From positions 3,978,586 to 4,042,585 of the forward strand of contig OY735225.1 in NCBI GenBank assembly GCA_963457665.1: 64,000 nt of DNA, read 5' to 3'. Below, in pieces: positions 1 through 64,000 of this stretch. Made by a program: the position numbers and the translations under genes. The notes under the pieces were generated by a model. It had not been told where the DNA came from, searched no databases, and was given only the letters and a program-made list of their open reading frames with translations. Source of the stretch: Thysanoteuthis rhombus. Taxonomy: Eukaryota; Mollusca; Cephalopoda; Oegopsida; Thysanoteuthidae. The stretch's first letter is position 1. Each line of letters begins with the position of its first letter.

Positions 1-37
1 AGCTTACCTTTGGAGGTAAATAAGCAACAATAGTCAG

Positions 38-49
38 TATATATAATAT
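38..49 (+). promoter_or_regulatory. TATA-like Pol III upstream element of tRNA-Ile (representative)
   Basis: TATATATAATAT lies at -32 to -21 relative to the first base of the tRNA-Ile gene. It recurs at the same distance in front of the Ile genes of both arrays (for example 36998-37009 on the - strand for B1). A12 and A13 have a final G in place of T. External TATA-like elements that assist TFIIIB placement are known for tRNA genes in several invertebrates. The tRNA-Arg genes have no comparable element. Confidence 0.8.
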
Positions 50-69
50 GGGAGCGAAACGAGAGTGTC

Positions 70-143
70 GGCCGGTTAGCTCAGTTGGTTAGAGCGTCGT
101 GCTAATAACGCGAATGTCGTGGGTTCGAGCCCCATACTGGCCA
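70..143 (+). tRNA. tRNA-Ile(AAU), unit A1
   Basis: Reference copy of the Ile gene: 74 nt without an encoded CCA and without an intron. The acceptor stem GGCCGGT pairs with ACTGGCC, with one G5-U68 wobble; A73 is the discriminator. The anticodon loop CTAATAA gives AAU (read as inosine-AU), decoding Ile AUU/AUC. The T-arm is GTGGG-TTCGAGC-CCCAT. The A box TAGCTCAGTTGG and B box GGTTCGAGCCC match the Pol III consensus. The body is very close to animal tRNA-Ile(AAU) as I know it. Confidence 0.98.
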
Positions 144-150
144 AGTGATC

Positions 151-154
151 TTTT
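151..154 (+). terminator. Pol III T4 terminator of tRNA-Ile A1 (representative)
   Basis: TTTT begins 8 nt after the last tRNA base. It is present after the Ile genes of both arrays, except A15, where the run reads TCTCTT. Confidence 0.8.
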
Positions 155-555
155 GGAATCGAGTAGACATTATTGGCTCCCTCCAATGCTCAATGATTAG
201 GTTCGATTGAAAAAATCGAAAAAAAATTACTGCTGGCCCAGTAGAACAATAGGTAGAATATGACGAGCATTTCTTTCTACATGTGTGCATGGTGTAATGG
301 CCGCCTTCGTGCTATTAGTACATGAATGTGTTTACTGCGATGATGCCCGTCTTTGCTATCAATGTTTCCCTGACTCATATTGACGCAGCTATTACCGTGG
401 ATTTGGATGTTTTTTTCCTGTTCAATGTATGATAAATTCGTTTCTTCTTTTAATCCCTGCATCACAACTTGCTGATTTTATCAAGTGTACGGTGCGCTGA
501 TTTGTCAAGATTTCTTTCTTTGGCTTGATTTCTTTCGAGCAAAACACGCTGAGAA

Positions 556-628
556 GTCTCTGTAGCGCAGGGGATAGCGCGCTGGACTTCTAATCCAGAG
601 GCCGTGGGTTCGAATCCCACCAGGGATG
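556..628 (+). tRNA. tRNA-Arg(UCU), unit A1
   Basis: Reference copy of the T4 subtype: 73 nt, no intron, no encoded CCA. The acceptor GTCTCTG pairs with CAGGGAT through G1-U72 and U4-G69 wobbles; G73 is the discriminator. Anticodon stem CTGGA/TCCAG encloses loop CTTCTAA, anticodon UCU (Arg AGA/AGG). The T-arm is GTGGG-TTCGAAT-CCCAC. A box TAGCGCAGGGG and B box GGTTCGAATCC are present. Confidence 0.97.
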
Positions 629-634
629 TTTGTA

Positions 635-638
635 TTTT
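635..638 (+). terminator. Pol III T4 terminator of tRNA-Arg A1 (representative)
   Basis: TTTT begins 7 nt after the tRNA-Arg discriminator base. The same arrangement follows the Arg genes of both arrays except B1, where flanking DNA has replaced it. Confidence 0.75.
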
Positions 639-778
639 ATTTCATTCATCCTATAAACCTATAGCAGCCAGCGAACGTTTAGATTCGCTCACTGGAGGAA
701 TGCTTTGCTAGCTTACCTTTGGAGGTAAAGAAGCAACAATAATCAGTATATATAATATGGGAGCGAAACGAAAGTGTC

Positions 779-852
779 GGCCGGTTAGCTCAGTTGGTTA
801 GAGCGTCGTGCTAATAACGCAAATGTCGTGGGTTCGAGCACCATACTGGCCA
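779..852 (+). tRNA. tRNA-Ile(AAU), unit A2, damaged
   Basis: G42A breaks the C28-G42 anticodon-stem pair. C61A breaks the near-universal G53-C61 pair and alters the B box. Probably weakly transcribed or unstable. The same two changes recur in A7. Confidence 0.7.
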
Positions 853-1268
853 AGTGATCTTTTCGAATCGAGTAGACATTATTGGTTCCCTCCAATGCTC
901 AATGATTAGCTTCGATTGAAAAAATCAATTAAAAAAAAATTACCGCTGGCCCAATAGAACAATAGGTAGAATATGACGAGCATTTCTTTCTACATGTGTG
1001 CATGGTGTAATGGCCGCCTTCGTGCTATTAGTACATGAATGTGTTTACTGCGATGATGCCCGTCTTTGCTATCAATGTCTCCCTGACTCATATTGACGCA
1101 GCTATTACCGTGGATTTGGATGTTATTTTCCTGTTCAATGTATGATAAATTCGTTTCTTCTTTTAATCCCTGCATCACAACTTGCTGACTTTATCAAGTG
1201 TACGGTGCGCTGATTTGTCAAGATTTCTTTCTTTGGCTTGATTTCTTTCGAGCAAAACACGCTGAGAA

Positions 1269-1341
1269 GTCTCTGTAGCGCAGGGGATAGCGCGCTGGAC
1301 TTCTAATCCAGAGGCCATGGGTTCGAATCCCACCAGGGATG
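1269..1341 (+). tRNA. tRNA-Arg(UCU), unit A2
   Basis: T4 subtype with G49A, which loses the outer T-stem pair to C65. The same change is in A7. Confidence 0.88.
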
Positions 1342-1492
1342 TTTGTATTTTATTTCATTCATCCTATTCAAGCTATAGCAGCCAGCGAACGTTTAGATTC
1401 GCTCACTGGAGAAATGCTTTGCTAGCTTACCTTTGGAGGTATATAAGCAACAATAGTCAGTATATATAATATGGGAGCGAAACGAGAGTGTC

Positions 1493-1566
1493 GGCCGGTT
1501 AGCTCAGTTGGTTAGAGCGTCGTGCTAATAACGCGAATGTCGTGGGTTCGAGCCCCATACTGGCCA
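1493..1566 (+). tRNA. tRNA-Ile(AAU), unit A3
   Basis: Identical to the A1 reference. Confidence 0.97.
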
Positions 1567-1978
1567 AGTGATCTTTTGAAATCGAGTAGACATTATTGGC
1601 TCCCTCCAATGCTCAATGATTAGCTTTGATTGAAAAAATCGAAAAAAAATTACTGCTGGCCCAATAGAACAATAGGTAGAAAATGACGAGCATTTCTTTC
1701 TACATGTGTGCATGGTGTAATGGCCGCCTTCGTGCTATTAGTACATGAATGTGTTTACTGCAATGATGCCCGTCTTTGCTATCAATGTCTCCCTGACTCA
1801 TATTGACGCAGCTATTACCCCGGATTTGGATGTTATTTTCCTGTTCAATGTATGATAAATTCGTTTCTTCTTTTAATCCCTCCATCACAACTTGCTGACT
1901 TTATCAAGTGTACGGTGCGCTCATTTGTCAAGATTTCTTTCTTATGCTTGATTTCTTTCGAGCAAAATACGCTGAGAA

Positions 1979-2051
1979 GTCCCTGTAGCGCAGGGGATAG
2001 CGCGCTGGACTTCTAATCCAGAGGCCGTGGGTTCGAATCCCACCAGGGATG
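1979..2051 (+). tRNA. tRNA-Arg(UCU), unit A3
   Basis: Reference for the C4 subtype: acceptor GTCCCTG gives a full Watson-Crick C4-G69 pair. This is the majority form in both arrays. Confidence 0.97.
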
Positions 2052-2202
2052 TTTGTATTTTATTTCATTCATCCTATTCAAGCTATAGCAGCCAGCGAAC
2101 GTTTAGATTCGCTCACTGGAGGAATGCTTTGCTAGCTTTCCTTTGGAGGTAAATAAGCAACAATAGTCAGTATATATAATATGGGAGCGAAACGAAAGTG
2201 TC

Positions 2203-2276
2203 GGCTGGTTAGCTCAGTTGGTTAGAGCGTCGTGCTAATAACGCGAATGTCGTGGGTTCGAGCCCCATACTGGCCA
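2203..2276 (+). tRNA. tRNA-Ile(AAU), unit A4
   Basis: C4T converts C4-G69 to a U-G wobble. Shared with A9. Confidence 0.94.
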
Positions 2277-2692
2277 AGTGATCTTTTCGAATCGAGTAGA
2301 CATTATTGGCTCCCTCCAATGCTCAATGATTAGGTTCGATTGAAAAAATCAATTAAAAAAAAATTACCGCTGGCCCAATAGAACAATAGGTAGAATATGA
2401 CGAGCATTTCTTTCTACATGTGTGCATGGTGTAATGGCCGCCTTCGTGCTATTAGTACATGAATGTGTTTACTGCGATGATGCCCGTCTTTGCTATCAAT
2501 GTCTCCCTGACTCATATTGACGCAGCTATTACCTTGGATTTGGATGTTATTTTCCTGTTCAATGTATGATAAATTCGTTTCTTCTTTTAATCCCTGCATC
2601 ACAACTTGCTGACTTTATCAAGTGTACGGTGCGCTGATTTGTCAAGATTTCTTTCTTTGGCTTGATTTCTTTCGAGCAAAACACGCTGAGAA

Positions 2693-2765
2693 GTCTCTGT
2701 AGCGCAGGGGATAGCGCGCTGGACTTCTAATCCAGAGGCCGTGGGTTCGAATCCCACCAGGGATG
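2693..2765 (+). tRNA. tRNA-Arg(UCU), unit A4
   Basis: T4 subtype, otherwise intact. Confidence 0.96.
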
Positions 2766-2916
2766 TTTGTATTTTATTTCATTCATCCTATTCAAGCTAT
2801 AGCAGCCAGCGAACGTTTAGATTCGCTCACTGGAGGAATGCTTTGCTAGCTTTCCTTTGGAGGTAAATAAGCAACAGTAGTCAGTATATATAATATGGGA
2901 GCGAAACGAAAGTGTC

Positions 2917-2990
2917 GGCCGGTTAGCTCAGTTGGTTAGAGCGTCGTGCTAATAACGCGAATGTCGTGGGTTCGAGCCCCATACTGGCCA
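2917..2990 (+). tRNA. tRNA-Ile(AAU), unit A5
   Basis: Identical to A1. Confidence 0.97.
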
Positions 2991-3402
2991 AGTGATCTTT
3001 TCGAATCGAGTAGACATTATTGGCTCCCTCCAATGCTCAATGATTAGGTTCGATTGAAAAAATCGAAAAAAAATTACTTCTGGCCCAATAGAACAATAGG
3101 TAGAATATGACGAGCATTTCTTTCTACATGTGTGCATGGTGTAATGGCCGCCTTCGTGCTATTAGTACATGAATGTGTTTACTGCGATGATGCCAGTCTT
3201 TGCTATCAATGTCTCCCTGACTCATATTGACGCAGCTATTACCGTGGATTTGGATGTTATTTTCCTGTTCAATGTATGATAAATTCGTTTCTTCTTTTAA
3301 TCCCTCCATCACAACTTGCTGACTTTATCAAGTGTACGGTGCGCTGATTTGTCAAGATTTTTTTGTTTGGTTTGATTTCTTTCGAGCAAAACACGCTGAG
3401 AA

Positions 3403-3475
3403 GTCCCTGTAGCGCAGGGGATAGCGCGCTGGACTTCTAATCCAGAGGCCGTGGGTTCGAATCCCACCAGGGATG
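3403..3475 (+). tRNA. tRNA-Arg(UCU), unit A5
   Basis: C4 subtype, intact. Confidence 0.97.
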
Positions 3476-3626
3476 TTTGTATTTTATTTCATTCATCCTA
3501 TTCAAGCTATAGCAGCCAGTGAACGTTTAGATTCGCTCACTGGAGGAATGCTTTGCTAGCTTACCTTTGGAGGTAAATAAGCAACAATAGTCAGTATATA
3601 TAATATGGGAGCGAAACGAGAGTGTC

Positions 3627-3700
3627 GGCCGGTTAGCTCAGTTGGTTAGAGCGTCGTGCTAATAACGCGAATGTCGTGGGTTCGAGCCCCATACTGGCCA
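3627..3700 (+). tRNA. tRNA-Ile(AAU), unit A6
   Basis: Identical to A1. The whole unit is a near copy of A1, including a rare spacer variant after the Arg gene. Confidence 0.97.
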
Positions 3701-4112
3701 AGTGATCTTTTGGAATCGAGTAGACATTATTGGCTCCCTCCAATGCTCAATGATTAGGTTCGATTGAAAAAATCGAAAAAAAATTACTGCTGGCCCAATA
3801 GAACAATAGGTAGAATATGACGAGCATTTCTTTCTACATGTGTGCATGGTGTAATGGCCGCCTTCGTGCTATTAGTACATGAATGTGTTTACTGCGATGA
3901 TGCCCGTCTTTGCTATCAATGTTTCCCTGACTCATATTGACGCAGCTATTACCGTGGATTTGGATGTTTTTTTCCTGTTCAATGTATGATAAATTCGTTT
4001 CTTCTTTTAATCCCTGCATCACAACTTGCTGATTTTATCAAGTGTACGGTGCGCTGATTTGTCAAGATTTCTTTCTTTGGCTTGATTTCTTTCGAGCAAA
4101 ACACGCTGAGAA

Positions 4113-4185
4113 GTCTCTGTAGCGCAGGGGATAGCGCGCTGGACTTCTAATCCAGAGGCCGTGGGTTCGAATCCCACCAGGGATG
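4113..4185 (+). tRNA. tRNA-Arg(UCU), unit A6
   Basis: T4 subtype, intact. Confidence 0.96.
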
Positions 4186-4335
4186 TTTGTATTTTATTTC
4201 ATTCATCCTATAAACCTATAGCAGCCAGCGAACGTTTAGATTCGCTCACTGGAGGAATGCTTTGCTAGCTTACCTTTGGAGGTAAAGAAGCAACAATAAT
4301 CAGTATATATAATATGGGAGCGAAACGAAAGTGTC

Positions 4336-4409
4336 GGCCGGTTAGCTCAGTTGGTTAGAGCGTCGTGCTAATAACGCAAATGTCGTGGGTTCGAGCACCA
4401 TACTGGCCA
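4336..4409 (+). tRNA. tRNA-Ile(AAU), unit A7, damaged
   Basis: Carries the same G42A and C61A as A2, so the lesion was copied with its unit. Confidence 0.7.
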
Positions 4410-4825
4410 AGTGATCTTTTCGAATCGAGTAGACATTATTGGTTCCCTCCAATGCTCAATGATTAGCTTCGATTGAAAAAATCAATTAAAAAAAAATTAC
4501 CGCTGGCCCAATAGAACAATAGGTAGAATATGACGAGCATTTCTTTCTACATGTGTGCATGGTGTAATGGCCGCCTTCGTGCTATTAGTACATGAATGTG
4601 TTTACTGCGATGATGCCCGTCTTTGCTATCAATGTCTCCCTGACTCATATTGACGCAGCTATTACCGTGGATTTGGATGTTTTTTTCCTGTTCAATGTAT
4701 GATAAATTCGTTTCTTCTTTTAATCCCTGCATCACAACTTGCTGACTTTATCAAGTGTACGGTGCGCTGATTTGTCAAGATTTCTTTCTTTGGCTTGATT
4801 TCTTTCGAGCAAAACACGCTGAGAA

Positions 4826-4898
4826 GTCTCTGTAGCGCAGGGGATAGCGCGCTGGACTTCTAATCCAGAGGCCATGGGTTCGAATCCCACCAGGGATG
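4826..4898 (+). tRNA. tRNA-Arg(UCU), unit A7
   Basis: T4 subtype with G49A, as in A2. Confidence 0.88.
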
Positions 4899-5049
4899 TT
4901 TGTATTTTATTTCATTCATCCTATTCAAGCTATAGCAGCCAGCGAACGTTTAGATTCGCTCACTGGAGAAATGCTTTGCTAGCTTACCTTTGGAGGTATA
5001 TAAGCAACAATAGTCAGTATATATAATATGGGAGCGAAACGAGAGTGTC

Positions 5050-5123
5050 GGCCGGTTAGCTCAGTTGGTTAGAGCGTCGTGCTAATAACGCGAATGTCGT
5101 GGGTTCGAGCCCCATACTGGCCA
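5050..5123 (+). tRNA. tRNA-Ile(AAU), unit A8
   Basis: Identical to A1. Confidence 0.97.
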
Positions 5124-5535
5124 AGTGATCTTTTGAAATCGAGTAGACATTATTGGCTCCCTCCAATGCTCAATGATTAGCTTCGATTGAAAAAATCGAA
5201 AAAAAATTACTGCTGGCCCAATAGAACAATAGGTAGAAAATGACGAGCATTTCTTTCTACATGTGTGCATGGTGTAATGGCCGCCTTCGTGCTATTAGTA
5301 CATGAATGTGTTTACTGCAATGATGCCCGTCTTTGCTATCAATGTCTCCCTGACTCATATTGACGCAGCTATTACCCCGGATTTGGATGTTATTTTCCTG
5401 TTCAATGTATGATAAATTCGTTTCTTCTTTTAATCCCTCCATCACAACTTGCTGACTTTATCAAGTGTACGGTGCGCTCATTTGTCAAGATTTCTTTCTT
5501 ATGCTTGATTTCTTTCGAGCAAAATACGCTGAGAA

Positions 5536-5608
5536 GTCCCTGTAGCGCAGGGGATAGCGCGCTGGACTTCTAATCCAGAGGCCGTGGGTTCGAATCCCAC
5601 CAGGGATG
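5536..5608 (+). tRNA. tRNA-Arg(UCU), unit A8
   Basis: C4 subtype, intact. Confidence 0.97.
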
Positions 5609-5759
5609 TTTGTATTTTATTTCATTCATCCTATTCAAGCTATAGCAGCCAGCGAACGTTTAGATTCGCTCACTGGAGGAATGCTTTGCTAGCTTTCCTT
5701 TGGAGGTAAATAAGCAACAATAGTCAGTATATATAATATGGGAGCGAAACGAAAGTGTC

Positions 5760-5833
5760 GGCTGGTTAGCTCAGTTGGTTAGAGCGTCGTGCTAATAACG
5801 CGAATGTCGTGGGTTCGAGCCCCATACTGGCCA
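5760..5833 (+). tRNA. tRNA-Ile(AAU), unit A9
   Basis: C4T wobble, as in A4. Confidence 0.94.
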
Positions 5834-6248
5834 AGTGATCTTTTCGAATCGAGTAGACATTATTGGCTCCCTCCAATGCTCAATGATTAGGTTCGATTGA
5901 AAAAATCAATTAAAAAAAATTACCGCTGGCCCAATAGAACAATAGGTAGAATATGACGAGCATTTCTTTCTACATGTGTGCATGGTGTAATGGCCGCCTT
6001 CGTGCTATTAGTACATGAATGTGTTTACTGCGATGATGCCCGTCTTTGCTATCAATGTCTCCCTGACTCATATTGACGCAGCTATTACCTTGGATTTGGA
6101 TGTTATTTTCCTGTTCAATGTATGATAAATTCGTTTCTTCTTTTAATCCCTGCATCACAACTTGCTGACTTTATCAAGTGTACGGTGCGCTGATTTGTCA
6201 AGATTTCTTTCTTTGGCTTGATTTCTTTCGAGCAAAACACGCTGAGAA

Positions 6249-6321
6249 GTCTCTGTAGCGCAGGGGATAGCGCGCTGGACTTCTAATCCAGAGGCCGTGG
6301 GTTCGAATCCCACCAGGGATG
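6249..6321 (+). tRNA. tRNA-Arg(UCU), unit A9
   Basis: T4 subtype, intact. Confidence 0.96.
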
Positions 6322-6472
6322 TTTGTATTTTATTTCATTCATCCTATTCAAGCTATAGCAGCCAGCGAACGTTTAGATTCGCTCACTGGAGGAATGCTTT
6401 GCTAGCTTTCCTTTGGAGGTAAATAAGCAACAGTAGTCAGTATATATAATATGGGAGCGAAACGAAAGTGTC

Positions 6473-6546
6473 GGCCGGTTAGCTCAGTTGGTTAGAGCGT
6501 CGTGCTAATAACGCGAATGTCGTGGGTTCGAGCCCCATACTGGCCA
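6473..6546 (+). tRNA. tRNA-Ile(AAU), unit A10
   Basis: Identical to A1. Confidence 0.97.
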
Positions 6547-6965
6547 AGTGATCTTTTCGAATCGAGTAGACATTATTGGCTCCCTCCAATGCTCAATGAT
6601 TAGGTTCGATTGAAAAAATCAATTAAAAAAAAATTACCGCTGGCCCAATAGAACAATAGGTAGAATATGACGAGCATTTCTTTCTACATGTGTGCATGGT
6701 GTAATGGAGTCTTCGTGCTATTAGTACATGAATGTGTTTACTGCGATGATGCCCGTCTTTGCTATCAATGTCTCCCTGACTCATATTGACGCAGCTATTA
6801 CCGTGGATTTGGATGTTTTTTTTTTCCCTGTTCAATGTATGATAAATTCGTTTCTTCTTTTAATCCCTGCATCACAACTTGCTGACTTTATCAAGTGTAC
6901 GGTGCGCTGATTTGTCAAGATTTCTTTGTTTGGCTTGATTTCTTTCGTGCAAAACACGCTGAGAA

Positions 6966-7038
6966 GTCCCTGTAGCGCAGGGGATAGCGCGCTGGACTTC
7001 TAATCCAGAGGCCGTGGGTTCGAATCCCACCAGGAATG
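6966..7038 (+). tRNA. tRNA-Arg(UCU), unit A10
   Basis: C4 subtype with G70A, giving a C3-A70 acceptor mismatch. Confidence 0.85.
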
Positions 7039-7189
7039 TTGGTATTTTATTTCATTCATCCTATTCAAGCTATAGCAGCCAGCGAACGTTTAGATTCGCT
7101 CACTGGAGGAATGCTTTGCTAGCTTTCCTTTGGAGGTAAATAAGCAACAATAGTCAGTATATATAATATGGGAGCGAAACGAAATTGTC

Positions 7190-7263
7190 GGCCGGTTAGC
7201 TCAGTTGGTTAGAGCGTCGTGCTAATAACGCGAATGTCGTGGGTTCGAGCCGCATACTGGCCA
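7190..7263 (+). tRNA. tRNA-Ile(AAU), unit A11
   Basis: C62G breaks the G52-C62 T-stem pair and alters the B box. Confidence 0.8.
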
Positions 7264-7679
7264 AGTGATCTTTTCGAATCGAGTAGACATTATTGGCTCC
7301 CTCCAATGCTCAATGATTAGGTTTGATTGAAAAAATCAATTAAAAAAAAATTACCGCTGGCCCAATAGAACAATAGGTAGAATATGACGAGCATTTCTTT
7401 CTACATGTGTGCATGGTGTAATGGCCGCCTTCGTGCTATTAGTACATGAATGTGTTTACTGCGATGATGCCCGTCTTTGCTATCAATGTCTCCCTGACTC
7501 ATATTGACGCAGCTATTACCGTGGATTTGGATGTTTTTCTCCTGTTCAATGTATGATAAATTCGTTTCTTCTTTTAATCCCTGCATCACAACTTGCTGAC
7601 TTTATCAAGTGTACGGTGCGCTGATTTGTCAAGATTTCTTTCTTTGGCTTGATTTCTTTCGAGCAAAACACGCTGAGAA

Positions 7680-7752
7680 GTCTCTGTAGCGCAGGGGATA
7701 GCGCGCTGGACTTCTAATCCAGAGGCCGTGGGTTCGAATCCCACCAGGGATG
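7680..7752 (+). tRNA. tRNA-Arg(UCU), unit A11
   Basis: T4 subtype, intact. Confidence 0.96.
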
Positions 7753-7903
7753 TTTGTATTTTATTTCATTCATCCTATTCAAGCTATAGCAGCCAGTGAA
7801 CGTTTAGATTCGCTCACTGGAGGAATGCTTTGCTAGCTTACCTTTGGAGGTAAATAAGCAACAATAGTCAGTATATATAATAGGGGAGCGAAACGAGAGT
7901 GTC

Positions 7904-7977
7904 GGCCGGTTAGCTCAGTTGGTTAGAGCGTCGTGCTAATAACGCGAATGTCGTGGGTTCGAGCCCCATACTGGCCA
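7904..7977 (+). tRNA. tRNA-Ile(AAU), unit A12
   Basis: Gene identical to A1. The upstream TATA-like element ends in G rather than T. Confidence 0.96.
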
Positions 7978-8389
7978 AGTGATCTTTTGGAATCGAGTAG
8001 ACATTATTGGCTCCCTCCAATGCTCAATGATTAGGTTCGATTGAAAAAATCGAAAAAAAATTACTTCTGGCCCAATAGAACAATAGGTAGAATATGACGA
8101 GCATTTCTTTCTACATGTGTGCATGGTGTAATGGCCGCCTTCGTGCTATTAGTACATGAATGTGTTTACTGCGATGATGCCCGTCTTTGCTATCAATGTC
8201 TCCCTGACTCATATTGACGCAGCTATTACCGTGGATTTGGATGTTATTTTCCTGTTCAATGTATGATAAATTCGTTTCTTCTTTTAATCCCTCCATCACA
8301 ACTTGCTGACTTTATCAAGTGTACGGTGCGCTGATTTGTCAAGATTTTTTTGTTTGGTTTGATTTCTTTCGAGCAAAACACGCTGAGAA

Positions 8390-8462
8390 GTCCCTGTAGC
8401 GCAGGGGATAGCGCGCTGGACTTCTAATCCAGAGGCTGTGGGTTCGAATCCCACCAGGGATG
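8390..8462 (+). tRNA. tRNA-Arg(UCU), unit A12
   Basis: C4 subtype with C48T in the variable region. Confidence 0.94.
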
Positions 8463-8613
8463 TTTGTATTTTATTTCATTCATCCTATTCAAGCTATAGC
8501 AGCCAGTGAACGTTTAGATTCGCTCACTGGAGGAATGCTTTGCTAGCTTACCTTTGGAGGTAAATAAGCAACAATAGTCAGTATATATAATAGGGGAGCG
8601 AAACGAGAGTGTC

Positions 8614-8687
8614 GGCCGGTTAGCTCATTTGGTTAGAGCGTCGTGCTAATAACGCGAATGTCGTGGGTTCGAGCCCCATACTGGCCA
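8614..8687 (+). tRNA. tRNA-Ile(AAU), unit A13
   Basis: G15T removes the purine of the 15-48 Levitt pair and changes the A box. The TATA element has the same end variant as A12. Confidence 0.82.
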
Positions 8688-9099
8688 AGTGATCTTTTGG
8701 AATCGAGTAGACATTATTGGCTCCCTCCAATGCTCAATGATTAGGTTCGATTGAAAAAATCGAAAAAAAATTACTTCTGGCCCAATAGAACAATAGGTAG
8801 AATATGACGAGCATTTCTTTCTACATGTGTGCATGGTGTAATGGCCGCCTTCGTGCTATTAGTACATGAATGTGTTTACTGCGATGATGCCCGTCTTTGC
8901 TATCAATGTCTCCCTGACTCATATTGACGCACCTATTACCGTGGATTTGGATGTTATTTTCCTGTTCAATGTATGATAAATTCGTTTCTTCTTTTAATCC
9001 CTCCATCACAACTTGCTGACTTTATCAAGTGTACGGTGCGCTGATTTGTCAAGATTTTTTTGTTTGGTTTGATTTCTTTCGAGCAAAACACGCTGAGAA

Positions 9100-9172
9100 G
9101 TCCCTGTAGCGCAGGGGATAGCGCGCTGGACTTCTAATCCAGAGGCCGTGGGTTCGAATCCCACCAGGGATG
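9100..9172 (+). tRNA. tRNA-Arg(UCU), unit A13
   Basis: C4 subtype, intact. Confidence 0.97.
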
Positions 9173-9323
9173 TTTGTATTTTATTTCATTCATCCTATTC
9201 AAGCTATAGCAGCCAGCGAACGTTTAGATTCGCTCACTGGAGGAATGCTTTGCTAGCTTTCCTCTGGAGGTAAATAAGCAACAATAGTCTGTATATATAA
9301 TATGGGAGCAAAACGAAAGTGTC

Positions 9324-9397
9324 GGCCGGTTAGCTCAGTTGGTTAGAGCGTCGTGCTAATAACGCGAATGTCGTGGGTTCGAGCCCCATACTGGCCA
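9324..9397 (+). tRNA. tRNA-Ile(AAU), unit A14
   Basis: Identical to A1. Confidence 0.97.
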
Positions 9398-9809
9398 AGT
9401 GATCTTTTCGAATCGAGTAGACATTATTGGCTCCCTCCAATGCTCAATGATTAGGTTCGATTGAAAAAATCGAAAAAAAATTACCGCTGGCCCAATAGAA
9501 CAATAGGTAGAATATGACGAGCATTTCTTTCTACATGTGTGCATGGTGTAATGGCTGCCTTCGTGCTATTAGTACATGAATGTGTTTACTGCGATGATGC
9601 CCGTCTTTGCTATCAATGTCTCCCTGACTCATATTGACGCACCTATTACCGTGGATTTGGATGTTTTTTTCCTGTTCAATGTATGATAAATTCGTTTCTT
9701 CTTTTAATCCCTGCATCACAACTTGCTGACTTTATCAAGTGTACGATGCGCTGATTTGTCAAGATTTCTTTCTTTGGCTTGATTTCTTTCGAGCAAAACA
9801 CGCTGAGAA

Positions 9810-9882
9810 GTCCCTGTAGCGCAGGGGATAGCGCGCTGGACTTCTAATCCAGAGGCCGTGGGTTCGAATCCCACCAGGGATG
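9810..9882 (+). tRNA. tRNA-Arg(UCU), unit A14
   Basis: C4 subtype, intact. Confidence 0.97.
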
Positions 9883-10033
9883 TTTGTATTTTATTTCATT
9901 CATCCTATTCAAGCTATAGCAGCCAGCGAACGTTTAGATTCGCTCACTGGAGGAATGCTTTGCTAGCTTTCCTTTGGAGGTAAATAAGCAACAATAGTCA
10001 GTATATATAATATGGGAGCGAAACGAGAGTGTC

Positions 10034-10107
10034 GGCCGGTTAGCTCAGTTGTTTAGAGCGTCGTGCTAATAACGCGAATGTCGTGGGTTCGAGCCCCATA
10101 CTGGCCA
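10034..10107 (+). tRNA. tRNA-Ile(AAU), unit A15, damaged
   Basis: G19T removes the invariant G19 (tertiary pair with C56) and damages the A box. The T4 terminator is also lost (TCTCTT at about 10112-10117). Likely a pseudogene or a read-through transcript. Confidence 0.65.
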
Positions 10108-10519
10108 AGTGGTCTCTTGGAATCGAGTAGACATTATTGGCTCCCTCCAATGCTCAATGATTAGGTTCGATTGAAAAAATCGAAAAAAAATTACTGCTGG
10201 CCCAATAGAACAATAGGTAGAATATGACGAGCATTTCTTTCTACATGTGTGCATGGTGTAATGGCCACCTTCGTGCTATTAGTACATGAATGTGTTTACT
10301 GCGATGATGCCCGTCTTTGCTATCAATGTCTCCCTGACTCATATTGACGCAGCTATTACCGTGGATTCGGATGTTTTTTTCCTGTTCAATGTATGATAAA
10401 TTCGTTTCTTCTTTTAATCCCTGCATCACAACTTGCTGACTTTATCAAGTGTACGGTGCGCTGATTTGTCAAGATTTCTTTGTTTGGCTTGATTTCTTTC
10501 GAGCAAAACACGCTGAGAA

Positions 10520-10592
10520 GTCCCTGTAGCGCAGGGGATAGCGCGCCGGACTTCTAATCCAGAGGCCGTGGGTTTGAATCCCACCAGGGATG
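10520..10592 (+). tRNA. tRNA-Arg(UCU), unit A15, damaged
   Basis: T28C gives a C28-A42 mismatch. C56T removes the invariant T-loop C56 and alters the B box. Likely poorly functional. Confidence 0.65.
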
Positions 10593-10743
10593 TTTGTATT
10601 TTATTTCATTCATCCTATTCTAGCTATAGCAGCCAGCGAACGTTTAGATTCGCTCACTGGAGGAATGCTTTGCTAGCTTTCCTTTGGAGGTAAATAAGCA
10701 ACAATAGTCTGTATATATAATATGGGAGCGAAACAAAAGTGTC

Positions 10744-10817
10744 GGCCGGTTAGCTCAGTTGGTTAGAGCGTCGTGCTAATAACGCGAATGTCGTGGGTTC
10801 GAGCCCCATACTGGCCA
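10744..10817 (+). tRNA. tRNA-Ile(AAU), unit A16
   Basis: Identical to A1. Confidence 0.97.
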
Positions 10818-11229
10818 AGTGATCTTTTGGAATCGAGTAGACATTATTGGCTCCCTCCAATGCTCAATGATTAGGTTCGATTGAAAAAATCGAAAAAAAA
10901 TTACTGCTGGCCCAATAGAACAATAGGTAGAATATGACGAGCATTTCTTTCTACATGTGTGCATGGTGTAATGGCCGCCTTCGTGCTATTAGTACATGAA
11001 TGTGTTTACTGCGATGATGCCCGTCTTTGCTATCAATGTCTCCCTGACTCATATTGACGCAGCTATTACCGTGGATTTGGATGTTTTTTTCCTGTTCAAT
11101 GTATGATAAATTCGTTTCTTCATTTAATCCCTGCATCACAACTTGCTGACTTTATCAAGTGTACGGTGCGCTGATTTGTCAAGATTTCTTTGTTTGCCTT
11201 GATTTCTTTCGAGCAAAACACGCTGAGAA

Positions 11230-11302
11230 GTCCCTGTAGCGCAGGGGATAGCGCGCTGGACTTCTAATCCAGAGGCCGTGGGTTCGAATCCCACCAGGGA
11301 TG
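11230..11302 (+). tRNA. tRNA-Arg(UCU), unit A16
   Basis: C4 subtype, intact. Confidence 0.97.
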
Positions 11303-11453
11303 TTTGTATTTTATTTCATTCATCCTATTCAAGCTATAGCAGCCAGCGAACGTTTAGATTCGCTCACTGGAGGAATGCTTTGCTAGCTTACCTTTGGAGG
11401 TAAATAAGCAACAATAGTCATTATATATAATATGGGAGCGAAACGAGAGTGTC

Positions 11454-11527
11454 GGCCGGTTAGCTCAGTTGGTTAGAGCGTCGTGCTAATAACGCGAATG
11501 TCGTGGGTTCGAGCCCCATACTGGCCA
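11454..11527 (+). tRNA. tRNA-Ile(AAU), unit A17
   Basis: Identical to A1. Confidence 0.97.
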
Positions 11528-11943
11528 AGTGATCTTTTGGAATCGAGTCGACATTATTGGCTCCCTCCAATGCTCAATGATTAGGTACGATTGAAAAAAT
11601 CAATTAAAAAAAAATTACCGCTGGCCCAATAGAACAATAGATAGAATATGACGAGCATTTCTTTCTACATGTGTGCATGGTGTAATGGCCGCCTTCGTGC
11701 TATTAGTACATGAATGTGTTTACTGCGATGATGCCCGTCTTTGCTATCAATGTCTCCCTGACTCATATTGACGCACCTATTACCGTGGATTTGGATGTTT
11801 TTTTCCTGTTCAATGTATGATAAATTCGTTTCTTCTTTTAATCCCTGCATCACAACTTGCTGACTTTATCAAGTGTACGGTGCGCTGATTTGTCAAGATT
11901 TCTTTGTTTGCCTTGATTTCTTTCGAGCAAAACACGCTGAGAA

Positions 11944-12016
11944 GTCCCTGTAGCGCAGGGGATAGCGCGCTGGACTTCTAATCCAGAGGCCGTGGGTTCG
12001 AATCCCAACAGGGATG
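11944..12016 (+). tRNA. tRNA-Arg(UCU), unit A17
   Basis: C4 subtype with C65A, losing the G49-C65 T-stem pair. Shared with A19. Confidence 0.88.
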
Positions 12017-12167
12017 TTTGTATTTTATTTCATTCATCCTATTCAAGCTATAGCAGCCAGCGAACGTTTAGATTCGCTCACTGGAGGAATGCTTTGCTAG
12101 CTTTCCTTTGGAGGTAAATAAGCAACAATAGTCAGTATATATAATATGGGAGCGAATCGAAAGTGTC

Positions 12168-12241
12168 GGCCGGTTAGCTCAGTTGGTTAGAGCGTCGTGC
12201 TAATAACGCGAATGTCGTGGGTTCGAGCCCCATACTGGCCA
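12168..12241 (+). tRNA. tRNA-Ile(AAU), unit A18
   Basis: Identical to A1. The 5' flank variant GCGAATCG is shared with A20. Confidence 0.97.
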
Positions 12242-12657
12242 AGTGATCTTTTCGAATCGAGTAGACATTATTGGCTCCCTCCAATGCTCAATGATTAGGT
12301 TCGATTGAAAAAATCAATTAAAAAAAAATTACCGCTGGCCCAATAGAACAATAGGTAGAATATGACGAGCATTTCTTTCTACATGTGTGCATGGTGTAAT
12401 GGCCGCCTTCGTGCTATTAGTACATGAATGTGTTTACTGCGATGATGCCCGTCTTTGCTATCAATGTCTCCCTGACTCATATTGACGCAGCTATTACCGT
12501 GGATTTGGATGTTTTTTTCCTGTTCAATGTATGATAAATTCGTTTCTTCTTTTAATCCCTGCATCACAACTTGCTGACTTTATCAAGTGTACGGTGCGCT
12601 GATTTGTCAAGATTTCTTTGTTTGGCTTGATTTCTTTCGAGCAAAACACGCTGAGAA

Positions 12658-12730
12658 GTCCCTGTAGCGCAGGGGATAGCGCGCTGGACTTCTAATCCAG
12701 AGGCCGTGGGTTCGAATCCCACCAGGGATG
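12658..12730 (+). tRNA. tRNA-Arg(UCU), unit A18
   Basis: C4 subtype, intact. Confidence 0.97.
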
Positions 12731-12881
12731 TTTGTATTTTATTTCATTCATCCTATTCAAGCTATAGCAGCCAGCGAACGTTTAGATTCGCTCACTGGAG
12801 GAATGCTTTGCTAGCTTTCCTTTGGAGGTAAATAAGCAACAATAGTCAGTATATATAATATGGGAGCAAAACGAGAGTGTC

Positions 12882-12955
12882 GGCCGGTTAGCTCAGTTGG
12901 TTAGAGCGTCGTGCTAATAACGCGAATGTCGTGGGTTCGAGCCCCATACTGGCCA
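12882..12955 (+). tRNA. tRNA-Ile(AAU), unit A19
   Basis: Identical to A1. The 5' flank variant GCAAAACG is shared with A21. Confidence 0.97.
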
Positions 12956-13367
12956 AGTGATCTTTTCGAATCGAGTAGACATTATTGGCTCCCTCCAATG
13001 CTCAATGATTAGGTTCGATTGAAAAAATCGAAAAAAAATTACTGCTGGCCCAATAGAACAATAGGTAGAATATGACGAGCATTTCTTTCTACATGTGTGC
13101 ATGGTGTAATGGCCACCTTCGTGCTATTAGTACATGAATGTGTTTACTGCGATGATGCCCGTCTTTGCTATCAATGTCTCCCTGACTCATATTGACGCAG
13201 CTATTACCGTGGATTTGGATGTTTTTTTCCTGTTCAATGTATGATAAATTCGTTTCTTCTTTTAATCCCTGCATCACAACTTGCTGACTTTATCAAGTGT
13301 ACGGTGCGCTGATTTGTCAAGATTTCTTTGTTTGCCTTGATTTCTTTCGAGCAAAACACGCTGAGAA

Positions 13368-13440
13368 GTCCCTGTAGCGCAGGGGATAGCGCGCTGGACT
13401 TCTAATCCAGAGGCCGTGGGTTCGAATCCCAACAGGGATG
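13368..13440 (+). tRNA. tRNA-Arg(UCU), unit A19
   Basis: C4 subtype with C65A, as in A17. Confidence 0.88.
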
Positions 13441-13591
13441 TTTGTATTTTATTTCATTCATCCTATTCAAGCTATAGCAGCCAGCGAACGTTTAGATTCG
13501 CTCACTGGAGGAATGCTTTGCTAGCTTTCCTTTGGAGGTAAATAAGCAACAATAGTCAGTATATATAATATGGGAGCGAATCGAAAGTGTC

Positions 13592-13665
13592 GGCCGGTTA
13601 GCTCAGTTGGTTAGAGCGTCGTGCTAATAACGCGAATGTCGTGGGTTCGAGCCCCATACTGGCCA
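13592..13665 (+). tRNA. tRNA-Ile(AAU), unit A20
   Basis: Identical to A1. Confidence 0.97.
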
Positions 13666-14081
13666 AGTGATCTTTTCGAATCGAGTAGACATTATTGGCT
13701 CCCTCCAATGCTCAATGATTAGGTTCGATTGAAAAAATCAATTAAAAAAAAATTACCGCTGGCCCAATAGAACAATAGGTAGAATATGACGAGCATTTCT
13801 TTCTACATGTGTGCATGGTGTAATGGCCGCCTTCGTGCTATTAGTACATGAATGTGTTTACTGCGATGATGCCCGTCTTTGCTATCAATGTCTCCCTGAC
13901 TCATATTGACGCAGCTATTACCGTGGATTTGGATGTTTTTTTCCTGTTCAATGTATGATAAATTCGTTTCTTCTTTTAATCCCTGCATCACAACTTGCTG
14001 ACTTTATCAAGTGTACGGTGCGCTGATTTGTCAAGATTTCTTTGTTTGGCTTGATTTCTTTCGAGCAAAACACGCTGAGAA

Positions 14082-14154
14082 GTCCCTGTAGCGCAGGGGA
14101 TAGCGCGCTGGACTTCTAATCCAGAGGCCGTGGGTTCGAATCCCACCAGGGATG
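14082..14154 (+). tRNA. tRNA-Arg(UCU), unit A20
   Basis: C4 subtype, intact. Confidence 0.97.
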
Positions 14155-14305
14155 TTTGTATTTTATTTCATTCATCCTATTCAAGCTATAGCAGCCAGCG
14201 AACGTTTAGATTCGCTCACTGGAGGAATGCTTTGCTAGCTTTCCTTTGGAGGTAAATAAGCAACAATAGTCAGTATATATAATATGGGAGCAAAACGAGA
14301 GTGTC

Positions 14306-14379
14306 GGCCGGTTAGCTCAGTTGGTTAGAGCGTCGTGCTAATAACGCGAATGTCGTGGGTTCGAGCCCCATACTGGCCA
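14306..14379 (+). tRNA. tRNA-Ile(AAU), unit A21
   Basis: Identical to A1. Confidence 0.97.
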
Positions 14380-14791
14380 AGTGATCTTTTCGAATCGAGT
14401 AGACATTATTGGCTCCCTCCAATGCTCAATGATTAGGTTCGATTGAAAAAATCGAAAAAAAATTACTGCTGGCCCAATAGAACAATAGGTAGAATATGAC
14501 GAGCATTTCTTTCTACATGTGTGCATGGTGTAATGGCCACCTTCGTGCTATTAGTACATGAATGTGTTTACTGCGATGATGCCCGTCTTTGCTATCAATG
14601 TCTCCCTGACTCATATTGACGCAGCTATTACCGTGGATTTGGATGTTTTTTTCCTGTTCAATGTATGATAAATTCGTTTCTTCTTTTAATCCCTGCATCA
14701 CAACTTGCTGACTTTATCAAGTGTACGGTGCGCTGATTTGTCAAGATTTCTTTCTTTGGCTTGATTTCTTTCGAGCAAAACACGCTGAGAA

Positions 14792-14864
14792 GTCCCTGTA
14801 GCGCAGGGGATAGCACGCTGGACTTCTAATCCAGAGGCCGTGGGTTCGAATCCCACCAAGGATG
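14792..14864 (+). tRNA. tRNA-Arg(UCU), unit A21, damaged
   Basis: G24A gives a C11-A24 D-stem mismatch and G68A a C5-A68 acceptor mismatch. Doubtful function. Confidence 0.75.
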
Positions 14865-15015
14865 TTTGTATTTTATTTCATTCATCCTATTCTAGCTATA
14901 GCAGCCAGCGAACGTTTAGAATTGCTCACTGGAGGAATGCTTTGCTAGCTTTCCTTTGGAGGTAAATAAGCAACAGTAGTCAGTATATATAATATGGGAG
15001 CGAAACGAGAGTGTC

Positions 15016-15089
15016 GGCCGGTTAGCTCAGTTGGTTAGAGCGTCGTGCTAATAACGCGAATGTCGTGGGTTCGAGCCCCATACTGGCCA
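15016..15089 (+). tRNA. tRNA-Ile(AAU), unit A22
   Basis: Identical to A1. Confidence 0.97.
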
Positions 15090-15505
15090 AGTGATCTTTT
15101 GGAATCGAGTAGACATTATTGGCTCCCTCCAATGCTCAATGATTAGGTACGATTGAAAAAATCAATTAAAAAAAAATTACCGCTGGCCCAATAGAACAAT
15201 AGGTAGAATATGACGAGCATTTCTTTCTACATGTGTGCATGGTGTAATGGCCGCCTTCGTGCTATTAGTACATGAATGTGTTTACTGCGATGATGCCCGT
15301 CTTTGCTATCAATGTCTCCCTGACTCATATCGACGCACATATTACCGTGGATTTGGATGTTTTTTTCCTGTTCAATGTATGATAAATTCGTTTCTTCTTT
15401 TAATCCCTGCATCACAACTTGCTGACTTTATCAAGTGTACGGTGCGCTGATTTGTCAAGATTTCTTTGTTTGGCTTGATTTCTTTCGAGCAAAACACGCT
15501 GAGAA

Positions 15506-15578
15506 GTCCCTGTAGCGCAGGGGATAGCGCGCTGGACTTCTAATCCAGAGGCCGTGGGTTCGAATCCCACCAGGGATG
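15506..15578 (+). tRNA. tRNA-Arg(UCU), unit A22
   Basis: C4 subtype, intact. Confidence 0.97.
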
Positions 15579-15729
15579 TTTGTATTTTATTTCATTCATC
15601 CTATTCAAGCTATAGCAGCCAGCGAACGTTTAGATTCGCTCACTGGAGGAATGCTTTGCTAGCTTTCCTTTGGAGGTAAATAAGCAACAATAGTCAGTAT
15701 ATATAATATGGGAGCGAAACGAAAGTGTC

Positions 15730-15803
15730 GGCCGGTTAGCTCAGTTGGTTAGAGCGTCGTGCTAATAACGCGAATGTCGTGGGTTCGAGCCCAATACTGG
15801 CCA
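15730..15803 (+). tRNA. tRNA-Ile(AAU), unit A23
   Basis: C63A breaks G51-C63 in the T-stem. Shared with A27. Confidence 0.85.
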
Positions 15804-16219
15804 AGTGATCTTTTCGAATCGAGTAGACATTATTGGCTCCCTCCAATGCTCAATGATTAGGTTCGATTGAAAAAATCAATTAAAAAAAAATTACCGCTGG
15901 CCCAATAGAACAATAGGTAGAATATGACGAGCATTTCTTTCTACATGTGTGCATGGTGTAATGGCCGCCTTCGTGCTATTAGTACATGAATGTGTTTACT
16001 GCGATGATGCCCGTCTTTGCTATCAATGTCTCCCTGACTCATATTGACGCAGCTATTACCGTGGATTTGGATGTTTTTTTCCTGTTCAATGTATGATAAA
16101 TTCGTTTCTTCTTTTAATCCCTGCATCACAACTTGCTGATTTTATCAAGTGTACGGTGCGCTGATTTGTCAAGATTTCTTTGTTTGGCTTGATTTCTTTC
16201 GAGCAAAACACGCTGAGAA

Positions 16220-16292
16220 GTCCCTGTAGCGCAGGGGATAGCGCGCTGGACTTCTAATCCAGAGGCCGTGGGTTCGAATCCCACCAGGGATG
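16220..16292 (+). tRNA. tRNA-Arg(UCU), unit A23
   Basis: C4 subtype, intact. Confidence 0.97.
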
Positions 16293-16443
16293 TTTGTATT
16301 TTATTTCATTCATCCTATTCTAGCTATAGCAGCCAGCGAACGTTTAGAATTGCTCACTGGAGGAATGCGTTGCTAGCTTTCCTTTGGAGGTAAATAAGCA
16401 ACAGTAGTCAGTATATATAATATGGGAGCGAAACAAAAGTGTC

Positions 16444-16517
16444 GGCCGGTTAGCTCAGTTGGTTAGAGCGTCGTGCTAATAACGCGAATGTCGTGGGTTC
16501 GAGCCCCATACTGGCCA
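16444..16517 (+). tRNA. tRNA-Ile(AAU), unit A24
   Basis: Identical to A1. Confidence 0.97.
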
Positions 16518-16929
16518 AGTGATCTTTTGGAATCGAGTAGACATTATTGGCTCCCTCCAATGCTCAATGATTAGGTTCGATTGAAAAAATCGAAAAAAAA
16601 TTACTGCTGGCCCAATAGAACAATAGGTAGAATATGACGAGCATTTCTTTCTACATGTGTGCATGGTGTAATGGCCGCCTTCGTGCTATTAGTACATGAA
16701 TGTGTTTACTGCGATGATGCCCGTCTTTGCTATCAATGTCTCCCTGACTCATATTGACGCAGCTATTACCGTGGATTTGGATGTTTTTTTCCTGTTCAAT
16801 GTATGATAAATTCGTTTCTTCTTTTAATCCCTGCATCACAACTTGCTGACTTTATCAAGTGTACGGTGCGCTGATTTGTCAAGATTTCTTTGTTTGGCTT
16901 GATTTCTTTCGAGGAAAACACGCTGTGAA

Positions 16930-17002
16930 GTCCCTGTAGCGCAGGGGATAGCACGCTGGACTTCTAATTCAGAGGCCGTGGGTTCGAATCCCACCAGGGA
17001 TG
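16930..17002 (+). tRNA. tRNA-Arg(UCU), unit A24
   Basis: G24A breaks C11-G24, and C40T makes a G30-U40 wobble. Confidence 0.82.
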
Positions 17003-17153
17003 TTTGTATTTTATTTCATTCATCCTATTCTAGCTATAGCAGCCAGCGAACGTTTAGAATTGCTCACTGGAGGAATGCTTTGCTAGCTTTCCTTTGGAGG
17101 TAAATAAGCAACAGTAGTCAGTATATATAATATGGGAGCGAAACGAGAGTGTC

Positions 17154-17227
17154 GGCCGGTTAGCTCAGTTGGTTAGAGCGTCGTGCTAATAACGCGAATG
17201 TCGTGGGTTCGAGCCCCATACTGGCCA
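17154..17227 (+). tRNA. tRNA-Ile(AAU), unit A25
   Basis: Identical to A1. Confidence 0.97.
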
Positions 17228-17643
17228 AGTGATCTTTTCGAATCGAGTAGACATTATTGGCTCCCTCCAATGCTCAATGATTAGGTACGATTGAAAAAAT
17301 CAATTAAAAAAAAATTACCGCTGGCCCAATAGAACAATAGGTAGAATATGACGAGCATTTCTTTCTACATGTGTGCATGGTGTAATGGCCGCCTTCGTGC
17401 TATTAGTACATGAATGTGTTTACTGCGATGATGCCCGTCTTTGCTATCAATGTCTCCCTGACTCATATTGACGCAGCTATTACCGTGGATTTGGATGTTT
17501 TTTTCCTGTTCAATGTATGATAAATTCGTTTCTTCTTTTAATCCCTCCATCACAACTTGCTGACTTTATCAAGTGTACGGTGCGCTGATTTGTCAAGATT
17601 TCTTTCTTTGGCTTGATTTCTTTCGAGCAAAACACGCTGAGAA

Positions 17644-17716
17644 GTCCCTGTAGCGCAGGGGATAGCGCGCTGGACTTCTAATCCAGAGGCCGTGGGTTCG
17701 AATCCCACCAGGGATG
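17644..17716 (+). tRNA. tRNA-Arg(UCU), unit A25
   Basis: C4 subtype, intact. Confidence 0.97.
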
Positions 17717-17867
17717 TTTGTATTTTATTTCATTCATCCTATTCTAGCTATAGCAGCCAGCGAACGTTTAGAATTGCTCACTGGAGGAATGCTTTGCTAG
17801 CTTTCCTTTGGAGGTAAATAAGCAACAGTAGTCAGTATATATAATATGGGAGCGAAACGAGAGTGTC

Positions 17868-17941
17868 GGCCGGTTAGCTCAGTTGGTTAGAGCGTCGTGC
17901 TAATAACGCGAATGTCGTGGGTTCGAGCCCCATACTGGCCA
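17868..17941 (+). tRNA. tRNA-Ile(AAU), unit A26
   Basis: Identical to A1. Confidence 0.97.
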
Positions 17942-18357
17942 AGTGATCTTTTGGAATCGAGTAGACATTATTGGCTCCCTCCAATGCTCAATGATTAGGT
18001 ACGATTGAAAAAATCAATTAAAAAAAAATTACCGCTGGCCCAATAGAACAATAGGTAGAATATGACGAGCATTTCTTTCTACATGTGTGCATGGTGTAAT
18101 GGCCGCCTTCGTGCTATTAGTACATGAATGTGTTTACTGCGATGATGCCCGTCTTTGCTATCAATGTCTCCCTGACTCATATTGACGCAGCTATTACCGT
18201 GGATTTGGATGTTTTTTTCCTGTTCAATGTATGATAAATTCGTTTCTTCTTTTAATCCCTCCATCACAACTTGCTGACTTTATCAAGTGTACGGTGCGCT
18301 GATTTGTCAAGATTTCTTTCTTTGGCTTGATTTCTTTCGAGCAAAACACGCTGAGAA

Positions 18358-18430
18358 GTCCCTGTAGCGCAGGGGATAGCGCGCTGGACTTCTAATCCAG
18401 AGGCCGTGGGTTCGAATCCCACCAGGGATG
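18358..18430 (+). tRNA. tRNA-Arg(UCU), unit A26
   Basis: C4 subtype, intact. Confidence 0.97.
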
Positions 18431-18581
18431 TTTGTATTTTATTTCATTCATCCTATTCAAGCTATAGCAGCCAGCGAACGTTTAGATTCGCTCACTGGAG
18501 GAATGCTTTGCTAGCTTTCCTTTGGAGGTAAATAAGCAACAATAGTCAGTATATATAATATGGGAGCGAAACGAAAGTGTC

Positions 18582-18655
18582 GGCCGGTTAGCTCAGTTGG
18601 TTAGAGCGTCGTGCTAATAACGCGAATGTCGTGGGTTCGAGCCCAATACTGGCCA
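18582..18655 (+). tRNA. tRNA-Ile(AAU), unit A27
   Basis: C63A, as in A23. Confidence 0.85.
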
Positions 18656-19071
18656 AGTGATCTTTTCGAATCGAGTAGACATTATTGGCTCCCTCCAATG
18701 CTCAATGATTAGGTTCGATTGAAAAAATCAATTAAAAAAAAATTACCGCTGGCCCAATAGAACAATAGGTAGAATATGACGAGCATTTCTTTCTACATGT
18801 GTGCATGGTGTAATGGCCGCCTTCGTGCTATTAGTACATGAATGTGTTTACTGCGATGATGCCCGTCTTTGCTATCAATGTCTCCCTGACTCATATTGAC
18901 GCAGCTATTACCGTGGATTTGGATGTTTTTTTCCTGTTCAATGTATGATAAATTCGTTTCTTCTTTTAATCCCTGCATCACAACTTGCTGATTTTATCAA
19001 GTGTACGGTGCGCTGATTTGTCAAGATTTCTTTCTTTGGCTTGATTTCTTTCGAGCAAAACACGCTGAGAA

Positions 19072-19144
19072 GTCCCTGTAGCGCAGGGGATAGCGCGCTG
19101 GACTTCTAATCCAGAGGCCGTGGGTTCGAATCCCACCAGGGATG
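19072..19144 (+). tRNA. tRNA-Arg(UCU), unit A27
   Basis: C4 subtype, intact. Confidence 0.97.
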
Positions 19145-19295
19145 TTTGTATTTTATTTCATTCATCCTATTCAAGCTATAGCAGCCAGCGAACGTTTAGA
19201 TTCGCTCACTGGAGGAATGCTTTGCTAGCTTTCCTTTGGAGGTAAATAAGCAACAATAGTCAGTATATATAATATGGGAGCGAAACGAGAGTGTC

Positions 19296-19369
19296 GGCCG
19301 GTTAGCTCAGTTGGTTAGAGCGTCGTGCTAATAACGCGAATGTCGTGGGTTCGAGCCCCATACTGGCCA
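19296..19369 (+). tRNA. tRNA-Ile(AAU), unit A28
   Basis: Identical to A1. Confidence 0.97.
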
Positions 19370-19787
19370 AGTGATCTTTTCGAATCGAGTAGACATTATT
19401 GGCTCCCTCCAATGCTCAATGATTAGGTTCGATTGAAAAAATCAATTAGTAAAAAAAATTACCGCTGGCCCAATAGAACAATAGGTAGAATATGACGAGC
19501 ATTTCTTTCTATATGTGTGCATGGTGTAATGGCCGCTTTCGTGCTATTAGTACATGAATGTGTTTACTGCGATGATGCCCGTCTTTGCTATCAATGTCTC
19601 CCTGACTCAAATTGACGCAGCTATTACCGTGGATTTGGATGTTTTTTTCCTGTTCAATGTATGATAAATTCGTTTCTTCTTTTAATCCCTGCATCACAAC
19701 TTGCTGACTTTATCAAGTGTACGGTGCGCTGATTTGTCAAGATTTCTTTCTTTGGCTTGATTTCTTTCGAGCAAAACACGCTGAGAA

Positions 19788-19860
19788 GTCCCTGTAGCGC
19801 AGGGGATAGCGCGCTGGACTTCTAATCCAGAGGCCGTGGGTTCGAATCCCACCAGGGATG
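19788..19860 (+). tRNA. tRNA-Arg(UCU), unit A28
   Basis: C4 subtype, intact. Confidence 0.97.
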
Positions 19861-20011
19861 TTTGTATTTTATTTCATTCATCCTATTCAAGCTATAGCAG
19901 CCAGCGAACGTTTAGATTCGCTCACTGGAGGAATGCTTTGCTAGCTTTCCTTTGGAGGTAAATAAGCAACAATAGTCAGTATATATAATATGGGAGCGAA
20001 ACGAAAGTGTC

Positions 20012-20085
20012 GGCCGGTTAGCTCAGTTGGTTAGAGCGTCGTGCTAATAACGCGAATGTTGTTGGTTCGAGCCCCATACTGGCCA
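20012..20085 (+). tRNA. tRNA-Ile(AAU), unit A29
   Basis: C48T changes the Levitt position, and G51T breaks the G51-C63 T-stem pair. Confidence 0.82.
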
Positions 20086-20501
20086 AGTGATCTTTTGGAA
20101 TCGAGTAGACATTATTGGCCCCCTCCAATGCTCAATGATTAGGTTCGATTGAAAAAATCAATTAAAAAAAAATTACCGCTGGCCCAATAGAACAATAGGT
20201 AGAATATGACGAGCATTTCTTTCTACATGTGTGCATGGTGTAATGGCCGCCTTCGTGCTATTAGTACATGAATGTGTTTACTGCGATGATGCCCGTCTTT
20301 GCTATCAATGTCTCCCTGACTCATATTGACGCAGCTATTACCGTGGATTTGGATGTTTTTTTCCTGTTCAATGTATGATAAATTCGTTTCTTCTTTTAAT
20401 CCCTGCATCACAACTTGCTGACTTTATCAAGTGTACGGTGCGCTGATTTGTCAAGATTTCTTTGTTTGGCTTGATTTCTTTCGAGCAAAACACGCTGAGA
20501 A

Positions 20502-20574
20502 GTCCCTGTAGCGCAGGGGATAGCGCGCTGGACTTCTAATCCAGAGGCCGTGGGTTCGAATCCCACCAGGGATG
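20502..20574 (+). tRNA. tRNA-Arg(UCU), unit A29
   Basis: C4 subtype, intact. Confidence 0.97.
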
Positions 20575-20725
20575 TTTGTATTTTATTTCATTCATCCTAT
20601 TCAAGCTATAGCAGCCAGCGAACGTTTAGATTCGCTCACTGGAGGAATGCTTTGCTAGCTTTCCTTTGGAGGTAAATAAGCAACAATAGTCAGTATATAT
20701 AATATGGGAGCGAAACGAAAGTGTC

Positions 20726-20799
20726 GGCCGGTTAGCTCAGTTGGTTAGAGCGTCGTGCTAATAACGCGAATGTCGTGGGTTCGAGCCCCATACTGGCCA
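20726..20799 (+). tRNA. tRNA-Ile(AAU), unit A30
   Basis: Identical to A1. Units A30 and A31 are near-identical neighbours sharing private spacer variants. Confidence 0.97.
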
Positions 20800-21216
20800 A
20801 GTGATCTTTTCGAATCGAGTAGACATTATTGGCTCCCTCCAATGCTCGATGATTAGGTTCGATTGAAAAAATCAATTAGAAAAAAAATTACCGCTGGCCC
20901 AATAGAACAATAGGTAGAATATGACGAGCATTTCTTTCTACATGTGTGCATGGTGTAATGGCCGCTTTCGTGCTATTAGTACATGAATGTGTTTACTGCG
21001 ATGATGCCCGTCTTTGCTATCAATGTCTCCCTGACTCATATTGACGCAGCTATTACCGTGGATTTGGATGTTTTTTTCCTGTTCAATGTATGATAAATTC
21101 GTTTCTTCTTTTAATCCCTGCATCACAACTTGCTGATTTTATCAAGTGTACGGTGCGCTGATTTGTCAAGATTTCTTTCTTTGGCTTGATTTCTTTCGAG
21201 CAAAACACGCTGAGAA

Positions 21217-21289
21217 GTCCCTGTAGCGCAGGGGATAGCGCGCTGGACTTCTAATCCAGAGGCCGTGGGTTCGAATCCCACCAGGGATG
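21217..21289 (+). tRNA. tRNA-Arg(UCU), unit A30
   Basis: C4 subtype, intact. Confidence 0.97.
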
Positions 21290-21440
21290 TTTGTATTTTA
21301 TTTCATTCATCCTATTCAAGCTATAGCAGCCAGCGAACGTTTAGATTCGCTCACTGGAGGAATGCTTTGCTAGCTTTCCTTTGGAGGTAAATAAGCAACA
21401 ATAGTCAGTATATATAATATGGGAGCGAAACGAAAGTGTC

Positions 21441-21514
21441 GGCCGGTTAGCTCAGTTGGTTAGAGCGTCGTGCTAATAACGCGAATGTCGTGGGTTCGAG
21501 CCCCATACTGGCCA
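21441..21514 (+). tRNA. tRNA-Ile(AAU), unit A31
   Basis: Identical to A1. Confidence 0.97.
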
Positions 21515-21931
21515 AGTGATCTTTTCGAATCGAGTAGACATTATTGGCTCCCTCCAATGCTCGATGATTAGGTTCGATTGAAAAAATCAATTAGAAAAAA
21601 AATTACCGCTGGCCCAATAGAACAATAGGTAGAATATGACGAGCATTTCTTTCTACATGTGTGCATGGTGTAATGGCCGCTTTCGTGCTATTAGTACATG
21701 AATGTGTTTACTGCGATGATGCCCGTCTTTGCTATCAATGTCTCCCTGACTCATATTGACGCAGCTATTACCGTGGATTTGGATGTTTTTTTCCTGTTCA
21801 ATGTATGATAAATTCGTTTCTTCTTTTAATCCCTGCATCACAACTTGCTGATTTTATCAAGTGTACGGTGCGCTGATTTGTCAAGATTTCTTTCTTTGGC
21901 TTGATTTCTTTCGAGCAAAACACGCTGAGAA

Positions 21932-22004
21932 GTCCCTGTAGCGCAGGGGATAGCGCGCTGGACTTCTAATCCAGAGGCCGTGGGTTCGAATCCCACCAGG
22001 GATG
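21932..22004 (+). tRNA. tRNA-Arg(UCU), unit A31
   Basis: C4 subtype, intact. Confidence 0.97.
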
Positions 22005-22155
22005 TTTGTATTTTATTTCATTCATCCTATTCAAGCTATAGCAGCCAGCGAACGTTTAGATTCGCTCACTGGAGGAATGCTTTGCTAGCTTTCCTTTGGA
22101 GGTAAATAAGCAACAATAGTCAGTATATATAATATGGGAGCGAAACGTAAGTGTC

Positions 22156-22229
22156 GGCCGGTTAGCTCAGTTGGTTAGAGCGTCGTGCTAATAACGCGAA
22201 TGTTGTGGGTTCGAGCCCCATACTGGCCA
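22156..22229 (+). tRNA. tRNA-Ile(AAU), unit A32
   Basis: C48T, otherwise canonical. This is the last complete tRNA of array A. Confidence 0.93.
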
Positions 22230-22640
22230 AGTGATCTTTTGGAATCGAGTAGACATTATTGGCTCCCTCCAATGCTCAATGATTAGGTTTGATTGAAAAA
22301 ATCGAAAAAAAATTACTGCTGGCCCAATAGAACAATAGGTAGAATATGACGAGCATTTCTTTCTACATGTGTGCATGGTGTAATGGCCGCCTTCGTGCTA
22401 TTAGTACATGAATGTGTTTACTGCGATGATGCCCGTCTTTGCTATCAATGTCTCCCTGACTTATATTGACGCACCTATTACCGTGGATTGGATGTTTTTT
22501 TCCTGTTCAATGTATGATAAATTCGTTTCTTCTTTTAATCCCTCCATCACAACTTGCTGACTTTATCAAGTGTACGGTGCGCTGATTTGTCAAGATTTCT
22601 TTCTTTGGCTTGATTTCTTTCGAGCAAAACACGCTGAGAA

Positions 22641-22722
22641 ATCCCTGTAGCGCAGGGGATAGCGCGCTGGACTTCTAATCCAGAGGCCGTGCTAATAACG
22701 CGAATACTGGCAAAGTGATCTT
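22641..22722 (+). pseudogene. Chimeric tRNA-Arg/tRNA-Ile pseudogene at the array A edge
   Basis: Starts as tRNA-Arg with G1A and runs through its anticodon arm to the variable region (about 22641-22690). It then switches at a shared CGTG to the middle of the tRNA-Ile gene (anticodon loop and 3' stem), followed by a second deletion that joins the end of the Ile gene (ACTGGC) to its 3' flank. No T-arm remains, so it cannot fold as a tRNA. A third junction near 22737 drops to the distal spacer before array similarity ends at 22759. Confidence 0.9.
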
Positions 22723-22759
22723 TTGGAATCGAGTAGAATGGCCGCATTCGTGCTATTAG

Positions 22760-24085
22760 ATCAGATGTATTGGTCAGAGAACTGACTCATATCAACTACT
22801 AAAAATGAAAGGGTTCGGTTTCTACCATTTGATCAGACCCGTTTTGGAGATTCAGTTATATCGGAAACACTGACACGACCCGGATCAATTTACAGTAATT
22901 TTTTCCACCTCGGATAATGATACTAAACGAATCCCAAGTGTGAACTCCATCTGTTAAAGCAGAGAATTCTCACAGGAAATGAAACATTGTGAGTATTGAA
23001 TCACCTTAGCCCGATCATCGACCTGACAGCGTTACCGGACTCACCATTTGGACTGGAACTTCGCACATCTGCTTTAGTACACCACTGCACATAGAAAAAC
23101 ACCAGTTTTTTTCCCAATTTTCCCTCTTTGGTTGTTCTTTTTTTTTTTAATTCTTTTAATATTGCCAGCGCCACGCCATTTGAACAAGAAAATTGTTAAT
23201 TTGTATGAATACTTCAGTAGATATCATCTAAAAATGTTTTTTGCAGATTTAGGGGATTTTGCTTTTTTTTCACGTTTTGGATTTTTGTATAATTGTGTCG
23301 GCGCTATCGGACATACTGCGGTGATTCACATAATGGCTGGTGGGGCGTGTAATTTTTTTTTGTTAATCGATAAATTTAAGGGTCGTAATCGAATGTTGTA
23401 CATGACAGATCTTCTGATCAAAACCCAACAATTGCAAACTGGTTCAAACTCTTTATGAATTGTTCATCGTTGTGGTACGGAACATCTTTAATGCAGACAA
23501 ACAATTCAATAAATTATTTGATTTCTCACTCCAGCAGTCACTCGTGACTTCCAATGGAGGTCAAGTGGCAGCAAGTCTCCTCAATAATCCAGGATCCTTC
23601 TCGGTATTCTGGCCGACCCCAATATTGCTGTAGTCTGGATAGTCTCGGTTCTTCCCCAGATTCCTAGTTTTTCCAACCATTTTTCTATATTCATAGGGAA
23701 CGTTCACGGGGATCCGACCACTACTGGCACTACTATCACTTTCATGTTTCATAACTTTTTCAGTTCCCTGGCCAGGTTTTAATGTTTATCTATTTTTGTT
23801 TATTCTCTTTTGGCTTCTTCACCTTGTGGTCCGCTGGCACAGCGGAATCTACTTTTTGAGATAGTCTTCTTTATTTATTCACTAAAAATTTGATCTTTTA
23901 TCATTATTAATACTATTAGTACAATACTCGTAAAAAAAAAAGACGAGATTATTCACGTACGAATCGACATTCATGCCTAGAATAAGTGTCTGTGCGCTCT
24001 TCCAATGATCAAAATGTCGCTCCCTGGTACTTCAGTCTAGGGTCAAGGCGAAGTATTTGTGCTTACATTGAAAATTGTTAGACAG
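22760..24085. other. Spacer without a recognised gene
   Basis: AT-rich DNA next to array A. A 108-codon frame at 23132-23458 (+) is T-rich, low complexity and resembles nothing I know. Confidence 0.5.
23561..23752 (-). other. Open frame, possibly repeat-derived
   Basis: A 63-codon frame of mixed composition, including GQNTEKDPG followed by LRRLAAT. I have an impression that similar phrases occur in dispersed repeats of cephalopod genomes, but I cannot verify this. There is no domain I can name and no start context of note. It may be a fragment of an interspersed element. Confidence 0.25.
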
Positions 24086-24093
24086 ATAAAAAT

Positions 24094-24128
<35 letters not shown>
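24094..24128. repeat. (CA)n/(TA)n microsatellite
   Basis: A CA dinucleotide run passes directly into a short TA run. Confidence 0.9.
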
Positions 24129-24130
<2 letters not shown>

Positions 24131-24185
24131 GGCACTCTGATGGATGAGGAGTTTCTGCATTAATACATATAAATAGCTTAAATTC

Positions 24186-24550
24186 AGTTCCGTAGTCCAG
24201 AGGTAGGATATCGGCCTCTGAAGTGAAGGTTTCAATCCTTCCTCGCAGTACTGGATGGGATATTGGAAAGTCTATAGCCACACTGAAGAGATGTAATACA
24301 TCGAAACAGCTGTCTGTGGATGACACAATAATATACATAAGGGCATGCATGCACAGAGGCAACGCATGAAACCTGCAAACCCCGGAACTGCAGGGGGGAC
24401 CAGTGCTTTTGGGACGGAATATATGCGAGGAACCATGAAAAATCTAAAAAGAGACAACATTTCAAAGAATCTAAAAGAATAATCGAAAAAATATAAACAA
24501 TAATCTTTAAAAAGATTGCAAGGTTGGGTGGCACAGCCGGACCTAGCACC
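24186..24550 (+). mobile_element. tRNA-derived SINE-like element
   Basis: An A box TAGTCCAGAGG (24193-24203) fits the TRGYNNARNNG consensus exactly. A B-box-like GTTTCAATCCT (24229-24239) follows at the spacing expected in a tRNA. The head resembles tRNA-Glu or tRNA-Asp type bodies. A non-tRNA body follows, ending near the (TA)n tract at 24554. The family and the true 3' end are not established. Confidence 0.55.
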
Positions 24551-24553
24551 TCC

Positions 24554-24669
<116 letters not shown>

Positions 24670-24950
24670 GTCTATCTCTCTCTCTCTTTTTGGCATATTG
24701 CTTCTTTTTTGTTTCATATTATAGAAACCTCTCCACCTGCTTTCTCTACGTGAAGTTCAATAAATAAGCTACTGTCATCTTTTATTTACTCATTTTACAG
24801 CTTTGAAGATTGATTTTAAATTTTTGCACTTCCTATGGATGTCTTTTCGATTATCTTTTTTACAAAGTTATTTTAACTTTATTTCCAGGTTGATTTTGTC
24901 GTTGCACGCGATTTTTGGCCATTGTTGTTCTCCATTGAAGCTTTAAGATA

Positions 24951-25737
24951 ATGTCATCGAATCAGAGTCAAGTTGTAGAAAAATTGAAAACTCACCGAAA
25001 AGTTGTATTGCCTGCTGCACAGAATGTGATATTCGACAAACAATGGAATCCAAGCAGAAACATCATTTCTATTTCTTCAATTAACGTAAGCCAAAAAGAC
25101 AAACACGTCTTCCTTTGATGTAACAACAACCAATCAATAATCGAATTCACTGAATAGGGAGAATTCGTTCGGGAATCTGAGTTATTTAAGGGTACGAACA
25201 AATTCCACCCCTTCGATATGTGTTTGATTTCCCCTGATATGTTTGTCGTTGCAGCCTGTGATAATGAAAGGAATAAACTTTTTTTTTCTGGAGAGAGGAA
25301 AAAATCTTCCATTTTTACAAATAACAAAAATCATTCACACAGAAAAGAGGTTTTATTCTTCGTGTGAAATTTACGGAATCATTTTTGCTTGCGACTTGCA
25401 TTTTCAAATAGATTCTTTCACAAAAGGAGGCAAAAGAATAAAGACAATCACAACTAAGGAGTCGAGGGAGGGCTTTTGGCCCCGGATTCGTGCCGATCCC
25501 TCTACAGGGAATTTTTGGGTGACAAACATAGATTCATCCGAAATATTTTGTTTTAATTCAAACGGAGAACAACTTCCATTGTTGATAACTAAAAAAAATA
25601 TTACAGATGTTAGAGTGAATAATTTTGGTTATTTTCATTTTTGTAATGAAGAAAAATTTTTTTCTTTTTCTTCAAAATTTTTTTTTGTGCAAAGAATCCG
25701 AATATTTTCCTCCAAAAATTTTCGTTTTAAGAAATAA
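24951..25737 (+). pseudogene. Decayed beta-propeller (NHL/TRIM-like) coding fragment
   Basis: Reading + strand codons from the ATG at 24951 gives 55 residues of normal composition before a stop at 25116. The same register then reads through a second stop near 25155 into FDMCLISPDMFVVAACDN, followed by a frameshift near 25270-25300. The sequence continues in a new frame to the stop at 25735, passing RIRADPSTGNFWVTNID and SSEIFCFNSNGEQLPLL. Short modules of the form V-x-x-x-x-F-F recur about every 40-50 residues, resembling NHL or other propeller blades. No introns are evident. The family assignment is inferred from pattern only. Confidence 0.45.
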
Positions 25738-26267
25738 AATATTCGTTTCCTTTAAGATTGATGGCAAGTCTGCAATAAAAATCTTCAAAATCCTTTACTG
25801 ACAAAAATGGCCATTCAAGATTTTTTTAATTTTCTTTAAAAATGATTTTGCGTTTTCTCTCCCAAATTTGAAAAATAATAAAATGAAATAAACGTATGAA
25901 GTTTTTGAAAAAATATTTTCGATTATTTTTGTGTTTTTCATTTCTGTATGCATGTTCATACTAGATGTCTATCGATTATTGCTGATGACCAAGTGACTAA
26001 GTTTCTTTTCAGTTCACAGCAATCAGTCTCAAATATACTCCCGCCTAAATCGTTTCACATATTGAAAGTGGAAGTGATCATTTTAGTCTCAAATTTCCAT
26101 CATTGTTTCTTTTATTTTCAATTTGTCTTGATCCCAGAGTTGCTTGCTCGATTCCAAGTATGCTTATTACTATTATTACTACCTTCATATTCCAACCCTT
26201 TTCCAGCTTCCGAGGCAGGTCCTCACTATCTTTCACACTGACTTTGTGTTTCACCGAAAGTAATTTG
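25738..26267. other. No recognised feature
   Basis: AT-rich sequence between the two decayed coding fragments. Confidence 0.4.
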
Positions 26268-26507
26268 ATGAAACAAACAAATTCGAACCGACTGATTTTG
26301 ACTTTCAAGTTGATTCATACACAAATGAATACGAACAATAAAAACTCAGAAATAATTCATGAAAAACTCCGACCAGTGAAAAACGAAATTTCAGATTTTT
26401 GTGTTAATGGATTTGATCATTTTATTTTTGTGAGCTGGGAGGTTTTTTTCTTCTTTGAGAAAAAAATCGTGAAAATCGGAGGAAAAAAAAATCTGAATTT
26501 TATCCCA
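26268..26507 (+). pseudogene. Second propeller-like coding fragment
   Basis: An open stretch includes KNEISDFCVNGFDHFIFVS, which resembles the VNNFGYFHF module near 25614-25640 in the upstream fragment. It may be a further piece of the same dead gene or of a related copy. It ends at a stop at 26508. Confidence 0.3.
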
Positions 26508-26510
26508 TAA

Positions 26511-27532
26511 TTTTCCGTTTTGATTAATAGAATAATAGAATAATTTCGATTCTCATGATGTTAAGAGATTGCATTTTTGGTGAAATTTTAGCCACTTTAA
26601 TATTTTCACATAAAGTTCGATTCCAGTAGGATTATATCGATCAGTGATATTTTCAATAAGTAAATAGTGATTTTTCTTGAGAAAGAGCTAGATACGATTT
26701 TGCTCTTCCATGTGAAACAACTTCCTTTGTGACAGTCCTTGTTGCAAAAGAAATTTAATCTAATAGAAAGAGAATAAAATAGATGAATGATAGGTGATTG
26801 GAAATTACAATGAATTCTGGTTGAAAAGATCCCATGCTATATACAACAGGGCCGGTCCCCTTGCCACAGAGGGTAACAATATCACCCGAAGTCATTAACT
26901 GGAGCTAAAAAAATTAGAGTTTATACGAGCACAAGACGGTAATACTTTGCATGTCGTGTAGTGAGCACATGGGACAGCCCATCAATTTCAATGATAGAGG
27001 CTTATCCTATCGAATATTTTAAGATCAAACTTGACCAGAATTAGGCTGGTAGAAGATTAAAAAATGTTCAAAAGACTTTTAGCCTAATCTGATCTATTAA
27101 TTTGTATTATAGTAGGTCGAATGCCTTAACTGACAGATCCTATGGTGTCTGCATTTCCTCTTCAAACTTGAATCACCATTATCTTATAATTACAAAGAAT
27201 TACCTGTTTGCGATAAAATTTAGTTGAATATAGTTAAAATGGTATCTGGTTGACAGACTAGTAACCAGCATCCAATTTGAAAGAATTTGGTCACTTTTGT
27301 TCTAAGAAATTCACTCATTGACTCAAAACTTCTCCTTTTCTGATGTCCAGAATTTTAAATGAGGCTCATTTTTTTATGCTTTTCATCACAACAAATTATT
27401 CTTATACTGAATTGCACAAATACTCCAAAGTGAACATTATTGATGAAATAGATTGAAAATTTATATAATTCGTGACGATAACATCAAAAGAAAATGAACT
27501 TCCATAAATATTTTATCGGCAAAATTATGACA
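26511..27532. other. No recognised feature
   Basis: AT-rich, no gene seen on either strand. Confidence 0.4.
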
Positions 27533-27640
27533 TGATCATAATCATCAGTCTTTTAACGTCCGTCATTGGGCATATAGACCTTCCCCTGGGTCTGCCACAT
27601 TTCTTCATCATAGGCATCGCTGAGCCAGTATTTTCTGAAA
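27533..27640 (-). mobile_element. RTE-type LINE 3' end fragment
   Basis: The reverse complement parallels the last ~110 bp of the RTE fossil at 29210-29331 (AAATACTGGCTC, GAAATGTGG, GACGGACGTTAAAA). It is a second, truncated copy on the - strand. Confidence 0.8.
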
Positions 27641-28214
27641 AAGAGCGAATATTTCTTTAATTTGGAACTAAGGGATGTCGTATGTTGCTTTGTTGCTTCC
27701 CCTTAATCACTGGAGTATTTATCAGAAGAGTTGCTCCCCTTGTATCTCGGGCGTACATCTTTTTAATTCATCTACGGAGTCAAGGTTTATGAACAGTAAA
27801 AGATTAATTGTCTTTTGAGTCTTTGTGATGGCAGTATGGAATAGAGATTGCATAAAAATCAAAAGAATGAAAACCTTGCCAAAAAAAAAAAAAAACTGAA
27901 TTGTTACACAAAAAACACCAAACAGCGTAATAATCACTCAACTCTTTAAAAGATCTTTAGGATAACTCCAGACTAAACTAATGCAGCAATATAATTAGAT
28001 AAAATTATCTCTTCTGTTCCAAGTAAAATTACGTGATCCGTCCAAACGGAGAACAAATTAATTATAGTTCATCTTCAAACATAGATTTTTGAAGTTATAT
28101 AGTTATATTACTATGATCTCAGGTTGACCAAAACTGAAATTGACTTCATCCTACCTCAGGATGGTGGTTGATCTAAGGTGAACTAGCGTGCCATTTTAAG
28201 GCCCCATGTTGCCT
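27641..28214. other. No recognised feature
   Basis: Includes a 63-aa-type T/A-rich frame of no evident meaning. Confidence 0.35.
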
Positions 28215-29297
28215 CTGAAAGAAAATACAGCAGAATACAAAATGCCATTCGCTGTAGCATTTATTGACTTCAAGAAGGCATTCGACTTTGTTGGCTATCA
28301 CTTGACAAGATACAGATCTTCTATACGTCAAAGTACTGCAACATTTATACGATCACAATAACTCCTTTATCAGGCTTCATAAAGACTCTGAATCCTTCCA
28401 GCTCCCCAAAGGAGTAAGATAAGGTGACACCAGCTCACCCAAACTCTTCATAGCCAGCCTCGAGATGATCTTTCGTAATCTGGACTGGGAGAATAGAGGA
28501 ATCAAAATAGACGGCGAATACCTAAGCAACCTCAGACTTGCAGACGACATCGTCCTTTTAGCAGAGAACCTACACGACCTCCAACTAATGCTAGATGAAC
28601 TAAACGAAGAAAGAGTCGGCCTACACATGAACTTCAGTAAAACAAAAGCCATGTGCAACAATCAGATCGAGAATAAGGACATAACTATCAAAATCGAAGA
28701 TGCAAAACTGGGGAAAGTAGACTACTACATCTACTTAGGACAATGAATCTGTATGAAACCCACAAAAGAAGAAGAAATCAAGCAGAGAATCACCCCAGGA
28801 TAGCAAGCCTTCGGCAGAACAAGCTCAACCTTCAGAAACAAGATGATCCCAATAATCCTAAAAAGAAGGATATACAATCAATGCATTCTCCCGAAAGTCA
28901 CTTATGGAGCTGAAACATGGAACATAACCAAGAGACAAAGCCGCAAACTGAGAAGCATGCAGCTGGTACATGAGAGAATAATGCTCAACCTCACATGGAG
29001 AGACCACAAGATAGCAAAATATATCAGGAATAAAACAGGGGGCTGAGACATCATAGAATCTATTAGAATACTCAAATGGCAATGGGCTGGTCATGTTGCG
29101 AGAATGAAAGACAACCAATGGACATCGTGACTCACAACATGGATCCCTGGAGACCACATGCGAAACCGACGGCGACAAAATACAAGATAGAGAAATAAAC
29201 TTGACAAATTCAGAAAATACTGGCTCTGCGACGCCCATGATAGAGAAATGTGGTGGATCCTGGGAAAGGTCTATGTCCAACGACGGACGTTAAAACA

Positions 29298-29331
<34 letters not shown>
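28215..29331 (+). mobile_element. 5'-truncated, dead RTE-type LINE (reverse transcriptase)
   Basis: Order seen: RT motif A (VAFIDFKKAFDFV, about 28251-28289). Then a motif B remnant (PKGVR, stop in place of Q, then GDTSSPKLF). Then the LADDIVLLAE core with the catalytic DD (about 28540-28570) and an IYLGQ segment ending in a stop at 28744. Then the thumb-like ILKRRIYNQCILPKVTYGAETW (28855-28920) and LKWQWAGHVARMKD (about 29071-29109). Frameshift and several stops make it non-functional. It ends in an (ATG)n tail at 29298-29331, a short simple-repeat 3' tail of the type typical of RTE-clade elements. The endonuclease domain is absent. Confidence 0.9.
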
Positions 29332-29333
<2 letters not shown>

Positions 29334-30426
29334 GTTACAAGTTGAAGTAACAGGTCTCATATCTACCATATTGTTAGCTTAGAGATTTACAGCGTAACGT
29401 CTTGACATTGACGAATTCTTTTTCGATAAAATCTTTTTTTGTACAAGAATAGTCTGTAACCAGTATGTAGTTGCAGTTATGAACCATAAGCAAGCGTTTT
29501 GTTTTAAAACGTTATTTTCATTAAATTTCCATCGTGGTTGTAAAAAAGTTTAGAGGTGATCTCTACACAACAATTAAAAATTTCATATCAGATCCGAAAG
29601 ATGATATTTGTAACTCCGAAATTCAATTTTTTAAATAACCACATCTAATGATCACCAACTTTTCTCCTTTGGTCTGCGAAGAGGGCGATTTGAACTGAGG
29701 AGTATAACTGAAGGACATAACTCATATTCTAATTTAAAAAAAAAACGTCTGAATCCCGAGTAAATAATCTTTTAATACATCTATTCTAAGTTGGTACGTT
29801 GATTTCCGTTTCTCTTCCCCAAAGTTTCTCTTCCCCAAAGTTTCTCTTCCATTGGCTTCGTTAAATATGATTATTCTATAGTCTTCATTTAGACTAAGAG
29901 ACTTTTGAGGAAAAAGAAAATTGCTGTCGTTCTATTCAATCGTGTCCGGACATCTCACCTCAACATTATTCGAGAGTATTATTCAAGTTTATAAGTCTCC
30001 AGCATGCAGGATGATTACTGGGCAATAAAACTCAGGTAAAATCTTGCCCTTTCTAAATTTCACGAACAAATGTACACATAGTGTTGCTAACTGAACAAAC
30101 CTTTCGAAAAAAAAAAAATGTTGTTTTATCATACTCATGATGTAATTCTCAAATTTCTAAGATTAGAATTTAATCACTGATAAATTCTTTACCAGTTTTG
30201 GCATAGGAAAAACGGAGTTCAGGCTCCCCCCGGGGTAACATCTGGTGTAACTACTCTTTTCTCAGAGTGCTCGGTTCCATAATGATTGTAACGTTTACTA
30301 TAAGAAAATGTGACAACTATTATGGGGTAGAGATGAGAAAGTACGTAACAACGAATCCTATATTTGGAGACCATTCAAGAAACCTCACATGTCCTAGGTA
30401 TATAAAAATTCTCACACAGGTTCGAT
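29332..30426. other. No recognised gene
   Basis: AT-rich. A short tandem duplication of TTTCTCTTCCCCAAAG lies near 29809-29850. Confidence 0.45.
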
Positions 30427-30572
30427 TCCTGCAACAATCCCATTTTCGTTAATTGTTTATTCTATTTACGTAGTCTAGGCTAAGTGATACATTAACCGTG
30501 TAACGACGGGAAATCATTCCGAATCAGAGTTTCTATATAATATAACGCAATTTATAATTATTCATGTATAAA
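30427..30572 (+). repeat. Dispersed repeat, half of the foldback at 63055-63303
   Basis: Matches the right arm of the foldback near the window end over about 140 bp (TCCTGCA..CAACCCC-like start, AATTGTTTATTCTATTTAC core, CAATTTATAATTAT end). The preceding sequence contains a B-box match GGTTCGATTCC at 30420-30430. Confidence 0.7.
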
Positions 30573-32236
30573 AATAAATGACAATATCAGAAGCCCATGT
30601 CATATTTTGTACGAATGAGATTTCTTTAGTTCAGCTTCGCCTGTGCATTCTGGCTTTTCCAAAAAAAAGTATGCTAGAAATTCATGAGATCGTGTGTTTT
30701 ATACGACCCGTGTTTTGCGGTGGATGAATTTGATAATTAAACTAACCGAGATTTGAATGAATAAAGAAATCAGAGCAAGTGTTGGTTGTGTGTGATGTCC
30801 CTATCAGTAATCCAAATATTAGAAAATATTTGACTGACATTGTATATTTTATAATACATTTGTTTTCCTTTTTCGGCGAACGTACTACTTTATCTAAGCT
30901 TTATTGGTGATATTTAAGTCTTGTTGGTCAATGCCTTTTTCATACTGAATTAGAAACATTACAAAATGTCTTGTTAAGAATTGTTTTCTCATTCTTGTGA
31001 CGCAATTTTTAAACATCCTTTTCATGACAATTTATCCATAATTAGAACATATCCAAAAAGATGACGTAGTTATTTATGTATGGATCGATACTAAGGGGCC
31101 CAAAGCTATTTCATTCCTTTCAATTATCCTAGCATCTTAATTTCAAGTTACGTTATCTCACCTCAACTCAAGTTATTTTAAAGGGTGATTGGGCATAAAG
31201 TCTTAAGGGTTGCTATGACGTAATCTTTATTACGTCATAATATGAAGATAAATTATCAATGAGCAAACAGAGAAGAAATTTGCATATGTTTAGACAATGA
31301 ATAACATCAAAACAGTTGATTATCTCTTCTCAGGATGAGGAGTTATATAAAAAATAGTATTTTATGATGATAAAAAGTGCTTGCAAGAAATCATCGTCAT
31401 TCGTTACCAAGTGTCTATTGGGAGGCTGAGAGATTTGCAACACGGAACAATGGCGCCAATGGTCGACGTTGGAGTCGAATTAAAAGCCGGGATTTCGAAT
31501 GCAGAATATAAAGGGAGGTTCTTCGACGGCAGTCTTCCTTATATGTCTTTGCATTTCATAGTAAATCAAGCTGAAGAGTTGGACAAAATACGATTACATT
31601 TGCGCCTCTTTTTTATTTCTGAGTTATGACTCTTTTGTTTGCTCTCTATAATTCATCTCTCTCTCTCTCTCTCTCTCTCCTTTATCTTTATCCCCTCTCT
31701 CAGCAGAGATGTTTCAGCTAATCCCCCCAGTTGATGAAAAGCTGGTGATCAATTAATGTAGCCAGTATCTGATTAAGCATGAAATGTTTGCTCGATAATT
31801 GATCCAATTAATTCAAGGGGTTAAATAACTTTATCTGTTCACCTTCTTAGATCCGGAGATTTTCACTTTGAACATTCTTTGATATAATGGTACTGCGTGT
31901 AAATTTTCTTTTGTTGGGATCATCAGTTCTTTACCGTGTAATCTTTTCGGGGATTTAAAAACAAATCAGTTATATTAACTTGACACACGAGCAACGAGCA
32001 ATACGTATTTTATTATATGAATGCAACCAACATAATTGCTACTTACTTTGAGATGTGGATTCTTTCTAGCATTTTTGTGATTATTATTGTAAGGGAATTT
32101 CGCCTTATCAGCTTCATGTCATTTTGAGTAAATATAATTGTCTTTTCTCTGGATTCTTCCAATTGCAATCAAATTAGAGCAAAACATTTCAAACAGTAAC
32201 TGACCGAATAATATAAAGAATAATGAACAATTTGAC
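30573..32236. other. No recognised gene
   Basis: AT-rich. Contains a CRE-like palindrome (31214-31239), an 82-codon frame at 31381-31629 (+) of normal composition but unknown origin, and a (CT)n run at about 31656-31679. Confidence 0.4.
31214..31239. promoter_or_regulatory. Perfect palindrome with two TGACGTAA sites
   Basis: Arms TATGACGTAAT and ATTACGTCATA surround a 4-nt loop. TGACGTAA is a bZIP-type (CREB/PAR-bZIP) core. The spacing could serve paired dimers, but no gene is nearby. Confidence 0.35.
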
Positions 32237-32270
32237 ACACACACACGCACACACACACACACACACACAA

Positions 32271-32321
<51 letters not shown>
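32237..32321. repeat. Self-complementary (CA)n-(TA)n-(TG)n microsatellite
   Basis: CA, then TA, then TG runs form a nearly perfect 85-bp inverted repeat capable of hairpin extrusion. Confidence 0.92.
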
Positions 32322-32322
<1 letters not shown>

Positions 32323-32360
32323 TTGTATTGGGGAAGTTGAGTGATCCGACAAAATTCAGA

Positions 32361-32653
32361 TGAAAATAACAATTCGAAGGTGAAGAGAAAAACTCGAGAT
32401 AGGTGTAACATCTCATTTTTTTATTATTCAGGAAAAAAAATTGTAGTGGTTCACAGAGAAATCTTTTTTTTCTTCTGCCTCAAACATGTGAACAGCAGAA
32501 AAATCTCTGTGAGCCGCCGCAAATATTTTTTCTTTGAAGAAATGGCTGACCCCGGTCGAAATACATCGAAATACACCCACAGAATAATAAAAAAATTGAG
32601 ATGTAAGACCAAACTCTTGAGATTTTCTCTTCACCTTCCGATTATTATTTTCA
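32361..32653. mobile_element. Foldback / MITE-like element
   Basis: Imperfect inverted arms of about 70 bp (32361-32429 and 32582-32653), beginning TGAAAATAA and including GAAGGTGAAGAGAAAA. A second nested inverted repeat carries CACAGAGA (32448-32462 with 32501-32515). There is no coding capacity. Frames across it on both strands are by-products of the symmetry. Confidence 0.75.
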
Positions 32654-32983
32654 TAAGTAAATATAAACAATACTAGAAAGTGCTATTTCAGTCACTATTA
32701 ACGTTAAATCCTTGTACTCGAATATGCGACATGAAGAAGGAATTCTATCCTCAAAAGAAAGCCAAGATAGAAGAACCATAAAAAAACTTAAACAGAAATT
32801 ATGACTACCTTAATGCACCATATACTCACCTTCAACAGCTTCAACTTTAAGAATAGACACTTCTCCCAGATTGAAGGATGTGCTATTGGAACGGTCGTAA
32901 TGGGAAAATTCAAGGGAACATATATACTCCAAGATTAATAAGCGTTGCTTTTTCTACTCATTGTACACCCTGTTTGATCTTGA

Positions 32984-33045
<62 letters not shown>

Positions 33046-34793
33046 TATATATATATATATCAGATCGATTTTAGAGAGAAAATATCAAATTCTCCGAGAA
33101 TGTTGAGAGAGAATCAATTCGAAGGGTTTTCTGCGTAGTTAGCATTCTTAAAGATGATATCATAAGTTGGTTTGCATGCAGTCTGAGATTAAAACTGACA
33201 GAACAAATTTAATATTCACAAGGGTGAACACTCAATAGAAATGACACGAACAGCGAGTCACGTCTGTTGTTATACTTACTGATCCTTCATTGATAAATAC
33301 GTTTTTCTTGTAATCTACGTTAGTAAGCCCTGTTAAAAAATATGTAGTATAAAATGACATCAATATGCAACATACATAATACCATATATAAAATGACAAA
33401 CTCCACGTATGACATAAGCAATATAATAAAATCATAGCTGATAGGGAGGTGGTGTTTGATCAACACTGCTGGGGTGCCATGCTGATACAACAAGAGAAAA
33501 TTTTCCACTTGGTACAATAATAACAGAGTATATGCAAAACGGGAAATGAACAGATAGATGGATATGAATAGACTGATATGGATGGAACTTAGCTAAGGTT
33601 GGACGTTCTTTTTCTTTATAAATATATTTGTTAAAACTCTTGTATTTGCAACGGCAGCACTTAGCTACTTGCAGTCTGAAGAATTTTCCTTTCTCGTATT
33701 TGAATAATTCATCATCTTGTGTGCAACATCCTGCACATATTACCCCAGCTTCCGATTGTGTCGGAGAGAGTGCGACTGGAGAAAAATTAGGAAAACAGAT
33801 AAACAAGTATAAAATCAGGGAAGTGAATCATGCTGTGAAATATTTGATACGTCGGGAAAACACATACACAATTTCCTCACCTACAATCGATTTTTGTCTT
33901 TGTTTCAAAATTGGTGAAAAATGTATTTTGTATATCCAACATTGGGAACGTCACACAGTCACTTCGATCCCTACTAACAGATACCAATGAACAGTCCATT
34001 TTTTTTAGTACTACTCGAAGCTATCTGACTTTTCAGAACATCTGCAATGACCATTAGAGACACAGAACATGCATTTCCCAACTGATACTCGATCATACAT
34101 AACAAGGACCCCTCTAACCTACATCCCACCACCTTGATCACTACAAGAGATAACCTCGACCCCATAGCTCACCAACAGAATACTCCTAAATGATTTCCAA
34201 TACTTCACCCTCATCATTACCAAACAATCACTGGACACACGAATATATTATGAATACACCTACAGATCTAATGTACCATTGATATCCATGAATTAAAGTT
34301 ATGCAGGCACCTACGGGACATTTTATATATAGATATATAAAAGCAAGGACTCTAAACCACCTTACTAAGTACCCAAATAGCTCAACACTCGACCATTACC
34401 TAGATCCCCTATATCCATAAAAATCAATTTCTAAGAATGTCACCCTGGCCCCTACAAGCAATAAAATACCCTTGAATGCTGCTACCATTTCCAACAAAAG
34501 ATCCAACCAAACCATCATAGATTCCTTCAAATACATAAAACAGTCAGGAATCACCACTATGGTCTTCCACAAATCCTCATTTTCTGATTTCCATTTTGCT
34601 TTCAAAGCAAACGATCTTATGCTAATTTTTTTTTCTACGGAAACCTAACAATTTAACCACTAAAAGGTACACACATGCTACAGAAGATGGGAACCCTTCT
34701 CGAAACATGTATAGCATACTAATTAATCATTTAGAATTTTTTTTAACTATTCAAGTCTCCATATACTTTTACCCCTGAGTTTGTCTCATTCCT
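32654..34793. other. No recognised gene, contains a (TA)n tract
   Basis: (TA)n at 32983-33060. Frames at 33432-33990 on both strands have no recognisable family. Confidence 0.4.
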
Positions 34794-34796
34794 AAT

Positions 34797-34830
<34 letters not shown>

Positions 34831-34942
34831 CGTTTTATATAATTATAGCTACTGAGTACTGTTATCAAACATATACAACGGATAAAATCTGTTTTTGTTC
34901 GTTTTATTTTTGTATTTTCCCAAATAGATAATGTATATTAAG

Positions 34943-34982
<40 letters not shown>
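34794..34982. repeat. (CA)n(TA)n and (TA)n microsatellites
   Basis: (CA)n(TA)n at about 34797-34830 and a second (TA)n at about 34949-34982. Confidence 0.9.
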
Positions 34983-34987
<5 letters not shown>

Positions 34988-35375
34988 TCAGCAAAGGTGT
35001 ACATCCTTTCACAGTAAGGGACATGGGCTATTAGATGTTATTGAAGGTTATCAGAGGTCATTTCTCGTAATTTCTAGCCAATTAGAAAAAATTGTAGGCT
35101 ATAAGTTGCCACCACGAAATTGAAATTTGGCATAGGGGTACATATTTTTATAGACAACGTCATGGGTTATATTGAGGTGAATTCGGGGGTCATTCAAAGT
35201 TAGCAAGAGTCATTTATAACCATTTCTAGCTCATTATAGCAATTTTAAGACCTAGTATTGTACTGATATTTAGCATAAGGGCACATGTTTCATAGCAAAG
35301 GTAATGACCTATGAGTGGTTGGCCTCAGAGGGTACTCAGAAGGTCATTTGAGGTCACATCTATTTTTTAATAATA
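34982..35375. repeat. Degenerate ~141-bp tandem repeat, about 3 copies
   Basis: Copies begin near 34982, 35122 and 35265 with GAAATTCAGC, GAAATTTGGC and GATATTTAGC. Each continues through a GTACATnTTT-like block, an ATGGGnTA block and a GGTCATTT block. The 140-143 bp spacing is regular and the copies are strongly diverged. Confidence 0.7.
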
Positions 35376-35673
35376 TCAATGTAAGGGAGACAACTCATTT
35401 TCCCTAAAATGTCACTAAAATCGGTAAAATTAAAAAACCAAACTTTAGTGATTAGTATTTCAAAAAGACTTTTAATAGATAAATGTATCTAGTGACCAAT
35501 TTGATTCTAATGATTTTTAACCTTTTCATGTAATAATTTTTGTTTTGATATCTACTTTTTCAAATTATTATTTCAATATTTTCTTGCAATTTACCCAGGT
35601 AATTTTGTTTTACAAATATTTCAAGCTTTTTTCTATTTCATTATTCCCAGCAATTTGAGAACACAGCAAAGAA

Positions 35674-35770
35674 ATATAATCAGGGATCCCAGGCATTGGA
35701 AAGGTCTACCCACTGACTCCTTGTAGAGCCTCGGGGGTCCACGGCCACCAAATTGGGAACCAATGCTCTA
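35674..35770 (-). mobile_element. hAT-like element terminus
   Basis: On the - strand, GCATTGGTTCCCAATTTGG followed by GTGGACCCCCGAG is typical of hAT/Charlie-style ends (CAGTGGTTCCCAA...GGACCCC). Only one end was seen. Confidence 0.4.
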
Positions 35771-36380
35771 AATTTTGGATAGAGTATGTCCTCTAGGATC
35801 TAAAATCCTCCTTTTATTCAGAATTCAAGCATTCCAACTACTTCCTTTTAATACCAAGCAACAGATCAAAACATCTTCGAAGAATTCATTAGTTCAAGGC
35901 CCTGAAAAATCTATGTTTTCAGAATAAATGAAATTGTTTTTGATTGGCAAAAATGTATAGATTACGAAGGTTCTTATTTCAATTATTAACTTTTACTCTA
36001 AGATAGAGTATACTACTTTGAAATTGATTGTGAAAAGCTGCAGTTAATTTTTAACCAATCCCATAATTTGTGGATGAATCGATCTGATTTACAGGGGTTG
36101 TTTGAATCCATATATTTTATACAGATCAACTTATGTTCACTATTATAACATTCACACAATGCCCTGAGGCATGTACAGAGGCATAGATGAGGGATAAGAT
36201 GGGAGTAATTTCAAATCAATGGAGAGGATCCCAGGGGCTGTGCATTTTCCATTTTAAAAAAATTATACAATAATGATGATATAATCCTCGATAAAATCTA
36301 ATGCATTTAGCTACCGGATTTTATATCCGTGAAATAAATGAAAAGCAAGAATTACTTGAATCAGAAACAAAAATTTCATC
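35771..36380. other. No recognised feature
   Basis: AT-rich spacer up to the degraded edge of array B. Confidence 0.45.
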
Positions 36381-36418
36381 GTTCGTTGGCTACTATTGGT
36401 TGAATAGATTAAGTACAA

Positions 36419-36491
36419 CATCCCTGGTGGGATTCGAACCCACGGCCTCTGGATTAAAAGTCCAGCGCGCTATCCACTGCGCTACAGGGAC
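36419..36491 (-). tRNA. tRNA-Arg-like with UUU anticodon, unit B1
   Basis: The body matches the tRNA-Arg C4 subtype, but C35T changes the anticodon loop to CTTTTAA, anticodon UUU, which reads Lys codons. All stems remain paired. One D-loop G-to-T change is shared with B2. The usual T4 terminator is replaced by flanking DNA; the nearest T5 on the - strand (36369-36373) is about 45 nt downstream. Charging identity cannot be read from sequence: animal LysRS uses U35/U36 and ArgRS uses C35, so Lys charging or non-function is plausible. Confidence 0.85.
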
Positions 36492-36903
36492 TTCTCAGCG
36501 TGTTTTGCTCGAAAGAAATCAAGCCAAAGAAAGAAATCTTGACAAATCAGCGCACCGTACACTTGATAAAGTCAGCAAGTTGTGATGGACGGATTAAAAG
36601 AAGAAACGAATTTATCATACATTGAACAGGAAAAAAACATCCAAATCCACGGTAATAGGTGCGTCAATATGAGTCAGGGAGACATTGATATCAAAGACGG
36701 GCATCATCGCAGTAAACACATTCATGTACTAATAGCACGAAGGCGGCCATTACACCATGTACACATGTAGAAACAAATGCTTGTCATATTCTACCTATTG
36801 TTCTATTGGGCCAGCGGTAATTTTTTTTCGATTTTTTCAATCGAACCTAATCATTGAGCATTGGAGGGAGCCAATAATGTCTACTCGATTCGAAAATATC
36901 ACT

Positions 36904-36977
36904 TGGCCAGTATGGGGCTCGAACCCACGACATTCGCGTTATTAGCACGACGCTCTAACCAACTGAGCTAACCGGCC
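36904..36977 (-). tRNA. tRNA-Ile(AAU), unit B1
   Basis: Gene sequence identical to A1. The TATA-like element is at 36998-37009. Confidence 0.97.
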
Positions 36978-37128
36978 AACACTTTCGTTTCGCTCCCATA
37001 TTATATATACTGACTATTGTTGCTTATTTACCTCCAAAGGAAAGCTAGCAAAGCATTCCTCCAGTGAGCGTATCTAAACGTTCGCTGGCTGCTATAGCTT
37101 GAATAGGATGAATGAAATAAAATGCAAA

Positions 37129-37201
37129 CATCCCTGGTGGGATTCGAACCCACGGCCTCTGGATTAGAAGTCCAGCGCGCTATCCACTGCGCTACAGGGA
37201 C
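37129..37201 (-). tRNA. tRNA-Arg(UCU), unit B2
   Basis: C4 subtype with the D-loop G-to-T variant shared with B1. The anticodon is the normal UCU. Confidence 0.96.
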
Positions 37202-37613
37202 TTCTCAGCGTGTTTTGCTCGAAAGAAATCAAGCCAAAGAAAGAAATCTTGACAAATCAGCGCACCGTACACTTGATAAAGTCAGCAAGTTGTGATGGAC
37301 GGATTAAAAGAAGAAACGAATTTATCATACATTGAACAGGAAAAAAACGTCCAAATCCACGGTAATAGGTGCGTCAATATGAGTCAGGGAGACATTGATA
37401 GCAAAGACGGGCATCATCGCAGTAAACACATTCATGTACTAATAGCACGAAGGCGGCCATTACACCATGTACACATGTAGAAAGAAATGCTTGTCATATT
37501 CTACCTATTGTTCTATTGGGCCAGCGGTAATTTTTTTTCGATTTTTTCAATCGAACCTAATCATTGAGCATTGGAGGGAGCCAATAATGTCTACTCGATT
37601 CCAAAAGATCACT

Positions 37614-37687
37614 TGGCCAGTATGGGGCTCGAACCCACGACATTCGCGTTATTAGCACGACGCTCTAACCAACTGAGCTAACCGGCC
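37614..37687 (-). tRNA. tRNA-Ile(AAU), unit B2
   Basis: Identical to A1. Confidence 0.97.
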
Positions 37688-37838
37688 GACACTTTCGTTT
37701 CGCTCCCATATTATATATACTGACTATTGTTGCTTATTTACCTCCAAAGGAAAGCTAGCAAAGCATTCCTCCAGTGAGCGTATCTAAACGTTCGCTGGCT
37801 GCTATAGCTTGAATAGGATGAATGAAATAAAATGCAAA

Positions 37839-37911
37839 CATCCCTGGTGGGATTCGAACCCACGGCCTCTGGATTAGAAGTCCAGCACGCTATCCCCTGC
37901 GCTACAGGGAC
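37839..37911 (-). tRNA. tRNA-Arg(UCU), unit B3
   Basis: C25T makes a G10-U25 wobble; otherwise intact. Confidence 0.95.
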
Positions 37912-38323
37912 TTCTCAGCGTGTTTTGCTCGAAAGAAATCAAGCCAAAGAAAGAAATCTTGACAAATCAGCGCACCGTACACTTGATAAAGTCAGCAAGT
38001 TGTGATGGACGGATTAAAAGAAGAAACGAATTTATCATACATTGAACAGGAAAAAAACGTCCAAATCCACGGTAATAGGTGCGTCAATATGAGTCAGGGA
38101 GACATTGATAGCAAAGACGGGCATCATCGCAGTAAACACATTCATGTACTAATAGCACGAAGGCGGCCATTACACCATGCACACATGTAGAAAGAAATGC
38201 TCGTCATATTCTACCTATTGTTCTATTGGGCCAGCGGTAATTTTTTTTCGATTTTTTCAATCGAACCTAATCATTGAGCATTGGAGGGAGCCAATAATGT
38301 CTACTCGATTCCAAAAGATCACT

Positions 38324-38397
38324 TGGCCAGTATGGGGCTCGAACCCACGACATTCGCGTTATTAGCACGACGCTCTAACCAACTGAGCTAACCGGCC
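38324..38397 (-). tRNA. tRNA-Ile(AAU), unit B3
   Basis: Identical to A1. Confidence 0.97.
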
Positions 38398-38548
38398 GAC
38401 ACTTTCGTTTCGCTCCCATATTATATATACTGACTATTGTTGCTTATTTACCTCCAAAGGAAAGCTAGCAAAGCATTCCTCCAGTGAGCGTATCTAAACG
38501 TTCGCTGGCTGCTATAGCTTGAATAGGATGAATGAAATAAAATGCAAA

Positions 38549-38621
38549 CATCCCTGGTGGGATTCGAACCCACGGCCTCTGGATTAGAAGTCCAGCGCGC
38601 TATCCCCTGCGCTACAGGGAC
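38549..38621 (-). tRNA. tRNA-Arg(UCU), unit B4
   Basis: C4 subtype, intact. Confidence 0.97.
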
Positions 38622-39033
38622 TTCTCAGCGTGTTTTGCTCGAAAGAAATCAAGCCAAAGAAAGAAATCTTGACAAATCAGCGCACCGTACACTTGATAAA
38701 GTCAGCAAGTTGTGATGGACGGATTAAAAGAAGAAACGAATTTATCATACATTGAACAGGAAAAAAACGTCCAAATCCACGGTAATAGGTGCGTCAATAT
38801 GAGTCAGGGAGACATTGATAGCAAAGACGGGCATCATCGCAGTAAACACATTCATGTACTAATAGCACGAAGGCGGCCATTACACCATGTACACATGTAG
38901 AAAGAAATGCTCGTCATATTCTACCTATTGTTCTATTGGGCCAGCGGTAATTTTTTTTCGATTTTTTCAATCGAACCTAATCATTGAGCATTGGAGGGAG
39001 CCAATAATGTCTACTCGATTCCAAAAGATCACT

Positions 39034-39107
39034 TGGCCAGTATGGGGCTCGAACCCACGACATTCGCGTTATTAGCACGACGCTCTAACCAACTGAGCTA
39101 ACCGGCC
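39034..39107 (-). tRNA. tRNA-Ile(AAU), unit B4
   Basis: Identical to A1. Confidence 0.97.
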
Positions 39108-39258
39108 GACACTTTCGTTTCGCTCCCATATTATATATACTGACTATTGTTGCTTATTTACCTCCAAAGGAAAGCTAGCAAAGCATTCCTCCAGTGAGCG
39201 TATCTAAACGTTCGCTGGCTGCTATAGCTTGAATAGGATGAATGAAATAAAATGCAAA

Positions 39259-39331
39259 CATCCCTGGTGGGATTCGAACCCACGGCCTCTGGATTAGAAG
39301 TCCAGCGCGCTATCCCCTGCGCTACAGGGAC
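39259..39331 (-). tRNA. tRNA-Arg(UCU), unit B5
   Basis: C4 subtype, intact. Confidence 0.97.
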
Positions 39332-39743
39332 TTCTCAGCGTGTTTTGCTCGAAAGAAATCAAGCCAAAGAAAGAAATCTTGACAAATCAGCGCACCGTAC
39401 ACTTGATAAAGTCAGCAAGTTGTGATGGACGGATTAAAAGAAGAAACGAATTTATCATACATTGAACAGGAAAAAAACGTCCAAATCCACGGTAATAGGT
39501 GCGTCAATATGAGTCAGGGAGACATTGATAGCAAAGACGGGCATCATCGCAGTAAACACATTCATGTACTAATAGCACGAAGGCGGCCATTACACCATGC
39601 ACACATGTAGAAAGAAATGCTCGTCATATTCTACCTATTGTTCTATTGGGCCAGCGGTAATTTTTTTTCGATTTTTTCAATCGAACCTAATCATTGAGCA
39701 TTGGAGGGAGCCAATAATGTCTACTCGATTCCAAAAGATCACT

Positions 39744-39817
39744 TGGCCAGTATGGGGCTCGAACCCACGACATTCGCGTTATTAGCACGACGCTCTAACC
39801 AACTGAGCTAACCGGCC
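39744..39817 (-). tRNA. tRNA-Ile(AAU), unit B5
   Basis: Identical to A1. Confidence 0.97.
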
Positions 39818-39968
39818 GACACTTTCGTTTCGCTCCCATATTATATATACTGACTATTGTTGCTTATTTACCTCCAAAGGAAAGCTAGCAAAGCATTCCT
39901 CCAGTGAGCGTATCTAAACGTTCGCTGGCTGCTATAGCTTGAATAGGATGAATGAAATAAAATGCAAA

Positions 39969-40041
39969 CATCCCTGGTGGGATTCGAACCCACGGCCTCT
40001 GGATTAGAAGTCCAGCGCGCTATCCCCTGCGCTACAGGGAC
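39969..40041 (-). tRNA. tRNA-Arg(UCU), unit B6
   Basis: C4 subtype, intact. Confidence 0.97.
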
Positions 40042-40453
40042 TTCTCAGCGTGTTTTGCTCGAAAGAAATCAAGCCAAAGAAAGAAATCTTGACAAATCAG
40101 CGCACCGTACACTTGATAAAGTCAGCAAGTTGTGATGGACGGATTAAAAGAAGAAACGAATTTATCATACATTGAACAGGAAAAAAACGTCCAAATCCAC
40201 GGTAATAGGTGCGTCAATATGAGTCAGGGAGACATTGATAGCAAAGACGGGCATCATCGCAGTAAACACATTCATGTACTAATAGCACGAAGGCGTCCAT
40301 TACACCATGCACACATGTAGAAAGAAATGCTCGTCATATTCTACCTATTGTTCTATTGGGCCAGCGGTAATTTTTTTTCGATTTTTTCAATCGAACCTAA
40401 TCATTGAGCATTGGAGGGAGCCAATAATGTCTACTCGATTCCAAAAGATCACT

Positions 40454-40527
40454 TGGCCAGTATGGGGCTCGAACCCACGACATTCGCGTTATTAGCACGA
40501 CGCTCTAACCAACTGAGCTAACCGGCC
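40454..40527 (-). tRNA. tRNA-Ile(AAU), unit B6
   Basis: Identical to A1. Confidence 0.97.
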
Positions 40528-40678
40528 GACACTTTCGTTTCGCTCCCATATTATATATACTGACTATTGTTGCTTATTTACCTCCAAAGGAAACCTAGCA
40601 AAGCATTCCTCCAGTGAGCGTATCTAAACGTTCCCTGGCTGCTATAGCTTGAATAGGATAAATGAAATAAAATACAAA

Positions 40679-40751
40679 CATCGCTGGTGGGATTCGAACC
40701 CACGGCCTCTGGATTAGAAGTCCAGCGCGCTATCCCCTGCGCTACAGGGAC
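40679..40751 (-). tRNA. tRNA-Arg(UCU), unit B7
   Basis: G69C gives a C4-C69 acceptor mismatch. Confidence 0.86.
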
Positions 40752-41163
40752 TTCTCAGCGTGTTTTGCTCGAAAGAAATCAAGCCAAAGAAAGAAATCTT
40801 GACAAATCAGTGCACCGTACACTTGATAAAGTCAGCAAGTTGTGATGGACGGATTAAAAGAAGAAACGAATTTATCATACATTGAACAGGAAAAAAACAT
40901 CCAAATCCACGGTAATAGGTGCGTCAATATGAGTCAGGGAGACATTGATAGCAAAGACGGGCATCATCGCAGTAAACACATTCATGTACTAATAGCACGA
41001 AGGCGGCCATTACACCATGCACACATGTAGAAAGAAATGCTCGTCATATTCTACCTATTGTTCTATTGGGCCAGCGGTAATTTTTTTTCGATTTTTTCAA
41101 TCGAACCTAATCATTGAGCATTGGAGGGAGCCAATAATGTCTACTCGATTCCAAAAGATCACT

Positions 41164-41237
41164 TGGCCAGTATGGGGCTCGAACCCACGACATTCGCGTT
41201 ATTAGCACGACGCTCTAACCAACTGAGCTAACCGGCC
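41164..41237 (-). tRNA. tRNA-Ile(AAU), unit B7
   Basis: Identical to A1. Confidence 0.97.
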
Positions 41238-41388
41238 GACACTTTCGTTTCGCTCCCATATTATATATACTGACTATTGTTGCTTATTTACCTCCAAAGG
41301 AAAGCTAGCAAAGCATTCCTCCAGTGAGCGTATCTAAACGTTCGCTGGCTGCTATAGCTTGAATAGGATAAATGAAATAAAATACAAA

Positions 41389-41461
41389 CATCCCTGGTGG
41401 GATTCGAACCCACGGCCTCTGGATTAGAAGTCCAGCGCGCTATCCCCTGCGCTACAGGGAC
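41389..41461 (-). tRNA. tRNA-Arg(UCU), unit B8
   Basis: C4 subtype, intact. Confidence 0.97.
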
Positions 41462-41873
41462 TTCTCAGCGTGTTTTGCTCGAAAGAAATCAAGCCAAAGA
41501 AAGAAATCTTGACAAATCAGCGCACCGTACACTTGATAAAGTCAGCAAGTTGTGATGGACGGCTTAAAAGAAGAAACGAATTTATCATACATTGAACAGG
41601 AAAAAAACGTCCAAATCCACGGTAATAGGTGCGTCAATATGAGTCAGGGAGACATTGATAGCAAAGACGGGCATCATCGCAGTAAACACATTCATGTACT
41701 AATAGCACGAAGGCGGCCATTACACCATGTACACATGTAGAAAGAAATGCTCGTCATATTCTACCTATTGTTCTATTGGGCCAGCGGTAATTTTTTTTCG
41801 ATTTTTTCAATCGAACCTAATCATTGAGCATTGGAGGGAGCCAATAATGTCTACTCGATTCCAAAAGATCACT

Positions 41874-41947
41874 TGGCCAGTATGGGGCTCGAACCCACGA
41901 CATTCGCGTTATTAGCACGACGCTCTAACCAACTGAGCTAACCGGCC
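41874..41947 (-). tRNA. tRNA-Ile(AAU), unit B8
   Basis: Identical to A1. Confidence 0.97.
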
Positions 41948-42098
41948 GACACTTTCGTTTCGCTCCCATATTATATATACTGACTATTGTTGCTTATTTA
42001 CCTCCAAAGGAAACCTAGCAAAGCATTCCTCCAGTGAGCGTATCTAAACGTTCGCTGGCTGCTATAGCTTGAATAGGATGAATGAAATAAAATGCAAA

Positions 42099-42171
42099 CA
42101 TCCCTGGTGGGATTCGAACCCACGGCCTCTGGATTAGAAGTCCAGCGCGCTATCCCCTGCGCTACAGGGAC
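42099..42171 (-). tRNA. tRNA-Arg(UCU), unit B9
   Basis: C4 subtype, intact. Confidence 0.97.
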
Positions 42172-42583
42172 TTCTCAGCGTGTTTTGCTCGAAAGAAATC
42201 AAGCCAAAGAAAGAAATCTTGACAAATCAGCGCACCGTACACTTGATAAAGTCAGCAAGTTGTGATGGACGGATTAAAAGAAGAAACGAATTTATCATAC
42301 ATTGAACAGGAAAAAAACGTCCAAATCCACGGTAATAGGTGCGTCAATATGAGTCAGGGAGACATTGATAGCAAAGACGGGCATCATCGCAGTAAACACA
42401 TTCATGTACTAATAGCACGAAGGCGGCCATTACACCATGTACACATGTAGAAAGAAATGCTCGTCATATTCTACCTATTGTTCTATTGGGCCAGCGGTAA
42501 TTTTTTTTCGATTTTTTCAATCGAACCTAATCATTGAGCATTGGAGGGAGCCAATAATGTCTACTCGATTCCAAAAGATCACT

Positions 42584-42657
42584 TGGCCAGTATGGGGCTC
42601 GAACCCACGACATTCGCGTTATTAGCACGACGCTCTAACCAACTGAGCTAACCGGCC
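42584..42657 (-). tRNA. tRNA-Ile(AAU), unit B9
   Basis: Identical to A1. Confidence 0.97.
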
Positions 42658-42808
42658 GACACTTCCGTTTCGCTCCCATATTATATATACTGACTATTGT
42701 TGCTTATTTACCTCCAAAGGAAACCTAGCAAAGCATTCCTCCAGTGAGCGTATCTAAACGTTCGCTGGCTGCTATAGCTTGAATAGGATGAATGAAATAA
42801 AATGCAAA

Positions 42809-42881
42809 CATCCCTGGTGGGATTCGAACCCACGGCCTCTGGATTAGAAGTCCAGCGCGCTATCCCCTGCGCTACAGGGAC
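42809..42881 (-). tRNA. tRNA-Arg(UCU), unit B10
   Basis: C4 subtype, intact. Confidence 0.97.
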
Positions 42882-43293
42882 TTCTCAGCGTGTTTTGCTC
42901 GAAAGAAATCAAGCCAAAGAAAGAAATCTTGACAAATCAGCGCACCGTACACTTGATAAAGTCAGCAAGTTGTGATGGACGGATTAAAAGAAGAAACGAA
43001 TTTATCATACATTGAACAGGAAAAAAACGTCCAAATCCACGGTAATAGGTGCGTCAATATGAGTCAGGGAGACATTGATAGCAAAGACGGGCATCATCGC
43101 AGTAAACACATTCATGTACTAATAGCACGAAGGCGTCCATTACACCATGCACACATGTAGAAAGAAATGCTCGTCATATTCTACCTATTGTTCTATTGGG
43201 CCAGCGGTAATTTTTTTTCGATTTTTTCAATCGAACCTAATCATTGAGCATTTGAGGGAGCCAATAATGTCTACTCGATTCCAAAAGATCACT

Positions 43294-43367
43294 TGGCCAG
43301 TATGGGGCTCGAACCCACGACATTCGCGTTATTAGCACGACGCTCTAACCAACTGAGCTAACCGGCC
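43294..43367 (-). tRNA. tRNA-Ile(AAU), unit B10
   Basis: Identical to A1. Confidence 0.97.
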
Positions 43368-43518
43368 GACACTTTCGTTTCGCTCCCATATTATATATAC
43401 TGACTATTGTTGCTTATTTACCTCCAAAGGAAAGCTAGCAAAGCATTCCTCCAGTGAGCGTATCTAAACGTTCGCTGGCTGCTATAGCTTGAATAGGATG
43501 AATGAAATAAAATGCAAA

Positions 43519-43591
43519 CATCCCTGGTGGGATTCGAACCCACGGCCTCTGGATTAGAAGTCCAGCGCGCTATCCCCTGCGCTACAGGGAC
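43519..43591 (-). tRNA. tRNA-Arg(UCU), unit B11
   Basis: C4 subtype, intact. Confidence 0.97.
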
Positions 43592-44003
43592 TTCTCAGCG
43601 TGTTTTGCTCGAAAGAAATCAAGCCAAAGAAAGAAATCTTGACAAATCAGCGCACCGTACACTTGATAAAGTCAGCAAGTTGTGATGGACGGATTAAAAG
43701 AAGAAACGAATTTATCATACATTGAACAGGAAAAAAACGTCCAAATCCACGGTAATAGGTGCGTCAATATGAGTCAGGGAGACATTGATAGCAAAGACGA
43801 GCATCATCGCAGTAAACACATTCATGTACTAATAGCACGAAGGCGTCCATTACACCATGCACACATGTAGAAAGAAATGCTCGTCATATTCTACCTATTG
43901 TTCTATTGGGCCAGCGGTAATTTTTTTTCGATTTTTTCAATCGAACCTAATCATTGAGCATTGGAGGGAGCCAATAATGTCTACTCGATTCCAAAAGATC
44001 ACT

Positions 44004-44077
44004 TGGCCAGTATGGGGCTCGAACCCACGACATTCGCGTTATTAGCACGACGCTCTAACCAACTGAGCTAACCGGCC
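44004..44077 (-). tRNA. tRNA-Ile(AAU), unit B11
   Basis: Identical to A1. Confidence 0.97.
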
Positions 44078-44228
44078 GACACTTTCGTTTCGCTCCCATA
44101 TTATATATACTGACTATTGTTGCTTATTTACCTCCAAAGGAAACCTAGCAAAGCATTCCTCCAGTGAGCGTATCTAAACGTTCGCTGGCTGCTATAGCTT
44201 GAATAGGATGAATGAAATAAAATGCAAA

Positions 44229-44301
44229 CATCCCTGGTGGGATTCGAACCCACGGCCTCTGGATTAGAAGTCCAGCGCGCTATCCCCTGCGCTACAGGGA
44301 C
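44229..44301 (-). tRNA. tRNA-Arg(UCU), unit B12
   Basis: C4 subtype, intact. Confidence 0.97.
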
Positions 44302-44713
44302 TTCTCAGCGTGTTTTGCTCGAAAGAAATCAAGCCAAAGAAAGAAATCTTGACAAATCAGCGCACCGTACACTTGATAAAGTCAGCAAGTTGTGATGGAC
44401 GGATTAAAAGAAGAAACGAATTTATCATACATTGAACAGGAAAAAAACGTCCAAATCCACGGTAATAGGTGCGTCAATATGAGTCAGGGAGACATTGATA
44501 GCAAAGACGGGCATCATCGCAGTAAACACATTCATGTACTAATAGCACGAAGGCGGCCATTACACCATGTACACATGTAAAAAGAAATGCTCGTCATATT
44601 CTACCTATTGTTCTATTGGGCCAGCGGTAATTTTTTTTCGATTTTTTCAATCGAACCTAATCATTGAGCATTGGAGGGAGCCAATAATGTCTACTCGATT
44701 CCAAAAGATCACT

Positions 44714-44787
44714 TGGCCAGTATGGGGCTCGAACCCACGACATTCGCGTTATTAGCACGACGCTCTAACCAACTGAGCTAACCGGCC
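44714..44787 (-). tRNA. tRNA-Ile(AAU), unit B12
   Basis: Identical to A1. Confidence 0.97.
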
Positions 44788-44938
44788 GACACTTTCGTTT
44801 CGCTCCCATATTATATATACTGACTATTGTTGCTTATTTACCTCCAAAGGAAAGCTAGCAAAGCATTCCTCCAGTGAGCGTATCTAAACGTTCGCTGGCT
44901 GCTATAGCTTGAATAGGATGAATGAAATAAAATGCAAA

Positions 44939-45011
44939 CATCCCTGGTGGGATTCGAACCCACGGCCTCTGGATTAGAAGTCCAGCGCGCTGTCCCCTGC
45001 GCTACAGGGAC
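44939..45011 (-). tRNA. tRNA-Arg(UCU), unit B13
   Basis: D-loop T-to-C next to A21; stems intact. Confidence 0.95.
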
Positions 45012-45422
45012 TTCTCAGCGTGTTTTGCTCGAAAGAAATCAAGCCAAAGAAAGAAATCTTGACAAATCAGCGCACTGTACACTTGATAAAGTCAGCAAGT
45101 TGTGATGGACGGATTAAAAGAAGAAACGAATTTATCATACATTGAACAGGAAAAAACGTCCAAATCCACGGTAATAGGTGCGTCAATATGAGTCAGGGAG
45201 ACATTGATAGCAAAGACGGGCATCATCGCAGTAAACACATTCATGTACTAATAGCACGAAGGCGGCCATTACACCATGTACACATGTAGAAAGAAATGCT
45301 CGTCATATTCTACCTATTGTTCTATTGGGCCAGCGGTAATTTTTTTTCGATTTTTTCAATCGAACCTAATCATTGAGCATTGGAGGGAGCCAATAATGTC
45401 TACTCGATTCCAAAAGATCACT

Positions 45423-45496
45423 TGGCCAGTATGGGGCTCGAACCCACGACATTCGCGTTATTAGCACGACGCTCTAACCAACTGAGCTAACCGGCC
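45423..45496 (-). tRNA. tRNA-Ile(AAU), unit B13
   Basis: Identical to A1. Confidence 0.97.
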
Positions 45497-45647
45497 GACA
45501 CTTTCGTTTCGCTCCCATATTATATATACTGACTATTGTTGCTTATTTACCTCCAAAGGAAAGCTAGCAAAGCATTCCTCCAGTGAGCGTATCTAAACGT
45601 TCGCTGGCTGCTATAGCTTGAATAGGATGAATGAAATAAAATGCAAA

Positions 45648-45720
45648 CATCCCTGGTGGGATTCGAACCCACGGCCTCTGGATTAGAAGTCCAGCGCGCT
45701 ATCCCCTGCGCTACAGGAAC
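45648..45720 (-). tRNA. tRNA-Arg(UCU), unit B14
   Basis: C3T makes a U3-G70 wobble. Confidence 0.94.
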
Positions 45721-46132
45721 TTCTCAGCGTGTTTTGCTCGAAAGAAATCAAGCCAAAGAAAGAAATCTTGACAAATCAGCGCACCGTACACTTGATAAAG
45801 TCAGCAAGTTGTGATGGACGGCTTAAAAGAAGAAACGAATTTATCATACATTGAACAGGAAAAAAACGTCCAAATCCACGGTAATAGGTGCGTCAATATG
45901 AGTCAGGGAGACATTGATAGCAAAGACGGGCATCATCGCAGTAAACACATTCATGTACTAATAGCACGAAGGCGGCCATTACACCATGTACACATGTAGA
46001 AAGAAATGCTCGTCATATTCTACCTATTGTTCTATTGGGCCAGCGGTAATTTTTTTTCGATTTTTTCAATCGAACCTAATCATTGAGCATTGGAGGGAGC
46101 CAATAATGTCTACTCGATTCCAAAAGATCACT

Positions 46133-46206
46133 TGGCCAGTATGGGGCTCGAACCCACGACATTCGCGTTATTAGCACGACGCTCTAACCAACTGAGCTAA
46201 CCGGCC
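46133..46206 (-). tRNA. tRNA-Ile(AAU), unit B14
   Basis: Identical to A1. Confidence 0.97.
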
Positions 46207-46357
46207 GACACTTTCGTTTCGCTCCCATATTATATATACTGACTATTGTTGCTTATTTACCTCCAAAGGAAACCTAGCAAAGCATTCCTCCAGTGAGCGT
46301 ATCTAAACGTTCGCTGGCTGCTATAGCTTGAATAGGATGAATGAAATAAAATGCAAA

Positions 46358-46430
46358 CATCCCAGGTGGGATTTGAACCCACGGCCTCTGGATTAGAAGT
46401 CCAGCGCGCTATCCCCTGCGCTACAGGGAC
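46358..46430 (-). tRNA. tRNA-Arg(UCU), unit B15
   Basis: A67T gives a U6-U67 acceptor mismatch. G57A stays a purine and is shared with B16. Confidence 0.85.
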
Positions 46431-46688
46431 TTCTCAGCGTGTTTTGCTCGAAAGAAATCAAGCCAAAGAAAGAAATCTTGACAAATCATCATCGCAGTAA
46501 ACACATTCATGTACTAATAGCACGAAGGCGTCCATTACACCATGCACACATGTAGAAAGAAATGCTCGTCATATTCTACCTATTGTTCTATTGGGCCAGC
46601 GGTAATTTTTTTTCGATTTTTTCAATCGAACCTAATCATTGAGCATTGGAGGGAGCCAATAATGTCTACTCGATTCCAAAAGATCACT

Positions 46689-46762
46689 TGGCCAGTATGG
46701 GGCTCGAACCCACGACATTCGCGTTATTAGCACGACGCTCTAACCAACTGAGCTAACCGGCC
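46689..46762 (-). tRNA. tRNA-Ile(AAU), unit B15
   Basis: Gene identical to A1. The spacer between this gene and its Arg partner carries a 154-bp deletion. Confidence 0.97.
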
Positions 46763-46913
46763 GACACTTTCGTTTCGCTCCCATATTATATATACTGACT
46801 ATTGTTGCTTATTTACCTCCAAAGGAAACCTAGCAAAGCATTCCTCCAGTGAGCGTATCTAAACGTTCGCTGGCTGCTATAGCTTGAATAGGATGAATGA
46901 AATAAAATGCAAA

Positions 46914-46986
46914 CATCCCTGGTGGGATTTGAACCCACGGCCTCTGGATTAGAAGTCCAGCGCGCTATCCCCTGCGCTACAGGGAC
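46914..46986 (-). tRNA. tRNA-Arg(UCU), unit B16
   Basis: G57A, which retains the purine; otherwise C4 subtype. Confidence 0.95.
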
Positions 46987-47397
46987 TTCTCAGCGTGTTT
47001 TGCTCGAAAGAAATCAAGCCAAAGAAAGAAATCTTGACAAATCAGCGCACCGTACACTTGATAAAGTCAGCAAGTTGTGATGGACGGATTAAAAGAAGAA
47101 ACGAATTTATCATACATTGAACAGGAAAAAAACGTCCAAATCCACGGTAATAGGTGCGTCAATATGAGTCAGGGAGACATTGATAGCAAAGACGGGCATC
47201 ATCGCAGTAAACACATTCATGTACTAATAGCACGAAGGCTTCCATTACACCATGCACACATGTAGAAAGAAATGCTCGTCATATTCTACCTATTGTTCTA
47301 TTGGGCCAGCGGTAATTTTTTTCGATTTTTTCAATCGAACCTAATCATTGAGCATTGGAGGGAGCCAATAATGTCTACTCGATTCCAAAAGATCACT

Positions 47398-47471
47398 TGG
47401 CCAGTATGGGGCTCGAACCCACGACATTCGCGTTATTAGCACGACGCTCTAACCAACTGAGCTAACCGGCC
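47398..47471 (-). tRNA. tRNA-Ile(AAU), unit B16
   Basis: Identical to A1. Confidence 0.97.
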
Positions 47472-47622
47472 GACACTTTCGTTTCGCTCCCATATTATAT
47501 ATACTGACTATTGTTGCTTATTTACCTCCAAAGGAAACCTAGCAAAGCATTCCTCCAGTGAGCGTATCTAAACGTTCGCTGGCTGCTATAGCTTGAATAG
47601 GATAAATGAAATAAAATACAAA

Positions 47623-47695
47623 CATCCCTGGTGGGATTCGAACCCACGGCCTCTGGATTAGAAGTCCAGCGCGCTATCCCCTGCGCTACAGGGAC
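47623..47695 (-). tRNA. tRNA-Arg(UCU), unit B17
   Basis: C4 subtype, intact. Confidence 0.97.
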
Positions 47696-48107
47696 TTCTC
47701 AGCGTGTTTTGCTCGAAAGAAATCAAGCCAAAGAAAGAAATCTTGACAAATCAGTGCACCGTACACTTGATAAAGTCAGCAAGTTGTGATGGACGGATTA
47801 AAAGAAGAAACGAATTTATCATACATTGAACAGGAAAAAAACGTCCAAATCCACGGTAATAGGTGCGTCAATATGAGTCAGGGAGACATTGATAGCAAAG
47901 ACGGGCATCATCGCAGTAAACACATTCATGTACTAATAGCACGAAGGCGGCCATTACACCATGCACACATGTAGAAAGAAATGCTCGTCATATTCTACCT
48001 ATTGTTCTATTGGGCCAGCGGTAATTTTTTTTCGATTTTTTCAATCGAACCTAATCATTGAGCATTTGAGGGAGCCAATAATGTCTACTCGATTCCAAAA
48101 GATCACT

Positions 48108-48181
48108 TGGCCAGTATGGGGCTCGAACCCACGACATTCGCGTTATTAGCACGACGCTCTAACCAACTGAGCTAACCGGCC
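48108..48181 (-). tRNA. tRNA-Ile(AAU), unit B17
   Basis: Identical to A1. Confidence 0.97.
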
Positions 48182-48332
48182 GACACTTTCGTTTCGCTCC
48201 CATATTATATATACTGACTATTGTTGCTTATTTACCTCCAAAGGAAAGCTAGCAAAGCATTCCTCCAGTGAGCGTATCTAAACGTTCGCTGGCTGCTATA
48301 GCTTGAATAGGATGAATGAAATAAAATGCAAA

Positions 48333-48405
48333 CATCCCTGGTGGGATTCGAACCCACGGCCTCTGGATTAGAAGTCCAGCGCGCTATCCCCTGCGCTACA
48401 GGGAC
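48333..48405 (-). tRNA. tRNA-Arg(UCU), unit B18
   Basis: C4 subtype, intact. Confidence 0.97.
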
Positions 48406-48817
48406 TTCTCAGCGTGTTTTGCTCGAAAGAAATCAAGCCAAAGAAAGAAATCTTGACAAATCAGCGCACCGTACACTTGATAAAGTCAGCAAGTTGTGAT
48501 GGACGGATTAAAAGAAGAAACGAATTTATCATACATTGAACAGGAAAAAAACATCCAAATCCACGGTAATAGGTGCGTCAATATGAGTCAGGGAGACATT
48601 GATAGCAAAGACGGGCATCATCGCAGTAAACACATTCATGTACTAATAGCACGAAGGCGGCAATTACACCATGCACACATGTAGAAAGAAATGCTCGTCA
48701 TATTCTACCTATTGTTCTATTGGGCCAGCGGTAATTTTTTTTCGATTTTTTCAATCGAACCTAATCATTGAGCATTGGAGGGAGCCAATAATGTCTACTC
48801 GATTCCAAAAGATCACT

Positions 48818-48891
48818 TGGCCAGTATGGGGCTCGAACCCACGACATTCGCGTTATTAGCACGACGCTCTAACCAACTGAGCTAACCGGCC
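48818..48891 (-). tRNA. tRNA-Ile(AAU), unit B18
   Basis: Identical to A1. Confidence 0.97.
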
Positions 48892-49042
48892 GACACTTTC
48901 GTTTCGCTCCCATATTATATATACTGACTATTGTTGCTTATTTACCTCCAAAAGAAAACTAGCAAAGCATTCCTCCAGTGAGCGTATCTAAACGTTCGCT
49001 GGCTGCTATAGCTTGAATAGGATGAATGAAATAAAATGCAAA

Positions 49043-49115
49043 CATCCCTGGTGGGATTCGAACCCACGGCCTCTGGATTAGAAGTCCAGCGCGCTATCCC
49101 CTGCGCTACAGGGAC
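49043..49115 (-). tRNA. tRNA-Arg(UCU), unit B19
   Basis: C4 subtype, intact. Confidence 0.97.
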
Positions 49116-49527
49116 TTCTCAGCGTGTTTTGCTCGAAAGAAATCAAGCCAAAGAAAGAAATCTTGACAAATCAGCGCACCGTACACTTGATAAAGTCAGC
49201 AAGTTGTGATGGACGGATTAAAAGAAGAAACGAATTTATCATACATTGAACAGGAAAAAAACGTCCAAATCCACGGTAATAGGTGCGTCAATATGAGTCA
49301 GGGAGACATTGATAGCAAAGACGGGCATCATCGCAGTAAACACATTCATGTACTAATAGCACGAAGGCGGCCATTACACCATGCACACATGTAGAAAGAA
49401 ATGCTCGTCATATTCTACCTATTGTTCTATTGGGCCAGCGGTAATTTTTTTTCGATTTTTTCAATCGAACCTAATCATTGAGCATTTGAGGGAGCCAATA
49501 ATGTCTACTCGATTCCAAAAGATCACT

Positions 49528-49601
49528 TGGCCAGTATGGGGCTCGAACCCACGACATTCGCGTTATTAGCACGACGCTCTAACCAACTGAGCTAACCGGC
49601 C
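49528..49601 (-). tRNA. tRNA-Ile(AAU), unit B19
   Basis: Identical to A1. Confidence 0.97.
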
Positions 49602-49752
49602 GACACTTTCGTTTCGCTCCCATATTATATATACTGACTATTGTTGCTTATTTACCTCCAAAGGAAAGCTAGCAAAGCATTCCTCCAGTGAGCGTATCTA
49701 AACGTTCGCTGGCTGCTATAGCTTGAATAGGATGAATGAAATAAAATGCAAA

Positions 49753-49825
49753 CATCCCTGGTGGGATTCGAACCCACGGCCTCTGGATTAGAAGTCCAGC
49801 GCGCTATCCCCTGCGCTACAGGGAC
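49753..49825 (-). tRNA. tRNA-Arg(UCU), unit B20
   Basis: C4 subtype, intact. A small indel in the 5' flank (GCGTTTTTGC) is shared only with B24. Confidence 0.97.
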
Positions 49826-50236
49826 TTCTCAGCGTTTTTGCTCGAAAGAAATCAAGCCAAAGAAAGAAATCTTGACAAATCAGCGCACCGTACACTTGAT
49901 AAAGTCAGCAAGTTGTGATGGACGGATTAAAAGAAGAAACGAATTTATCATACATTGAACAGGAAAAAAACATCCAAATCCACGGTAATAGGTGCGTCAA
50001 TATGAGTCAGGGAGACATTGATAGCAAAGACGGGCATCATCGCAGTAAACACATTCATGTACTAATAGCACGAAGGCGGCCATTACACCATGCACACATG
50101 TAGAAAGAAATGCTCGTCATATTCTACCTATTGTTCTATTGGGCCAGCGGTAATTTTTTTTCGATTTTTTCAATCGAACCTAATCATTGAGCATTGGAGG
50201 GAGCCAATAATGTCTACTCGATTCCAAAAGATCACT

Positions 50237-50310
50237 TGGCCAGTATGGGGCTCGAACCCACGACATTCGCGTTATTAGCACGACGCTCTAACCAACTGAG
50301 CTAACCGGCC
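50237..50310 (-). tRNA. tRNA-Ile(AAU), unit B20
   Basis: Identical to A1. Confidence 0.97.
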
Positions 50311-50461
50311 GACACTTTCGTTTCGCTCCCATATTATATATACTGACTATTGTTGCTTATTTACCTCCAAAGGAAACCTAGCAAAGCATTCCTCCAGTGA
50401 GCGTATCTAAACGTTCGCTGGCTGCTATAGCTTGAATAGGATGAATGAAATAAAATGCAAA

Positions 50462-50534
50462 CATCCCTGGTGGGATTCGAACCCACGGCCTCTGGATTAG
50501 AAGTCCAGCGCGCTATCCCCTGCGCTACAGGGAC
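50462..50534 (-). tRNA. tRNA-Arg(UCU), unit B21
   Basis: C4 subtype, intact. Confidence 0.97.
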
Positions 50535-50946
50535 TTCTCAGCGTGTTTTGCTCGAAAGAAATCAAGCCAAAGAAAGAAATCTTGACAAATCAGCGCACCG
50601 TACACTTGATAAAGTCAGCAAGTTGTGATGGACGGATTAAAAGAAGAAACGAATTTATCATACATTGAACAGGAAAAAAACGTCCAAATCCACGGTAATA
50701 GGTGCGTCAATATGAGTCAGGGAGACATTGATAGCAAAGACGGGCATCATCGCAGTAAACACATTCATGTACTAATAGCACGAAGGCGGCCATTACACCA
50801 TGCACACATGTAGAAAGAAATGCTCGTCATATTCTACCTATTGTTCTATTGGGCCAGCGGTAATTTTTTTTCGATTTTTTCAATCGAACCTAATCATTGA
50901 GCATTGGAGGGAGCCAATAATGTCTACTCGATTCCAAAAGATCACT

Positions 50947-51020
50947 TGGCCAGTATGGGGCTCGAACCCACGACATTCGCGTTATTAGCACGACGCTCTA
51001 ACCAACTGAGCTAACCGGCC
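50947..51020 (-). tRNA. tRNA-Ile(AAU), unit B21
   Basis: Identical to A1. Confidence 0.97.
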
Positions 51021-51171
51021 GACACTTTCGTTTCGCTCCCATATTATATATACTGACTATTGTTGCTTATTTACCTCCAAAGGAAAGCTAGCAAAGCATT
51101 CCTCCAGTGAGCGTATCTAAACGTTCGCTGGCTGCTATAGCTTGAATAGGATGAATGAAATAAAATGCAAA

Positions 51172-51244
51172 CATCCCTGGTGGGATTCGAACCCACGGCC
51201 TCTGGATTAGAAGTCCAGCGCGCTATCCCCTGCGCTACAGGGAC
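51172..51244 (-). tRNA. tRNA-Arg(UCU), unit B22
   Basis: C4 subtype, intact. Confidence 0.97.
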
Positions 51245-51656
51245 TTCTCAGCGTGTTTTGCTCGAAAGAAATCAAGCCAAAGAAAGAAATCTTGACAAAT
51301 CAGCGCACCGTACACTTGATAAAGTCAGCAAGTTGTGATGGACGGATTAAAAGAAGAAACGAATTTATCATACATTGAACAGGAAAAAAACATCCAAATC
51401 CACGGTAATAGGTGCGTCAATATGAGTCAGGGAGACATTGATAGCAAAGACGGGCATCATCGCAGTAAACACATTCATGTACTAATAGCACGAAGGCGGC
51501 CATTACACCATGCACACATGTAGAAAGAAATGCTCGTCATATTCTACCTATTGTTCTATTGGGCCAGCGGTAATTTTTTTTCGATTTTTTCAATCGAACC
51601 TAATCATTGAGCATTGGAGGGAGCCAATAATGTCTACTCGATTCCAAAAGATCACT

Positions 51657-51730
51657 TGGCCAGTATGGGGCTCGAACCCACGACATTCGCGTTATTAGCA
51701 CGACGCTCTAACCAACTGAGCTAACCGGCC
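51657..51730 (-). tRNA. tRNA-Ile(AAU), unit B22
   Basis: Identical to A1. Confidence 0.97.
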
Positions 51731-51881
51731 GACACTTTCGTTTCGCTCCCATATTATATATACTGACTATTGTTGCTTATTTACCTCCAAAGGAAAGCTA
51801 GCAAAGCATTCCTCCAGTGAGCGTATCTAAACGTTCGCTGGCTGCTATAGCTTGAATAGGATGAATGAAATAAAATGCAAA

Positions 51882-51954
51882 CATCCCTGGTGGGATTCGA
51901 ACCCACGGCCTCTGGATTAGAAGTCCAGCGCGCTATCCCCTGCGCTACAGGGAC
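51882..51954 (-). tRNA. tRNA-Arg(UCU), unit B23
   Basis: C4 subtype, intact. Confidence 0.97.
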
Positions 51955-52366
51955 TTCTCAGCGTGTTTTGCTCGAAAGAAATCAAGCCAAAGAAAGAAAT
52001 CTTGACAAATCAGCGCACCGTACACTTGATAAAGTCAGCAAGTTGTGATGGACGGATTAAAAGAAGAAACGAATTTATCATACATTGAACAGGAAAAAAA
52101 CGTCCAAATCCACGGTAATAGGTGCGTCAATATGAGTCAGGGAGACATTGATAGCAAAGACAGGCATCATCGCAGTAAACACATTCATGTACTAATAGCA
52201 CGAAGGCGGCCATTACACCATGCACACATGTAGAAAGAAATGCTCGTCATATTCTACCTATTGTTCTATTGGGCCAGCGGCAATTTTTTTTCGATTTTTT
52301 CAATCGAACCTAATCATTGAGCATTTGAGGGAGCCAATAATGTCTACTCGATTCCAAAAGATCACT

Positions 52367-52440
52367 TGGCCAGTATGGGGCTCGAACCCACGACATTCGC
52401 GTTATTAGCACGACGCTCTAACCAACTGAGCTAACCGGCC
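52367..52440 (-). tRNA. tRNA-Ile(AAU), unit B23
   Basis: Identical to A1. Flanking variants are shared with B27. Confidence 0.97.
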
Positions 52441-52591
52441 GACACTTTCGTTTCGCTTCCATATTATATATACTGACTATTGTTGCTTATTTACCTCCAA
52501 AGGAAAGCTAGCAAAGCATTCCTCCAGTGAGCGTATCTAAACGTTCGCTGGCTGCTATAGCTTGAATAGGATGAATGAAATAAAATGCAAA

Positions 52592-52664
52592 CATCCCTGG
52601 TGGGATTCGAACCCACGGCCTCTGGATTAGAAGTCCAGCGCGCTATCCCCTGCGCTACAGGGAC
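52592..52664 (-). tRNA. tRNA-Arg(UCU), unit B24
   Basis: C4 subtype, intact. 5' flank indel as in B20. Confidence 0.97.
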
Positions 52665-53075
52665 TTCTCAGCGTTTTTGCTCGAAAGAAATCAAGCCAAA
52701 GAAAGAAATCTTGACAAATCAGCGCACCGTACACTTGATAAAGTCAGCAAGTTGTGATGGACGGATTAAAAGAAGAAACGAATTTATCATACATTGAACA
52801 GGAAAAAAACATCCAAATCCACGGTAATAGGTGCGTCAATATGAGTCAGGGAGACATTGATAGCAAAGACGGGCATCATCGCAGTAAACACATTCATGTA
52901 CTAATAGCACGAAGGCGGCCATTACACCATGCACACATGTAGAAAGAAATGCTCGTCATATTCTACCTATTGTTCTATTGGGCCAGCGGTAATTTTTTTT
53001 CGATTTTTTCAATCGAACCTAATCATTGAGCATTGGAGGGAGCCAATAATGTCTACTCGATTCCAAAAGATCACT

Positions 53076-53149
53076 TGGCCAGTATGGGGCTCGAACCCAC
53101 GACATTCGCGTTATTAGCACGACGCTCTAACCAACTGAGCTAACCGGCC
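53076..53149 (-). tRNA. tRNA-Ile(AAU), unit B24
   Basis: Identical to A1. Confidence 0.97.
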
Positions 53150-53300
53150 GACACTTTCGTTTCGCTCCCATATTATATATACTGACTATTGTTGCTTATT
53201 TACCTCCAAAGGAAAGCTAGCAAAGCATTCCTCCAGTGAGCGTATCTAAACGTTCGCTGGCTGCTATAGCTTGAATAGGATGAATGAAATAAAATGCAAA

Positions 53301-53373
53301 CATCCCTGGTGGGATTCGAACCCACGGCCTCTGGATTAGAAGTCCAGCGCGCTATCCCCTGCGCTACAGGGAC
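53301..53373 (-). tRNA. tRNA-Arg(UCU), unit B25
   Basis: C4 subtype, intact. Confidence 0.97.
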
Positions 53374-53785
53374 TTCTCAGCGTGTTTTGCTCGAAAGAAA
53401 TCAAGCCAAAGAAAGAAATCTTGACAAATCAGCGCACCGTACACTTGATAAAGTCAGCAAGTTGTGATGGACGGATTAAAAGAAGAAACGAATTTATCAT
53501 ACATTGAACAGGAAAAAAACGTCCAAATCCACGGTAATAGGTGCGTCAATATGAGTCAGGGAGACATTGATAGCAAAGACGGGCATCATCGCAGTAAACA
53601 CATTCATGTACTAATAGCACGAAGGCGGCCATTACACCATGCACACATGTAGAAAGAAATGCTCGTCATATTCTACCTATTGTTCTATTGGGCCAGCGGT
53701 AATTTTTTTTCGATTTTTTCAATCGAACCTAATCATTGAGCATTGGAGGGAGCCAATAATGTCTACTCGATTCCAAAAGATCACT

Positions 53786-53859
53786 TGGCCAGTATGGGGC
53801 TCGAACCCACGACATTCGCGTTATTAGCACGACGCTCTAACCAACTGAGCTAACCGGCC
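53786..53859 (-). tRNA. tRNA-Ile(AAU), unit B25
   Basis: Identical to A1. Confidence 0.97.
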
Positions 53860-54010
53860 GACACTTTCGTTTCGCTCCCATATTATATATACTGACTATT
53901 GTTGCTTATTTACCTCCAAAGGAAAGCTAGCAAAGCATTCCTCCAGTGAGCGTATCTAAACGTTCGCTGGCTGCTATAGCTTGAATAGGATGAATGAAAT
54001 AAAATGCAAA

Positions 54011-54083
54011 CATCCCTGGTGGGATTCGAACCCACGGCCTCTGGATTAGAAGTCCAGCGCGCTATCCCCTGCGCTACAGGGAC
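54011..54083 (-). tRNA. tRNA-Arg(UCU), unit B26
   Basis: C4 subtype, intact. Confidence 0.97.
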
Positions 54084-54495
54084 TTCTCAGCGTGTTTTGC
54101 TCGAAAGAAATCAAGCCAAAGAAAGAAATCTTGACAAATCAGCGCACCGTACACTTGATAAAGTCAGCAAGTTGTGATGGACGGATTAAAAGAAGAAACG
54201 AATTTATCATACATTGAACAGGAAAAAAACATCCAAATCCACGGTAATAGGTGCGTCAATATGAGTCAGGGAGACATTGATAGCAAAGACGGGCATCATC
54301 GCAGTAAACACATTCATGTACTAATAGCACGAAGGCGGCCATTACACCATGCACACATGTAGAAAGAAATGCTCGTCATATTCTACCTATTGTTCTATTG
54401 GGCCAGCGGTAATTTTTTTTCGATTTTTTCAATCGAACCTAATCATTGAGCATTGGAGGGAGCCAATAATGTCTACTCGATTCCAAAAGATCACT

Positions 54496-54569
54496 TGGCC
54501 AGTATGGGGCTCGAACCCACGACATTCGCGTTATTAGCACGACGCTCTAACCAACTGAGCTAACCGGCC
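54496..54569 (-). tRNA. tRNA-Ile(AAU), unit B26
   Basis: Identical to A1. Confidence 0.97.
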
Positions 54570-54720
54570 GACACTTTCGTTTCGCTCCCATATTATATAT
54601 ACTGACTATTGTTGCTTATTTACCTCCAAAGGAAAGCTAGCAAAGCATTCCTCCAGTGAGCGTATCTAAACGTTCGCTGGCTGCTATAGCTTGAATAGGA
54701 TGAATGAAATAAAATGCAAA

Positions 54721-54793
54721 CATCCCTGGTGGGATTCGAACCCACGGCCTCTGGATTAGAAGTCCAGCGCGCTATCCCCTGCGCTACAGGGAC
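54721..54793 (-). tRNA. tRNA-Arg(UCU), unit B27
   Basis: C4 subtype, intact. Confidence 0.97.
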
Positions 54794-55205
54794 TTCTCAG
54801 CGTGTTTTGCTCGAAAGAAATCAAGCCAAAGAAAGAAATCTTGACAAATCAGCGCACCGTACACTTGATAAAGTCAGCAAGTTGTGATGGACGGATTAAA
54901 AGAAGAAACGAATTTATCATACATTGAACAGGAAAAAAACGTCCAAATCCACGGTAATAGGTGCGTCAATATGAGTCAGGGAGACATTGATAGCAAAGAC
55001 AGGCATCATCGCAGTAAACACATTCATGTACTAATAGCACGAAGGCGGCCATTACACCATGCACACATGTAGAAAGAAATGCTCGTCATATTCTACCTAT
55101 TGTTCTATTGGGCCAGCGGCAATTTTTTTTCGATTTTTTCAATCGAACCTAATCATTGAGCATTTGAGGGAGCCAATAATGTCTACTCGATTCCAAAAGA
55201 TCACT

Positions 55206-55279
55206 TGGCCAGTATGGGGCTCGAACCCACGACATTCGCGTTATTAGCACGACGCTCTAACCAACTGAGCTAACCGGCC
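55206..55279 (-). tRNA. tRNA-Ile(AAU), unit B27
   Basis: Identical to A1. Confidence 0.97.
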
Positions 55280-55430
55280 GACACTTTCGTTTCGCTTCCA
55301 TATTATATATACTGACTATTGTTGCTTATTTACCTCCAAAGGAAAGCTAGCAAAGCATTCCTCCAGTGAGCGTATCTAAACGTTCGCTGGCTGCTATAGC
55401 TTGAATAGGATGAATGAAATAAAATGCAAA

Positions 55431-55503
55431 CATCCCTGGTGGGATTCGAACCCACGGCCTCTGGATTAGAAGTCCAGCGCGCTATCCCCTGCGCTACAGG
55501 GAC
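55431..55503 (-). tRNA. tRNA-Arg(UCU), unit B28
   Basis: C4 subtype, intact. Confidence 0.97.
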
Positions 55504-55915
55504 TTCTCAGCGTGTTTTGCTCGAAAGAAATCAAGCCAAAGAAAGAAATCTTGACAAATCAGCGCACCGTACACTTGATAAAGTCAGCAAGTTGTGATGG
55601 ACGGATTAAAAGAAGAAACGAATTTATCATACATTGAACAGGAAAAAAACGTCCAAATCCACGGTAATAGGTGCGTCAATATGAGTCAGGGAGACATTGA
55701 TAGCAAAGACAGGCATCATCGCAGTAAACACATTCATGTACTAATAGCACGAAGGCGGCCATTACACCATGCACACATGTAGAAAGAAATGCTCGTCATA
55801 TTCTACCTATTGTTCTATTGGGCCAGCGGTAATTTTTTTTCGATTTTTTCAATCGAACCTAATCATTGAGCATTTGAGGGAGCCAATAATGTCTACTCGA
55901 TTCCAAAAGATCACT

Positions 55916-55989
55916 TGGCCAGTATGGGGCTCGAACCCACGACATTCGCGTTATTAGCACGACGCTCTAACCAACTGAGCTAACCGGCC
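55916..55989 (-). tRNA. tRNA-Ile(AAU), unit B28
   Basis: Identical to A1. Confidence 0.97.
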
Positions 55990-56140
55990 GACACTTTCGT
56001 TTCGCTTCCATATTATATATACTGACTATTGTTGCTTATTTACCTCCAAAGGAAAGCTAGCAAAGCATTCCTCCAGTGAGCGTATCTAAACGTTCGCTGG
56101 CTGCTATAGCTTGAATAGGATGAATGAAATAAAATGCAAA

Positions 56141-56213
56141 CATCCCTGGTGGGATTCGAACCCACGGCCTCTGGATTAGAAGTCCAGCGCGCTATCCCCT
56201 GCGCTACAGGGAC
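56141..56213 (-). tRNA. tRNA-Arg(UCU), unit B29
   Basis: C4 subtype, intact. Confidence 0.97.
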
Positions 56214-56622
56214 TTCTCAGCGTGTTTTGCTCGAAAGAAATCAAGCCAAAGAAAGAAATCTTGACAAATCAGCGCACCGTACACTTGATAAAGTCAGCAA
56301 GTTGTGATGGACAGATTAAAAGAAGAAACGAATTTATCATACATTGAACAGGAAAAAAACGTCCAAATCCACGGTAATAGGTGCGTCAATATGAGTCAGG
56401 GAGACATTGATAGCAAAGACGGGCATCATCGCAGTAAACACATTCATGTACTAATAGCACGAAGGCGTCCATTACACCATGCACACATGTAGAAAGAAAT
56501 GCTCGTCATATTCTACCTATTGTTCTATTGGGCCAGCAGTAATTTTTTTTTAATTGATTTTTTCAATCGAACCTAATCATTGAGCATTGGAGGGAGCCAA
56601 TACTCGATTCCAAAAGATCACT

Positions 56623-56696
56623 TGGCCAGTATGGGGCCCGAACCCACGACATTCGCGTTATTAGCACGACGCTCTAACCAACTGAGCTAACCGGCC
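56623..56696 (-). tRNA. tRNA-Ile(AAU), unit B29, damaged
   Basis: A58G removes the near-invariant T-loop A58 (reverse-Hoogsteen pair with T54 and the m1A58 site) and changes the B box. It is the only coding-region change I see among the Ile genes of array B. The 3' flank also carries a 7-nt deletion. Confidence 0.75.
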
Positions 56697-56847
56697 GACA
56701 CTTTCGTTTCGCTTCCATATTATATATACTGACTATTGTTGCTTATTTACCTCCAAAGGAAAGCTAGCAAAGCATTCCTCCAGTGAGCGTATCTAAACGT
56801 TCGCTGGCTGCTATAGCTTGAATAGGATGAATGAAATAAAATGCAAA

Positions 56848-56920
56848 CATCCCTGGTGGGATTCGAACCCACGGCCTCTGGATTAGAAGTCCAGCGCGCT
56901 ATCCCCTGCGCTACAGGGAC
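56848..56920 (-). tRNA. tRNA-Arg(UCU), unit B30
   Basis: C4 subtype, intact. Confidence 0.97.
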
Positions 56921-57332
56921 TTCTCAGCGTGTTTTGCTCGAAAGAAATCAAGCCAAAGAAAGAAATCTTGACAAATCAGCGCACCGTACACTTGATAAAG
57001 TCAGCAAGTTGTGATGGACGGATTAAAAGAAGAAACGAATTTATCATACATTGAACAGGAAAAAAACGTCCAAATCCACGGTAATAGGTGCGTCAATATG
57101 AGTCAGGGAGACATTGATAGCAAAGACGGGCATCATCGCAGTAAACACATTCATGTACTAATAGCACGAAGGCGGCCATTACACCATGTACACATGTAGA
57201 AAGAAATGCTTGTCATATTCTACCTATTGTTCTATTGGGCCAGCGGTAATTTTTTTTCGATTTTTTCAATCGAACCTAATCATTGAGCATTGGAGGGAGC
57301 CAATAATGTCTACTCGATTCCAAAAGATCACT

Positions 57333-57406
57333 TGGCCAGTATGGGGCTCGAACCCACGACATTCGCGTTATTAGCACGACGCTCTAACCAACTGAGCTAA
57401 CCGGCC
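57333..57406 (-). tRNA. tRNA-Ile(AAU), unit B30
   Basis: Identical to A1. Confidence 0.97.
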
Positions 57407-57557
57407 GACACTTTCGTTTCGCTCCCATATTATATATACTGACTATTGTTGCTTATTTACCTCCAAAGGAAACCTAGCAAAGCATTCCTCCAGTGAGCGT
57501 ATCTAAACGTTCGCTGGCTGCTATAGCTTGAATAGGATAAATGAAATAAAATACAAA

Positions 57558-57630
57558 CATCCCTGGTGGGATTCGAACCCACGGCCTCTGGATTAGAAGT
57601 CCAGCGCGCTATCCCCTGCGCTACAGGGAC
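57558..57630 (-). tRNA. tRNA-Arg(UCU), unit B31
   Basis: C4 subtype, intact. Confidence 0.97.
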
Positions 57631-58042
57631 TTCTCAGCGTGTTTTGCTCGAAAGAAATCAAGCCAAAGAAAGAAATCTTGACAAATCAGCGCACCGTACA
57701 CTTGATAAAGTCAGCAAGTTGTGATGGACGGATTAAAAGAAGAAACGAATTTATCATACATTGAACAGGAAAAAAACATCCAAATCCACGGTAATAGGTG
57801 CGTCAATATGAGTCAGGGAGACATTGATAGCAAAGACGGGCATCATCGCAGTAAACACATTCATGTACTAATAGCACGAAGGCGGCCATTACACCATGCA
57901 CACATGTAGAAAGAAATGCTCGTCATATTCTACCTATTGTTCTATTGGGCCAGCGGTAATTTTTTTTCGATTTTTTCAATCGAACCTAATCATTGAGCAT
58001 TGGAGGGAGCCAATAATGTCTACTCGATTCCAAAAGATCACT

Positions 58043-58116
58043 TGGCCAGTATGGGGCTCGAACCCACGACATTCGCGTTATTAGCACGACGCTCTAACCA
58101 ACTGAGCTAACCGGCC
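58043..58116 (-). tRNA. tRNA-Ile(AAU), unit B31
   Basis: Identical to A1. Last complete tRNA of array B. Confidence 0.97.
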
Positions 58117-58267
58117 GACACTTTCGTTTCGCTCCCATATTATATATACTGACTATTGTTGCTTATTTACCTCCAAAGGAAAGCTAGCAAAGCATTCCTC
58201 CAGTGAGCGTATCTAAACGTTCGCTGGCTGCTATAGCTTGAATAGGATGAATGAAATAAAATACAAA

Positions 58268-58284
58268 CATCCCTGGTAGGATTT
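58268..58284 (-). pseudogene. tRNA-Arg 3' remnant at the array B edge
   Basis: Only about 17 nt of the Arg 3' end (discriminator, acceptor 3' strand and start of the T-arm, with one change) remain before unrelated DNA. This marks the right breakpoint of array B. Confidence 0.9.
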
Positions 58285-59223
58285 TATGCCACGTTGTTGT
58301 AGGTTTTTGCTATGCTTTTTTTTTTTATTATTAATACTATTTTAAATGGAAGGTTGACTTTCCATTATGATCCAAGGGAGATAACATACCATTTTGTATC
58401 ACCTGTCTCCGTTCCACGGAAATTCTATCGTATTTACGAACAGATCTTCCAATTTTTTCTCATGTACATGTGTGCCCAACTCTTCATGTCTAAAAATACC
58501 AAGATTTGTCATTTTTCTCCTTTTCATGTTAACTTTATATGTTATGAACGCTAGAATAAACATACGACAGTTCCTTAAATCTTTTGATGCTTGAATTTAT
58601 TTTCCTTTCAATTAGCATTTCAAGAAATTAAATAAGTTGAAATCACCCTTTCGAATCTTTTTCATCAATAAAATCAATTAGCAATTAAAAAAAAAAAATG
58701 GAAGTATTGAACGTTTTTTAGCCACCAAAGGAAGTAACTTTCTTTTCATTTATGTCGGCGTATTTACGTCCGTCTCTGTAAGTTTTACGGACAATTATAA
58801 CGAATTCTCATCGGTCGTTGCCAGTGTGTATTCTTTATTATTTTATAATTATGAAGAAAAATGTTTGTTATTACTTGCAACCTCAACACTAACCCCAACC
58901 CTAAATTAAATCCTTCGGAATTAAATTTGATAAAATAAAATTCATATTTCAATTCAATAAAATACTGTTTTAAATGTTCAATTTGTCTCCTGTACGTTTT
59001 AGCCGTAATAGTAGTTATCACATAACCTAGCATAATAGCTTACCTCCCTTTGATTTTGAAGTTATGAACCGCTGGCAGACCTGTACCAATCTGTTCGGTC
59101 AGTATTATAGTAAATAGATAAATGAAAAGAACAAGTGCTCTAAATTCCCACTTGATGTGAGACGCAAACCAAGGAACGAGAATTTGCGTGAAAGCACGAG
59201 AAGTCTAACGAGATTCGAACGAA
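58285..59223. other. Flank between array B and PNPT1
   Basis: No gene recognised. The last few hundred bases are presumed to hold the PNPT1 promoter and 5' UTR. Confidence 0.45.
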
Positions 59224-59234
59224 AAGATGGCGGC
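59224..59234 (+). promoter_or_regulatory. YY1-like AAGATGGCGGC at the start codon
   Basis: AAGATGGCGGC overlaps the proposed initiation codon. This is the classic YY1 motif found just downstream of transcription starts of many housekeeping genes, and it also gives a good initiation context. It supports this ATG as a genuine gene start. Confidence 0.5.
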
Positions 59235-59432
59235 ATCCATCAGGCAAACATGTGCCGGTGTTGTCAACCCACAATTCTATGTTTTATTTCGTAGGACTGG
59301 TAATACCCGATGTCATCTCTTCCTCAGCCGTCTTCTCGGTTGGGGTCGATATTGTACATCTTCATCCCCACGGCCAACCGCTTGGAAGGTTAGAAGTCAA
59401 CAAGGCGACACTGAAATTCAAGTTGGAAGAGG
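59227..59432 (+). CDS. PNPT1: Mitochondrial polyribonucleotide nucleotidyltransferase, exon 1
   Basis: Start of a gene for mitochondrial PNPase, a phosphorolytic 3'-5' exoribonuclease of the matrix and intermembrane space. The first 60 or so residues from ATG 59227 contain many Arg and Ser and no Asp or Glu, as expected for a mitochondrial presequence (for example FRRTGNTRCHLFLSRLLGW). The exon ends in DTEIQVGRG, matching where animal PNPT1 begins its first RNase PH domain. The proposed donor is GG|GTTTGT at 59432/59433, phase 2, and it restores frame with the downstream exon. The donor is not a strong consensus, so the exact end is the weakest point. Without splicing the frame would run on to a stop at 59509. 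Confidence 0.72.
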
Positions 59433-59617
59433 GTTTGTATACGGTTTTTGGTGGTCAAAATTGTTGTTTACTCTAGTGTTACTAAAATTGTGGTACGCAG
59501 ACCTTTATTGACATTCGATATTTTGCTTTAATCTTTAGGTTACTCTCCATATTTTCCATTTATGTAAAATTCCCAACACACTCATGTGTTGTTAGCTATA
59601 CATATAACCTTTTTATG

Positions 59618-59716
59618 CCTGGTCTCCTTGAGATATGAAAGTTATTTCAAGGGTCCCCTCCCGTCTAGAGATTGAGAAATGCTGGTCTAACCCAGTGCTA
59701 CTCAAAGTGCGCTACA
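59618..59716. mobile_element. Two hAT-like termini, back to back
   Basis: On the - strand, GCATTTCTCAATCTCTAGAC leads to a GGGGACCCTTG block. On the + strand, CAGTGCTACTCAAAGTGCG starts at 59693. Both look like worn hAT ends. Confidence 0.35.
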
Positions 59717-60315
59717 TGTATCGGTGCCAATACTCGAACCCTAATCCCACCAGTACGCAGTTTGTTTTGACATCAGGTATCACTTCAGTAAGAGCATATA
59801 CTACACTTTGCTCTTTTCTGGAAGACGGAGAAGGACGTTTCGAAGCAATGCGATTCACCTCGGAAATGCGATGTCGTACTCACTGAAGCGCCGACACCCC
59901 TCCCCCCACTAAATGACATGACTTTGTTACGCTTGTGTCCTTTATTGAAAAATCCATTAAATATCCATCAAAAATTAATTCATGAAATGTTCCTCCGAGA
60001 CACCCCCCCCCAAAAAAAACCCCGTTTATTTCAGCTTGAAAATAGCGAACCTTTTTCGATTCTGTACTTTCACTTTTTCGTGGTGTTACTATTTCCGCTT
60101 GAAATACACAGATTAGTATAACGTAGCAGTGACCATTATTACAATTATTCAAGTAATATCTTACTGATCATGTATGAATAACCATTTGGCACAAATATAC
60201 CCGGACAAATAGGAAGAAAGAAACGTTGCCGGTCGGCGTGATCCGAGTAAAATTGGTTTGAATTATCTCCCTTCACTCAAGTGCGTAAATATGAAATATA
60301 TTTATTTGTTTAGAA

Positions 60316-60395
60316 CAGGGGCCCCTATCTTTTTTAGATCAGCGACCTCTTCGTAGGATCATTGGCCCCTCATCGACCCCAGGCATAAACAACAA
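60316..60395 (+). mobile_element. hAT-like terminus fragment
   Basis: CAGGGGCCCCTATCTTTTT followed by ACCCCAGGCATAAAC is similar in style to the fragment at 59618. Confidence 0.3.
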
Positions 60396-61322
60396 ATGAA
60401 TAATGGTAACCTGGTCGGCGTAGAGTTTCAGGCATTGTTTAGTTTCGATCCGAACAGTTATTTTTGGCTATTTTTTAAATAGATAAATAATCAAGGAGAA
60501 ATCAAATGAAACAAAAATGTAAATACGTGAAAATTTGTGAAACTTATACCGAAACAAAGCAAAATTATCTCTGATATTATCATTTTGCAGTAAAAAAAAA
60601 TAAAAATTGAATTGACTACAAAAACTAAATGTATCTGAAATGTAGGTAAAAATTGCAAATTAGGCACTAAATTGTCGTCCGTAAATATCGAAAAAAGTTA
60701 CCTCCCATTGTGGCTGAAAATGGTTAGATATTCCATTTTAAGCTACCTTTAGTGCTAAAATTGTTAAGACTCTCAAAAAATTTTATGAATGCTCCTGAGA
60801 TAAGTTAACTTGAAAATTTATGCAAGGGCTCCATTAAGTATAGTTATAACGTATTTATCAGAAATAAATGCAATAATAAAAATAACTAGAAATCGTAATT
60901 ATTATGATCTTTAAATGATAGATCTACTGAAATAGAATTTACATATTAATTGATGAATAGAGCTTCCTTATGATTTTTTGAGTGTCATAACCTTTGTATC
61001 AGCTAGTTGTAATATTATTTATTATATGAATGTCAGCATCCAACTTGAAAAGTTCAATTGACCACACCCAGAATTAATCGACCTATTTTTTTGACCCCTA
61101 CACATCTATCAAACCCCTTTGGAAAATCATATTGACTATGGTAGATATTGATGTCTTTGGACGCATGATTTTGAAGTTTTTCTCTCTCTAATTTTCATGT
61201 TTTGTTAAGGAGGTTTTAGAATGTTGTCAGCACTGGAGTCTCCCTCTGGACTCAATGAATATTAAGTGTTACTGTGAACGTAAAATAGAAATAAAGAAAA
61301 AATGTCTAGTTCCAGGGGCCCG

Positions 61323-61922
61323 GGTACTTATACAAGAGTGGAGTCTAATGCTAAAGACAAAAAAGTTATTTCTCTGGAATGATTTTTTAAAAATTTTCAA
61401 AGCTGGATGGACACGAAAATAATTCCTTATGAAAGAGATGTACTTTTTATTTCCCTTATTTACCTTTTCTTCCCTTCACTCATTTAAAACTTCCAGGATC
61501 TTCTTTAGCTAATGTTTTTATGTATAGGAGACACACATAGGGATTTTATGTTTGTTTTAAAATAAAAAAATCCAAAAAATCATCTGTGCATTAGCTTATA
61601 TCGATCCCTTATGCACTTTTTCTTCCCTTCACTTGTTTTAAGTGTCCAAAATCTACTTGAGCTAATGTTTTTATGCAAGGAAGATGTAAATAGAAATTTT
61701 AGGTTTGTTTTAAAATTGGAATAAAAAAATCATCTGTTCATAAGAACCCCAGATCAAGTAGATGGTGAAAGCTTTAAATAGGTGAAGGGAAGAAAAAGTA
61801 CAGAAGGTGATGGAAAATATCATTTTTGTGTACGTCTGACCTTGAAAATTCTTTTAAAAAGTGATCGAAGAAGGATAACTTTTTTTGTCTTTATCATTGG
61901 ACCCCACTCTTGTTTGAGTACC
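61323..61922. mobile_element. 600-bp foldback / MITE-like element in PNPT1 intron 1
   Basis: Outer arms GGTACTTATACAAGAGTGG (61323-) and its partner ending at 61922 extend inward as a long imperfect inverted repeat of at least 110 bp, with AAAGACAAAAAA on both arms. Inner arms add CTTTTTCTTCCCTTCAC-type sequence with its complement at about 61779-61801. Between the arms a block of about 155 bp is tandemly duplicated (61461- and 61615-). A 101-codon frame across it is not a gene. Confidence 0.75.
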
Positions 61923-62857
61923 ATAATTCCTAACTTGTATTTTTTAAAATTTTTTATTTCTTCCCTTGTGATTATGTATTTGTGTTTCACTTTTGAGACA
62001 TTACAATGGAGGCAACATTGGACTGTGTATTTTCAAAAAAAAAATAATCAAATGTTTAAAATTATATTTTGTGGGCAGATGTATTGAAAGTTTAAATGAT
62101 TTTGAAACAAAATCATTTAATAAAGTTGCATTTGTCATGTGAGTAAAGTAGGATTTTACTTTTTTTCACCACCACAAAGTCAAGATTAAAAACAATTATG
62201 TCATTAAAATAATATTTATGATAAAGAAGAAAAAGAACTGACTGTTCAAAACCTGTGACATTGTTTACACAATTTTTGACAACATTTGTTTCTCTAATAA
62301 AACTATTTGTTTCCAGTTGATTAGATAAGATGTAAAGCTGTCGAGAGATCTAGAAATAAAAATGGACACTGACTGATTTTCTTGAATTTTGCTACAGTTC
62401 TGTTCGTATCCAAGAAGTGTGCTAACATTTTTGTCTTTGTAAGTTGCAGGCCATAAATCAATGCTTGAAAAATGTCTTGGCTTTTTGAATTACAAACGCT
62501 TTTTCTTGAGTGTTTCATTTTTTTGATTTTTAAAATTGATTTAAAACGCAATGATACAACACTGTTGAACAGAAAAAAAATCACCTTTCTTCGCCCACTC
62601 CCTCTTCTCTTCCTCTCTTCCAAATGCTTTCAACATTTTTCAGTTTGTTTTGTGATTTCGGCATTTGTAGATGTTTATGTTCATTACAGGTAAAAATGGT
62701 ATTCTTTATTTCAGTGACTGAACCAAATTTTAGATCTAAAATGACATAATTACCTCCACAAGTAATTACTGTAATGTCAGGAATCGAATGTTTCTATGTT
62801 TCAGTTGACCATTGTCCTTTTTTTTGTTTAATGTTATAATTTTTTGTTGACTTTTAG

Positions 62858-62918
62858 CAAATTGAAACTGACGAAAGGGAAACTCGCTCGTTTTGCTGAT
62901 GGTGCTGTCATTGCTCAG
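62858..62918 (+). CDS. PNPT1: PNPT1 exon 2 (partial gene, continues beyond window)
   Basis: A 61-nt exon between the acceptor CTTTTAG and donor CAG|GTAAGA. With the two bases carried from exon 1 it reads G-KLKLTKGKLARFADGAVIAQ. The GKLARFADG stretch is a hallmark of PNPase N-terminal RNase PH domains (human PNPT1 has GKLARFADG at the equivalent place). The exon ends in phase 0, where SGDT-type sequence should follow. I see no such exon in the remaining 1.1 kb, so it lies beyond the window. Confidence 0.85.
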
Positions 62919-62973
62919 GTAAGATAAAAGTAATTACCTCTCTGCAGTATGAAGACACACATTTGCAAATGTG

Positions 62974-63007
<34 letters not shown>

Positions 63008-63012
63008 TATAT
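62974..63012. repeat. (TA)n microsatellite
   Basis: TA run with one interruption. Confidence 0.9.
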
Positions 63013-63054
63013 GTTATTAAGAAATGGATGTACGATCCGACAGAATAATCATAA

Positions 63055-63303
63055 TTTGCATTACAATATACTGAAACTCATTTGAAATGATCTCCTGTCA
63101 TTACATGGTGAACGTATCATTTGGCCTAGACAACGTAAATAGAATGAACAATTAGAGAAATCCTGCAGCAACCCCATTTCCTCTAATTGTTTATTCTATT
63201 TACATTGTCCAAGCCAAATGATAAATTCACTGTGTTATAACAGGAGATCATATAAAAATAAGAGTTTCAATATAATTCAAGGCAATTTATAATTATATGT
63301 GTA
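63055..63303. mobile_element. Foldback element with ~95-bp arms
   Basis: Left arm 63055-63158 is an imperfect reverse complement of 63181-63285 (GATCTCCTGT, ATCATTTGGC and AATTAGAG blocks appear in both). The loop holds TCCTGCAGCAACCCC. The right half also occurs at 30427-30572. Confidence 0.75.
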
Positions 63304-63386
63304 AACCTTTAACCTTGGGGAGAGGTTCCCCAATCCTAATTCTTATGTTTAGAGGAGATGCATTGAATATCATTTCTTGAAGCTTT

Positions 63387-63445
63387 CGGAATGACTCGGC
63401 GTTTGATTGAACCTGACCACTCTACCATTGGGCTATAGTGATCAT
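63387..63445 (-). mobile_element. tRNA-like SINE head
   Basis: On the - strand, A box TAGCCCAATGG (fits the consensus exactly) is followed about 10 nt later by GGTTCAATCAA, a partial B box. The spacing is shorter than in a real tRNA, so this is a decayed SINE promoter or a chance match. Confidence 0.35.
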
Positions 63446-63954
63446 CTGAAAAATTGCATACTGAGCAAAGAGGAAAATAAACAAATTCTATAGACAATAT
63501 GCGTGTAATAATGGCCAAAGAAGCTTAGGACCAAAATATTGCGTTCATAACAGCAAAGATAAAAGCAATAGTCTGAATAATACAGAGGAAGCTATTGTGA
63601 TCACTCAGGGACCGGGTCTTCGGATGGCATCAATCAGTTGAACATTAAGCAGAAGAAATGGAAATTAGAACAATTTACAGTGTTATAATTTTATTGTTAT
63701 AAACAACTTTATTATACAAAATTTTTATAATATTTAGAATTCATTTTAAAGTGTTTGGGATTGACGGATATTGATAACAATAACTGTTTGATAATATCCA
63801 TGATTATGATAAATGGTTTTATTTATACGAACTTTAGTTTAGTATGGCACAAGTCCAAAATTTAAGTAATGCTGTGAGGATTGAACTCACTAGAGTAGTA
63901 ATGGACTATTTGCTAACCTTTTCTCCATGGCGAGATGTCCATATTGATATTCAC
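63446..63954. other. No recognised gene
   Basis: AT-rich; expected PNPT1 intron 2. A B-box-like AGTTCAATCCT on the - strand near 63885 has no convincing A box. Confidence 0.35.
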
Positions 63955-64000
63955 TCATCATTATCATCAGTCTTTTAACGTCTATTGTTGGACATAGACC
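63955..64000 (-). mobile_element. RTE-type LINE 3' end, runs off the window
   Basis: Reads CATCAGTCTTTTAACGTC then GTTGGACATAGACC, the complement of the 3' end of the 28215-29331 element (GGTCTATGTCCAACGACGG, GACGTTAAAA). The rest of this - strand copy would lie to the right. Confidence 0.8.

Follow-up and report, generated by a model that had tools for sequence, protein, structure and literature searches.

In Xenopus laevis, a tandem multi-tRNA repeat is tied to use in the oocyte and early embryo; its unit is about 3 kb long and carries several tRNA types, compared with the ~710-bp Ile-Arg unit that we describe here. Other eukaryotes have been described with sizeable clusters of tDNAs or with tRNA genes in tandem repeats (PMC2888827, PMC4041453, PMC2652664, PMC12308677). 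In Entamoeba histolytica, nearly all tRNA genes are found in 25 array unit types of at most five genes each, and the Entamoeba arrays resemble the present locus in their head-to-tail tRNA units, a homogenization ascribed to concerted evolution, and the presence of several arrays per genome (PMC2652664). Here, in contrast, we found one two-gene unit type, plus dispersed copies, in a 2.7-Gb genome. The human 1q23.3 tRNA VNTR is likewise an animal tandem repeat with tRNA genes in its unit and ~98% identity between units, but that unit is 7.3 kb long, GC-rich, carries a CTCF site, and is present in 9 to 43 units per allele (PMC4041453), whereas the locus studied here (termed array A) has 186 units of ~710 bp with two genes each, in two opposite arms. 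Two tRNA types are also co-repeated in tandem, with many variant copies, in the SYY (Ser/Tyr) cluster of Arabidopsis. This plant cluster has 54 clustered Tyr genes, against 186 + 186 genes in array A, and its silencing and root-tip use are established (PMC12308677). Among animals, fish and Nematostella have tDNA clusters of at least 50 genes (PMC2888827), and 60% of the predicted tRNA genes of zebrafish are on chromosome 4 (PMC11574265); the accessible parts of these accounts describe no two-gene Ile-Arg unit or inverted arms. A literature search by title and abstract opening, with most subscription papers outside its coverage, returned no description of an Ile-Arg array. The locus adds a striking new member to a class of repeat already known, the tandem tRNA array, without amounting to a new type of system.

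We analyzed a stretch of 64,000 nucleotides (the window), in which ARAGORN called 125 tRNA genes: 32 Ile(AAT) and 31 Arg(TCT) genes on the plus strand of the left side and 31 Ile(AAT) genes, 30 Arg(TCT) genes, and one gene with a TTT anticodon on the minus strand of the right side. No chance model is needed for 125 near-identical genes at almost even spacing. The earlier note had counted at least 32 + 31 units and more than 120 tRNA genes. Both counts held in the window, and the full locus is larger, with 372 genes in 155 right-facing and 31 left-facing units, the exact figure being that of a single assembly. All 372 genes were called as tRNAs, 307 of them have no newly broken stem pair, and each unit contains one Ile-body and one Arg-body gene. 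The 1:1 pairing, the ~710-bp spacing, the head-to-tail order, and the facing arms were as claimed; with such units and largely intact genes, the locus is a tandem tRNA gene array. Its supposed palindromic layout stood only in part: the arms are inverted, but their apparent balance is partly an effect of the window, as the left arm (110 kb) crosses the window edge to reach window coordinate -87,563 (87.6 kb beyond), while the right arm is 22 kb long, making an unequal inverted pair.

The part of the left arm inside the window (1..22691, plus strand) contains 32 Ile and 31 called Arg genes, and complete units of this arm span 698 to 717 bp. At its inner end (22641..22759, plus strand), the last Arg gene is broken at 22691 (29.5 bits) and is followed by three short unit shards in order (unit positions 102-115, 143-165, and 293-315), as expected from deletion or template switching. 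The right arm (36417..58283, minus strand) contains 31 Ile-body and 31 Arg-body genes; its units measure 710 bp in 23 of 30 complete cases and 556 bp in one, and its outer boundary falls within an Arg gene. The innermost gene of this arm (36419..36491, minus strand) has an Arg body with a TTT anticodon and was called as tRNA-Lys. The loop between the arms (22760..36416), announced as a 13.6-kb spacer, measures 13,657 bp by the boundaries set here and consists of non-array DNA with microsatellites, tRNA-derived SINE-like stretches, and a decayed LINE-like stretch (about 28423-29332). We found no unit relics in the loop at an E value of 0.01 or below. Low-threshold ARAGORN calls on a relic stretch looked spurious and were set aside. 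We also rejected a larger inverted duplication of the flanks, since the best matches (at most 12 per loop-flank comparison, of 29, 18, and 75) resemble interspersed repeats.

We then compared the units of array A with each other. Divergence was 1.7% within the left arm, 0.7% within the right arm, and 1.9% between arms. In a tree of the units, all 30 right-arm units formed one clade (support, 0.89), nested in a wider group to which a further 107 units belonged (support, 0.76); outgroup rooting was not clean, and the split that sets off the right-arm clade is independent of it. One private base was found in 30/30 right-arm and 0/154 left-arm units, and a right-arm 36-mer occurs 21 times genome-wide, every time in the right arm. 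Local duplication is visible in the left arm, where the closest relative of 108/154 units lies at most seven units away (ties being given to the closer one), and array A contains 17 sets of identical units. Together with this local duplication, unequal exchange and gene conversion would multiply the units and keep them alike. The right arm is most likely an inverted piece of the left array that was then homogenized separately. Tandem arrays are difficult to assemble and a single assembly underlies the copy number, so one may ask whether array A was collapsed, expanded, or falsely inverted in silico. We regard such an artefact, including the single collapsed or mis-joined array that the earlier note had raised, as very unlikely, given the clade formed by the right arm, the private variants and differing unit lengths of each arm, the total lack of N's inside the arrays, the distinct boundaries at all four array ends, and the existence of a second, diverged array with boundaries of its own.

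This second array, array B, is located 6.1 Mb from array A on the same chromosome, and all its units are in forward orientation. By its span, we estimate that it contains 133 similar units and about 266 genes, which brings arrays A and B to an estimated total of more than 600 tRNA genes (372 counted plus ~266). No mirrored reverse arm was found in two stretches searched (10.080-10.083 and 10.092-10.096 Mb). The units of the two arrays differ by ~8 to 11%, so that units are more alike inside arrays than across arrays or arms, and array B is a diverged sister of array A.

Copies outside the arrays were sought by exact matching. A spacer probe gave 153 + 35 matches genome-wide, 148 + 30 of them within the array A locus; of the 10 others, one is an orphan at C30:3.57 Mb and nine are without placement. 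The unit of a tRNA-derived mobile element, such as a SINE or Helenus (PMC10886601), would be interspersed through the genome, a pattern that this one exact probe did not reveal for the Ile-Arg unit. On the reverse strand, 39 exact Ile copies lie outside the locus, six of them placed; since the dispersed zero-mismatch Ile copies come from an exact-match search, their identity is partly a matter of ascertainment. Terminators examined by eye were runs of at least T5 in 8/11 dispersed Ile copies and T4 in 3/11, compared with T4 only in the arrays. Three Arg genes adjoining dispersed Ile genes, encountered unsought, were 1, 1, and 0 bases off the array consensus.

Within a representative unit, the tRNA-Ile(AAT) gene (70..143, plus strand) is identical to the array consensus, has a TATA box, the TATATATAATA element, at -32 (38..48, plus strand), and is followed 7 nt downstream by a T4 Pol III terminator (151..154, plus strand). 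The tRNA-Arg(TCT) gene (556..628, plus strand) is intronless, lies one base off the consensus, and has its T4 terminator 6 nt downstream (635..638, plus strand). A/B boxes, TATA, and T4 runs were all found in array A units. The TATATATAATA element is present in 186/186 units and unaltered in the 184 that were aligned; in these, only 2 of 530 11-base spacer windows are unchanged, the TATA block and one other, and none of the 56 A/T-rich windows other than the TATA block is free of changes. Copies identical to the consensus number 125/186 for Ile and 124/186 for Arg, and those with no newly broken stem pair number 143/186 and 164/186, respectively. When two units were scanned permissively against Rfam, only tRNA passed the gathering scores; the plastid and enterobacterial hits fell below threshold. 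A GAGCRAAAC motif ~18 to 19 nt upstream of both genes was too weak to retain (shuffle P = 0.025 for 9-mers and 0.07 for 10-mers).

Comparison of the consensus units of arrays A and B revealed no difference at 147 gene sites and 41 differences at 554 non-gene sites (Fisher P = 8.6e-5, the B consensus being built from 7 units). When 17 units of array B were used, fixed differences were still 0 in genes and 43 elsewhere. Non-CpG variants reach fewer copies in genes than in spacers (mean of 2.0 versus 5.6; Mann-Whitney P = 0.0007, a rough value because the sites are linked). Variable sites make up 0.35 and 0.44 of the genes, no smaller a fraction than in spacers (0.31), which indicates that selection on single copies is weak. 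Purifying selection is apparent between arrays, whereas single copies inside an array show little or none of it. Because the genes and the TATA box are better conserved than the spacers, genes and promoter look selected and not like passengers of a satellite, which narrows the choice between expressed genes and satellite, previously left open, and favors functional genes. The large size, tandem order, inverted arms, and local duplication blocks would also suit satellite or structural DNA, with the tRNA genes as passengers or as mere TFIIIC-bound insulators or chromatin boundaries, a role proposed for a tRNA repeat in human and mouse (PMC4041453). Pure satellite DNA, with no constraint anywhere in the unit, leaves unexplained both the 0/147 versus 41/554 contrast and the invariant TATA box of array A, and for a boundary the internal boxes should suffice, exact tRNA bodies being unneeded. 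The T4 runs, kept at the same offset and length in 184/186 Ile and 183/186 Arg copies, point the same way, yet they are no more constant than many spacer stretches. We therefore consider satellite or boundary DNA improbable.

Single gene copies drift, the Arg genes of array B more so. Among 17 array B copies of each gene, 2 Arg and 9 Ile match the array A consensus, 5 Arg and 4 Ile have broken stem pairs, and one Ile copy is missing 8 bases. The rate of nonconsensus bases is 0.023 for Arg, 0.009 for Ile, and 0.028 for spacers, so that the drift of Arg is nearly spacer-like; one base of the TATA block is altered in 2/17 units.

These Arg genes are one reason to consider that the array is a silenced reserve, mostly heterochromatic and either unused or activated solely in some specialized cell type, with gene conversion as the main force keeping the genes alike. 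Anticodon changes are another: in array A, 10/186 Arg bodies have a different anticodon, and C35, the middle anticodon base, is changed in 8/184 units (mean, 1.1), a variability exceeded at just one other Arg position. In addition, CpG transitions are 2.3 to 2.8 times as frequent per site as the remaining C>T changes, both in genes and in spacers, a possible sign of germline methylation and silencing. The SYY cluster provides a precedent, as it is silent in most tissues but active in cells of the root tip (PMC12308677). On the other hand, the CpG observed/expected ratio is about 1.0 in the unit versus 0.74 in the loop, and conservation of genes and TATA across arrays implies that the array is probably used sometimes. 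We give a silenced reserve somewhat less than even odds, which overlap with those of the explanation that we prefer, as the two are not exclusive.

We propose, with a probability of about 0.7, that arrays A and B are a tandem tRNA gene family that evolves in concert and supplies tRNA dosage. Each ~710-bp unit would comprise a pair of independent Pol III genes, one behind the other. The first, tRNA-Ile(AAT), would be driven by its internal A/B boxes and the TATA box at -32 and ended by T4, and the second, tRNA-Arg(TCT), would rely on internal boxes and its own T4. Selection would maintain both tRNA bodies and the promoter of the Ile gene, enabling a joint rise of tRNA-Ile and tRNA-Arg dosage. 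The array is predicted to be transcribed and to yield extra tRNA, and, if the Arabidopsis SYY cluster is a guide, it may serve a stage or tissue in which demand is high. Weighing against this proposal are the weak selection on single copies, the anticodon changes, the drift of array B, the excess of CpG transitions, and terminators that are shorter in the arrays than in most of the dispersed Ile copies examined. A bolder and unlikely extension is that the chromosome, with two or more Ile-Arg arrays, is specialized as a tRNA amplifier whose Ile/Arg output is locked at 1:1 in some programmed state (oogenesis, for example), the arrays also being a nursery in which new anticodons on Arg bodies (UUU, UAU, and UCA) arise and spread.

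Arrays A and B would offer a natural case for testing what leads a genome to build coupled tRNA arrays. With sister arrays whose spacers have diverged while the consensus genes are unchanged, selection on tRNA genes becomes measurable within one genome, and marked copies would make expression traceable to individual arms and arrays. The altered anticodons among hundreds of copies may also bear on the evolution of tRNA identity.

ARAGORN predicted 125 tRNA genes in the window, comprising 63 tRNA-Ile(AAT), 61 tRNA-Arg(TCT) and one Arg body (a gene of that type whatever its anticodon) with a TTT anticodon, which agrees with the earlier note's figure of more than 120 Ile and Arg genes. The same note had described a near-balanced inverted pair of arrays. 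We searched the assembly (2.73 Gb, 514 contigs, many of them chromosome-sized) and added 150 kb of left flank and 50 kb of right flank to the window, which occupies C30:3978586-4042585. The arms indeed lie on opposite strands, but they are far from balanced: the left arm covers 110.3 kb, the loop 13.7 kb, and the right arm 21.9 kb. The near-balanced look arose because the window edge truncates the left arm, which starts at window coordinate -87,563 (negative values lie to the left of the window). The whole locus, termed array A, contains 155 Ile bodies and 155 Arg bodies on the + strand and 31 of each on the - strand, for a total of 372 genes. On its inner side the left arm finishes in three unit shards, in unit order, and the right arm breaks at its outer end within an Arg gene.

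We then aligned the 184 complete units of array A (154 left, 30 right). The modal unit length is 707 bp in the left arm (93/154) and 710 bp in the right arm (23/30). A typical unit has an 11-base TATA block, TATATATAATA, at -32 of tRNA-Ile, followed by the Ile gene, TTTT 7 nt downstream, a spacer of ∼410 bp, and then the Arg gene with TTTT 6 nt past it. Consensus A and B boxes are each retained in 172/186 Ile bodies, and in 180/186 (A box) and 176/186 (B box) Arg bodies. The intact genes of the stretch scanned with Rfam (n = 7) scored 64 to 76 bits (gathering score, 29), and a permissive Rfam scan of two units found no non-tRNA family at gathering score. One right-arm unit (window 46133-46762) is just 556 bp long as a result of an internal deletion and retains both tRNA genes.

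Judged from its sequence alone, the locus fits a tandem tRNA gene array in the features checked. The Xenopus repeat is such an array. Published accounts describe tandem tRNA arrays in Entamoeba (PMC2652664), a human tRNA VNTR that is also a tandem array (PMC4041453), and an Arabidopsis Ser/Tyr cluster used in root-tip cells and silent in most tissues (PMC12308677). Fish and Nematostella have large tDNA clusters (PMC2888827). Array A is set apart from the known arrays by its size, by a unit that pairs one Ile gene with one Arg gene, by inverted arms of unequal length, and by a diverged sister array elsewhere on its chromosome. We found no prior report of an Ile-Arg array in the open literature, as judged by title or abstract opening.

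Units differ on average by 1.7% inside the left arm, by 0.7% inside the right arm, and by 1.9% between the arms. For 108 of the 154 left units the nearest relative is at most 7 units away, and shared runs of up to 7 units recur in the left arm at lags such as 2, 4, 5, and 7, a pattern that fits local duplication with homogenization. The right arm could be an assembly echo of the left or a genuine inverted segment. Its units form one clade in the tree (30/30, support 0.89), nested in a larger group (support 0.76) to which 107 further units belong; a private base is found in 30/30 right units versus 0/154 left units; and all 21 genome-wide occurrences of a right-arm 36-mer lie inside that arm. 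The right arm is therefore most likely a genuine inverted segment with a separate, later history.

The sister array, array B, consists of Ile-Arg units of ∼708 bp at ∼10.1442 to 10.2386 Mb of the same contig (C30). Its span gives an estimate of ∼133 units, 17 of which were read complete in four stretches, the remainder being supported by matches to a B-specific probe (74 exact matches, all forward). When the consensus of 7 B units was compared with that of array A, 0/147 gene sites differed versus 41/554 other sites (Fisher p = 8.6e-5); with 17 units, fixed differences numbered 0 in genes and 43 elsewhere. The TATA block carries no change in 184 array A units and is one of only two unchanged 11-base windows among 530 in the spacers; none of 56 other A/T-rich windows in array A is without change. 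Variants other than CpG transitions reached on average 2.0 copies in genes versus 5.6 in spacers (p = 0.0007, a rough value because the sites are linked). Since the consensus genes of A and B are identical, the TATA block is constant in array A, and gene variants spread less than spacer variants, the tRNA bodies and the Ile promoter show signs of purifying selection.

Other observations weigh against a simple dosage story for the array, whose transcription is predicted. The share of variable sites is no smaller in genes than in spacers, and only one Arg position varies more than the middle anticodon base (changed in 8/184 units). The anticodon is changed in 10/186 Arg bodies (5 TTT, 4 TAT, 1 TCA) and in 1/186 Ile bodies. 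Among the 17 array B units, 2 Arg and 9 Ile copies equal the array A consensus, stem pairs are broken in 5 Arg and 4 Ile copies, one Ile copy lacks 8 bases, and the TATA block is altered by one base in 2. As B copies drift and their Arg genes rarely equal the A consensus, the Arg half of array B may be under relaxed constraint. Counted per site, CpG transitions exceed other C>T changes more than twofold in both genes and spacers, as germ-line methylation of the arrays would produce; despite this excess, the CpG number of the unit is about as expected. Terminators in the arrays are short (T4), whereas dispersed Ile copies have, by eye, T5 or more in 8/11 cases and T4 in 3/11.

Around the arrays, a candidate gene that we take to be PNPT1-like (mitochondrial polynucleotide phosphorylase) starts ∼1 kb outside the right arm, with putative exons read by eye at window 59228-59430 and 62856-62926 and at 3283-3387 of L016, a separately read stretch of this genome. 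Pfam gave no match for the two short exons scanned (window 62856-62926 and L016 3283-3387). This neighboring gene reads as intron-bearing, and LINE-like repeats are present in the genome; as read, the gene and the repeats suggest an animal host. One decayed LINE-like stretch with an ATG-repeat tail (window 28423-29332) matched RVT_1 under the Pfam cut-off (E = 4e-5) and has related copies in both flanks; a GCFC match in its next frame, also under the cut-off, was probably due to chance. A tRNA-derived SINE-like stretch (window 24185-24339, by eye) has relatives in the right flank.

Genome-wide, the exact Ile gene occurs 244 times (175 forward, 69 reverse), 125 of them inside array A (95 forward, 30 reverse). 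Lone exact copies with unrelated flanks lie on contigs C7 (two), C11, and C29, and C30 carries them at several sites. About 33 reverse-strand copies come on top of those placed, and a further array among them is possible. An inverted duplicate on C30 (96% over 1.7 kb) holds dispersed Ile genes at 10.114 Mb (2538-2611 of stretch L026) and 10.126 Mb (1525-1598 of stretch L027); each stretch also has one tRNA-Met(CAT) call, and L028, to the right of array B, has two. The right boundary of array B falls at the 3' terminus of an Ile gene; the sequence beyond it resembles, by eye, DNA flanking a dispersed Ile gene and suggests that tRNA genes have recombined. An orphan fragment of one unit (unit positions 51-564, 96.7%) lies at C30 3.567 Mb (1299-1819 of stretch L021), 324 kb from array A, with an intact Ile gene, an Arg gene truncated after 12 bases, and a long AT microsatellite alongside. 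In the tree, this fragment sits closest to a unit of the left arm.

Outside the left arm, by ∼5 kb, at least five decayed tRNA-like stretches occur on the - strand, opposite to that of the arm, in the order Ile, Arg, Ile, Arg, Arg (window -93033 to -92242). Their spacing of ∼120 to 240 bp is tighter than that of the present unit, and they are possibly an older, dead array. Elsewhere on C30, an Arg and an Ile gene lie ∼400 bp apart at 37.8 Mb with an unrelated spacer, and adjoining Ile and Arg genes in opposite orientation are found at 16.90 and 16.91 Mb. These decayed stretches and neighboring genes suggest that the Ile-Arg linkage predates the present unit, and the pair may have gone through more than one round of amplification.
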